Assembly: GCA_017537965.1 (NCBI GenBank)
Contig: JAFYJV010000003.1
Coordinates: 1-44,274 of the forward strand
Direction: 5' to 3'
Origin: Bacteroidales bacterium
Lineage (GTDB): Bacteria > Bacteroidota > Bacteroidia > Bacteroidales > F082
DNA length: 44,274 bases
Shown: positions 1 to 44,274 of the stretch, piece by piece
Numbering within the stretch: position 1 is the stretch's first letter
Layout: each line of letters starts with the position of its first letter
Notes under the pieces: generated by a model
Database searches by the model: none
The model's input: the letters and a program-made list of their open reading frames with translations, nothing else
Told to the model about the DNA's origin: nothing
Made by a program: the position numbers and the translations under genes

Positions 1-1
1 C

Positions 2-250
2 GGATTCAATGCTGTCAATGGCGACGTCATCAAGTCAAAAACTGGTGGAACAGCCCAGTTTAAAAACAACAGATGGATGCCCAATAGCTATACCCTCACT
101 CCTGGACTTGGTTACACCTACACTTCAGCTGCATCAGCAAACAGAGTGTTCACTTTCCCAACAAGCGCCAAGTCGGCTTCAAAAACAGGTCAAGAAATGC
201 AGCCCATCCAGTGCAGCGAAACAAAGGTCCCCAAGGACGTGATCAAATGA
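2..250 (+). CDS. C-terminal end of a Bacteroidales surface-type protein (partial)
   Basis: The frame is open from the left edge to a TGA at 248-250 and gives 82 residues; the start lies outside the window. The segment contains NSYTLTPGLGYTYTSAAS followed by VFTFPTSAK. This 'W...TLTPGxGYxYxS...FTFP' layout recurs at the end of modules in large secreted proteins of Bacteroidales, so I infer the tail of an exported, modular protein. No catalytic motif is visible. The last residues are polar (TKVPKDVIK) and do not look like a T9SS sorting domain. The gene ends 25 bases before a bidirectional terminator shared with ssrA on the other strand. The ATG at position 9 is in another frame and I regard that reading as false. 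The function is unknown. Confidence 0.6.
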   Translation, partial: GFNAVNGDVIKSKTGGTAQFKNNRWMPNSYTLTPGLGYTYTSAASANRVFTFPTSAKSASKTGQEMQPIQCSETKVPKDVIK

Positions 251-274
251 AAGGTTCATTAACATGAAAATAGC

Positions 275-305
275 AAAAAAGCCGCTGAACTTCAGCGGCT
301 TTTTT
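275..305. terminator. Bidirectional intrinsic terminator between the partial CDS and ssrA
   Basis: A perfect 9-bp stem (GCCGCTGAA / TTCAGCGGC, 281-289 and 291-299) with a one-base formal loop is flanked by AAAAAA on the left and TTTTTT on the right. It can therefore end transcripts from both sides: the plus-strand gene ending at 250 and the minus-strand tmRNA ending at 308. Confidence 0.85.
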
Positions 306-307
306 CG

Positions 308-705
308 TGGAGATGGAGGGAGTCGAACCCTCGTCCAAACAAGGAACCCCCATGGTTTCTACATGCTTATTCCGCCGTTGGTTTTCGTGCCGCGCAAGGG
401 GACGGACGTCCTAAACGCGACCTTATCTCCTGAATTTCATTCACGCGTCGGAGTACCGCGCAAACTATCCCGAAATTGCTTAGCACCTCGGACTCGGGCC
501 GGAATCGGGCATCTCCACCTGCGAGATGTTTCGTCCTCCCACCTTGTGGGCGGATTAAGCCAGTGATCTACTATGCTTCGATCAGGCAGCGAAAGCGTAG
601 TTATTTTCGCCAATTAATTTTTTGTAGCCAGGATTAACGAGCTTCACCACAGTGCTCGGCATGCTTCCATGACAATCCATCTTGCTGTCAAAACCGGTCA
701 CCCCC
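308..705 (-). ncRNA. ssrA: Transfer-messenger RNA (tmRNA)
   Basis: tmRNA rescues stalled ribosomes: it is charged with alanine like a tRNA, then supplies a short reading frame that tags the unfinished protein for proteolysis. On the minus strand the 5' end reads GGGGGTGACCGGTTTTGACA and the 3' end carries a T-arm (GAGGGTTCGACTCCCTC) and acceptor strand ATCTCCA; the ends pair as a tRNA-like acceptor stem. CCA is not encoded. The tag frame is at 582-611: GGC GAA AAT AAC TAC GCT TTC GCT GCC TGA, giving GENNYAFAA after the charged alanine. Length is about 398 nt, normal for one-piece tmRNA. Exact ends are inferred from stem pairing. A promoter lies directly upstream and an intrinsic terminator directly downstream. 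Confidence 0.95.
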
Positions 706-715
706 ATTTGCGATG

Positions 716-746
716 CAAAAATACAGCAAATTTCGTTCCACCGCAA
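716..746 (-). promoter_or_regulatory. Promoter of ssrA
   Basis: On the minus strand TATTTTTG (716-723) is the -7 box of the Bacteroidota sigma factor, with TTG at 744-746 about 20 bases upstream. The predicted start falls at or just before the tmRNA 5' end near 705. The -33 box is close to the stop of the response regulator gene (748). Confidence 0.75.
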
Positions 747-747
747 G

Positions 748-1908
748 TTATTTCAGCGGATTTCCGAAGTGAATCACATCGTCTTTCGTGATAGTGTTGT
801 TGCAGAGGATGACGAGACGCTCCACGATGTTGTGCAACTCGCGGATGTTGCCCGTCCATTGGAACTGTTTCAATGTTTCCAGCGCGTCGTCGGTGAACAG
901 AGGAACGGCTTTACCCATACCCTGAGCGATGTTCTCCACGAAACTGGTGACCAGCAGCGGGATGTCGTCCTTGCGCTCCCTCAACGGCGGGACATGGATG
1001 ACGATGACACTGAGCCTATGGTATAAGTCCTCGCGGAAGTTGTTTTCGTCGATCATCTTCTTCAGGTCCTTGTTGGTGGCTGCGATGATGCGCACATCAA
1101 CGGGGATCTCTTTCTCGCCGCCCACGCGTACGATCTTGTTCTCCTGCAATGCCCTCAACACCTTCGCTTGGGCGGCGAGGCTCATGTCGCCAATCTCATC
1201 CAGGAACAAAGTGCCTCCATTGGCCAACTCGAAGTCGCCTTTCTTCTGTTTGATGGCAGAAGTGAAAGAACCTTTTTCATGGCCGAATAACTGGCTTTCA
1301 ATGAGTTCTGCAGGAATGGCGGCACAGTTGACTTCTATGAAAGGACCATAACGGCGAGGGCTTAGCTCGTGCAGCTGTTTCGCTACCAGCTCCTTGCCGG
1401 TGCCGTTCTCACCTGTGATGAGCACCCTGGCGCCGGTAGGCGCCACCTTCTCTATCATATCCCTCACCTCCATCATCGGTGCCGACTGTCCCACCATCTC
1501 GTTTTGGCGACTGACAGCCTTCTTCAAGGCCTTGTTCTCCGTGCTCAGGTTGCGCTTGTCGAGAGCGTTGCGCATCGTGATGAGCAGCCGGTTCATATCG
1601 GGCGGTTTCTGGAGGAAATCGAAAGCACCTTTTTGTATGGCTTCCACGGCGTTCTCAACGGTGCCGTGTCCCGTGATCATGATGACAGGGGTGTCGCTGA
1701 CGGCCTTCACCTGTTCCAACACCTCGATGCCGTCCATGTCGGGCATCTTGATGTCGCAGAGAATGGCGTCGTACTCCTGTTCCTTGATGAGCTGGAGCGC
1801 CGCGGGGCCGTTGTTGGCATCGTCAACCTGATATTGCTCGTTCTCCAAGATCTCGCGCAACACACGGCGGATGGGATCCTGGTCGTCGATGATTAGTATT
1901 CTTGACAT
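748..1908 (-). CDS. Sigma-54-type response regulator without DNA-binding domain
   Basis: The 386-residue protein has an N-terminal receiver domain (acidic D8/D9, phospho-acceptor D52, T79, K101) and an AAA+ sigma-54 interaction domain: Walker A GENGTGKE at 166-173, Walker B TLFLDEIGD at 233-241, an arginine-finger region FREDLYHRL near 291-299 and sensor II WTGNIREL at 351-358. The loop that normally reads GAFTGA and contacts sigma-54 is GSFTSA here (213-218). The protein ends soon after sensor II, so the Fis-type helix-turn-helix of NtrC proteins is missing. Expected role: a two-component output ATPase that activates sigma-54 RNA polymerase, perhaps from solution rather than from an enhancer. 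No partner kinase is nearby. The start ATG (1906-1908) lies about 37 bases downstream of a minus-strand TATATTTG box. Confidence 0.88.
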   Translation of the reverse strand: MSRILIIDDQDPIRRVLREILENEQYQVDDANNGPAALQLIKEQEYDAILCDIKMPDMDGIEVLEQVKAVSDTPVIMITGHGTVENAVEAIQKGAFDFLQKPPDMNRLLITMRNALDKRNLSTENKALKKAVSRQNEMVGQSAPMMEVRDMIEKVAPTGARVLITGENGTGKELVAKQLHELSPRRYGPFIEVNCAAIPAELIESQLFGHEKGSFTSAIKQKKGDFELANGGTLFLDEIGDMSLAAQAKVLRALQENKIVRVGGEKEIPVDVRIIAATNKDLKKMIDENNFREDLYHRLSVIVIHVPPLRERKDDIPLLVTSFVENIAQGMGKAVPLFTDDALETLKQFQWTGNIRELHNIVERLVILCNNTITKDDVIHFGNPLK

Positions 1909-1941
1909 GTCTTCAAATCTCTCTATTAGGACAAAACAGAT

Positions 1942-1968
1942 TTTGCAAATATAAAAAACTTATCTTTG
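1942..1968. promoter_or_regulatory. Divergent promoter region
   Basis: Two oppositely directed -7 boxes lie within 23 bases: TATATTTG on the minus strand (1946-1953) for the response regulator and TATCTTTG on the plus strand (1961-1968) for the FG-GAP protein gene. Neither has a clear -33 TTTG at the usual 19-base distance, so strength and exact start sites are uncertain. Confidence 0.55.
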
Positions 1969-1970
1969 CC

Positions 1971-4148
1971 ATGAAAAAAACTCCCATGAAACGTTTCTTT
2001 CTTTCACTATTATGTGTCATCGCCTCGGTTATGTACGGACAAAACCCCTGGACGGGGGGCCTCAACGCATGTCAGTTCGGGCGTTTGGACCTTGACGGCG
2101 ATGGTCGAAAGGATCTCCTGGTGTTTGACCGGCATGTGGATCGGCTGTTGTGTTACCTGAATCGGGGTGGCCAGGGCGAGATCCACTATCAACATACTAC
2201 GGCATACGATTCGTTGTTTCCAAGGCTTAGCGGCTGGGCAGTCTTCATGGATTACGATGGTGATGGGAAAGAGGATGTGTTCACCTTTTCCAAAGGCTGG
2301 GCAGGAATCAAGGTGTACCACAACATATCTGCTGCAGGGACTATCGCTTTTGAGTTGGCGGTAGATCCTTATTTGACTTCCTGGCAAGGCGGGGGCGAAG
2401 TGAATATTTTGGCCACGGATGCGGATTATCCGGCGATCTTCGACATGGATGGGGATGGCGACCTGGATATCCTGACCTTTGGGGTGATGGGCACTTTTAT
2501 CGAGAAGCATCAGAATCTTTCTGTGGAGCTATACGGTTGTCGCGACTCGTTGGTGTTTGAGCGTGCCGATCCTTGCTGGGGCAAAGTGGCCGAAAGCGAA
2601 GAGGACAACCTGATGTATCTTGACACCTGCCTTTTCGGTTATGGTATCGTGGTTGACGCCGATGCTGTCCGGCATCGTGGGGCTACTGTCACTGTGCGCG
2701 ACCTGACGGGCGATGGGCTTCTTGACCTGCTGCTTGCCGATGTTGACTATCCGGGATTGACGCTTCTCGTGAACGGAGGCGATTTGGGTCAGGCGATTAT
2801 GGTGAGCCAGCACGATGACTTTCCCTCGCAGCATCCAGTGAATCTCTTCTCCATGCCGGTGCCTTTTTTCACGGATATGAATAACGATGGTGTGGATGAT
2901 CTGCTGGTCTCACCGTTCGATCCCGATCCCATGGCTTCTGAAGGTATCGAGAGTGTTTGGCTGTATCTGAATCATGGAACCAATGAACATCCTGATTTTC
3001 GTTTATTCACAACATCGTTTTTGCAAGATGCGATGATTGACCATGGCACTGGGGCTTTCCCTGCTTTTGCGGACGTGAACGGGGATGGCTTGGTGGATAT
3101 GGTGGTAGGAACGATCGGCAACATTGACAGCACTTGGTATCATTATGGAAGTCTGCAAACACACAGGAGCGCTCAACTTACTTATTATCAAAATATTGGA
3201 TCAAATCAAAACCCCGTCTTTCATTTGGCCGATCGGGATTATTGTCATCTAAAATCCATGGGACTGATGGGCTTGGTGCCTGCTTTCGCCGACTTGGATG
3301 GTGACGGATTGATGGAGATGCTGGTGGGCACGGCTGGAGGCTACATGTTGTTGTTCGACCATGATGGATCTTTGGTGGAGGACGACTTTTTGCATTATGA
3401 AAGGCCTTGGTCGGCGCCGTGTTTCCATGATGTGGATCGGGATGGAGCGATGGATCTGGTTGTGGGAAATGCCACGGGAAGGCTTTCCTATTTCAAGGGG
3501 AATATAGGAGGCAGGAGACAGAAGACAGGAGTCAGAATCCAGTTTGAGCATATCACGGATTTTTGGGGCGAGGTGGATGTGCGTGACTATGGCTCTTCCT
3601 ATTATGGCTATAGCGTTCCGACCTTGTTTCGATTGGACGAGGAGACCTTGTTGGCTGTGGGTTCCGAGTCGGGAAAACTATTCCTTTTTGAAAGAGTTGA
3701 TTCAGATGAAAATGCTGTCTTTGACGAGGTTACGGATCGGTGGAGTGAGTTTTGCGACGACATGCCTGTTCGTTTCGGGAGACGTTCTGCGACGGCGGTG
3801 GCCGACTTGAACGGAGATGGCTTGCCAGAGGTGGTCGTCGGGAATTTTGCCGGTGGACTACAGTTGTTCAATGCCGAGATTTCCATCGATTACGGTGTGA
3901 CTGAGATTGTGGCACAGGAAGGAGTGGAGATCTATCCCAATCCCACATTGTCTCAGTTGCATGTCATCACAAAACAGGACGAAATCCATAGAGTTGTAGT
4001 GGAGGATTTGTTCGGGCGCTCGTTGCTAGTGATGCCCTTACATGGGAAAGAAGCCGTGGTGGAGGTGGGGAACTTGAGTCCTGGAGTTTATGTCCTTGGC
4101 CTTTGGCTGGAGCGGGGCTTGGTGAACCGAATCTTTCTCAAGCGGTAG
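1971..4148 (+). CDS. Secreted FG-GAP/VCBS repeat protein with T9SS sorting domain
   Basis: This 725-residue protein starts with a signal peptide (MKKTPMKRFFLSLLCVIASVMYG) and carries about nine DxDGDGxxD-type calcium-loop repeats (for example DLDGDGRKD, DYDGDGKED, DMDGDGDLD, DVNGDGLVD, DLNGDGLPE), the hallmark of FG-GAP/VCBS beta-propellers. The last 75 or so residues (VEIYPNPT ... GVYVLGLW ... RIFLKR) match the T9SS type A sorting domain, so it is probably exported and anchored or released at the cell surface. I start it at 1971. An ATG at 1986 is equally plausible because the -7 box ends at 1968 and transcription may begin at or beyond the first ATG; a longer frame to 1902 would lack a sensible signal peptide. 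A 35-bp heptamer repeat lies inside the gene at 3504-3538. The 3' end overlaps the convergent protease gene by 61 bp. Confidence 0.88.
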   Translation: MKKTPMKRFFLSLLCVIASVMYGQNPWTGGLNACQFGRLDLDGDGRKDLLVFDRHVDRLLCYLNRGGQGEIHYQHTTAYDSLFPRLSGWAVFMDYDGDGKEDVFTFSKGWAGIKVYHNISAAGTIAFELAVDPYLTSWQGGGEVNILATDADYPAIFDMDGDGDLDILTFGVMGTFIEKHQNLSVELYGCRDSLVFERADPCWGKVAESEEDNLMYLDTCLFGYGIVVDADAVRHRGATVTVRDLTGDGLLDLLLADVDYPGLTLLVNGGDLGQAIMVSQHDDFPSQHPVNLFSMPVPFFTDMNNDGVDDLLVSPFDPDPMASEGIESVWLYLNHGTNEHPDFRLFTTSFLQDAMIDHGTGAFPAFADVNGDGLVDMVVGTIGNIDSTWYHYGSLQTHRSAQLTYYQNIGSNQNPVFHLADRDYCHLKSMGLMGLVPAFADLDGDGLMEMLVGTAGGYMLLFDHDGSLVEDDFLHYERPWSAPCFHDVDRDGAMDLVVGNATGRLSYFKGNIGGRRQKTGVRIQFEHITDFWGEVDVRDYGSSYYGYSVPTLFRLDEETLLAVGSESGKLFLFERVDSDENAVFDEVTDRWSEFCDDMPVRFGRRSATAVADLNGDGLPEVVVGNFAGGLQLFNAEISIDYGVTEIVAQEGVEIYPNPTLSQLHVITKQDEIHRVVVEDLFGRSLLVMPLHGKEAVVEVGNLSPGVYVLGLWLERGLVNRIFLKR
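3504..3538 (+). repeat. Heptamer block A (five units), inside a coding region
   Basis: Five consecutive 7-mers: ATAGGAG, GCAGGAG, ACAGAAG, ACAGGAG, TCAGAAT. They match the TNAGAAG family found in five gene spacers of this window. Here the block is translated as roughly GGRRQKTGVR between two propeller strands of the FG-GAP protein, where relatives would be expected to have a short turn. Confidence 0.75.
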
Positions 4149-4534
4149 TTGAGGGTGGCTTTGAGTCGATAGAGGAGGTCGCCTCCAACGATGCCGTCGA
4201 TGGCGGGCAATCTCAGTTTCTGATAAGTTTCGTGGATGTTCTCAAGGTCGAGGGCGACGGCTTCGTAGTCCTTGATTTCAATATCGCCGAATGTCAGTGA
4301 GTTGATGGTGAAAGTGGAGCTTTCGAGGTCGTTGCCGCCCACGCCGGAGGTGATGCCTTCTTTTTTCTCGAAAGTCGGGTTCTCGATGAATTTAGCGATG
4401 ATGGTGGGGTCAAATACCGATCGTGAAGCGCCAGTGTCGATCAAGAAATTGGCTTCCATGCCATTGATCTTTCCCTTGATCATGACGTGGAAGCCTTCTC
4501 CTTCGATATCCAATAAACGGATAGGTATTTGCAT
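4088..4534 (-). CDS. Retropepsin-like aspartic protease
   Basis: The 148-residue protein has a single aspartic protease active-site motif LIDTGAS at 31-37 and a downstream DGIVGGDLL segment like the hydrophobic-Gly flap-side motif of retropepsins. One motif per chain means it should act as a homodimer, as bacterial and retroviral pepsin-like proteases do. No signal peptide is visible, so it is probably cytoplasmic; the substrate is unknown. ATG 4532-4534 shares its A with the TGA of the upstream LOG gene (TGATG), which points to translational coupling; a TTG one codon earlier is less likely. Its last 61 bases overlap the convergent FG-GAP protein gene. Confidence 0.82.
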   Translation of the reverse strand: MQIPIRLLDIEGEGFHVMIKGKINGMEANFLIDTGASRSVFDPTIIAKFIENPTFEKKEGITSGVGGNDLESSTFTINSLTFGDIEIKDYEAVALDLENIHETYQKLRLPAIDGIVGGDLLYRLKATLNYRLRKIRFTKPRSSQRPRT

Positions 4535-5256
4535 CAAAGATTGAGGTTGGTTTTGACGTTAAACCGATCATAGAAGTCCTTGATGACTTGGACGGCTTCT
4601 TCAGCGGTGTCAACTACATGGAAGATGTCGAAGTCTTCTTCATTGATCATCTTTTCCTTTAACATGGTGTTGTGGAACCAGTCAATAAGCCCTTGCCAAT
4701 AGTCTTTTCCTACGAGTACTACCGGGAAGTCGGAGAGTTTCTCGGTCTGGATGAGGGTGAGAGCTTCCGACATCTCGTCGAGGGTACCGAAACCGCCGGG
4801 CATTGCGATGTAACCTTGGGCATAACGCATGAAGATGTTCTTGCGTACGAAGAAGTAGTTGAAGCGGATGTTCTTGTCGAAATCCACGTAGTCGTTGCAT
4901 TTGCCTTCGAATGGTAGCACGATCTCAAGTCCCACGCTTGTTCCGCCAGCCTCTTTGGCGCCTTTGTTGCCAGCTTCCATGATACCTGGTCCGCCGCCGG
5001 TGATGACGCCGAAGCCGAGTTCGGTGATGCCACGGGCGATATCTTCGGTCAACTTGTAGTATTTGTCATCAGGCTTGGTGCGGGCGGAGCCGAAGATGGC
5101 GACGCAAGGGCCGATTTTTGACATTTTTTCCATGCCATCGACGAATTCGGCCATGATCTTGAAGACCGACCAGGAGTCGTGTGTCTTGACGTCGTTCCAT
5201 GACTTGGGCTGGAAGCTTTGGCGGATGATTTGTTCTTCTCTTTCGGTAATGGGCAT
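4534..5256 (-). CDS. LOG-family (TIGR00730-type) nucleotide nucleosidase
   Basis: The 240-residue protein shows the Rossmann-type nucleotide site GGGPGIMEA (87-95) and the signature PGGFGTLDE (153-161) of the LOG/'lysine decarboxylase-like' family. Characterised members are phosphoribohydrolases that split nucleoside 5'-monophosphates into base and ribose 5-phosphate; the older decarboxylase label is a misannotation. The N-terminal ~45 residues before CVAIFGSAR form an extension seen in many Bacteroidota members. The substrate cannot be told from sequence. It is the first gene of a two-gene unit with the retropepsin. Upstream there is a heptamer block rather than an obvious -7 box. Confidence 0.88.
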   Translation of the reverse strand: MPITEREEQIIRQSFQPKSWNDVKTHDSWSVFKIMAEFVDGMEKMSKIGPCVAIFGSARTKPDDKYYKLTEDIARGITELGFGVITGGGPGIMEAGNKGAKEAGGTSVGLEIVLPFEGKCNDYVDFDKNIRFNYFFVRKNIFMRYAQGYIAMPGGFGTLDEMSEALTLIQTEKLSDFPVVLVGKDYWQGLIDWFHNTMLKEKMINEEDFDIFHVVDTAEEAVQVIKDFYDRFNVKTNLNL

Positions 5257-5261
5257 TTTTA

Positions 5262-5296
5262 TTAGAATTTAGAAGACAGAAGTCAGAAGTAAGAAT
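5262..5296 (+). repeat. Heptamer block B (five units)
   Basis: TTAGAAT, TTAGAAG, ACAGAAG, TCAGAAG, TAAGAAT. The block starts 5 bases upstream of the LOG gene start (5256, minus strand), antisense to it, and ends 45 bases before tRNA-Gly. Confidence 0.85.
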
Positions 5297-5302
5297 TATT
5301 TC

Positions 5303-5331
5303 TTGGGATTCGAATATTTTTTATATTTTTG
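5303..5331 (+). promoter_or_regulatory. Promoter of tRNA-Gly
   Basis: TTGG at 5303-5306 and TATTTTTG at 5324-5331, 17 bases apart, fit the Bacteroidota promoter with slightly short spacing. The tRNA begins 11 bases after the -7 box. Confidence 0.6.
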
Positions 5332-5341
5332 CAATCGAATT

Positions 5342-5414
5342 GCGAATGTAGCTCAGTTGGTAGAGCATCAGCTTCCCAAGCTGAGGGTCGCGGGTTCGAG
5401 CCCCGTTATTCGCT
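5342..5414 (+). tRNA. tRNA-Gly (CCC anticodon)
   Basis: A full cloverleaf of 73 nt folds by eye: acceptor GCGAATG/TATTCGC, D stem GCTC/GAGC, anticodon stem TCAGC/GCTGA with loop TTCCCAA (anticodon CCC, reads GGG), T stem GCGGG/CCCGT with TTCGAGC. The discriminator is T and CCA is not encoded. A strong terminator follows 6 bases later. Confidence 0.95.
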
Positions 5415-5420
5415 CAAAGA

Positions 5421-5451
5421 TGGGGTTGCGCGGTGCGCAACCCCATTTTTT
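5421..5451 (+). terminator. Intrinsic terminator after tRNA-Gly
   Basis: An 11-bp perfect stem (TGGGGTTGCGC / GCGCAACCCCA) with loop GGT is followed by TTTTTT. It ends just before the stop codon of the convergent SPFH gene (5453). It could also form in the reverse direction but has no matching U-tract there. Confidence 0.88.
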
Positions 5452-5452
5452 A

Positions 5453-6718
5453 TCAAGCTACGGGTGTGCCACATTCAGGGCAGAACTTGCCTGTCACCTC
5501 GGTGCCGCATTTCGGACATTTCTTTGGTCCTTCGTCGGCAGGAATGGGTGTGCCACACTCTGGGCAGAACTTGCCAGTGGTCTCGGTGCCGCATTTCGGG
5601 CATTTCTTGACGGCCTTGGGGGCGGGAGCGGGCGTGCCGCATTCGGGGCAGAACTTGCCGGTGATCGGGGTGCCGCAATTCGGGCACGGTACGCCTTGGG
5701 GCTGTTGTGGAGCCGCCTGTTGGTAGTTCTGTTGAGGTTGCTGTTGCTGGTGTTGAGGGGGAACCATGTTTCCCATCATGTTGCCGGCAGTGCCAAAGCC
5801 CATTCCGGCCATGCCGATGCCCATGAATCCAGTACCTGCGCCACCGGCGTTGCCAGCGGCGGTTTCCATGGTGTTCAACATGCTTCCTCTGGCCAGGTTT
5901 CCTGAACCGCCAGTCTGGTATTTCCTGAGGAACTCCTTGCTTTCTTCGTCCAACGAGACGGATTCGATGGTGAAGCCTACCAGGCGGATACCTCTGGCAC
6001 GGATGGGGGCGTCGAACACGCGCTCGTCCATGATCTCTTTCATCTTCTGTGTCTTGCTGGGCAGTTCAAGTGCACCGATCGGATCGGCGCCGCTGCCGAG
6101 TTCGTTGATCACGGATTGCAGGGCGGCGATCACTTCGCTGCGCATCTGTTCGGTGATGGCGTCCTTCTTGACGATGTTGCTGGTACCAGCATGGTTGCGC
6201 ATGAAGACGCCCATGTCGTCAAGTTGGAAGGTGTATTTGCCATAGCAACGGATGTTCATGAAAGTACCGTCTTTCTGGCCGTCCTCGGTGTAGGAGGGGT
6301 GCTTCCAGTCTTGGAACATGATGGGGGTGGCGGTGCCGAACTTGTTGTCGAGGATCTCCTTGGTGTTGAAGAAGAACACTGCCTGTTCCTTGGCGGGGGT
6401 GCCACCGTATGTGAAACGCTGCCACATTTCCTTGAACACGGGGCCGAATTGTCCTCCGAAGAAAGAGGGCGATGAGGATTGGTCGAAGGTATAGACGCCT
6501 TCTTCGGCGGTGGCATCGAGCACGACGCCGGAGTCGTAGATGACGGCAACCTGGCTGGGAGCCACGATGATACGGCTGCCCTTGGAAATCTGTCCCGTCT
6601 TGGTGGTTTGTTTCACCATCAAGGTGTCCATATCCATGTTGTCACATTTGATAAGGTCTAACCATTGGTCTTTGAGAGTGCCGCCAATGGATCCGGCAAT
6701 AGCTTTGATGAGTCCCAT
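5453..6718 (-). CDS. SPFH-domain protein with three C-terminal zinc ribbons
   Basis: The 421-residue protein begins with an SPFH/Band-7-like domain of the 'virion core protein'/YdjI type (about residues 1-280: GLIKAIAGSIGGTLKDQW ... SQVAVIYDSGVV ... MRSEVIAALQ ... GFTIESVSLDEE). A Gly/Met/Gln-rich linker (about 285-342) follows, then three tandem zinc ribbons with CPxCGT/FCPECG pairs (about 343-421). SPFH proteins form membrane-associated scaffolds. I see no signal peptide or membrane helix here, so membrane attachment probably needs a partner. The TIM44-like gene directly upstream encodes a membrane protein that also ends in a zinc ribbon and is the obvious candidate. The 50-bp spacer between them is filled by octamer repeats. 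Confidence 0.85.
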   Translation of the reverse strand: MGLIKAIAGSIGGTLKDQWLDLIKCDNMDMDTLMVKQTTKTGQISKGSRIIVAPSQVAVIYDSGVVLDATAEEGVYTFDQSSSPSFFGGQFGPVFKEMWQRFTYGGTPAKEQAVFFFNTKEILDNKFGTATPIMFQDWKHPSYTEDGQKDGTFMNIRCYGKYTFQLDDMGVFMRNHAGTSNIVKKDAITEQMRSEVIAALQSVINELGSGADPIGALELPSKTQKMKEIMDERVFDAPIRARGIRLVGFTIESVSLDEESKEFLRKYQTGGSGNLARGSMLNTMETAAGNAGGAGTGFMGIGMAGMGFGTAGNMMGNMVPPQHQQQQPQQNYQQAAPQQPQGVPCPNCGTPITGKFCPECGTPAPAPKAVKKCPKCGTETTGKFCPECGTPIPADEGPKKCPKCGTEVTGKFCPECGTPVA

Positions 6719-6721
6719 GGT

Positions 6722-6769
6722 TTTGTTGATTTGTTGATTTGTTTATTTGTTGAATTGTTGATTTGTTTT
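6722..6769 (+). repeat. Octamer block 1 (six units)
   Basis: Six 8-mers in exact register: TTTGTTGA, TTTGTTGA, TTTGTTTA, TTTGTTGA, ATTGTTGA, TTTGTTTT. They fill the spacer between the TIM44-like gene and the SPFH gene (both minus strand; mRNA sense TCAACAAA). Confidence 0.85.
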
Positions 6770-7683
6770 TAGTTATTGACGCCGACGAGGTTGGTGAGCA
6801 CCCAGTCGTGTTCGCCGTTGGTGATGACGCTGCCGCAGTATGGACATTGTCCCGAAGAGGTGATCTCGGTCGGTGCGCCGCAGTTGGGGCAGTTGGTGGT
6901 TGACATGTTGCTCAGTCCGGGCTGTGTCTTGACGCCTGTCTTGCGGTTGAAGGTGAGCTCATATTTCATGTACCAGTCACGGTTCGGGTCGCTCTCCAGC
7001 ACCTTGCGTGTCTCGGCGTCGATGACGTAGTCGCGCATCACGGCGTTGAGGGCCACCACGAGGACTTCCTTATCGCCGTCAACGGTGAACGACTTCAGCG
7101 AGCAGTGCTTGATGCCGACTTTTTCGATGACGTTGATCTTGTTGAGTCGGATGTATTCGTCGAGCTGTTGCTTGTGCGTGTTGAAGAGGGTCTCGCTCTC
7201 GAAGGGGCGGATCACTTTCCAGTCACGCGTTGTCCATGCCTCTTGGATCTTCATGAAGACCTCCTGGGTCCAGCCGATGAATTTCTCAGCCGAGAAGGCT
7301 GGGTCGATGGCTTGGATCTGGGCGGCGACGCTTTGGGTGAAGTCCATGTTGATGTCGTTGTTGATGGTGTTTTGTACCTGCCGGTTGATGAATTCTGGAT
7401 CCGAGGCTTGTTTCTTGCTTTTTCTCTTGGCGATGAGGATGACGATGATCAAGATGATGAGCACGACGAGTCCCGTGCCCGGGTCGTCGATGAACAATCC
7501 CAACAGATAGCCCACCAGAGCGCCAAGGCCGTCACCATCGAAGTCGGATCCTCCTCCGCCCGAGCTGTAGCGGTTTTGGTTGCCCACGTCGCCAAAAGCT
7601 AAAGTACTGGCGATGAGTGCTAAAAACATCAAAAAGAAAGGAAAGTATGGTTTTAGTCTTCTAAAAATGGTTCTATTTTTCAT
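6769..7683 (-). CDS. TIM44-like membrane protein with C-terminal zinc ribbon
   Basis: The 304-residue protein has an N-terminal hydrophobic segment (about 13-31, signal peptide or first helix), a Gly/Asp-rich loop, a second long hydrophobic helix (about 70-86) followed by KRKSKK, then a TIM44-like soluble domain (about 105-260: WTQEVFMKIQEAWTTRDW ... IRPFESETLF) and one zinc ribbon (CPNCG ... CPYCG, from 265). TIM44-like domains bind membranes or partner proteins. Its product may tether the SPFH protein encoded next. It resembles, in composition, the zinc-ribbon membrane partners of SPFH proteins known from Bacillus ydjGHI, but that parallel is from memory. The promoter box TATATTTG is at 7704-7711 on the minus strand. 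Confidence 0.82.
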   Translation of the reverse strand: MKNRTIFRRLKPYFPFFLMFLALIASTLAFGDVGNQNRYSSGGGGSDFDGDGLGALVGYLLGLFIDDPGTGLVVLIILIIVILIAKRKSKKQASDPEFINRQVQNTINNDINMDFTQSVAAQIQAIDPAFSAEKFIGWTQEVFMKIQEAWTTRDWKVIRPFESETLFNTHKQQLDEYIRLNKINVIEKVGIKHCSLKSFTVDGDKEVLVVALNAVMRDYVIDAETRKVLESDPNRDWYMKYELTFNRKTGVKTQPGLSNMSTTNCPNCGAPTEITSSGQCPYCGSVITNGEHDWVLTNLVGVNN

Positions 7684-7703
7684 TAGGTTGAATTTTTGAT
7701 GTG

Positions 7704-7711
7704 CAAATATA
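7704..7711 (-). promoter_or_regulatory. -7 box of the TIM44/SPFH operon
   Basis: TATATTTG on the minus strand, 20 bases upstream of the TIM44-like start codon. It fits TAnnTTTG. I did not find a clear TTG at the -33 position. Confidence 0.55.
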
Positions 7712-7791
7712 GCATTTCTTTATCAAAAAAGGAAGTGCGATCATATTTTTTTAAAATTCGAATAAAAATGCAATTGAAAGAAAAAAATGTC

Positions 7792-7799
7792 TATCTTTG
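7792..7799 (+). promoter_or_regulatory. -7 box of tRNA-Val
   Basis: TATCTTTG followed by GCAACC lies 10 bases before the tRNA 5' end. The region upstream is very A-rich. The -33 element is weak. Confidence 0.6.
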
Positions 7800-7809
7800 C
7801 AACCTCAAA

Positions 7810-7884
7810 GGGAGTTTAGCTCAGTTGGTTCAGAGCACCTGCCTTACAAGCAGGGGGTCGCTGGTTCGAATCCAACAATTCCCA
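7810..7884 (+). tRNA. tRNA-Val (TAC anticodon)
   Basis: A 75-nt cloverleaf: acceptor GGGAGTT/AATTCCC, D stem GCTC/GAGC, anticodon stem CCTGC/GCAGG with loop CTTACAA (anticodon TAC, reads GUA and other Val codons by wobble), T arm GCTGG TTCGAAT CCAAC with one C-A mismatch. The discriminator is A; CCA is not encoded. Confidence 0.95.
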
Positions 7885-7894
7885 CGAAAACAAG

Positions 7895-7931
7895 ATAACC
7901 TGCTGATTATTCAGTAGGTTATAGTTTTTTT
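7895..7931 (+). terminator. Intrinsic terminator after tRNA-Val
   Basis: A 12-bp stem (ATAACCTGCTGA / TCAGTAGGTTAT, one G-U pair, loop TTAT) followed by TTTTTTT at 7925-7931. Confidence 0.85.
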
Positions 7932-8021
7932 AGGGGTAATAAATCAAAACCTATCATCTTGCGGTTGTTTTTAGGGTTGAAAAATGCTCATTGGCGATTT
8001 TTAAAAAATTCTTCAATATTG

Positions 8022-8052
8022 TTGCAAGATATAAAAAATTGCTTTAATTTTG
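8022..8052 (+). promoter_or_regulatory. Promoter of the Rpn-family nuclease gene
   Basis: TTGC (8022-8025), 19 bases, TAATTTTG (8045-8052): a near-perfect Bacteroidota promoter. The ATG follows 18 bases after the -7 box. The remaining 7932-8021 stretch shows no other feature. Confidence 0.8.
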
Positions 8053-8070
8053 CAGAAAATATTTACAACT

Positions 8071-9024
8071 ATGCAAGATCGATACATCAATCCATTTGTT
8101 GATTACGGCTTCAAGAAGCTGTTCGGTACGGAGGAGAACAAGGACCTTCTCATTAGGCTGCTCAACGCACTTATCGGCGACGAGAAGGATCCTGTCAAAG
8201 ATCTCAATTATAAAAATGTGGAGCGGATCGGCGAGATCGTCGGAACGCGGACCAACTACTTCGACGTATATTGCTCGACCGCATCGGGTCGTGAGTTCAT
8301 CGTGGAGATGCAGAACAGTTGGAAGCCGTTCTTCAAGGATCGTATACTGTACTACGCTGCAAAGCCCATCTGTGACCAGGGGAAGCGTGGGATCCAGGCC
8401 GCTGAGGACCAGAACAGGAAGCGGAAAAACTGTCGTAACAAGGGCTGGGACTCTCGCTTGGAGGACGTATATGTCGTGGCGCTGATGAATTTCGAGCTGC
8501 CAGACAAGGAGTATCCTTCGGACTCGTATTTGCACAAGGTTCAACTGTTGGATGTAGCCGACCATCACGTGTTCTACGACAAGCTGACGCTGATCTACGT
8601 GGAGCTTCCGAAGCTAGATCATGTGGAGCTTGACTTGAGCACGGACCAGGGGAAGTGGCTGTACGCGTTGAACAGCCTGTATTACTATGACGAATATCCA
8701 GAAGAGCTAGAGGATGACATTTTCAAGAAACTATTCCGCCAAGCGGAACTTTCGCAGCTCAGCGCTGATGAGGACCTGGCCTACGAGCGAAGTATGAAGG
8801 TCTATTTGGACGTCTTCAACGATATAGAGGGCGCACGCATCCTGGGACACAGGAAAGGCTTGGATGAAGGTAAAATGCTAGGGATCGCCGAAGGTAAAGA
8901 GCTCGGGATTGCTGAAGGAGAACTCAAAGCAAAACGGGAGACCGCCGAAAAGATGCTGTCAATGGGAATGGATCTGGAAACCGTCCTTCAAGCCACGGGA
9001 TTGTCAAAAGAGGATCTCCAGTAG
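8071..9024 (+). CDS. Rpn-family PD-(D/E)XK nuclease/transposase-like protein
   Basis: The 317-residue protein opens with RYINPFVDYGFKKLFG, the conserved start of the 'PD-(D/E)XK nuclease family transposase' (Rpn) group common in Bacteroidales. The catalytic core shows D65 in FDVYC and E79-x-Q81 in IVEMQ. Characterised Rpn proteins are DNA endonucleases that promote recA-independent recombination. The C-terminus has a repeated EGKxLGIAEG segment and a short helical tail (DLETVLQATGLSKEDL). I start at ATG 8071; a TTG at 8050 overlaps the -7 box and is rejected. No terminal inverted repeats or target duplications are visible, so it is not part of a recognisable insertion sequence. It ends 24 bases from the convergent secreted-protein gene. 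Confidence 0.85.
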   Translation: MQDRYINPFVDYGFKKLFGTEENKDLLIRLLNALIGDEKDPVKDLNYKNVERIGEIVGTRTNYFDVYCSTASGREFIVEMQNSWKPFFKDRILYYAAKPICDQGKRGIQAAEDQNRKRKNCRNKGWDSRLEDVYVVALMNFELPDKEYPSDSYLHKVQLLDVADHHVFYDKLTLIYVELPKLDHVELDLSTDQGKWLYALNSLYYYDEYPEELEDDIFKKLFRQAELSQLSADEDLAYERSMKVYLDVFNDIEGARILGHRKGLDEGKMLGIAEGKELGIAEGELKAKRETAEKMLSMGMDLETVLQATGLSKEDLQ

Positions 9025-9048
9025 TTCTTAAATACGTCGATCTGTATC

Positions 9049-10947
9049 TTAGGGGTGCAGAACAGCTGGAGAACTTATCACGATCTTTCTTGTGACGAGC
9101 CTGCCATCTTGTGTCAGCCCTTGCATGATGTAGATACCGTTGCTCAACTGACTCGGGTTGGAGTCTTTGAGCAGTTGGCCGTTCATGGTATAGATCCTCA
9201 TTGGCGTTACGATGGGATCCGAGTCGTTTTCTGCCGTTTCAGTGACTTCAATGATAAGGTGATCCTCGCCGTCGGGCGTTGTAGCGGGTTCGGAATATCC
9301 GCAATCCATATCGGCATACAGGGCCCTGAGTTGGTATTCAAAGTGCCCTATGCCAGTATTGTCAAAAAACCTAGACTCTTCGCCGCTGAATTCGACAACC
9401 GTTTCCTCGCCTGTGGAGAGGTCGGTGCGGTAGAGACGGTAGTATTCCACTGGATTGGAAGGTTCATCCCATGTCAGTTGGACTCCAAAGACTTGTCCTT
9501 CCATTTCATAATAGTATTCTCCTTGGAAGTTTTCCGGTCCTGGACAACTTGGAGGTGTCACAGCAATGCCCATGGTACCATCGGGGTGGAGGTTTTGTCC
9601 ATAAACGCCACCGTTGGCTCCGTCAACCCAAGCCACGATATTTTGTCCGGCATGGAAACCGGTGCTGTTTTCACAGCCGGTCATCACGCTTGAGAGCGAG
9701 TGCATCTGTGTAGTCCAAATCTCTTTGCCTTGTATGTCCATGCCAATGGCTTCAAGGGTGGTATGGTAGCCTGTCTGTTCATTCCCCTTTTGGAAAACAA
9801 TAGAGAACCCCGAGCCGTCCTCAAAGGCATCGACTTTGAGTTCGAAACAAGGAGTGGTGCCGTTGTCGAGGACCAGCTTGCCGTCATCCCAAAGCTTCTC
9901 GCCCGAGGTGGTGATGCGGTTCACATAGATCTTGCATTCGGCTTGGAACTGTGCGTCGGTTTGTTGGTATGCAATAATCAAGTCATGGCTGACGGGATCC
10001 ACGGTGGCGCTGGCATCAAGATAGAAATTAGCATAGTCTTCCGCGTGGACGGCGATACCGTTCGGGTTGTCGAAGGTATTGAGGCCGTTGGCGTCGAAGT
10101 GGAAGACGTAGGTATTGAAGGCGTCACCGATGGCGGGGTGCCATAGATAGGCATAGCCACCACCGAGTCCGTCAGGCACCACGTAATGTGCATAGCTCCC
10201 ACCAATGGTTTGTGAGTCCATGAGCTTTGTTTCTGGTGCTATTGGCGAACCGTCTTTATGGAATCCGGCTACCCAAATCTCTTTATGGTAGAAATAGGTA
10301 TATGCCCAGTTCTCTTTCTCATAGACCAAAAAGACACCGTTTTCAGTGGGCACCATTAGGCCGAACGTGCATTGTTTTCCACCGCTGTCGCTGATGGTGA
10401 TGGTGGGATTTGCGGTGCCATCGGCTTCCAAGTAGCACAAATAGGAGTTGGTTATGTCAGTGGCTAGCGCCCACACGCCACCGTCATCTCCGGCCAACAG
10501 CTCGGTTCGGGAGCCGCCGTGTCCGTCGAAGAGGGTGATGCCTTCTTCACCCCAGGCATAGGTGCCGTCGGCGTTGATCTTGATGGCCACCGATTGTCCA
10601 GCTTCAGTTGAGAAGCAGGTCACCACTGCATTGTCGGTAGTGGCTACCATGGCGATGCCTTGTGACCAGGAAGCCAGGTTGTGGTAGCTTGGGTGGATGC
10701 CGTCGGGTCCCCATTGCGGTTTGCCTTCAAAGTTGAGTCGTTGAAGCGATGGCGACCATCCGTTTGAGGCAAACTGTGTCCATTGCACGTAGGTGTCGCC
10801 TGAAACCTCATCGGTAGAGAGATAGATCTCCCCGGCATCAGCGGAAGTATTGGCAATGAAAGTATTTGTTTGATCGTTGTCAGTCCATTGAGCCTGTGCT
10901 GCAAAGAACGCAGTGAGGCAGGCAAAGAGTATCAAAGTCTTTTTCAT
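9049..10947 (-). CDS. Secreted protein with possible T9SS-type C-terminus, function unknown
   Basis: The 632-residue protein has a signal peptide (MKKTLILFACLTAFFAAQAQ), and the start at 10947 is chosen because it opens that peptide; an ATG 11 codons earlier is unlikely. The body (about 20-480) is rich in W, G and aromatic beta-strand segments such as LYLSTDEVSG-like and FNYFEG-like stretches, consistent with a beta-propeller, but no family signature is certain. A fibronectin-III-like region lies near 490-570 (PVEYYRLYRTDLSTGEE). The end (MRIYTMNGQLL ... LSNGIYIMQGL ... RKIVIS) resembles a T9SS type A sorting domain, with eight extra residues after it. It is transcribed from a TATTTTTG box at 10978-10985 (minus) and converges with the Rpn gene. 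Confidence 0.75.
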   Translation of the reverse strand: MKKTLILFACLTAFFAAQAQWTDNDQTNTFIANTSADAGEIYLSTDEVSGDTYVQWTQFASNGWSPSLQRLNFEGKPQWGPDGIHPSYHNLASWSQGIAMVATTDNAVVTCFSTEAGQSVAIKINADGTYAWGEEGITLFDGHGGSRTELLAGDDGGVWALATDITNSYLCYLEADGTANPTITISDSGGKQCTFGLMVPTENGVFLVYEKENWAYTYFYHKEIWVAGFHKDGSPIAPETKLMDSQTIGGSYAHYVVPDGLGGGYAYLWHPAIGDAFNTYVFHFDANGLNTFDNPNGIAVHAEDYANFYLDASATVDPVSHDLIIAYQQTDAQFQAECKIYVNRITTSGEKLWDDGKLVLDNGTTPCFELKVDAFEDGSGFSIVFQKGNEQTGYHTTLEAIGMDIQGKEIWTTQMHSLSSVMTGCENSTGFHAGQNIVAWVDGANGGVYGQNLHPDGTMGIAVTPPSCPGPENFQGEYYYEMEGQVFGVQLTWDEPSNPVEYYRLYRTDLSTGEETVVEFSGEESRFFDNTGIGHFEYQLRALYADMDCGYSEPATTPDGEDHLIIEVTETAENDSDPIVTPMRIYTMNGQLLKDSNPSQLSNGIYIMQGLTQDGRLVTRKIVISSPAVLHP

Positions 10948-10977
10948 ATCTTGATGTTTTATTTGATGATTCTTTCG

Positions 10978-11003
10978 CAAAAATAAGAAAAATCGTTTCT
11001 TTG
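10978..11003. promoter_or_regulatory. Divergent promoter region
   Basis: Minus-strand TATTTTTG at 10978-10985 serves the secreted protein. A plus-strand TTTCTTTG at 10996-11003, a weaker match to TAnnTTTG, lies 17 bases before the TerB-like gene. The two units share this short spacer. Confidence 0.55.
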
Positions 11004-11020
11004 CAAAAAAAAACCAATTA

Positions 11021-11359
11021 ATGATGGAAGGATTATTTACAATTCAGGAGAAAGAGGCGATATACAGTGTCCTCTGTGTTTTGGTGAAGTCAGACTATCG
11101 TTTGCGAGAGCCTGAGGACCGTTTGCTTTCTGAGATTGCCAAGGAGTTAGATATCCCAGAGGATTTTAAGCCTATTCCGAGAGGGCAGTTGAAGATTGTT
11201 GTCAGCGAAACGCTCAAGCCGATGTCGAAGGAGAAGAAGCGTGAGTTCTCAAGGCTGATGACTAAAATGGCCCGTTCCGACGGCCACTTCGGGCCGTCGG
11301 AACGGGCATTTGTCACCGAGATCCTCGACTTATGCGAGATCCCGTTTGTTCATAGATAG
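11021..11359 (+). CDS. TerB-like small protein
   Basis: The 112-residue protein is all-helical in character and carries two acidic TerB-type segments: KSDYRLREPEDRLLSEIAKEL (19 residues into the chain) and ARSDGHFGPSERAFVTEIL near the end. The pattern 'A.sDG.f...E...i..il' is that of the tellurite-resistance TerB family, whose exact biochemical role is unclear. Start may be the first or second of two adjacent ATG codons (11021 or 11024). The gene stands alone, converging with the MFS gene 6 bases away. Its 3' part contains a perfect 16-bp inverted repeat (11270-11307), unusual inside a coding sequence. Confidence 0.65.
   Translation: MMEGLFTIQEKEAIYSVLCVLVKSDYRLREPEDRLLSEIAKELDIPEDFKPIPRGQLKIVVSETLKPMSKEKKREFSRLMTKMARSDGHFGPSERAFVTEILDLCEIPFVHR
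11270..11307. repeat. Perfect 16-bp inverted repeat inside the TerB-like gene
   Basis: Arms GCCCGTTCCGACGGCC (11270-11285) and GGCCGTCGGAACGGGC (11292-11307) are exact complements around a 6-base loop ACTTCG. On the minus strand it lies in the 3' untranslated region of the MFS transporter gene, about 59 bases past its stop, followed by CCATTTTAG, so it may end or protect that transcript. There is no long U-tract on either side. Confidence 0.85.
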
Positions 11360-11365
11360 AAGCTT

Positions 11366-12979
11366 TTATTTGATGTTCGGCTCTTCGAGTCCGAGGTGCT
11401 TCTTGGCGTCAACACGCTTCAAGATGATGCCGATGATCAATGCGGCGATGCCGAGGCAGGCCAGCATGACCAATGGCCAAGTGTAGTTGAGTGCCACAGG
11501 ATCGTCAACACCCGGGTTGGTGTTTTCGAGCACCTTGCCGATGAGCAACGGGAACAGCCACAGGCCGATGTTCTGGATCCAGAAGATCAAGGCATAGGCC
11601 GAGCCGATGATCTTTTCGTCCACCAGCTTCGGGACGCTCGGCCACAAGGCGGCAGGCACCAGTGAGAAGGAGGCACCCAGCACCAGGATGGTCACGTATG
11701 CCACGACGACACCGCCGACAGCGTTACCCTTGAACATGGGCAGGATGAAGGCGAAGGTGAGGTGGCAGAGGATGAGGAGCAACGAGCCGATCATCAGCAT
11801 GGATGCGGCTTTGCCCTTGTTGTCCACATAGCTTCCGAGGATGGGAGTGATGGCCACAGCCAGCAGCGGGAACACGGCGAAGATGGTCTCGGCAGTGCCA
11901 CGCATGTAACCCATATAGCAGTAAACCACCAGAGCGACGACGGCGATAGCCATCAAGGTGAACTTCATGCCTTTCTTCTTCGAGAAGTTGCTGGCAAAGG
12001 AGCAGACAGCCACCACGAGCATGATGATGTATTGGACGATGGTGACGGTGTCGCCAGCCCAGAACGAACCCGCAGCGGGTTCAGTCAAGGTGAGGTTGCA
12101 CTGCAACATGTTGACAGCATACTTCTGGAATGGGAAGATGGCGCTGTAATAGAGCACGCAGAGCAAGGCGACCAGCCAGAAGCCGAGGCTCGACAAGATC
12201 TTGCCGATGTCGCTTACCTTGAACGGGTCGTCTTTCTCTTCGGCTTCGCCAGTCTGCTTGTCCAACTTCTTGTCCATGAAGAAATAGACGATGAACATAA
12301 TGAGGGCGATGCAGAGCAGCACAATACCGAAAGCAACGGAACGGCTCACGTTGATGCTTCCACCCAGACGTGCGAAGTAGGGGGAGAAGATCATACAGGT
12401 GGCCACACCCAGACGGGCCAAAGCCATCTCAGAACCCATGGCCAAGGCGGTCTCGCGACCCTTGAACCACTTCACGATACCGCGGCTCACCGTAATACCA
12501 GCCATCTCCGTGCCGCAGCCGAAGATCATGAAGCCGACAGCAGCCATCTTGGCCGAAGCAGGCATGCCTCTATAGAATGGCGAGACGCCAAGCTCTTCGA
12601 AGCCCGGGATGTAATTGAGGTTGTTGGTGAACCAGGTCTCAAGGCCGCTGCCATAGAACGATTCGCTGATCGCATAGTATTTGATCAGACCACCGATCAG
12701 CATGACGACGCCTGAAAGCACGGCAGTGAAACGCACACCCATCTTGTCGAGGATGATGCCTGCGAAGATGAGGAAGAACACGAAGACGTTGAGGAAGGTC
12801 TCAGCGCCCTGCATGGTGCCGAAGGCGAGGCTGTCCCATCCGCGTTCAGTCTGCATCAAGTCCTTGATGGGGGACAGGATGTCCATGAAGATGTAGGAAC
12901 AAAACATGGCCAAAGCCAACAGCAACAAGGCAATCCACCTATAGGTGGGGTTGTCTCTCATGGTGATTTTTTCTGTCAT
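11366..12979 (-). CDS. MFS transporter
   Basis: The 537-residue protein has about 12 hydrophobic helices and the major facilitator layout: an early FAGIILDKMGVRF loop after helix 2 (the G-x-x-D-x-x-G-x-R motif), VKWFKGRETALAMG after helix 4, and a charged central loop (MDKKLDKQTGEAEEKDDPFK). It therefore uses ion or substrate gradients in the inner membrane. The extended extracytoplasmic segment after helix 3 (SFYGSGLETW ... YIPGFEELG) and the overall look suggest the MFSD1-like branch of Bacteroidota transporters; the substrate is unknown. It is the last gene of rsmG - M16 peptidase - MFS. Start 12979 abuts octamer block 2; M7 (12961) is an alternative. Confidence 0.85.
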   Translation of the reverse strand: MTEKITMRDNPTYRWIALLLLALAMFCSYIFMDILSPIKDLMQTERGWDSLAFGTMQGAETFLNVFVFFLIFAGIILDKMGVRFTAVLSGVVMLIGGLIKYYAISESFYGSGLETWFTNNLNYIPGFEELGVSPFYRGMPASAKMAAVGFMIFGCGTEMAGITVSRGIVKWFKGRETALAMGSEMALARLGVATCMIFSPYFARLGGSINVSRSVAFGIVLLCIALIMFIVYFFMDKKLDKQTGEAEEKDDPFKVSDIGKILSSLGFWLVALLCVLYYSAIFPFQKYAVNMLQCNLTLTEPAAGSFWAGDTVTIVQYIIMLVVAVCSFASNFSKKKGMKFTLMAIAVVALVVYCYMGYMRGTAETIFAVFPLLAVAITPILGSYVDNKGKAASMLMIGSLLLILCHLTFAFILPMFKGNAVGGVVVAYVTILVLGASFSLVPAALWPSVPKLVDEKIIGSAYALIFWIQNIGLWLFPLLIGKVLENTNPGVDDPVALNYTWPLVMLACLGIAALIIGIILKRVDAKKHLGLEEPNIK

Positions 12980-13017
12980 TGTTGAGTTGTTTATTTGTTT
13001 ATTCGTTGATTTGTTTT
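12978..13017 (+). repeat. Octamer block 2 (five units)
   Basis: Five 8-mers in register: ATTGTTGA, GTTGTTTA, TTTGTTTA, TTCGTTGA, TTTGTTTT. They fill the whole spacer between the M16 peptidase stop and the MFS start codon, as block 1 does between TIM44-like and SPFH genes. Confidence 0.82.
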
Positions 13018-13019
13018 TT

Positions 13020-15830
13020 TTATTCGGGGAGCTGGACGACTTCTTTCTTGTAGCCGTTCAGGATGACCTTGGCCATGTCGGCGAGGTCTTGTCCCGTAAC
13101 GCTGTTGACCAACTCGTCGTAGCCCTTCATCAGGTTGATGCCGTCACGTAATTGGGTTTGGATGCAGTTCATCCAGTAACGGTTGCTCTCCATGTCCTCG
13201 GCATGTTTCTTGACCTTGTACTCCTTCACCTTCATGAGGTCTTGCTCGCGCGGACCTTCGTTGGCGATGCGTTCGAGTTCGGCCTTGGCGATGCCCATCA
13301 GCTTGGCATACATCTCTTTGTTGGTCTCGAAACCGATCAGCATCAGGAAGGTGCCCTTGGGATATTGTTGGATCGTGCCGTTGACGCCGACGCCGTAGGT
13401 GCCGCCTTCGTCCTCACGGATTTTCTCGGTATAGACGATGTCGAGAACGTCTTTCAGGAGTTCCATCTTCATGAGGTTTTCGGGAGTGTAGTCCATGTCG
13501 CCATTGTAGAACATGTAACAAGTAGCCTTGGGGTTCTCCATGGCTTTCTCGTAATGGCAGATATAGTCATTCTTCGGATAGTTGCGGCCGTTGTCTTTCC
13601 AGGTCTCGTCGTTCTTGGTGGCTTTCATGCCGCCGAGGTATTGGGTGACCATGGGTTCGAAGGTCTCGGGGTTGATGTTGCCCACGAAGGTAAACACAAA
13701 GTTGTTAGGATCGGCAAAACGCTCTGCTGCCATCTGCAAACCCTTGACATAGTCGATCTTGTCGTAATCTTCGGCTTTCATGCGCTTGCTGAGAGGATGG
13801 TTGCCGTAGAGCACCTTGACCAAACTGTCGCTGAAAGCGGTCATGGGATCTGACTCCACGTTGGCAAGGACAGCCTTGTTACGGGTGATATACGACTGGA
13901 ATGCTTCGTCGTCTCTGCGCAGATTGTTGAAGTACAGATAGGTAAGTTGCAGCATGGTTTCCAAGTCCTTGACGGAGCAGTTACCGCTGACGCCTTCAGT
14001 GTAGTTGTTGATATTGGCACTCACTCTGACGCGTTTTCCAGCAAGGATCTTCGGGAGGTCGATGGCGCTGAAGTTGCCGACGCCGCCAACACCCATCAGT
14101 GAGTTGAGTTCCTGAAGGGTATAGGGATCGTTTTGATCGAGGACGGAGAGACCGCCAAAGCTGTATGCGCTCATCAAGATCTCGTCGTCTTTGAAGTCGG
14201 TGGTCTTGTAGATAACCTTCACACCGTTCTTCATGGTGAGCATGGTGGCGTCGAATTCTTCAAGGAGTTCGGTTTTGGAGATCTTGCCAGGTTGGGGCAG
14301 TTCGGCAAGCAGTGGCTCGTCGGAGACGGTCTCCTGGTAGGCTTCCACCTTCATGTCGTTGGCTTTGTTGAAGCAATCGAGCAGATAAGCTTTGTCGGGC
14401 ATGGTCTCGCCTTCCTTTTGGGGACCGGTGAGCACGATGACGATATTGTTGTCGGTGACCAGTTCCTTGGCGTAGGCATTGATGGCTTCCAACGGCAAGT
14501 TGGGAAGGATCTGCTGGAGCAGCGGGTATTCAGTCTCGATGCCCATGAGAGGCTCGTTGGTGAGGAAATGGGCGAGCATCGGGTTGAAATAACGCGAGGT
14601 CTCTTGTTTGTTGCGTTCTTCAAACTGAGTCTCATACTGACGGAGCAGGTCGGCCTTGGCGCGTTCATATTCCGAAGCGGTGAAGCCGAATTCTTTCATG
14701 CGGTTGCTCTCGTTGACAAGGGCTGTCATGGCTTCGTCGATGCCGTCTTTATCCTTGGCAGAGGCAGCAATGCTCCAAGCGTCCTTAGTGTCGGAGATCA
14801 TAAAGGTGCCATAATAGCCGTAACCGTAGATGAAAGGTGGGTTGGGCTTTTGGGTGAGCTCTTGCAGACGGGTGTTGAACATTTGCGATACCAGGCGCTC
14901 AACAATATTTCCGACCCAATAGCTGATGTCGTTTCTCATCTCGACGGGAGTGATGTCATGCTTATAGCAGATGGAAATGTCGTAGCTGGTCTCTTCGACG
15001 TCGGTGGCTACAGACACGATGGGTTCTTCGTTGTCAGCCACGGGGAAGTGGACGCGCTCGGCGGGATTCACTGGGGCTGGGATGTCGGCGAACATCTCTT
15101 TCAGACGGTTCTCAATCTGATCCACATCGATGTCACCGACGACGATGATGCCTTGGAGGTCGGGGCGGTACCATTTGTGGTAGTAGTCGCGAAGGAACTG
15201 ATGATCGAAATGGGCGACGACTTCCTCGGTTCCGATGATGGGCATCGGGACGCCGTAGGGGCTGTTGGGATAGATCTCGGGCAGAATCTTGCCGTAAATA
15301 CGCATCTGGGCGTCAAGACCTTGACGCATTTCTTCCAGGATGACGCCGCGTTCGTTCTCAATCTCGTCGTCTTCGAGGGAGATGAAGCTCGACCAGTCGT
15401 GCAGCACGAGCAGGCAGGAGTCAACCAGTCCGGGGTTGGTAGTGGGGACGTTGTTGAGCATATATACGGTCTGCTCAAAGCTTGTCCATGCGTTGACGTT
15501 GGTACCGAACTTCACGCCGTTGCGTTCCATGTAGTCGAGCATGGCTTTCTTGGGGAAGTGTTCCAAGCCGTTGAAGGCCATGTGCTCCAAGAAGTGAGCG
15601 AGACCTCTTTGATTCTCTTCTTCAAGGATGGAACCAACCTTCTGTGCAATGTAGAAGTTGGCTCTCTGAGCGGGTTTTTCGTTGTGACGGATCAGATAGG
15701 TGAGTCCGTTGTCAAGCTTACCCATCCTGACTTTGGGATCCAATGGTGCAGGCATGGCTTGCTGTCCGAATACGGAAATGCCAAATGCCATTACGAAAGC
15801 AATTACCAGTGTTTCTTTCAGTTTTCTCAT
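13020..15830 (-). CDS. M16-family zinc metallopeptidase (insulinase/pitrilysin type)
   Basis: The 936-residue protein has a signal peptide (MRKLKETLVIAFVMAFGISVFG) and the inverted zinc motif HFLEH at 79-83 with a downstream glutamate in ENERGVILEE (E160, 77 residues after the second His, the usual spacing), so it should be catalytically active. The length fits the two-half M16 enzymes with an active N-terminal and an inactive C-terminal half. It is probably periplasmic and degrades peptides; its partner gene downstream is a transporter, which could take up products, though that is inference. It starts 27 bases after the rsmG stop, so the two are probably co-transcribed. Confidence 0.93.
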   Translation of the reverse strand: MRKLKETLVIAFVMAFGISVFGQQAMPAPLDPKVRMGKLDNGLTYLIRHNEKPAQRANFYIAQKVGSILEEENQRGLAHFLEHMAFNGLEHFPKKAMLDYMERNGVKFGTNVNAWTSFEQTVYMLNNVPTTNPGLVDSCLLVLHDWSSFISLEDDEIENERGVILEEMRQGLDAQMRIYGKILPEIYPNSPYGVPMPIIGTEEVVAHFDHQFLRDYYHKWYRPDLQGIIVVGDIDVDQIENRLKEMFADIPAPVNPAERVHFPVADNEEPIVSVATDVEETSYDISICYKHDITPVEMRNDISYWVGNIVERLVSQMFNTRLQELTQKPNPPFIYGYGYYGTFMISDTKDAWSIAASAKDKDGIDEAMTALVNESNRMKEFGFTASEYERAKADLLRQYETQFEERNKQETSRYFNPMLAHFLTNEPLMGIETEYPLLQQILPNLPLEAINAYAKELVTDNNIVIVLTGPQKEGETMPDKAYLLDCFNKANDMKVEAYQETVSDEPLLAELPQPGKISKTELLEEFDATMLTMKNGVKVIYKTTDFKDDEILMSAYSFGGLSVLDQNDPYTLQELNSLMGVGGVGNFSAIDLPKILAGKRVRVSANINNYTEGVSGNCSVKDLETMLQLTYLYFNNLRRDDEAFQSYITRNKAVLANVESDPMTAFSDSLVKVLYGNHPLSKRMKAEDYDKIDYVKGLQMAAERFADPNNFVFTFVGNINPETFEPMVTQYLGGMKATKNDETWKDNGRNYPKNDYICHYEKAMENPKATCYMFYNGDMDYTPENLMKMELLKDVLDIVYTEKIREDEGGTYGVGVNGTIQQYPKGTFLMLIGFETNKEMYAKLMGIAKAELERIANEGPREQDLMKVKEYKVKKHAEDMESNRYWMNCIQTQLRDGINLMKGYDELVNSVTGQDLADMAKVILNGYKKEVVQLPE

Positions 15831-15857
15831 TTTTTCTAGTTTAAAGTTTTTAATCAG

Positions 15858-16484
15858 TTAGTATAATTGAACTACAAATTTTTCTTCAAAATATTCTTCC
15901 TTGAAATACTTCGATACAGGAGTCTTCGTATAGTGCCAATACTTGGACAAGGCCTTGAACTCCTCTTTGAGATCGCCGCCTTTGAGGTAGATGATGCCTC
16001 CGGCCTCGATGTCGCCTCGGATCCTTAACTTGTTGCCGGCGAGGTTGGCGATCTCGGGCAGGGTCATCACTGCTCTTCCTGTGATGACATCGAACTTGTC
16101 CTTCACTTCTTCGGCGCGTTTGTGTTCAGCCACCACGTTTTTCAATCCAATGGCGTCCTTGACAGCATTTACCACCGTGATCTTTTTGCCCGTGCCGTCG
16201 ATAAGGTAGAACGCTGTGTCGGGAAATAGGATGGCCAGTGGGATGCCAGGGAAACCGCCTCCCGTACCGAGGTCCATCACCTTCATGCCGGGCAGAAGCT
16301 CGAAATACTTCGCTATGGCCAAGGAATGCAACACATGGTGCTCATAAAAATGGTCCATGTCCTTCCTGGAAATGACGTTGATCTTGCTATTCCAATCCAA
16401 ATAGATGTCTTTCAGTTGGTTAAACTGATCCTTTTGGATGTCGGAAAGGTTATTGAAATAGCAAAAGATGCGTGTTGTGTCCAT
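15858..16484 (-). CDS. rsmG: 16S rRNA (guanine-527-N7)-methyltransferase RsmG
   Basis: RsmG methylates N7 of G527 in 16S rRNA using S-adenosylmethionine; loss gives low-level streptomycin resistance in other bacteria. The 208-residue protein shows the family's SAM-binding motif VMDLGTGGGFPGIPLAILFP in the first half, preceded by WNSKINVISRKD and the HVLHSLAIAKYF helix typical of RsmG. Length matches the family. It is the first gene of a leftward unit with the M16 peptidase and MFS genes. A TATTTTTG box (16504-16511, minus strand) lies 20 bases upstream. Confidence 0.95.
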   Translation of the reverse strand: MDTTRIFCYFNNLSDIQKDQFNQLKDIYLDWNSKINVISRKDMDHFYEHHVLHSLAIAKYFELLPGMKVMDLGTGGGFPGIPLAILFPDTAFYLIDGTGKKITVVNAVKDAIGLKNVVAEHKRAEEVKDKFDVITGRAVMTLPEIANLAGNKLRIRGDIEAGGIIYLKGGDLKEEFKALSKYWHYTKTPVSKYFKEEYFEEKFVVQLY

Positions 16485-16503
16485 AGTTGATCCTTAAAAC
16501 CAA

Positions 16504-16511
16504 CAAAAATA
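16504..16511 (-). promoter_or_regulatory. -7 box of rsmG operon
   Basis: TATTTTTG on the minus strand, followed by the rsmG ATG about 20 bases later. The same short spacer also holds a TATTTTTA-like box on the plus strand (16554-16561) for the glucosaminidase gene. Confidence 0.6.
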
Positions 16512-16580
16512 CGGATTTCTTGAATATGATGGCCTGTTTGTGAAAAAGTTTTGTATTTTTACCTTCTCAATTCTTATGAC

Positions 16581-17570
16581 ATGGGTAGGCATTTGCTTTT
16601 TTTGTTTTTGCTGTTGGCGCCGCTTGGATTGGTGGCACAAAAGATCACGGTGGAGCAGTATATCGATACATACAAGGATATCGCCATGCGCGAGATGAAG
16701 GATCACAAGATCCCGGCATCCATCACTTTGGCGCAGGGCATCTTGGAATCGGGAGCAGGCAACAGTGCCTTGGCCCGCGACGCGAAAAACCATTTCGGGA
16801 TCAAATGCCACAAGGGTTGGACGGGCAAGACCTATATCATGGACGACGATGAAAAGAATGAGTGTTTCCGCAAGTATAAGAACGCTGAGGACTCGTTTGT
16901 GGACCATTCACTGTTTTTGACGGGCCGCAGTCGCTATGCCGGGCTGTTCGAGCTGGATATCATGGACTACGAAGGCTGGGCAAAGGGCTTGAAGGCTGCT
17001 GGCTATGCCACCAACCCGAAATATGCACAACTGCTCATTGACAGGATTCGGCTGTATGAGCTGTATAAGTATGACCAGATCGCCATGGGGCTTTTGACGG
17101 AAGAAGAAGCCAAGGCGGAGATGCTTGCCGATGGCACCGAGGAACTCATGGAGGAAATCGACCTGCTGGAGCTGGCCTATTCACCAACCGACCGTTCGGT
17201 GTTTGAACTGGTGGACATGACCGCCGAGAAGCGTTTCATCTATGAGAACAACAAGGTGCGTTTTGTTTTCGCTAAGGAAGGGGAGACGCCCGAAGGCATG
17301 GCGCGAGAGTTCGGCATCAAGCTGAAGAAGTTCTGCCGCTACAACTGCATCAAGCATCCTGAGGCGGTGACCTTCCATAGTGGCGATGTGGTGTATCTGG
17401 AGTCGCTCAGAAAACGCAACTGGAAGGCGAAAGCACATATCGTGACGGAAGGCGAGACGGTGCGCGACGTGGCGCTGAGGTACGCGGTCAGGCCAGAGAA
17501 GATCTTGAAGAAGAACAAGTTGCAAGAAGGAACCCGTCTGAAAAAAGGGCAGAAGTTGAAGCTGCGTTAA
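16581..17570 (+). CDS. Glucosaminidase-domain (GH73) protein with C-terminal LysM repeats
   Basis: The 329-residue protein has a signal peptide (MGRHLLFLFLLLAPLGLVAQ), a GH73 endo-beta-N-acetylglucosaminidase domain (about 22-165) with the catalytic glutamate E56 in LAQGILESGAGNS, and a C-terminal region (about 225-329) with two LysM-like modules (FVFAKEGETPEGMAREFGI and HIVTEGETVRDVALRYAV) that bind peptidoglycan. It should cut glycan strands during wall remodelling. Start 16581 is chosen because it opens the signal peptide; a TTG at 16551 lies in the promoter. The gene ends 8 bases from the convergent uvrA stop, with no clear terminator between. Confidence 0.93.
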   Translation: MGRHLLFLFLLLAPLGLVAQKITVEQYIDTYKDIAMREMKDHKIPASITLAQGILESGAGNSALARDAKNHFGIKCHKGWTGKTYIMDDDEKNECFRKYKNAEDSFVDHSLFLTGRSRYAGLFELDIMDYEGWAKGLKAAGYATNPKYAQLLIDRIRLYELYKYDQIAMGLLTEEEAKAEMLADGTEELMEEIDLLELAYSPTDRSVFELVDMTAEKRFIYENNKVRFVFAKEGETPEGMAREFGIKLKKFCRYNCIKHPEAVTFHSGDVVYLESLRKRNWKAKAHIVTEGETVRDVALRYAVRPEKILKKNKLQEGTRLKKGQKLKLR

Positions 17571-17578
17571 ATTGGCCG

Positions 17579-20425
<2,847 letters not shown>

Positions 20426-20427
20426 AA

Positions 20428-20462
20428 CTTCTTACTTCTGTCTTCTAACTTCTGTCTTCTAT
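20428..20462 (-). repeat. Heptamer block C (five units)
   Basis: On the plus strand CTTCTTA, CTTCTGT, CTTCTAA, CTTCTGT, CTTCTAT; on the mRNA strand this is the TNAGAAG family. It lies between the lytic transglycosylase stop (20467) and the uvrA ATG (20425), with only 2 and 4 bases to spare. Confidence 0.85.
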
Positions 20463-20466
20463 CCAC

Positions 20467-21411
20467 TTATTTGGGCAACTTTATTACATAGCTGTTCCCT
20501 TCGGAGATGGTCAGCGTCTTTCCTCTGAGCCATGGGTTGTAGTATTTGAGCATCTTGAAGTTGGTGCCGTTGTTGATGGCGAAGTCAACGAGGTCGGGGA
20601 TGGATTCGGTGACAGTGATCGTCTTGTATTCCAAGGGTTGGTACCAGCCCTCGTCGCTGATGTGGAATCCGTAGCGTCCCGGGTCTTCGGTGATGATCTT
20701 GAGGACCAGGATACGGTAAACGTACCGTTCGGTCTCGTTGGGCAACAGCATGTCGAAATAGGAGTTGACCCGCTGTTCTTCGATGGTCTTGCTGATCCTG
20801 CCGTTGCCGCAGTTGAAGGCGGCAGCCGAAAGGGTCCAGCTTCCGAACTTTCGGTAAGACTCCTTTAGGTATTTGCATGCGGCAACGGTCTCCAGTTCTT
20901 GGTTGTAACGCATGTCAACCTCCTTGTTGATCTCCAGGTTGTATTCCTTGCCGGTGCCTTCGAGGAATTGCCAGAACCCGACCGCTTTGGAGGGCGAGAC
21001 CGCATTGGTCAGGTCGCTCTCGATCATCGCCAGATATTTGAAGTCGTCGGGCAAGCCGTTTTTTCGCATGATAGGTTCGAGGACGGGAAACCAACGGGTT
21101 GTCCTTTTCAAAAGAAGGATGGTGCTGGCATGGCGGTAGGTGTTCACCAAAAGCTCGCGCTCCAGGCTTTCACGGACATAGAACCGATCCATGGGCACTG
21201 CCTCGCCGCAAAAGCACAGGGAGTCGGGCAGGGAAATGTCGTGGATGTTCTGGTCGAGGTGGTTGAATGCCAGCATGTCGGGGTTGAGCGATTCGTAGTA
21301 ACGGTTGTCTTCTTCAAGGGTGCTTTGGGCAATGCTGAGGGTGATGGCAGCGGTCACACCTATTAATATAATGGCGAATCCACATGCCAAAAGGAGGTTT
21401 CTTGTTCTCAT
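20467..21411 (-). CDS. Membrane-anchored lytic transglycosylase (SLT family)
   Basis: The 314-residue protein has one N-terminal hydrophobic segment (about 7-28, signal anchor) and an SLT domain: catalytic E131 in LAMIESDLTN, then SPSKAVGFWQFLEGTGKEYNL and LSAAAFNCGNGRI. It resembles MltD-type enzymes that cleave peptidoglycan to 1,6-anhydro products. The C-terminal ~60 residues (LVDFAINNGTNFKMLKYYNPWLRG) resemble a single degenerate LysM-like binding region. I start at 21411 (MRTRNLLL), giving a clean signal anchor; an ATG nine codons earlier overlaps the AT-rich spacer. It sits between rfbC and uvrA in the same leftward unit. Confidence 0.88.
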   Translation of the reverse strand: MRTRNLLLACGFAIILIGVTAAITLSIAQSTLEEDNRYYESLNPDMLAFNHLDQNIHDISLPDSLCFCGEAVPMDRFYVRESLERELLVNTYRHASTILLLKRTTRWFPVLEPIMRKNGLPDDFKYLAMIESDLTNAVSPSKAVGFWQFLEGTGKEYNLEINKEVDMRYNQELETVAACKYLKESYRKFGSWTLSAAAFNCGNGRISKTIEEQRVNSYFDMLLPNETERYVYRILVLKIITEDPGRYGFHISDEGWYQPLEYKTITVTESIPDLVDFAINNGTNFKMLKYYNPWLRGKTLTISEGNSYVIKLPK

Positions 21412-21442
21412 GTTCTTATTTAAAGATTTAAAATTCAAATAT

Positions 21443-21991
21443 TTAAGGTTTAAAAGGAGTTATAAAATCTTTAAACAACGGAGCTGCCTTGTCTTTCTCT
21501 GACAGGATGGGGTTGTCGATGTTCCAGTGGATGTTGAGGTCGGGGTCGTCCCAGCGGATGCTGCCTTCAGATGCCTTGTTGTAAACGTTGGTGCATTTGT
21601 AGGTGAACACGGAGTGATCTTCGAGGCACACGAAGCCATGGGCGAAGCCTTCGGGTATCCAGTACATGAACTTGTTCCCTTCGGTCAGCGTCACCGACTC
21701 CCACTGTCCGTAAGTCGGGGAGCCTTCCCTCAGGTCAACGGCCACGTCCATAACGGCGCCTTTCACCACACGCACCAGCTTGCCTTGAGCGAAGGGTGGC
21801 TTTTGGAAATGGAGTCCGCGCAGCACGCCCTTCATGGATTGCGACTCGTTGTCCTGCACGAAGTTCATGTCGAGTCCATGCTCGGTGAAGCGTTGTTTGT
21901 TGTAGCTCTCGAAGAAATACCCTCTCTCATCAAGGAACACATTCGGCTTGATGATCAACAAGTCTTTTATTTTAGTTTCAATAATCTCCAT
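21443..21991 (-). CDS. rfbC: dTDP-4-dehydrorhamnose 3,5-epimerase
   Basis: RfbC/RmlC epimerises dTDP-4-keto-6-deoxyglucose on the way to dTDP-L-rhamnose, used in surface polysaccharides. The 182-residue cupin has the catalytic His in GVLRGLHFQ (H61), FLDERGYFFESYN near the start, and the substrate-binding stretch IPEGFAHGFVCLEDHSVFTYKC. Length and motifs are normal. The other rhamnose genes (rfbA, rfbB, rfbD) are not in this window, so the gene stands apart from its pathway. Its ATG overlaps the first heptamer of block D. Confidence 0.96.
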   Translation of the reverse strand: MEIIETKIKDLLIIKPNVFLDERGYFFESYNKQRFTEHGLDMNFVQDNESQSMKGVLRGLHFQKPPFAQGKLVRVVKGAVMDVAVDLREGSPTYGQWESVTLTEGNKFMYWIPEGFAHGFVCLEDHSVFTYKCTNVYNKASEGSIRWDDPDLNIHWNIDNPILSEKDKAAPLFKDFITPFKP

Positions 21992-22024
21992 TCTAACTTC
22001 TCTCTTCTGTCTTCTGACTTCTAA
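21990..22024 (-). repeat. Heptamer block D (five units)
   Basis: On the plus strand ATTCTAA, CTTCTCT, CTTCTGT, CTTCTGA, CTTCTAA. It fits exactly between the lpdA stop (22025) and the rfbC start codon (21989-21991), overlapping the start by two bases. Confidence 0.87.
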
Positions 22025-23416
22025 TTATAGATGCACGCACTCGTTATATGCTGCTGCCGCCGCTTCCATGATGCCTTCCGACATGGTGGGGTGGGGGAAC
22101 ACGGCATGGATGATGTCCTCGCCTTTGGCGCCGAGCTCACGGCAGAGCACTGCTGAAGCGACCATCTCGGTGACGTTGTCGCCGACCATGTGGCAGCCCA
22201 GCCAGTCGCCTGTCTTGGCATCGAAGACGACCTTGATGAAGCCGTCTTTGTTGCCTGCTGCGGTGGCTTTTCCTGAGGCGGTAAAGGGGAACTTGCCAAT
22301 CTTGACTTCATAGCCTGCGGCTACGGCCTTCGCTTCGCTCATGCCGACGGAGGCGATCTCCGGCGTGGTATAGGTGCAGCCAGGAATGTTGGCGTAGTTC
22401 AACGGCTTGGGGTCGAGGCCACAGAGCTTCTCCACGCAGATGGTAGCTTCGTGGTCGGCCTTGTGGGCCAGTGCTGGACCGTGAACGATGTCGCCGATGG
22501 CATAGACTCCAGGCACGTTGGTGCGGTAGAAGTCATCGACGATGACCTTGCCCCGTTCGGTGGCGATGCCCAAGGTCTCTAGGCCAAGGTCGTCGATGTT
22601 GGTCTGCACGCCGACAGCGGAGAGCACAATGTCGGCCTCCACGGTCTTGTCGCCCTTCTTGGTGCTGATGGTGCAAATACATTTCTCGCCTGTGGTGTCC
22701 ACATGGGTCACCGAGGCCTCAGTCATCACCGTCATCTTGAGTTTCTTGAAGGAACGCTCCACCTGCTTGGAGACTTCTTCGTCTTCGTTCGGGACCACGT
22801 TGGGCAGGAATTCCACCAAGGTGACCTTCACACCCATGCTGGTGAAGAAGAAGGCGAACTCCGAGCCGATGGCACCGGAGCCGACCACCACCATGCTCTC
22901 AGGGAGTTTGTCGAGGACGAGGGCTTGGCGATAGCCGATGATGCGTTTGCCGTCGATGGGCAAGGCGGGCAACTCGCGCACGCGGGAGCCGGTGGCGAGG
23001 ATGATATGGTCGGCTTCATGCAGGGTGACATTGCCTTCAGCGTCGGTTACCGACACTTGCTTGTCGGCGGTGAGACGGCCATAACCGGCGATGACCTCTA
23101 CATTGTTCTTTTTGAGGAGGAACTGCACCCCTTTACTCATGGTCTCGGCCACGCCACGGCTGCGGGCGACCACGGCTTCCATGTCGGGAGCGACTTCGCC
23201 TTCTACCTTGATGCCGTAGTTTTCGGCATGTTTGATATAGTTATAGACCTGGGCGCTCTTCAACAATGCTTTGGTAGGTATGCAACCCCAGTTGAGGCAG
23301 ATGCCGCCCAACTCGGCCTTCTCGACCACGGCGGTTTTCTTTCCAAGTTGAGATGCTCTGATGGCAGCCACATAGCCTCCCGGGCCGCTGCCGATAACGA
23401 TGACGTCGTATTTCAT
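22025..23416 (-). CDS. lpdA: Dihydrolipoyl dehydrogenase
   Basis: The E3 flavoprotein reoxidises dihydrolipoamide in 2-oxoacid dehydrogenase or glycine cleavage complexes. The 463-residue protein shows the FAD motif GSGPGGYVAA (9-18), the redox pair C40/C45 in GGICLNWGCIPTK, the NAD site VVGSGAIGSEFAFF, and the C-terminal His-Glu pair in HPTMSE (H442, E447). All key residues are present. No E1 or E2 genes are next to it, so which complex it serves is open. A 38-residue membrane protein gene with a promoter lies just upstream. Confidence 0.97.
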   Translation of the reverse strand: MKYDVIVIGSGPGGYVAAIRASQLGKKTAVVEKAELGGICLNWGCIPTKALLKSAQVYNYIKHAENYGIKVEGEVAPDMEAVVARSRGVAETMSKGVQFLLKKNNVEVIAGYGRLTADKQVSVTDAEGNVTLHEADHIILATGSRVRELPALPIDGKRIIGYRQALVLDKLPESMVVVGSGAIGSEFAFFFTSMGVKVTLVEFLPNVVPNEDEEVSKQVERSFKKLKMTVMTEASVTHVDTTGEKCICTISTKKGDKTVEADIVLSAVGVQTNIDDLGLETLGIATERGKVIVDDFYRTNVPGVYAIGDIVHGPALAHKADHEATICVEKLCGLDPKPLNYANIPGCTYTTPEIASVGMSEAKAVAAGYEVKIGKFPFTASGKATAAGNKDGFIKVVFDAKTGDWLGCHMVGDNVTEMVASAVLCRELGAKGEDIIHAVFPHPTMSEGIMEAAAAAYNECVHL

Positions 23417-23420
23417 TTTT

Positions 23421-23455
23421 TAAGAATTTAGAATTCAGAAGTTAGAAGTCAGGAG
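23421..23455 (+). repeat. Heptamer block E (five units)
   Basis: TAAGAAT, TTAGAAT, TCAGAAG, TTAGAAG, TCAGGAG (a sixth, more degenerate unit TCGGGAT follows). It lies 5 bases upstream of the lpdA start and supplies the stop codon of the 38-residue gene (TGA at 23449-23451 on the minus strand). Relative to the operon it is in the opposite orientation to blocks C and D. Confidence 0.82.
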
Positions 23456-23565
23456 TCGGGATGCTTTTTCTTGTCGATTTTATGGATGATTTTGGCCAAT
23501 ATCGCCCAAAGGACGAAAAAAGCGACCACTCCTATGAACCAGACGAAAAGCAGTTTGACGACCAT
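23449..23565 (-). CDS. Small single-helix membrane protein (38 residues)
   Basis: An ATG at 23563-23565 (minus) opens a 38-codon frame beginning MVVKLLFVWFIGVVAFFVLW. About 24 residues form one hydrophobic helix, followed by a basic tail (KIIHKIDKKKHPDS). The positive-inside rule suggests a cytoplasmic C-terminus. A TATTTTTG box followed by CACC lies 18 bases before the start. lpdA starts 33 bases after its stop, so it is probably the first gene of the lpdA operon. I do not recognise a family. The terminal codons fall in heptamer block E, so the true end in relatives may differ. Confidence 0.6.
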   Translation of the reverse strand: MVVKLLFVWFIGVVAFFVLWAILAKIIHKIDKKKHPDS

Positions 23566-23582
23566 AATTAATAATTAAGGTG

Positions 23583-23590
23583 CAAAAATA
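23583..23590 (-). promoter_or_regulatory. -7 box of the lpdA operon
   Basis: TATTTTTGCACC on the minus strand matches the extended -7 sequence also seen at the rRNA promoter (TACTTTTGCACC). No TTG is found 19 bases upstream. Confidence 0.6.
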
Positions 23591-23620
23591 CGAAAAAAGT
23601 ATCATTTTTTTGATGGTTCT

Positions 23621-23651
23621 TTTGTAATCTCAGCAAAATTTCTTATGTTTG
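23621..23651 (+). promoter_or_regulatory. Promoter of the 109-residue protein gene
   Basis: TTTG (23621-23624), 19 bases, TATGTTTG (23644-23651): an ideal Bacteroidota promoter. It is divergent from the lpdA operon promoter. Confidence 0.8.
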
Positions 23652-23696
23652 TACCCAATAAACTGAATCACTGAACAACTAATCAACCGAATTGCC

Positions 23697-24026
23697 ATGA
23701 ATATTGATTCCAATCCCGTTCACATCCTTTACGACAACAACAAGCTTCGCGATGTCATCATGATGATCATAAACGGTCGTTCCGATAATATGGGCATCAC
23801 CTTTGTCAATCTTTGTTACCAAATCCTTCAGCTTGCCGAGCAAGAGCAGATGGTCGAGAATTCCGGACAAGTCACTCACACAAGTAACGAGATCGCTCCT
23901 GAAGATCAGGTTAGGGTGAGTAGGGTGTTGTGGGAGCTCATTTGGGACAAGAAAGTTTTCCTTCTTTTTGGCAGGAGTCCGCTGCTAGGCTTGAGCAACG
24001 GCGAGGACCGTTTCGTGAAATACTAG
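23697..24026 (+). CDS. Hypothetical protein, 109 residues
   Basis: I do not recognise this protein. It begins MNIDSNPVHILYDNNKLRDVIMM, has a helical middle (NLCYQILQLAEQEQ), a polar stretch (ENSGQVTHTSNEIAPEDQ) and a second helical segment (VSRVLWELIWDKKVFLLF). No signal peptide or clear membrane helix is seen. The ideal promoter 45 bases upstream argues that it is a real gene. It is monocistronic, and heptamer block F begins 3 bases after its TAG stop. The final 20 residues (SPLLGLSNGEDRFVKY) look less protein-like and could reflect drift or a frameshift. Confidence 0.55.
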   Translation: MNIDSNPVHILYDNNKLRDVIMMIINGRSDNMGITFVNLCYQILQLAEQEQMVENSGQVTHTSNEIAPEDQVRVSRVLWELIWDKKVFLLFGRSPLLGLSNGEDRFVKY

Positions 24027-24028
24027 TG

Positions 24029-24063
24029 TTAGAAGATAGAAGAAAGAAGAAAGAAGTAAGAAG
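24029..24063 (+). repeat. Heptamer block F (five units)
   Basis: TTAGAAG, ATAGAAG, AAAGAAG, AAAGAAG, TAAGAAG, in exact 7-base register, directly after the stop of the 109-residue protein gene. Confidence 0.87.
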
Positions 24064-24237
24064 ATTTTTGTGTTTTGAAGAGGGTTTTTGCGCTGTTTTT
24101 TCGAGGGTAAAGATGGCGTTGGAGTGTTTTGGGTGGTTCATTTCCATGTTTTCTGGTTGTGCGATTTGGTTTAAAACATTGCAAATCAATGATTTGTCAA
24201 TTTTTCAACTTTTTTCAAAAAAATTTGTTGAAAAGCC

Positions 24238-24267
24238 TTGTCAGTAAAAGAAATTGTTGTACTTTTG
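24238..24267 (+). promoter_or_regulatory. Promoter of the str-S10-spc ribosomal cluster
   Basis: TTG (24238-24240), 19 bases, TACTTTTG (24260-24267), followed by CGCC. An AT-rich run (24199-24230) just upstream could act as an UP-like element. Predicted start is near 24274, about 265 bases before rpsL. The stretch 24064-24237 holds no gene I can support. Confidence 0.85.
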
Positions 24268-24273
24268 CGCCGC

Positions 24274-24538
24274 TGAATTAGTGAAAGGTTTATCCTTTTG
24301 AATAGATATGGTCGGGGACCTGAAAACTAAACCGTTATAGGTCTCTGCACGATGCGGACAAAGGTAAAGAAAATGCGGTTGCATCGTGGGTTTATAGACT
24401 TCAGGCCTGAATTATGGCCGAAAATCTCCCTGACTACATCTTGAAAAACCGTGAATCTTGAGCTGTGTTCAGCTTGAGCAAAGAAATATTGTCCAAAACA
24501 TAGGATTAACAACAATTCAAACAATTAAACCTAACAAA
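24274..24538 (+). promoter_or_regulatory. Structured 5' leader of rpsL operon
   Basis: This 265-base untranslated leader can fold into several stems: AAAGG/CCTTT (24284-24298); a two-part stem AGGTCT/AGACTT plus CACGATGC/GCATCGTG (24339-24401); the palindrome TTCAGGCCTGAA (24400-24411); and a hairpin GAGCTG-TGTT-CAGCTT at 24460-24475. Such leaders in other phyla bind a ribosomal protein for feedback control; here that role is inference. No U-tract terminator is seen and I know no matching RNA family. Confidence 0.5.
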
Positions 24539-24928
24539 ATGCCGACTATTCAACAATTAGTGCGCAAAGGGCGCCAAAAATTGATCGACAAGAGTAAGTC
24601 ACCAGCATTGGATTCATGTCCGCAGCGCCGTGGCGTGTGTGTTCGTGTTTACACGACGACCCCTAAGAAGCCTAACTCAGCAATGCGTAAGGTTGCCAGG
24701 GTCCGTTTGACCAACCAAAAGGAAGTCAACGCATACATCCCGGGTGAAGGCCATAACCTGCAGGAGCACTCTATCGTGATGATCAGAGGAGGCCGTGTGA
24801 AGGATCTTCCAGGTGTTCGTTATCACATCATTCGTGGTGCGTTGGATACCTCTGGCGTTGACGGTCGCCGTCAGCGCAGATCGAAGTACGGTGCCAAGAG
24901 ACCGAAAAAGACCGCCGCAAAGAAGTAA
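24539..24928 (+). CDS. rpsL: 30S ribosomal protein S12
   Basis: S12 sits at the decoding centre of the 30S subunit. The 129-residue protein starts [12 protein letters not shown] and contains [20 protein letters not shown] and [13 protein letters not shown]. The lysines whose changes give streptomycin resistance (K43 and the Lys of GRVKDLPG) are the wild-type residues. ATG 24539 is the family start; the frame extends upstream without meaning. First gene of the cluster. Confidence 0.98.
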
Positions 24929-24964
24929 AAGGCAAAGTAACAGTAGTAAAAAAGAGTTTTAGAA

Positions 24965-25432
24965 ATGAGAAAAGCTAAACCAAAGAAGAGAATCATCCTT
25001 CCGGATCCCAAGTACAATGACGTGCTGGTCACCAAGTTCGTGAACAACATCATGCTCAAAGGAAAGAAGAATCTGGCATACGAGATTTTCTACGAAGCAA
25101 TGGACATCATTGAGGAGAAGCTCAACGAGAATCCTGTCGAGGTGTGGAAGAAGGCCCTGGCCAACGTCACTCCTCAGGTCGAGGTTCGCAGCCGCCGTAT
25201 CGGTGGTGCCACCTTCCAGATTCCTTCAGAAATCCGTCCTGCCCGCAAGCAGAGCATCGGTATGAAGAACCTGATCAACTATGCTCGTAAACGTCACGAG
25301 AAGTCGATGGCCCTGAAGCTCGCTTCGGAAATCATGCAAGCCTACAAGGAAGAAGGTTCTGCTTTCAAGAAGAAGGAGGAGATCCACCGCATGGCTGATG
25401 CCAACAAGGCCTTCTCGCACTTCAGATTCTAA
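24965..25432 (+). CDS. rpsG: 30S ribosomal protein S7
   Basis: S7 nucleates assembly of the 30S head and binds 16S rRNA near the E site. The 155-residue protein starts [27 protein letters not shown] and has the conserved [21 protein letters not shown]. It lies 36 bases after rpsL and 25 bases before fusA. In E. coli S7 represses this operon from the rpsL-rpsG spacer; the spacer here is short and shows no strong hairpin. Confidence 0.98.
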
Positions 25433-25457
25433 TCATTCAATAAAGGTATAAGAAGCA

Positions 25458-27578
25458 ATGGCAAGCGTCCCTGAAAATATGATCAACCTCAGCCTCACGC
25501 GTAATATCGGCATCATGGCTCACATCGATGCCGGTAAGACGACGACGACGGAGCGTATCCTCTATTATACGGGTCGCAGCCATAAGATCGGTGAGGTTCA
25601 CGACGGTGCTGCCACCATGGACTGGATGGTCCAGGAGCAGGAACGCGGAATCACCATCACTTCAGCTGCCACCACGGTGTTCTGGCATCTTAACAACGAG
25701 GCCTACAAGATCAACATCATCGACACTCCCGGCCATGTGGATTTCACAGTGGAGGTGGAGCGCTCGCTCCGCGTACTCGATGGCGCCATCGCCATCTTCT
25801 GTGCCGTTGGCGGAGTGGAGCCTCAGTCGGAGACCGTGTGGCACCAGGCTGACAAGTACAAAGTGCCCCGTATTTGCTTTGTGAACAAGATGGACCGTGC
25901 CGGTGCGGATTTCTTCAAGGTTATGGATGAAATCCGTGAGCGCCTGCACGCCAACCCCATCCCGCTTCAGCTTCCCATCGGCGTCGAAGACAGCTTCGTC
26001 GGCGTGGTTGACCTGCTGAAGAACAAGGCATACGTGTGGGACGAGGAAGACAACGGCTCGCATTATGAAGAAGTGGCCATCCCTGATGACATGAAGGAAG
26101 AGGTAGCCAAATACCGCACCATGATCATCGAGGGCGCCGCCGAGGACAACGAGGCCTTGTTCGAGAAATATATGGAAGACCCCGACAGCATCACCGAGGA
26201 AGAGTTGATCGCCCAGCTCCGCAAGGAGACCTTGGAACTCAACATCTGCCCTGTGTTCTGCGGCGCTTCCTTCAAGAACAAGGGCGTCCAGATGTTGCTC
26301 GACGGCATCGTCAACTACCTGCCGAGCCCCTTGGATGTCGATCACGTAAGCGGCATCAACCCCAAGACCGGAGAAGAGGAAATCCGCAAGTCCGACCCGA
26401 ACGGGCCGTTCTGCGCGTTGGCGTTCAAGATCGCCACCGATCCCTTCGTCGGTCGTCTTTGTTTCTTCCGCGTCTATTCGGGCACTTTGAAAGCCGGCGA
26501 AACGGTTTTGAACACGGGAACGGGCAAGCGTGAACGCATTGCCAAGATCGTTCAGATGCACGCCAACAAGCAGAACCCGCTGGAGGAGATCTCCGCAGGT
26601 GACATCGGCGCCGCCGTGGGCTTCAAGACCATCCGTACCGGCGATACTTTGACCGTCGAAAACAAGCCACTGGTGCTTGAAAACATCAAGTTCCCGGATC
26701 CAGTGGTCAACGTCGCGATCGAGCCTAAGACAACCGCAGACATTGAAAAGATGGAGACCTCGCTCGCCAAGCTGGTGGAGGAGGATCCCACCTTGTTCGT
26801 ACACCTCGATGAAAACTCGGGACAGACCATCCTGTCGGGTATGGGCGAATTGCACCTTGATATTATTATCGACCGTCTCAGAAGAGAATTTGGCGTTGAA
26901 GTCAACCAGGGTCGTCCACAGGTCGCATATAAGGAAACCTTTACCAACACGATTCAGCACCGTGAAGTCTATAAAAAACAGACCGGTGGAAAAGGTAAAT
27001 TTGCCGATATCGAGTTTACGATGGGTCCCGCTGACGAGGGTGTCGTCGGTTTGCAGTTTGTCGATGAAGTCAAGAATGGTGCCATCCCGCGCGAATTCAT
27101 GCCTGCCATCGAGAAAGGTTTCAAGGGAGCCATGTCCAATGGTGTCCTCGCAGGTTTCCCTGTCGAAAACGCCAAAGTCGTCGTCACCGACGGTTCGTTC
27201 CATCCAGTCGATAGCGACGCCCTCTCGTTCGAGTCGTGCGCCCACATCGGCTTCAAGGAGGCCGGTCTCAAGGCTGGCGCCGTCCTGACGGAACCCATCA
27301 TGCGTGTCGAAATCCATTGCCCTGACGAATACATTGGTGATGTCACGGGCGATTTGAACAAGAAGAGATCCATATTGCGTGAAGTCAATGCCAACATCGG
27401 CTTCCAGGTCATCAAGGCGGACGTGCCGCTGGCTGAGATGTTCGGATACATCACTACCTTGCGTTCGATCACATCGGGCCACGCCACGTTCAACATGGAA
27501 ATCAGCCATTACGCCCCCGTGCCTGAAGCCCTTGCCGACATCGTAATTAAAAAAGCAAAAGGACTTTATTTCATTTAA
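25458..27578 (+). CDS. fusA: Elongation factor G
   Basis: EF-G is the GTPase that drives translocation and, with RRF, recycling. The 706-residue protein has the G1 loop [12 protein letters not shown] (21-32), the switch segment RGITITSA (63-70), G3 DTPGHVDF (89-96) and G4 NKMDR (143-147), then domains II-V. All GTPase motifs are intact, so this is the standard enzyme rather than a GTPase-defective paralogue. Its place before rpsJ without tuf between them is normal for Bacteroidota. Confidence 0.98.
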
Positions 27579-27607
27579 GAAAGACAAATCTATAAATAAT
27601 AATTATT

Positions 27608-27913
27608 GTGAGCCAGAGAATTAGAATTAAGTTAAAGTCACACGATCACAACTTGGTTGACAAATCAGCCCAGAAGATCGTGAACACGATTAAGTTGACT
27701 GGAGCAGTTGTCAGCGGTCCCATTCCGTTGCCGACCAACAAGAAGATCTACACCGTGCTGCGTTCTACGTTCGTTCACAAGAAATCGAGAGAACAGTTCG
27801 AGCTCTCCACTTACAAGAGACTGCTTGACATCTACAACTCGACTTCCCAGACGATCGACGCACTGATGAAGCTGGAGCTCCCCAGTGGTGTGGAAGTGGA
27901 AATCAAATTGTAA
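27608..27913 (+). CDS. rpsJ: 30S ribosomal protein S10
   Basis: S10 is in the 30S head and is also the NusE partner in antitermination. The 101-residue protein starts with GTG (27608), giving [20 protein letters not shown], and contains [29 protein letters not shown]. No ATG in frame offers the conserved N-terminus, so GTG is accepted. It opens the S10 part of the cluster, 29 bases after fusA, with no promoter-like box in the spacer. Confidence 0.96.
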
Positions 27914-27951
27914 AAAACCTATCTAGTACAAAAAATTAAAGCTAAGTAGCA

Positions 27952-28581
27952 ATGTCAGGATTACTAGGAAAAAAGATTGGGATGACGAGCATCTACGATG
28001 AGAGCGGCAAGATGATTCCGGTTACGGTCATCGAGGCTGGTCCGTGCGTGGTCACCCAAGTCAGAACAGTAGAGAAAGACGGTTATAGCGCTATTCAGTT
28101 GGGCTTCGATGAGAAGAAGGTGAAGAACTCCACCAAGGCTGAGCAAGGTCACTTCGCAAAGGCCAACACGACTCCCAAGAAACTGGTGCGCGAATTTTCA
28201 CGTTTCGAAGAAGGCCACAGAAAACAATTGGGCGAAACGTTAACCGTTGACGTCTTCATGGAAGGCGAATTTGTCGATGTCAGTGGCATCAGCAAAGGAA
28301 AGGGCTTCCAAGGCGTAGTGAAACGCCATCATTTCAATGGCGTTGGTCAGCAGACTCACGGTCAGCACAACCGTTTGAGAAAACCGGGTTCCATCGGTGC
28401 CTGCGCTTATCCTTCGAGAGTTTTCAAGGGATTGCGCATGGGTGGTCAGATGGGCAACCGCAAAGTTAAAGTTACGAACTTGCAGATCGTGAAGATCGAT
28501 GCAAGCAAGAATTTGTTGGTGGTGAAGGGCGCTGTTCCAGGCCACAAGAATGGATATTTAATGATTGAGAGATGGAGTTAA
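27952..28581 (+). CDS. rplC: 50S ribosomal protein L3
   Basis: L3 binds domain VI of 23S rRNA near the peptidyl transferase centre. The 209-residue protein starts [21 protein letters not shown] and contains [15 protein letters not shown]...[15 protein letters not shown], the conserved loop that reaches the catalytic centre. Its last 10 bases overlap the start of rplD, so the two are likely coupled in translation. Confidence 0.97.
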
Positions 28582-29198
28582 CAGTTTATAACATCAAAGG
28601 CGAAGACACCGGCCGTAAGGTCCAGCTGAATGACAACATTTACGCTGTTGAGCCTAACGAGCATGTCATGTATCTGGCAGTGAAGCAATATCTCGCTGAC
28701 CAGCGTCAGGGAACTCACAAGTCGAAGGAACGCAGCGAACTCTCCGGCAGCACCCGCAAGCTCTTCCGTCAGAAGGGTACCGGCGGTGCCCGTCGTGGTG
28801 ACATCAACTCTCCGTTGCTGAGAGGCGGTGCCCGCGTGTTCGGTCCCAAGCCGCGCGATTACAGCTTCAAGCTGAACAAGAAGGTCAAGGCCTTGGCCCG
28901 TAGGTCGGCCCTCACCTGCAAAGTCAATGACAACGAGATCATCGTTGTGGAAGACTTCACGTTCGATACCATCAAGACGAAGCAGATAGTCAACATCCTC
29001 GACAGCTTCAAGGTCAATGGTAAGAGAAACATGTTCGTGTTTACGGAACCCGATCGCAACGTGGTGCTCTCGGCACGCAACATCCAGCGCACCAGCGTCG
29101 TCCTGGCCCGTAACCTGAATACTTATGATATTCTGAACGCCAAGAAGATCTTCATCACTGAAAGTGCTCTGAAGCCCATTGACGAGATTCTTGGATAA
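28572..29198 (+). CDS. rplD: 50S ribosomal protein L4
   Basis: L4 lines the exit tunnel; in E. coli it represses the S10 operon. The 208-residue protein has the tunnel loop region [36 protein letters not shown] and the C-terminal globular part. ATG 28572 lies within rplC (ATGGAGTTAA overlap). No S10-type leader is visible because the operon is joined to fusA, so E. coli-style L4 control is unlikely. Confidence 0.97.
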
Positions 29199-29224
29199 TG
29201 TTAAACTTTTAAAACTGAAAAGAG

Positions 29225-29515
29225 ATGATTATCATTAAGAAACCCGTCATTACTGAGAAGATGACTTCAATAAGCGAAAAGCTTAACCGCTATGCATTTA
29301 TCGTGGATACCCGCGCCAACAAGATTCAGATCAAGAAGGCCGTTGAGGACCTCTATGGTGTGAAGGTTACCGCCGTCAACACGATGAATTACGAAGGAAA
29401 GTCAAAGTCACGCTATACCAAGAGTGGCGTCATTACCGGCAAGGCCAGTGACACCAAGAAGGCGATTGTGACGTTGGCTGAAGGTGAAACAATTGACTTT
29501 TTTAGCAATATCTGA
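29225..29515 (+). CDS. rplW: 50S ribosomal protein L23
   Basis: L23 sits at the tunnel exit and docks trigger factor and SRP. The 96-residue protein has [39 protein letters not shown] and a short basic extended loop. Length and motifs are normal. It ends 2 bases before rplB. Confidence 0.97.
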
Positions 29516-29517
29516 AA

Positions 29518-30342
29518 ATGGCTTTAAAGAAATATAAACCTACGACACCAGGTCAGCGTTTCAAGGTATTGAGCGCATTTGACGAGATCACGACCGACAG
29601 ACCCGAGAAGTCATTGCTGGCTCCTATGAAGAGCACCGGCGGTCGTAACTCCAGTGGTAAAATGACTGTTCGTTACAGAGGTGGCGGACACAAACAGAAA
29701 TACAGAATCATCGACTTCAAGCGTGACAAGGACGGCGTTCCGGGCATCGTTAAGACCATCGAATACGATCCGAACCGCACCGCCCGCATCGCCCTGGTAT
29801 TCTACAAGGACGGTGAGAAGCGCTACATCATCGCTCCCGCCGGCTTGAAGGTCGGACAGGAAGTGATCAGCGGCAAGGGAGCCCAGCCGAATGTTGGCAA
29901 CACCTTGTTCCTCAGCGAAGTCCCGTTCGGTACTATCATTCACAACATCGAGTTGCGTCCCGGTCAGGGCGCCAAGATGGCAAGAAGCGCCGGTTCTTAC
30001 GCACAGCTTATGTCGCGTGAAGGCAAGTATGCCATCCTTCGCATGCCCTCTGGCGAGACTCGTATGATTCTCCAAACTTGCAAAGCTACGATCGGTTCGG
30101 TCTCCAATGGTGACCACAACCTCGAGAAGTCGGGCAAGGCTGGCCGCAGCCGCTGGTTGGGCCGCCGTCCTCACAACCGTGGTGTTGTCATGAACCCTGT
30201 CGATCACCCGATGGGTGGTGGCGAAGGCCGTGCCTCCGGCGGTCACCCGCGTTCACGCAAGGGTTTGCCGGCAAAGGGTTACAAGACTCGTTCGCCAAAG
30301 GCTGCCTCGAGCAAGTACATTATCGAAAGAAGAAAGAAGTAA
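29518..30342 (+). CDS. rplB: 50S ribosomal protein L2
   Basis: L2 is one of the most conserved rRNA-binding proteins and supports peptidyl transfer and subunit joining. The 274-residue protein includes [18 protein letters not shown] and [17 protein letters not shown], with the conserved His near residue 230. The end is rich in basic residues (IIERRKK). It follows rplW by 2 bases. Confidence 0.98.
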
Positions 30343-30366
30343 TCATCAGGAAAATCGCATAAAACT

Positions 30367-30645
30367 ATGAGTAGATCATTAAAAAAAGGCCCGTACATCC
30401 ACTACAAACTCTATCAGAGAGTGATGGAAAACGTTGAAAGCGGCAAGAAGACCGTGATCAAGACTTGGTCAAGAGCATCCATGATTTCTCCTGATTTCGT
30501 CGGACAGACCATCGCCGTCCACAATGGCAACAAGTTCATCCCGGTCTATGTGACTGAGAACATGGTTGGCCACAAGCTTGGCGAGTTCGCCCCGACCCGT
30601 ATCTTCAGAGGTCATGCCGGTAACAAAGATAAAGGTAACAAGTAA
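30367..30645 (+). CDS. rpsS: 30S ribosomal protein S19
   Basis: S19 is in the 30S head next to S13. The 92-residue protein starts [19 protein letters not shown] and has [21 protein letters not shown] and [12 protein letters not shown]. It is a normal family member lying between rplB and rplV. Confidence 0.97.
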
Positions 30646-30660
30646 TATTAGGAGGTAACA

Positions 30661-31068
30661 ATGGGAGCTAGAAAACACAACAGAGCCGAAGCCATCAAGG
30701 AGGCTCGCAAAAACGTAGCCATCGCTCATCTGAACAACGTGCCGACGTCACCTTACAAGATGCGTCTCGTGGCCGACATGATCAGAGGTCAGAAGGTGGA
30801 GCTTGCACTGCATGCCTTGCAATATTCAACCAAGGAAGCATCGAACAAGGTTTACAAACTGCTTCGTTCGGCAATTGCTAACTGGGAAGCCAAGAATGAA
30901 GGAAAGCGCGTTGAGGACAGCAACCTCTACGTGAAGGAAATCTGGGTGGACGAAGGCCGTACGCTGAAGCGCATCCAAGCCGCCCCTCACGGACGTGCAT
31001 TCCACATCCGCAAGCGTTCAAATCATGTTACGATCATTTTGGACAGCAGAATTGCAAAGGAAGAATAA
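30661..31068 (+). CDS. rplV: 50S ribosomal protein L22
   Basis: L22 contributes a beta-hairpin to the exit tunnel. The 135-residue protein has [21 protein letters not shown] and the hairpin region [28 protein letters not shown]. Unlike most genes here it is preceded by a perfect Shine-Dalgarno sequence AGGAGGT (30650-30656), four bases before the ATG. This is rare in the phylum, where the anti-Shine-Dalgarno sequence is largely sequestered. Confidence 0.97.
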
Positions 31069-31091
31069 GTTGAATAATTAGATAAGTTAAA

Positions 31092-31817
31092 ATGGGACAA
31101 AAAACTAATCCTATAGGTCTTAGATTGGGAATCATCAAAGGATGGGATTCCAATTGGTATGGCGGAAAAGACTTTTCAGCCAAGCTCGTTGAAGACGACA
31201 AGATCCGCAAGTATCTGAACGCTCGTCTTGGCAAGGCTGGCATCTCAAAGATCGCCATTGAACGTTCCTTGAAGTATGTTACCGTTACCATCTTCACTGC
31301 TCGTCCGGGCATGATCATCGGCAAGGGTGGCGAGGAAGTTGACAAGCTGAAGAAAGAGCTCGTCAAGCTGACTGGCAAGGAGATCCAAATCAACATCAAC
31401 GAGATCAAGAGACCTGAACTCGATGCTTACATCGTCGCTAGTACGATTGCAAAACAAATTGAAGGACGTGTTTCATTCCGTCGCGCTATCAAGACCGCTG
31501 TTGCCGGCACCATGAGAATCGGTGCGGAAGGCATCAAGATCATGATCTCCGGCCGTGTCGGCGGCGCCGAAATGTCACGTGCTGAATCCTACAAGGAGGG
31601 CCGTATCCCGCTGCACACGCTGCGCGCCGACATCGACTACTCTTTGGTTGAGGCTCACACTTCATACGGCCGTCTCGGCATCAAGGTGTGGATCTGCAAA
31701 GGTGAAATCTATGGCAAGCCCGAACTCGTCCCGACGAGCGTCAACAACCAGGCCAAGCGCCCCGCTGCTGCCAAACCCGCCGGTGCCCCGCGTCGTGGCA
31801 ATGGAAAACGTAAATAA
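31092..31817 (+). CDS. rpsC: 30S ribosomal protein S3
   Basis: S3 forms part of the mRNA entry site. The 241-residue protein starts [20 protein letters not shown], has the KH motif [20 protein letters not shown] and the C-terminal domain with RISGAEM-type [14 protein letters not shown] short Ala/Pro-rich basic tail ([19 protein letters not shown]) extends beyond the usual core. Confidence 0.97.
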
Positions 31818-31847
31818 TTTTTTGTGAACTTTAAAAGTTAAGTAACG

Positions 31848-32267
31848 ATGTTACAACCGAAAAGACAAAAATTCAGAAGACCCCAAAAAGGTAAGATGAA
31901 AGGCAACGCTTTCCGTGGCCATGAGTTAGCTTTTGGATCTTTTGGTATCAAGACAATGGAAGAGGCTTTGATCACGGCTCGCCAGATCGAAGCTGCCCGT
32001 CAAGCCGTTACACGTTATATGAAACGTGAAGGACAGATTTGGATCCGCATCTATCCCGACAAACCCATCACCAAGAAGCCTTTGGACGTCCGTATGGGTA
32101 AAGGTAAGGGTGATCCGGAATACTTTGTAGCTCGCGTTACCCCAGGTCACATGCTGTTTGAAGCTGAAGGTGTGCCGTTGGCAGTCGCCAAGGAAGCCCT
32201 CCGTCTCGCAGCCCAGAAACTGCCTGTAACGACGAAGTTTGTTGTTAGAAGAGATTACGTCGAATAA
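31848..32267 (+). CDS. rplP: 50S ribosomal protein L16
   Basis: L16 helps to position A-site tRNA. The 139-residue protein starts [21 protein letters not shown] and contains the arginine-hydroxylation-type region [21 protein letters not shown]. Length and motifs are normal. It lies 30 bases after rpsC. Confidence 0.97.
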
Positions 32268-32285
32268 TTAAAGTTGGAATAAGCA

Positions 32286-32486
32286 ATGAAAAAAGAATCT
32301 TTAAAAGAGTTGAGCGTAGCCGATCTGAACGAACGTCTCGAACAGGCTCGTGAACAGCTGGTCAAGATGAACCTCAACCACGCTGCCTCCCCGCTGGAGA
32401 ACCCGAATGTGATCCGCGCCACGCGTAAGAACATCGCCCGTATTCTGACTGAGTTGAGAAGACGCGAAATCGAACAGAGTAAATAA
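32286..32486 (+). CDS. rpmC: 50S ribosomal protein L29
   Basis: L29 is a two-helix protein at the tunnel exit. The 66-residue protein starts [20 protein letters not shown] and ends [20 protein letters not shown], the standard family pattern. It lies between rplP and rpsQ. Confidence 0.96.
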
Positions 32487-32506
32487 CTTTAAACGACGCA
32501 TTACAA

Positions 32507-32767
32507 ATGGAAGAAACTAGAAATTTGAGAAAAGAGAGAATCGGCGTGGTTGTCAGCAATAAGATGGACAAATCCATCGTCGTGGAGATCGAGCGTCGTG
32601 AGAAGCACCCGATCTACGGTAAGTTCATCAAGAAAACGAACCGTTTTATGGCTCATGACGAGAAAAACGAGTGCAACATCGGTGACACCGTGCGCATCAT
32701 GGAAACCCGTCCCATGAGCAAGAATAAATGTTGGAGATTAGTAGAAATTATCGAAAGGGCTAAGTAA
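32507..32767 (+). CDS. rpsQ: 30S ribosomal protein S17
   Basis: S17 is an early-binding OB-fold protein of the 30S body. The 86-residue protein has [23 protein letters not shown] and [24 protein letters not shown], the usual signature. It ends one base before rplN, which argues for coupling. Confidence 0.97.
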
Positions 32768-32768
32768 T

Positions 32769-33137
32769 ATGATTCAACAGGAAACCAGACTCGCAGTAGC
32801 TGACAATAGCGGTGCAAAGGAAGTTCTCTGCATCAGAGTGTTAGGCGGAACCAAGAAACGTTACGCCCACACTGGCGACATCATCGTCGTCACCGTGAAA
32901 AGCGCCATTCCAAGCGGTAACATCAAGAAAGGTACCGTTTCAAAGGCAGTCGTAGTCCGCACCAAGAAGGAAACCCGTCGTGCCGACGGTTCCTACATCC
33001 GTTTCGATGACAATGCCTGTGTTCTTCTGAACAACGCCGGTGAACTTGTCGGAACCCGTATCTTTGGCCCCGTCGCCAGAGAGTTGCGTGAGAAGCAGTT
33101 TATGAAAATAGTTTCACTTGCTCCTGAAGTGTTGTAA
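32769..33137 (+). CDS. rplN: 50S ribosomal protein L14
   Basis: L14 forms intersubunit bridge B8. The 122-residue protein starts [22 protein letters not shown] and has [23 protein letters not shown] and [15 protein letters not shown]. This is the standard length and sequence. It opens the spc part of the cluster. Confidence 0.98.
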
Positions 33138-33155
33138 ATCAAAATTGAATTGACT

Positions 33156-33473
33156 ATGAAATTACATGTTAAGAAAGGCGACACTGTCCTGGTTCTTTCA
33201 GGCAATGACAAAGGCAAGCAAGGCAAAGTCATGAGCGTTGACCCGAAGTCGCAGAGAGCTATCGTCGAAGGCGTTAGAATCATCTCGAAGCACACCCGCC
33301 CCAACGCTGAACATCCTCAAGGTGGCATCATCAAGAAAGAAGCCCCTATCCACATCTCGAACCTCATGGTGGTTGACAATAGCGGCAAACCCACGAGAAT
33401 CGGGCGTAAGAAAGACGAAAAAACAGGTAAGTTAGTCCGTTATTCCAAGAAAACCGGAGAAATAATTAAGTAA
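33156..33473 (+). CDS. rplX: 50S ribosomal protein L24
   Basis: L24 starts 50S assembly. The 105-residue protein starts [25 protein letters not shown] (the KOW motif) at ATG 33156; a TTG two codons earlier is rejected. It has [22 protein letters not shown] in the middle. It ends one base before rplE. Confidence 0.96.
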
Positions 33474-33474
33474 G

Positions 33475-34032
33475 ATGAACTATCAACCCAGACTTAGAAC
33501 TCAATACAAGAGTGAAATCGTGCCTGCATTGATGGAGGAATTCCACTATAAGAGCGTGATGCAGGTTCCACGGCTTTTGAAAATTTCACTCAATCAGGGT
33601 ATCGGTGCTGCCTTGGCAGACAAGAAACTGATTGACTATGGTGTAGAGGAAATGAGCGCTATCACCGGTCAGAAAGCCGTTCCGACTATCTCAAGACACG
33701 ACGTCAGCAACTTCAAGCTGCGCCGTGGCAACCCGATTGGCGTTCACGTTACACTGCGCGGTGACAAGATGTACGAATTCCTCGAACGTCTGGTCTGCGT
33801 CGCTCTCCCGCGTGTCCGCGACTTCAGGGGTATCAACGACAAAGGCTTCGATGGCCGTGGCAACTACAGTTTCGGTATCACCGAACAGATCATCTTCCCG
33901 GAAATCGATATCGAAAAGGTCAACCACATCAATGGTATGAACATCACCTTCGTCACTTCAGCCAATACTGATCAAGAGGCTTTGGCTTTGTTGAAACAAT
34001 TTGGTCTTCCTTTTAAAAATCAAAAAAAGTAA
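33475..34032 (+). CDS. rplE: 50S ribosomal protein L5
   Basis: L5 binds 5S rRNA and contacts P-site tRNA and S13. The 185-residue protein has [42 protein letters not shown] and [10 protein letters not shown], and ends in [15 protein letters not shown]. It is a normal member and lies 3 bases before rpsN. Confidence 0.98.
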
Positions 34033-34035
34033 ACC

Positions 34036-34305
34036 ATGGCAAAAGAGTCAATGAAAGCGCGTGAGCGCAAAAGAGCACAGATGGTTGCGAAATACGCAGC
34101 CAAGCGTGCAGCCTTGAAAGCAGCTGGCGATTATGAAGCATTGCAGAAACTGCCGAAGAACGCTTCCCCAGTCCGCCTCCACAACCGCTGCCAACTCACT
34201 GGCCGTCCAAAAGGCTATATGAGACAGTTCGGTATTTCACGTATCAACTTCCGTGAAATGGCACTGAAGGGCTTGATCCCCGGCGTAAAGAAAGCTAGTT
34301 GGTAA
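34036..34305 (+). CDS. rpsN: 30S ribosomal protein S14 (zinc-free type)
   Basis: S14 is in the 30S head near the decoding site. The 89-residue protein has the long form with a Lys/Arg/Ala-rich N-terminus ([20 protein letters not shown]) and no CxxC pairs; only one Cys (in [14 protein letters not shown]) remains. It is therefore independent of zinc, as is common in Bacteroidota. Confidence 0.97.
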
Positions 34306-34326
34306 ACATTTTAGACAGAATTAAAG

Positions 34327-34731
34327 ATGAATACAGACCCTATAGCAGATTATTTGACCCGCATTCGCAATGCTGTCAATGCAAAGCATAGAATCGTTGA
34401 AATCCCGTCCTCGAACATCAAGAAGGCAATGACCAAGATCCTGTTCGAGAAAGGATACATCCTCAACTACAAGTTCGAGGAAGGTGAGAAGAAGTCACAG
34501 AACGTGATCAAGATCGCGCTGAAGTACCATCCTGTGACCAAGGTGCCCGCCATCTCCACCATCGACCGCGTTTCGCGTCCTGGCTTGAGAAAGTATGCGG
34601 ACAGTGAGAACCTTCCCCGAGTGATGAACGGCCTCGGCATCGCCATCATCTCCACCTCACAAGGTGTCATGACGGACAAAGAGGCCCGCAAGCTCCATAT
34701 CGGTGGCGAAGTGATTTGTTATGTTAGCTAA
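34327..34731 (+). CDS. rpsH: 30S ribosomal protein S8
   Basis: S8 binds the central domain of 16S rRNA; in E. coli it is the spc repressor acting at the rplE start. The 134-residue protein has [31 protein letters not shown] and [20 protein letters not shown]. It is a normal family member. Confidence 0.98.
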
Positions 34732-34755
34732 TCAAAAGGAAAGGAGATAGGAATT

Positions 34756-35313
34756 ATGTCAAGAATCGGTAAAATGCCCATCGCCATTCCCGCTGGCGTA
34801 ACGGTTAACATTGATGACAAAGAACACGTCATCACCGTCAAAGGTAATTTAGGTGAACTTTCGCAGAAGTACTCCGACCATGTGATCCTGGAAGTCGAAG
34901 GCGACCAGATCCATGTCAAGCCGAACGAGGCTGTTGCCGAGGCCGGTGCCAAGCATGGACTCTATCGTGCTTTGATCCACAACATGGTGAAGGGCGTCAG
35001 CGAGGGCTTCGAGACCGTCCAGGAGTTCGTCGGTGTCGGCTACAAGGCCGAAGCCAAGGGACAAATCCTGGAGATGGCCCTCGGATACTCGCACACCATC
35101 TTCATGGAGATGCCTGCTGAAATCAAAATCGAAACCATCAACGAGAGAGGTAAGAACCCGATCTTGAAGATGCGTTCATACGACAAACAACTTCTTGGTC
35201 AGGTGGCCGCAAAGATCCGCTCAATGCGTAAGCCTGAACCTTATAAGGGTAAGGGTATTAAGTTCCAGGATGAAGTCCTGAGACGTAAGGCAGGTAAAGC
35301 TGCTGGTAAGTAA
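34756..35313 (+). CDS. rplF: 50S ribosomal protein L6
   Basis: L6 sits near the factor-binding site. The 185-residue protein starts MSRIGKMPIAIPAGVTVNI, and has LIHNMVKGVSEGFETVQEFVGVGYKA and IRSMRKPEPYKGKGIKF. An AAGGAGAT sequence (34741-34748), 7 bases before the ATG, is a good Shine-Dalgarno site, one of only two in this cluster. Confidence 0.98.
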   Translation: MSRIGKMPIAIPAGVTVNIDDKEHVITVKGNLGELSQKYSDHVILEVEGDQIHVKPNEAVAEAGAKHGLYRALIHNMVKGVSEGFETVQEFVGVGYKAEAKGQILEMALGYSHTIFMEMPAEIKIETINERGKNPILKMRSYDKQLLGQVAAKIRSMRKPEPYKGKGIKFQDEVLRRKAGKAAGK

Positions 35314-35343
35314 TTAATGAATCAAAATTAATACCTCAGTAAG

Positions 35344-35700
35344 ATGGCAATCAATAAAGAAGAAAGAAGACAGAACATCAAGAAGAGAATCCGCAGGAAG
35401 ATCTCCGGCACGGCTGCTCGTCCGAGAATGTCCGTCTTTAGAAGCAACAAGCAGATTTATGTGCAGCTGATTGACGACGAAGTCGGCAAGACCCTCGCTG
35501 CAGCTAGTTCCCGTGAAAACGGAATCGAGAATGAAAAGATCACGAAGATCGAACAAGCCGCCAAAGTCGGTGCCTTGATCGCCGAAAAGGCCAAGGCCGC
35601 CGGTATCGAAACCGTCGTGTTCGACCGTAATGGTTATTTGTATCATGGTAGAGTCAAGTCGCTGGCCGACGCAGCTCGTAATGGAGGACTTAAATTCTAA
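35344..35700 (+). CDS. rplR: 50S ribosomal protein L18
   Basis: L18 delivers 5S rRNA to the large subunit. The 118-residue protein has [29 protein letters not shown] and a C-terminal [35 protein letters not shown]. Length is normal for the phylum. It ends 5 bases before rpsE. Confidence 0.97.
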
Positions 35701-35705
35701 TTGTC

Positions 35706-36224
35706 ATGGCAGAAGTTAATGTTAAAAGAGTAAAGTCTAGCGAAATCGAGTTCAAAGAACGTCTCGTTAGCATCAACCGCGTCACCAAGGTGACTAAAGG
35801 TGGTCGTACTTTCACTTTCGCAGCACTTGTTGTCGTAGGCAATGAGAATGGTGTTGTCGGCTATGGCCTCGGTAAGGCCAAGGAAGCCACCGCCGCCATC
35901 CAGAAGGGCATCGACGATGCCAAGAAGAACCTGGTCAAGGTCCCGGTTCTGAATGGCACCCTGCCTCATGAGCAGTACGGCAAGTACAGCGGCGCTTACG
36001 TCTATATCCAACCTGCTACACCTGGTACTGGCGTCATCGCCGGTGGTGCCATGCGTGCCGTGTTGGAAAGCGTCGGCGTCAAGAACGTTATGGCCAAGTC
36101 AAAAGGCTCTTCCAACCCTCACTCCGTGGTGAAGGCTACCTTCGATGCACTCACCAAGATGCGTGACGCCTATACCGTCGCCCAATTGAGAGGTGTGGAT
36201 TTGGATACTGTGTTTAACGGATAA
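35706..36224 (+). CDS. rpsE: 30S ribosomal protein S5
   Basis: S5 is involved in translational accuracy and mRNA entry. The 172-residue protein has [39 protein letters not shown] and [37 protein letters not shown]. All parts are typical. Confidence 0.98.
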
Positions 36225-36237
36225 AACTTTTGAAACG

Positions 36238-36420
36238 ATGAAAAAAGTAAGAATCACCCAAATCAGAAGTGGCATCGGAAGACCACAAGATCAAAAGGAC
36301 ACCTTGAAGTCGCTTGGCCTGAGAAAGATGCACCAGTCAGCAGAAGTTGACATGGACAACCCGTGCATGGCCGGCATGGTCAATAAGGTGGCCCATCTCC
36401 TTAAGATCGAAGAAATTTAA
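36238..36420 (+). CDS. rpmD: 50S ribosomal protein L30
   Basis: L30 is a small protein of the 50S central region. The 60-residue protein starts [21 protein letters not shown] at ATG 36238, 13 bases after rpsE; a longer frame back to 36193 would overlap rpsE and lacks family similarity. It ends [17 protein letters not shown]. Normal length. Confidence 0.95.
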
Positions 36421-36446
36421 TTGTTGAACTAATAAATCTGCACAAT

Positions 36447-36890
36447 ATGGATTTAAGTAATCTCAAACCAGCAAAAGGTTCTGTAAAGGAAAAGACAAGA
36501 AAAGGCCGTGGCCAAGGTTCTGGAAAAGGCGGAACCTCCACACGCGGTCACAAGGGTGCTCAAGCCCGCTCTGGCGCCAAGCGTAAGATTGGCTTCCAAG
36601 GTGGTCAGATGCCTCTCGCCCGTCTCGTTCCCAAGTTCGGTTTCACCAACCGCAACCGTGTGGAATATTGCCCTGTCAACCTCTCCACTTTGCAGAAACT
36701 TGCTGAAAACGGTATCGCCGTCATTACGCCGGAGGTGCTTGTTGAAAACGGTGTCGTCCACAGCAAAGAACTCGTCAAGATTCTTGCCAAGGGCGAACTG
36801 ACAGCTAAACTGGAAGTCAAAGCTAATGCATTTTCCGCTAAGGCACAGCAGGCCATTGAGGCTGTCGGCGGCACTTGCGAAAAAATCTGA
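36447..36890 (+). CDS. rplO: 50S ribosomal protein L15
   Basis: L15 is a late assembly protein with a long basic N-terminal extension. The 147-residue protein has KTRKGRGQGSGKGGTSTRGHKGAQ and the GGQMPLARLVPKFGFTNRNR motif, then a globular C-terminus. Its TGA shares one base with the secY ATG (TGATG), so secY is probably translated by re-initiation. Confidence 0.98.
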   Translation: MDLSNLKPAKGSVKEKTRKGRGQGSGKGGTSTRGHKGAQARSGAKRKIGFQGGQMPLARLVPKFGFTNRNRVEYCPVNLSTLQKLAENGIAVITPEVLVENGVVHSKELVKILAKGELTAKLEVKANAFSAKAQQAIEAVGGTCEKI

Positions 36891-38248
36891 TGGATATGGG
36901 TAAATTCATTGAAACATTAAAGAATATCTGGAAGATTGAGGAGCTGCGCCAACGTATCCTTTATACGTTGCTGATCATCTTGATCTACCGCTTTGGCTCT
37001 TTCGTCGTCATCCCAGGTATCGATCCGAACGAATTGGCCAACTTGCAGAATTCCAGCAACACCGGCCTCCTCGGATTGTTGAACATGTTCTCTGGCGGTG
37101 CTTTCGGCAATGCTTCTGTCTTTGCCCTGGGTATTATGCCTTACATCACCGCATCCATCATCATCCAACTGCTGGGTATGGTCATCCCTTATTTCCAGCG
37201 TTTGCAACGTGAAGGTGAGAGCGGCCGTAAGAAACTGAACCAAGTGATGCGTTACCTCACCGTGGGTATCGTCATTGTCCAGGCTCCGGGTTACATCCGC
37301 AACGTCATCTATCAGCTTCCCAACCAAGCTGTTACGCCTTTCGATCCTTACCAGTCCAACCCAGGTGTGTTCTTCTGGATCTCTTCCATCATCCTCCTCT
37401 GCGCAGGTACCCTGTTCATCATGTGGCTGGGTGAGAAGATCACCGACAAAGGTATTGGCAACGGCATCTCCTTGATCATTATGATCGGTATCATCGCCCG
37501 TCTTCCCGGCGCTTTCGTCGGCGAGTGCGCTGCCCGCTTCACCCAAGGCGGAGCTGGACTGTTGATCCTCATCATCGAGCTCATCGTCCTCTTCTTCGTC
37601 ATGGTGGGTACCATCGCCCTCGTGCAGGGAACCCGCAAGATCCCGGTACAGTATGCGAAACGCGTTGTCGGTAACCGTCAATATGGCGGCGTCCGTCAAT
37701 ACATCCCTCTGAAAGTCAATGCCGCTGGCGTTATGCCGATCATCTTCGCGCAGGCCATCATGTTCCTGCCGATCACCATCGCCGGCTTCCGTCAGAGCGA
37801 GAACCTCAGCGGTTTTGCATCTGCATTCACCAACATCAACGGTTTCTGGTATAACTTCGTGTTCTTCATCCTGATCATCCTCTTCACCTATTTCTATACA
37901 GCTGTGACGATCAACTCGAACCAGATGGCAGAGGATATCAAGAAGAACGGCGGCTTTATCCCGGGTGTCAAGCCTGGCAAGAAGACTGCTGAATACCTCG
38001 ACACGATCATGTCAAGAATCACGCTGCCCGGTTCCATCTTCCTGGCCATTGTGGCTATCATGCCTGCCTTGGTCAGCCTCATGGGTGTGACGACTTCATT
38101 CGCCCACTTCTACGGAGGAACCTCCTTGTTGATTCTCGTCGGTGTTGTGCTGGATACCCTGCAACAGATCGAGAGCCATCTGCTCATGCGCCACTACGAC
38201 GGTCTCACCAAATCGGGCCGTATCAAGGGCCGTGTCGGCAGAATGTAA
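36890..38248 (+). CDS. secY: Protein translocase subunit SecY
   Basis: SecY is the channel of the general secretion pathway. The 452-residue protein has ten hydrophobic helices, including YRFGSFVVIPGIDPNEL early, LGIMPYITASIIIQLL and RKKLNQVMRYLT, and ends SGRIKGRVGRM. I start at ATG 36890, which overlaps the rplO stop; a TTG five codons earlier is rejected. An 11-helix map gene does not follow as in many relatives; instead a hairpin and new promoter precede infA. Confidence 0.97.
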   Translation: MDMGKFIETLKNIWKIEELRQRILYTLLIILIYRFGSFVVIPGIDPNELANLQNSSNTGLLGLLNMFSGGAFGNASVFALGIMPYITASIIIQLLGMVIPYFQRLQREGESGRKKLNQVMRYLTVGIVIVQAPGYIRNVIYQLPNQAVTPFDPYQSNPGVFFWISSIILLCAGTLFIMWLGEKITDKGIGNGISLIIMIGIIARLPGAFVGECAARFTQGGAGLLILIIELIVLFFVMVGTIALVQGTRKIPVQYAKRVVGNRQYGGVRQYIPLKVNAAGVMPIIFAQAIMFLPITIAGFRQSENLSGFASAFTNINGFWYNFVFFILIILFTYFYTAVTINSNQMAEDIKKNGGFIPGVKPGKKTAEYLDTIMSRITLPGSIFLAIVAIMPALVSLMGVTTSFAHFYGGTSLLILVGVVLDTLQQIESHLLMRHYDGLTKSGRIKGRVGRM

Positions 38249-38250
38249 CT

Positions 38251-38334
38251 ATGAAAAAAGGTCCATGGAAATCCGCGATTGCGGTTTCTGCAAACCCTAT
38301 CGCGGATTTCCTGGAATTCTTTCTTGCGAATTAA
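38251..38334 (+). other. 27-codon open frame after secY (doubtful)
   Basis: An ATG two bases after the secY stop opens 27 codons (starts MKKGPWKSAIAVSANPIA) to TAA at 38332-38334. Most of it coincides with the large hairpin at 38267-38311 and its end overlaps the infA -33 box. It could be a leader peptide or chance; I know no homologue. Confidence 0.2.
38267..38311 (+). promoter_or_regulatory. Large hairpin between secY and infA
   Basis: A perfect 13-bp inverted repeat (GGAAATCCGCGAT / ATCGCGGATTTCC) encloses a 19-base loop that itself contains GGTTT-CTGC-AAACC. There is no U-tract after it, so it is not a textbook terminator; it may stabilise the upstream mRNA end or slow polymerase before the infA promoter. 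Confidence 0.7.
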
Positions 38335-38353
38335 AAAAAAATTACTAATTTTG
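38324..38353 (+). promoter_or_regulatory. Promoter of the infA-rplQ (alpha) operon
   Basis: TTG (38324-38326), 19 bases, TAATTTTG (38346-38353) followed by CCGCC: a near-ideal Bacteroidota promoter. infA starts 50 bases after the -7 box. It allows the alpha genes to be expressed apart from spc. Confidence 0.82.
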
Positions 38354-38403
38354 CCGCCCGATTCGTTCGGACACAAGAAAATAGAAAAGCATTTGAATCG
38401 TAT

Positions 38404-38625
38404 ATGGTAAAACAACTGTCAATAGAACAAGAAGGCACCGTGATTGAGGCCTTGGGCAATGCGATGTTCCGCGTCGAGCTTGAGAACGGCTTGGTGATTA
38501 CCGCCACCATCTCAGGAAAGATGCGTATGCACTACATCCGCATCCTGCCTGGCGACAAAGTCAAACTGGAAATGTCGCCATACGACTTGACAAAAGGCCG
38601 TATTACGTTCAGATACAAGAATTAA
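38404..38625 (+). CDS. infA: Translation initiation factor IF-1
   Basis: IF-1 occupies the A site during initiation. The 73-residue OB-fold protein has [56 protein letters not shown], the standard sequence, with Val in place of the usual Ala at residue 2. First gene after the new promoter. Confidence 0.98.
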
Positions 38626-38654
38626 TTTGCATCATCTAAAGTACCTATATTGAT

Positions 38655-38771
38655 ATGAAAGTTCAAGCATCCGTAAAGAAAAGATCTGCCGACTGCAAGA
38701 TCGTGAAGCGCAAGGGCAGAGTCTATGTTATTAACAAGAAGAACCCTAAGGAAAAACAACGTCAGGGTTGA
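38655..38771 (+). CDS. rpmJ: 50S ribosomal protein L36 (zinc-free type)
   Basis: A 38-codon gene begins [19 protein letters not shown] and ends [10 protein letters not shown]. Three of the four zinc ligands of classical L36 are replaced (positions 11, 27 and 33 are Ser, Asn and Lys; only C14 remains), so it is the zinc-free form usual in Bacteroidota. It lies between infA and rpsM as expected. Confidence 0.96.
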
Positions 38772-38803
38772 TTTTTAGAAATTCAATAAAAGTATAGAAT
38801 AAT

Positions 38804-39181
38804 ATGGCAAGAATCGCTGGTGTAGATATCCCGAGCAACAAAGCTGGTGAAATCTCTTTAACCTACATTTTCGGCATTGGAAGATCACTCTCGAAGGAGA
38901 TCTTGGGCAAGGCTGGCGTTGACCCGGCCAAGAAAGTTCAGGATTGGACTGACGAGGAGCAGAATACCGTCCGTAACATCATTGCTGACGAGTATAAGAC
39001 TGAAGGTGAACTTCGCGGTGAAGTTCAGATGAACATCAAGCGCTTGATGGATATTGGCTGCTACAGAGGTATCCGTCACCGTGCTGGTTTACCGGTGCGC
39101 GGACAGAGCACAAAGAACAACGCACGTACCCGTAAGGGCCGTAAAAAGACTGTCGCTAACAAGAAGAAAGCTACCAAGTAA
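38804..39181 (+). CDS. rpsM: 30S ribosomal protein S13
   Basis: S13 forms bridges to L5 and touches P-site tRNA. The 125-residue protein starts [26 protein letters not shown] and ends in the conserved [32 protein letters not shown] tail. Normal member. Confidence 0.98.
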
Positions 39182-39228
39182 TAGGTAGTTGGATCATATT
39201 AATTACAAAAAAATCACACAAGTAACAC

Positions 39229-39618
39229 ATGGCAAAGACCAGTAAAGTAACAAAGAAACGTGTTGTTAAGATCGAAGCTACAGGCATGGCCTTCGTTAAG
39301 GCTTCGTTCAATAACATCATCATTTCCTTGACAAACAATGAAGGACAAGTCATTTCTTGGGCATCAGCAGGTAAGATGGGATTCAAGGGTTCCAAGAAGA
39401 ACACACCTTACGCCGCACAAATGGCCGCTGAAGAGTGCGCCAAGACCGCTTATGACTTGGGATTACGTAAAGTAAAAGTTTATGTAAAGGGACCTGGTGC
39501 AGGACGTGAATCAGCTATCCGCGCGATCCATTCACAAGGCGTTGAAGTGACCGAGATCATCGACGTCACCCCATTGCCGCACAACGGATGCCGTCCTCCA
39601 AAACGCAGAAGAGTGTAA
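39229..39618 (+). CDS. rpsK: 30S ribosomal protein S11
   Basis: S11 lies in the 30S platform. The 129-residue protein has [48 protein letters not shown] and ends [18 protein letters not shown], both family-typical. Confidence 0.98.
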
Positions 39619-39645
39619 TCGTTGAACAATTAAAAAGTTAGAAAA

Positions 39646-40251
39646 ATGGCAAGATATACAGGTCCTAAAACGAAGATTGCTCGTAAGTTTGGTGAACCTA
39701 TCTATGGTTCAGACAAGTATTTTGAGAAGAGAAACTATCCTCCAGGGATGCACGGCGCTGCCAAGAGAAGAAAGAAAGTCTCTGAATATGGCACCCAGCT
39801 CCAGGAGAAGCAAAAAGCTAAATATACCTACGGCGTTCTCGAAAGACAATTCCACAAGACTTTCGAACTGGCCCGTAGAAAGGAAGGCGTTACCGGCTTG
39901 ATCCTGATGCAGTTGCTCGAATCACGTCTTGACAATGTCGTCTATCGCCTTGGAATAGCTCCTACACGCGCTGCCGCCCGTCAGCTGGTGAATCACCGTC
40001 ACATCACTGTCAACGGTAATATTCTCAGCATTCCGTCTTACCTCGTCAAGGTAGGCGATATCGTTGGCGTCCGCGAGAAATCAAAGAGCTTGGAAGTCAT
40101 CACCAATTCTGTCGAAGGCCACTCCAACCGTTTCAGCTGGCTGGAATGGGACGGCGAGAAGATGTGCGGTAAGTTCATGAACTACCCCGTCCGCGAAGAT
40201 ATTCCTGAGAATATCAACGAACAGCTCATCGTCGAATTGTATTCTAAGTAA
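39646..40251 (+). CDS. rpsD: 30S ribosomal protein S4 (zinc-free type)
   Basis: S4 is a primary 16S rRNA binder and, in E. coli, the repressor of the alpha operon. The 201-residue protein starts [21 protein letters not shown] and lacks the N-terminal cysteines of the zinc-binding form; the S4 RNA-binding domain ([34 protein letters not shown]) is intact. Confidence 0.98.
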
Positions 40252-40301
40252 TTGTTGATTGTTAACCTGGTAAAACAAATAAATATAACACTAGACCAAC
40301 T

Positions 40302-41294
40302 ATGTCAATATTAGCGTTTCAAAAACCTGAAGAGGTGGTGATGGTCGAATCAACCGACACCAAAGGCGTGTTCGAGTTTCGTCCTCTTGAACCAGGTTTC
40401 GGTACTACCATCGGCAATGCGTTGAGAAGGATCCTTCTTTCCTCTTTGGAAGGCTTTGCGATCACTTCGATCCGCATCGACGGTGTCAGTCATGAGTTCG
40501 CCTCCATCGAAGGTGTCATCGAGGATGTCGCCGACATGGTGCTGAATTTCAAACAGGTTCGTTTCAAACAACAAGTTGTTGAAGAGACCCATGAGAAAGT
40601 GAACGTGGTGATCAGCGGCCAGGAAGAGTTCAAGGCTGGCGACATCAACAAGTTCCTCACCGTGTTCCAGGTGTTGAACCCCGAACTGGTGATCTGCCAC
40701 ATGGATCCCTCCGTCAAACTGAACATCGAACTTACCATTGGTAAGGGTAGAGGCTATGTGCCTGCCGACGAGAACAAAGTTGTTGGCGCACCTGTCGATA
40801 CCATCGCTATCGATTCAATCTATACGCCTATCCGTAACGTGAGCTTCAAGGTTGAGAACTACCGTGTGGAACAGAAGACCGACTACGAGAAACTCGTCAT
40901 CGAGATCCTGACCGACGGTTCCATCAACCCGAAGGATGCCTTGAAAGAGGCCGCCAAGATCCTCATCTACCACTTCATGCTCTTCTCCGACGAGAAGATC
41001 ACTCCCGTGTTGGATGAGAAGACGGTCACCGAGGAATTCGACGAGAGTTCACTGCATATCCGTCAGCTGCTCAAGACCAAGCTCGTTGACCTGGATCTTT
41101 CCGTCCGTGCGCTCAACTGCTTGAAAGCCGCTGAAGTTGAAACGCTTGGTGAACTCGTCGCCTTCAACAAGCAAGACCTGCTCAAGTTCCGCAACTTCGG
41201 AAAGAAGTCGCTCACTGAACTGGACGAGCTGGTCCGCAGCAGAGGCCTTGAGTTCGGTATGAATGTCAGCAAGTATAAATTAGATAAGGAATAA
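40302..41294 (+). CDS. rpoA: RNA polymerase alpha subunit
   Basis: Alpha starts polymerase assembly and contacts UP elements and activators. The 330-residue protein has the N-terminal dimerisation domain ([30 protein letters not shown]) and a C-terminal domain (about 255-325: [44 protein letters not shown]). Both domains are complete. Confidence 0.98.
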
Positions 41295-41299
41295 GAAAG

Positions 41300-41815
41300 A
41301 TGAGACACAATAAGAAATTCAATCACTTGGGAAGAAAAAGCGCTCACCGCAAGGCTATGCTCTCCAACATGGCTTCTTCGCTGATTCTTAACAAACGCAT
41401 CATAACCACCGTTGCCAAGGCCAAGGCCTTGAGAGTTTATGTCGAACCGTTGATCACCCGCTCCAAGGAAGACAACACCTCGAACCGTCGTCTTGTGTTC
41501 AGCTATCTGCAGAACAAGTACGCTGTCACCGAGCTCTTCCGTGAGATCAGCACCAAGGTCGCTGACCGTCCGGGTGGTTATACCCGCATCATCCGTATGC
41601 CCAACATGCGTGCTGGCGACGCTGCCGACATGTGCATGATGGAAATGGTCGATTACAACGATGTTTACGTGAACGAAGGCAAGAAGGCTCCTAAGGCCAA
41701 GGCTACTCGTCGTTCCAAGAAGTCGGCTCCTAAGGCTGAAGCCGCTGTCGAAGTTCCTGCAGAGACTGTCGCTCCTGTCGAGGCTGCCGAACCTACCGAA
41801 GAGACTCAGGCATAA
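41300..41815 (+). CDS. rplQ: 50S ribosomal protein L17 with C-terminal extension
   Basis: L17 lies by the tunnel exit. The first ~120 residues ([21 protein letters not shown] ... [16 protein letters not shown]) are the core. About 45 further residues are low-complexity, first Lys/Ala-rich ([21 protein letters not shown]) and then Ala/Glu/Pro-rich. Such tails are common in Bacteroidota L17. Last gene of the ribosomal cluster. Confidence 0.97.
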
Positions 41816-41842
41816 AGAGACTTCAAATTGCAAAAAAACCTT

Positions 41843-41872
41843 AGAGACGCCGCGAAGCGGCGTCTCTTTTTT
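41843..41872 (+). terminator. Intrinsic terminator of the ribosomal cluster
   Basis: An 11-bp perfect GC-rich stem (AGAGACGCCGC / GCGGCGTCTCT, loop GAA) followed by TTTTT, 28 bases after the rplQ stop. Confidence 0.93.
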
Positions 41873-41905
41873 GTTTGTGTGTTTTTTAGGTATCGTATTT
41901 ATTTT

Positions 41906-41913
41906 TATCTTTG
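41906..41913 (+). promoter_or_regulatory. -7 box of the two exported-protein genes
   Basis: TATCTTTG followed by CCC lies 22 bases before the ATG at 41936. A TTTG at 41874-41877 is too far (28 bases), so the -33 element is weak or absent. Confidence 0.6.
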
Positions 41914-41935
41914 CCCAACACAAATCTAATCTACT

Positions 41936-42502
41936 ATGAAAAAAACGATACTTATTCTTTTCTTGGCGCTTTTTGCGTTTGCAAAGACATCCATTGGGCA
42001 ATACGGCAGCTCTTCCGATGTTTCTATTACCTTCTTGGATTTCAGATACGAATACCATCCCACTATTTTTGACATAGAACAAAGGGATTTCAGCTTCCAA
42101 AACGTCCATGCTTTCAAAATTGGAGCGGTTAACTGGTGCTTTTTTGTGGGTAAATATAATGACATGAGTTTGGAATGGAGGATGGTCAATGTCATGGCTT
42201 CAACTTCAATACTGGAGCCTTGGGGCGTTTGTTTTACCTCTTTTTCATTAAGGAAGGATTTGGGGCGCTTTAACCCTAGTGTTAGTCTGGATTTTGCTGA
42301 ATTTACGCACAACGTTTTTCTTAATACAACCGTGTTTCATCACAGTATTTCCGGTGGGTTTGAGTTTTATTTTACAAACAGAAGCATTCTCACTTGTAAT
42401 ATCGGACTTAGGTATGAGATGCCTTGGGGAGACTATGGTTCGGGACGCCTTTCCCCTTTTGTGGGAGTGGGATACAAATATGACGCTCTAATTAATCATT
42501 GA
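41936..42502 (+). CDS. Exported protein, possible small outer-membrane barrel
   Basis: The 188-residue protein has a signal peptide (MKKTILILFLALFAFAKTSIGQ). The rest alternates hydrophobic and polar residues with many aromatics and ends in strand-like segments (SISGGFEFYFTNRS, TCNIGLRYEMPWG, LSPFVGVGYKYD), which suggests an eight-strand outer-membrane barrel; no family is recognised. Codon choice is A/T-richer than in the ribosomal genes next to it. The following gene starts 7 bases later, so the two probably form one unit. Confidence 0.65.
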   Translation: MKKTILILFLALFAFAKTSIGQYGSSSDVSITFLDFRYEYHPTIFDIEQRDFSFQNVHAFKIGAVNWCFFVGKYNDMSLEWRMVNVMASTSILEPWGVCFTSFSLRKDLGRFNPSVSLDFAEFTHNVFLNTTVFHHSISGGFEFYFTNRSILTCNIGLRYEMPWGDYGSGRLSPFVGVGYKYDALINH

Positions 42503-42509
42503 TAGTGAC

Positions 42510-43895
42510 ATGAAAAAAGTATTTACAACCCTTCTCGTCGTGCTGGTGTGCGCGATTTTCCCGATTTCTGCCTGGTGCCAAAAACAATCCACTTCACAAG
42601 CAGTTGAGAACGCTTTAAAAAATGGTGGATATAAAATCTATATTGTTCGCGACTCATATAGGTATGCCGATTATTTCAATCCGTATCAGGAATGTTGGTT
42701 GGAAGTGCCGTCCTGTGATATCGATAAAGATGATTTCGACAACTATTTTCGGCGAAATCCTCAATTTCAGGCAGATAGAGTCAGAACAAGAAGTGAATTG
42801 AAATTCAGAAAGAATCATACTTATGTCACAAGCTTCAGCTTTCACAACAACCACAAGGTGTTATCGACATTGGAGTTTGCCATCCGTTTGGAGAACAGGA
42901 ACCAGAATCTCAGATTACCCTCCTTTCAGGATCTCAATGAGGCCAATACCTTTTATCAACAATATGTCAAGAGGTTTTCTAAAATAGCGGGAGACTATAA
43001 AGAGGAATTTAAAAGCAGTTTTAGCCAAACCCTTAGCGATAACCCAGAGGCTCTGAAAAGATTCTGTGATGGGTCTCCCTACCTGAACAACGAACTTGTG
43101 AAAGAGTTGGATGTTTGGCAATTATTGGCTAGAGCGGAGAAGAAATACAATTTCGTGTATTACTCGACCGCAAACAACGGTTATTATTTCGATATGGCCA
43201 ATAAACTCAGTTACAATGGAGAACTGAGGAACGGGAAGCCCAATGGGAAAGGCAATAGTAGAGGATGGGAAGGCACTTTCGTGGATGGAATAAAGAAAGG
43301 ATCGTTCATTTACACATTGACGCAGGACCGATATGAAGGTGTTAGGCGTGCTTCTGAATCTGACGATAGCGGTCGTTATGATTATTGGGATAAGTTTACA
43401 TTCAAACGTACGGGTAATTGTGTGGATGATCAGTGGGACGGTGAAGTCAGATTGGAAATCACCTGCGCAAAATGCCCTGGGAGTGATGTTTATAAAGAGA
43501 CCTACTCAAAGGGACAATTGATCAAAAAAGATCTTGTTTCGGATAATTTGACCAATAACCTCAACGAACAACGTATAAGAGAGAATGCTCGACTGCAAGC
43601 CAATAGGGAACAAGCCAGAAGGTTGGCAGAAGAAAGGAGGCTGCAAGAAGCTTCGGTTAACGTCAATACGGTGCGGAGTTTTGTGAAGTCGATCACTGAA
43701 TATAAGGATAGTGGCAATTGGGTGGAGTTTGAAGTGAATTTTACAGATGGTCGAATGGGTTGGATTGAATATAATAAGAGTAAAGGAGAATGGGCAGGTC
43801 AGGATGGTTGGTTTTTTGGAGATGCGAAATACTATTATCCCACCCCCAATTCACAGGATGCTGCATTGTTAGTGCTATATAAATTCCTTCATTGA
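42510..43895 (+). CDS. Exported protein with MORN-like repeats, function unknown
   Basis: The 461-residue protein has a signal peptide (MKKVFTTLLVVLVCAIFPISAWC). A MORN-like stretch lies at about 233-276 (YNGELRNGKPNGKG ... WEGTFVDGIKKGSF ... RYEG). A charged coiled-coil-like segment follows at about 352-382 (NEQRIRENARLQANREQARRL), then a C-terminal domain rich in Trp and Tyr (VEFEVNFTDGRMGWIEY). MORN repeats usually bind membranes or form scaffolds. The Cys at 23 followed by Q could be a lipobox-like site but the preceding residues (ISAWC) are not a good match. No homologue is recognised. Confidence 0.6.
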   Translation: MKKVFTTLLVVLVCAIFPISAWCQKQSTSQAVENALKNGGYKIYIVRDSYRYADYFNPYQECWLEVPSCDIDKDDFDNYFRRNPQFQADRVRTRSELKFRKNHTYVTSFSFHNNHKVLSTLEFAIRLENRNQNLRLPSFQDLNEANTFYQQYVKRFSKIAGDYKEEFKSSFSQTLSDNPEALKRFCDGSPYLNNELVKELDVWQLLARAEKKYNFVYYSTANNGYYFDMANKLSYNGELRNGKPNGKGNSRGWEGTFVDGIKKGSFIYTLTQDRYEGVRRASESDDSGRYDYWDKFTFKRTGNCVDDQWDGEVRLEITCAKCPGSDVYKETYSKGQLIKKDLVSDNLTNNLNEQRIRENARLQANREQARRLAEERRLQEASVNVNTVRSFVKSITEYKDSGNWVEFEVNFTDGRMGWIEYNKSKGEWAGQDGWFFGDAKYYYPTPNSQDAALLVLYKFLH

Positions 43896-43926
43896 TAATT
43901 GTTCATCCTTTTCCGTATAGATGAAG

Positions 43927-43952
43927 GGCTGGTTGTTTCAATCAGCCTTTTT
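43927..43952 (+). terminator. Intrinsic terminator before the rRNA operon
   Basis: A 9-bp stem (GGCTGGTTG / CAATCAGCC, one G-U pair, loop TTT) followed by TTTTT, 31 bases after the MORN-like gene. It separates the pair from the rRNA promoter. Confidence 0.82.
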
Positions 43953-44017
43953 CTTTGTATATAAAACACTGGTTTTCAGATAATAGAAAAATTTTTTAAA
44001 AAAAGATCCCAAAAGTG

Positions 44018-44047
44018 TTGCGCATATCGGAAAAAGCTGTACTTTTG
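44018..44047 (+). promoter_or_regulatory. rRNA operon promoter
   Basis: TTG (44018-44020), 19 bases, TACTTTTG (44040-44047) followed by CACCC. An A/T tract at 43983-44008 just upstream may serve as an UP-like element. The predicted start is near 44054, giving a leader of about 186 bases. Confidence 0.85.
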
Positions 44048-44105
44048 CACCCGTTTTCGGCCTTGAAAAAGAGGACAAGGAAGAGGGGGTTGTGCCGGAA
44101 GCGGA

Positions 44106-44171
44106 GTTCTTTGAAAGCTTGATGCCAGCATAAGAAGCGAGGGTCCTGCGCGCCGCCTTGAGGCGCCGCGC
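44106..44171 (+). promoter_or_regulatory. rRNA leader: boxA-like motif and GC-rich hairpin
   Basis: GTTCTTTGAAA (44106-44116) resembles the boxA-like antitermination element found ahead of 16S in this group. A hairpin follows at 44148-44171: GCGCG-C-CGCC, loop TTGA, GGCG-C-CGCGC, with one central C-C mismatch. It may guide processing or antitermination; its role is inferred. Confidence 0.55.
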
Positions 44172-44239
44172 CGGGCCGAGGGAAAAAGGAATCATAGCGG
44201 AGCCCTGTAAACAGGAAAAAGAAAAAGTACAGAAATACT

Positions 44240-44274
44240 ACAATGAAGAGTTTGATCCTGGCTCAGGATGAACG
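44240..44274 (+). rRNA. rrs: 16S ribosomal RNA, 5' end (partial)
   Basis: AGAGTTTGATCCTGGCTCAG (44247-44266), the universal 16S start region, followed by GATGAACG, usual in Bacteroidota. Counting back from position 8 in the E. coli scheme puts base 1 near 44240. The gene runs past the right edge. Confidence 0.96.

Follow-up and report, generated by a model that had tools for sequence, protein, structure and literature searches.

Known heptamer arrays and S23-type elements

The short tandemly repeated repetitive (STRR) heptamers of heterocystous cyanobacteria form arrays dispersed in the genome, as do the AGAAG arrays described here. Intergenic heptamer arrays have also been published from Beggiatoaceae, cyanobacteria and Xanthomonas (PMC4679880, PMC4692102). 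The TAACTGA repeats of Beggiatoaceae, cyanobacteria and some Bacteroidetes share with the present arrays a tandem arrangement, an intergenic location often near start codons, and lineage specificity, whereas their motif is not the AGAAG core and their unit number is 2-6 in the type genome and up to 43 elsewhere (PMC4679880); neither 'four helix bundle' nor 'S23' appears in the available text of that paper. The GGGNATC repeats of Xanthomonas and Nostoc are likewise degenerate heptamers over-represented in non-coding DNA, with a preferred unit number, 183-186 arrays per Xanthomonas genome, and relatives in which the same junctions are changed in length and sequence. They differ in being read as G-quadruplex and in favoring four units, and their authors in general saw no link to insertion sequences or transposable elements (PMC4692102, which also mentions Calothrix heptamers).

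Heptamers are joined to a gene in the 23S rRNA intervening sequence (IVS) of Coxiella burnetii, where tandem GACAGAT units, variable in number between strains, stand directly ahead of the S23p start codon (PMC4990558). An earlier note on the present DNA knew of no described family with this form. That is right only in part. The AGAAG core differs by inspection from both TAACTGA and GGGNATC; heptamer arrays as such are described by the papers above, in spacers and in Coxiella.

Arrays in the window and its genome

The window, a stretch of 44,274 nucleotides from a rumen Bacteroidales genome (G000), contains the following arrays, the last three being of other motifs and additional to the six blocks of the earlier note:

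Block A, 3504..3538, + strand: solo array of five units, within an FG-GAP ORF
Block B, 5262..5296, + strand: solo array of five units, 5 bp ahead of the ATG of a LOG-family gene and antisense to it
Block C, 20428..20462, - strand: solo array of five units, most of the 41-bp slt/uvrA spacer, sense
Block D, 21990..22024, - strand: solo array of five units, fills the lpd/rfbC spacer, sense
Block E, 23421..23455, + strand: solo array of five units, 4 bp ahead of the lpd ATG, antisense to lpd
Block F, 24029..24063, + strand: solo array of five units, 2 bp past the stop of a 109-aa ORF
6722..6768, no strand assigned: 8-mer array of the TTTGTTGA type, filling a gene spacer
12979..13020, no strand assigned: 8-mer array of the TTGTTTAT type, filling a gene spacer
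21418..21454, no strand assigned: degenerate ATTTAAAG array at the rfbC/slt junction

The six blocks are as first described, each with five 7-mers in register, and a profile scan recovers the same six as five-unit arrays. The claims that five of them, all but block A, adjoin the start or stop of a gene and that C and D are sense, B and E antisense, were also borne out. The last unit of block D overlaps the rfbC ATG, and near block B a tRNA starts at 5342. The window's only Rfam hits at gathering score are a tmRNA and two tRNAs, and a promoter/terminator consensus scan of 15800-25500 stayed roughly at shuffle level (8 vs 7.0; 7 vs 10.2).

The genome scan that the note had proposed found copies in excess of its control: overlapping matches of four units number 91 (41+50) in G000, where the reversed pattern gives 2 (1+1). 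In the profile scan, reversed sequence gave 39 matches against 52 real ones at score 14, and 6 against 35 at score 28; unit numbers were counted at score 26, between the two scores at which controls were run. Among 36 arrays from contig C17 and the window, neither picked for arrays, and contig C18, included for its S23 gene, nine have four units, 21 five, five six and one seven. All 93 G000 arrays examined, those beyond this DNA being selected by four perfect units, divide into 15 of four, 56 of five, 15 of six, three of seven and four of eight. The proposed peak at five is thus present, and 'exactly five', true of the six blocks, becomes genome-wide a mode within a range of 4-8. In G060, 35 of 50 arrays (selected by three perfect units) have five units. 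The G000 arrays are tandem 7-mers in many copies, mostly intergenic, as in other dispersed heptamer repeats.

A complete element on contig C18

A 455-bp element consisting of five AGAAGNN heptamers, a 121-aa ORF and five inverted heptamers lies 5 bp from the hbd stop at one end and 5 bp from an acyl-CoA dehydrogenase gene start at the other. The ORF encodes a four-helix-bundle protein (TIGR02436, E 1.2e-34; PF05635, '23S rRNA intervening-sequence protein', E 4.1e-36), and dN/dS values of 0.01-0.08 among three genomes indicate that it is under purifying selection. The RNA is predicted to fold with the arms paired (ViennaRNA, -141.2 kcal/mol, z -4.98). Each of the six blocks of the window is probably the terminal arm of such an S23/IVS-type intergenic element outside rRNA, present singly as a solo copy.

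The likeness to the Coxiella IVS extends to length (428 nt against 455 bp), to inverted ends enclosing an S23-family ORF in a stem (predicted for C18), and to predicted folding energy (-143 by Mfold, against -141 by ViennaRNA). Unlike the Coxiella IVS, which lies in 23S rRNA and whose ORF was termed expendable, the C18 element sits between protein genes, has heptamer arrays as both arms and an ORF under purifying selection, and belongs to a family with dispersed solo and ORF-less copies (PMC4990558). It has a 23S_rRNA_IVP-family ORF and terminal inverted sequences, their pairing predicted, but lies outside a 23S rRNA gene: it resembles an IVS yet is not a 23S IVS. Five chains are present in each of the closest solved structures related to the protein, 2gsc and 2rld. 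Avd of diversity-generating retroelements, which has been compared with PF05635 (PMC10053308), belongs to a related fold family, its profile NF033474 matching the C18 protein below threshold (E 1.3e-5; 25 bits, the cut-off being 80). Phage records yielded no S23 homologue at E 1e-3.

Inverted arms at most S23 genes examined, with a motif that tends to follow the protein

The association of arrays with S23 genes is shown, and the pairing of their arms is predicted. Complementary flanks (score >=30) were found at 47 of 63 PF05635-family genes, leaving 16 without arms at that threshold, and at only 5 of 602 other ORFs. A gene's own downstream flank ranked first in 38 of the 63 and among the top three in 50 (median rank 1, 32 expected); merging the loci whose flanks are similar left 51 sites, 36 of them with matching inverted flanks. 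Spacer arrays peak sharply at periods 7 and 8; loose counts also place some at 6, 9 and 12, which were taken to be coding.

Every array family of the window finds some S23 locus with two matching flanks, a descriptive match made without a null. Among 79 S23 loci, the arrays at 6722-6768 and 12979-13020 best match both flanks of L141, from the relative G019, and the array at 21418-21454 both flanks of L113 and both of L094, the second strong S23 gene of G000 (contig C10).

The 15 cyanobacterial S23 loci examined are all plasmid-borne. An inverted score of 26 is reached at eight of the 16 plasmid loci, most of which are cyanobacterial. Of the six most closely related loci only L220 and L230 do so, L218, L219, L221 and L222 having the array mainly upstream, and at some cyanobacterial loci the array is one-sided or directly oriented. 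Junctions occupied by these plasmid genes include those between cas10 and cmr3 and between cas6 and cas4. S23-family genes have been reported in cas loci (18 genes; PMC3936711); because those seen here sit among arrays at gene junctions in general, the cas ones included, insertion rather than function may be the cause. In Flavobacterium columnare a four-helix-bundle gene lies between guanylate kinase and nadD, repeats being unmentioned in the available text (PMC5524665). A published link between S23 genes, inverted repeats and intergenic arrays was not found in the open-licence literature; an earlier description may exist elsewhere.

Arm similarity increases with protein identity (Mantel p 0.002, with a tblastx or blastn same-site filter). 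The top identity bins are weaker evidence than the comparison of loci that follows, because the flank-linking rule puts L114 and L136-L139, neighboring sites in a sugar-gene cluster, in one group. AGAAG-type flanks occur at 7 of 9 loci with >=50% identity to the G000 protein, against 4 of 70 below; the nine include the query L093, its same-site relative L108, and L165, aligned over 38 residues only. With the query excluded the ratio is 6 of 8 (Fisher p 2e-5), the exceptions being L220 and L165. With cyanobacterial S23 loci carrying TCAGRAG arrays, the motif tends, on these comparisons, to follow the S23 protein lineage as far as the cyanobacteria.

Distribution of arrays and cognate genes

Among 60 genomes, 13 are array-rich and four have a cognate S23 gene. 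Nine array-rich genomes are without one, two of them scored 100% complete. A tree of 29 genomes of the genus (7 array-rich) requires two array origins, and both groups contain a genome with the cognate gene. These nine genomes count against the element reading, as do the S23 genes without arms and the closest cyanobacterial relatives, mostly without a full second arm.

The excess of array-rich genomes, like the one-sided and directly oriented cyanobacterial arrays, would suit an older, separate repeat in which the S23 gene landed as a passenger. Inverted, sequence-matched flanks at three-quarters of the S23 loci, and a motif that tracks the protein lineage, make such hitch-hiking unlikely.

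Could five units have been selected since the S23 protein is a pentamer, with one subunit per heptamer? The five-chain structures, the description of Xcc0516 as a homopentamer ring (PMC4990558) and the peak at five agree with this idea, which was nevertheless demoted as quite improbable: the peak persists in genomes without the cognate gene (10 of 18 arrays in G034; 4 of 9 in G004), a five-unit founder accounts for it, and a preference for four units is reported for G-rich heptamers in Xanthomonas and Nostoc (PMC4692102), although Xcc0516 is a Xanthomonas protein. The 8-mer arrays (n=9 and 21) are similar in length in bases, and too few to decide.

Placement and turnover of array copies

In largely unselected DNA (contigs C17 and C18 plus the window), a start or stop codon adjoins all but one of the 29 intergenic copies (28), and 7 of 36 arrays lie within called ORFs. 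Sense arrays outnumber antisense ones there (18 vs 5) and in G060 (21 vs 7); antisense, convergent and in-ORF copies all occur. Between 16 orthologous solo pairs, identity is 0.954 (372/390) in the core, about 81% in flanks and 0.583 (91/156) in linkers, where 0.508 is expected without relatedness. The contrast of core and linker was given little weight because both members of a pair were found by the AGAAG profile, which favors the core. In the G060 orthologue of block D the AGAAG cores are intact and half of the linker letters differ.

The sense excess and the conserved core are what would be expected of a post-transcriptional regulon, in which arrays are mRNA sites for a repeat-reading protein (an S23 ring or another) and are selected near junctions; MacGregor suggested such a role for TAACTGA arrays (PMC4679880). 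Set against the array-rich genomes that have no cognate gene, the antisense, convergent and in-ORF copies, and the 6 of 24 G060 arrays for which the G000 site has no array or one with a different motif, a regulon seems somewhat unlikely.

Junctions themselves vary. Of the 29 genomes classed, counting that of the window, 14 have a 4-nt stop/start overlap at the site of block C; one junction was seen among relatives in three states, empty, as an ORF-less inverted pair, and as array-gene-array; and different motifs occupy one junction in different genomes. In the DNA examined, close inverted pairs number five in G000 and three in G060, and each genome has one full AGAAG element. As to MITEs, which have terminal inverted repeats and target-site duplications and depend on a transposase, inverted pairs are present here and target-site duplication was not noticed by eye at the compared junctions.

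Unit number is unequal in 10 of the 16 pairs, which indicates that slippage also acts on it. Long arrays occur in relatives: G004 has arrays of 10 and 11 units, and overlapping matches in G010 point to 12 or more. Plain microsatellites, slippage arrays arising by themselves in spacers, would give such patterns, and heptamers are reported to be over-represented among long simple repeats (PMC4692102, PMC4679880). That origin is very unlikely for the blocks, given linkers specific to unit position (chi-square p 1.1e-9 in G000 and 1.3e-8 in G060, stop/start codons overlapping units 1 and 5 possibly accounting for part), empty orthologous junctions, and inverted arms around one gene family whose protein the motif tracks. 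The note's preference for a dispersed element over simple slippage is supported by the position-specific linkers, the empty junctions and the same array serving as the arm of a gene-carrying element.

Proposed origin and possible use of the blocks

Within a co-transcript the two arms of the element are predicted to form a long stem whose loop holds the ORF, the arrangement of an IVS, and the stem would be a putative RNase III substrate. Each S23 lineage tends to be accompanied by a short core of its own, repeated every 7 or 8 nt. Comparison of copies suggests that a 35-bp five-unit arm seeded the genomes of the clade at gene junctions, the site of least harm, after which slippage would have altered unit number and linkers drifted while the core was kept. 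The step from arm to solo copy is inferred, because most G000 copies are solo, inverted pairs are few and there is one full AGAAG element per genome; as candidate routes, the stem may have been excised and reverse-transcribed, or arms copied at the DNA level or by gene conversion. The most likely use, to cell or element, would by analogy be that the ring-shaped S23 protein recognizes the array of purine-rich cores, much as TRAP reads NAG repeats. Protein binding and RNA-level action, both suggested by the note, are thereby candidate roles.

More broadly, and more doubtfully, S23/IVP genes with heptamer arms may be widespread unrecognized minimal mobile elements, each lineage of ring protein reading its own short core, repeated every 7-8 nt; solo arms that such elements seeded in trans would then be the source of heptamer repeats in Bacteroidota and cyanobacteria, perhaps also in Beggiatoaceae and Xanthomonas, and the 23S rRNA IVS a special case that landed in rRNA. 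The ends of S23-type elements suggest an origin for the puzzling seven-base repeats of several bacterial groups, and three separate questions would be joined: spacer heptamer arrays, the origin of 23S rRNA IVSs and the role of the 'four helix bundle protein'.

A full element and its inverted arms

On contig C18 of the genome that contains the window (G000), heptamer arrays flank a gene of the S23 family (TIGR02436/PF05635, four-helix-bundle proteins annotated as "23S rRNA intervening-sequence protein"):

C18 2504-3340, minus strand: hbd, next to the element
C18 2464-2498: heptamer array between hbd and the S23 ORF
C18 2079-2444: S23 ORF, 121 aa
C18 2044-2078: heptamer array, inverted
C18 896-2038: acyl-CoA dehydrogenase gene, beyond the inverted array

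The protein belongs to TIGR02436 (E 1.2e-34), its nearest solved relatives being 2gsc (E 2.5e-18) and 2rld (E 6.7e-6), with five chains each. Its ORF is under purifying selection, being kept in three genomes with pairwise dN/dS of 0.01-0.08.

Inverted arms are associated with the family at large. PF05635 is present in 31 of 40 genomes, and 66 S23 loci were prepared from the stronger matches with room on both sides (more than 100 PF05635 rows, plus two more); a usable ORF was found in 63 (L123, L143 and L164 were dropped). When the 150 bp upstream was compared with the reverse-complemented 150 bp downstream, 47 of the 63 scored at least 30, versus 9 of 606 unselected ORFs. On inspection, four of these nine belong to the S23 family themselves; without them the figure is 5 of 602, a set that still includes at least two family members (L031, L033), both under threshold. 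The gene's own partner flank ranked first at 38 of 63 loci and in the top three at 50; arms at threshold were missing from 16. Direct-orientation medians were 17 versus 16, yet 13 of the 63 loci exceeded the 99th percentile. Neighbouring genes share the S23 strand in 51 of 59 callable cases upstream and 45 of 61 downstream.

In the orthologous spacers of 37 related loci other 7- and 8-mer arrays occur, often as inverted pairs, and six of these spacers (L022, L043, L027, L031, L033, L038) contain an ORF of 120 aa that belongs to the four-helix-bundle family. Counted strictly, array periods in these loci were confined to 7, 8, 14, 15 and 16, apart from two arrays at 11; a looser count also gave some at 6, 9, 10 and 12.

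Dispersed arrays in the genome and genus

The six blocks (A-F) of five TNAGAAG heptamers reported in the earlier note lie where it placed them in the window, which is contig C34 of the 2.32-Mb, 41-contig draft G000. A genome scan gave 91 overlapping matches to a four-unit pattern versus 2 for a reversed control. Across the genus, 24 of 60 genomes have any match and 13 have at least ten; of 24 genomes from the order's other families, none had the five-unit pattern. One genome (G027) matches only the reversed control (5 and 7), which may point to a different heptamer family, and a flavobacterial record, outside Bacteroidales, carries a long TCGGAAG/TTAGAAG-type array (L072, 2676-2794). Named relatives of the neighbouring gene slt are Bacteroidales MAGs, many from ruminants, "bacterium F082" included.

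At score 26, the window and contigs C17 and C18 together contain 36 arrays, on which the anatomy was defined. Nine arrays have four units, 21 five, five six and one seven, so that five is the mode. The proximity to start and stop codons noted for the window extends to 28 of 29 intergenic arrays in this sample, each no more than 10 bp from where a gene begins or ends. Where both neighbouring genes run in one direction, sense arrays outnumber antisense ones by 18 to 5 (p 0.011). Called ORFs contain seven of the 36; a long FG-GAP ORF continues across block A (window 3504-3538), even though a length of 35 bp is not divisible by three. Close inverted AGAAG pairs (gap under 200 bp), five observed in G000 and three in the related G060, are all convergent. 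Five-unit arrays of G000 (n=56) and G060 (n=35) have unit-specific linkers, with a final T mostly at unit 5, as would be predicted if all derived from a single 35-bp founder; at units 1 and 5 the pattern may owe something to overlap with stop and start codons.

Other features of the window are:

6722-6768: further 8-mer or mixed 7/8-mer array of another motif, in a gene spacer; matches S23 flanks of L141
12979-13020: the same kind of array, in a gene spacer; matches S23 flanks of L141
21418-21454: the same kind of array, in a gene spacer; matches S23 flanks of L113 and L094
305-705, 5342-5414, 7810-7884: tmRNA and two tRNAs

The tRNA at 5342 is about 45 bp from block B.

Filled and empty junctions

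Arrays are present in some relatives and absent from others at the same junction, the comparison that the earlier note had suggested. For the junction of hbd with the acyl-CoA dehydrogenase gene, a class could be given to 28 of 30 loci: 12 ORF-less inverted pairs (several motifs), 4 full elements, 6 empty and 6 other. Of 29 loci at slt|uvrA (block C), 18 are empty, the two genes overlapping by 4 nt in 14 of them; five carry a solo array (two motifs among them), one carries another hairpin and five are of other kinds. Among the 37 loci at lpd|rfbC (block D), inverted pairs account for 13, other hairpins for 8 and solo arrays for 5, while 3 are empty, 2 have full elements and 6 are of other kinds. 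At rfbC|slt (38 loci) there were 18 empty, 10 other, two each of solo arrays, other hairpins, inverted pairs and full elements, and 2 genes without arms at threshold. Among 50 G060 arrays, both flanks lay within the G000 DNA analysed for 24, one for 9 and neither for 17; 18 of the 24 have an array at the G000 site (two being S23 arms) and 6 have none or another motif.

By eye, several ORF-less hairpins (L189, L196, L199, L048, L023) combine different arm motifs with similar TCGCGATGCGC-like loops, which resemble sequence ahead of the downstream arm in some full elements (L027, L033). Such hairpins are possibly deletion derivatives.

Motif and protein lineage

Arm motif is coupled to the protein, arms resembling each other more as the identity of their proteins goes up (Mantel p 0.002; 51 loci, 17 flank-linked pairs dropped). 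S23 homologues occur in 32 plasmid records, mostly cyanobacterial; the six closest of 16 examined are 58-61% identical to the G000 protein. Five (L218, L219, L221, L222, L230) have upstream TCAGGAG/TCAGAAG arrays and L220 has AGGAGAT; only L230 and L220 reach an inverted score of 26, the other four having one or two units downstream. More distant plasmid homologues have other motifs, direct arrays or none. Across 79 loci, AGAAG-type flanks accompany 7 of 9 proteins of at least 50% identity versus 4 of 70 below, and 6 of 8 without the query locus (Fisher p 2e-5), although some loci are near-copies and independent cyanobacterial cases number about three. The array expansion of G001 is a separate branch of a 29-genome tree that leaves out six of the thirteen array-rich genomes; among its distinct five-unit strings listed, 27 of 28 linker positions carry TT or AT, as do most units of its S23 arms.

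Some S23-type genes lie within CRISPR operons of cyanobacterial plasmids: L220 at cas10|cmr3 (flanking arrays, inverted score 29), and L225 (direct arrays) and L226 (inverted score 50) at cas6|cas4. L224, in a Nostoc edaphicum plasmid, lies between the two ribonucleotide reductase genes with GGGAGTA-type arms (inverted score 63).

The blocks are probably solo arms of an S23/IVS-type element outside rRNA. Against this link, a cognate gene (at least 70% identity) occurs in only four of 60 genomes, all array-rich, and nine other array-rich genomes are without it, among them G034 and G020, each with a completeness score of 100%; in G034 the peak is still at five (10 of 18 arrays). Either the arrays outlasted the gene, or other means spread them. 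Solos are the majority of copies.

Mechanism and relation to the IVS

The RNA of the C18 element is predicted to fold with its arms paired (-141.2 kcal/mol, z -4.98), which would place the ORF in the loop of a long stem. By likeness to the IVS (PMC4990558), RNase III might excise the element; a ring of S23 protein could provide core recognition, solo arms may spread, and their position at gene junctions may reflect tolerance there. For the 23S rRNA element, PMC4990558 also describes tandem heptamers (GACAGAT), of strain-variable number, ahead of the S23p start codon, matching the anatomy of the G000 element. The latter resembles the IVS in gene and ends, but lies outside 23S rRNA, the location that defines an IVS.

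The arrays belong to a loose kind, dispersed heptamer repeats. The literature searched yielded no paper joining these to IVS-type elements, and that joining seems to be what is new. In most of the nearest cyanobacterial relatives the second arm is short, which slightly lowers confidence both in the solo-arm reading and in a broader, tentative one, on balance doubtful: that S23/heptamer-arm elements may be a widespread, unrecognised mobile class and the source of heptamer repeats, of which the 23S rRNA IVS would be a special case.
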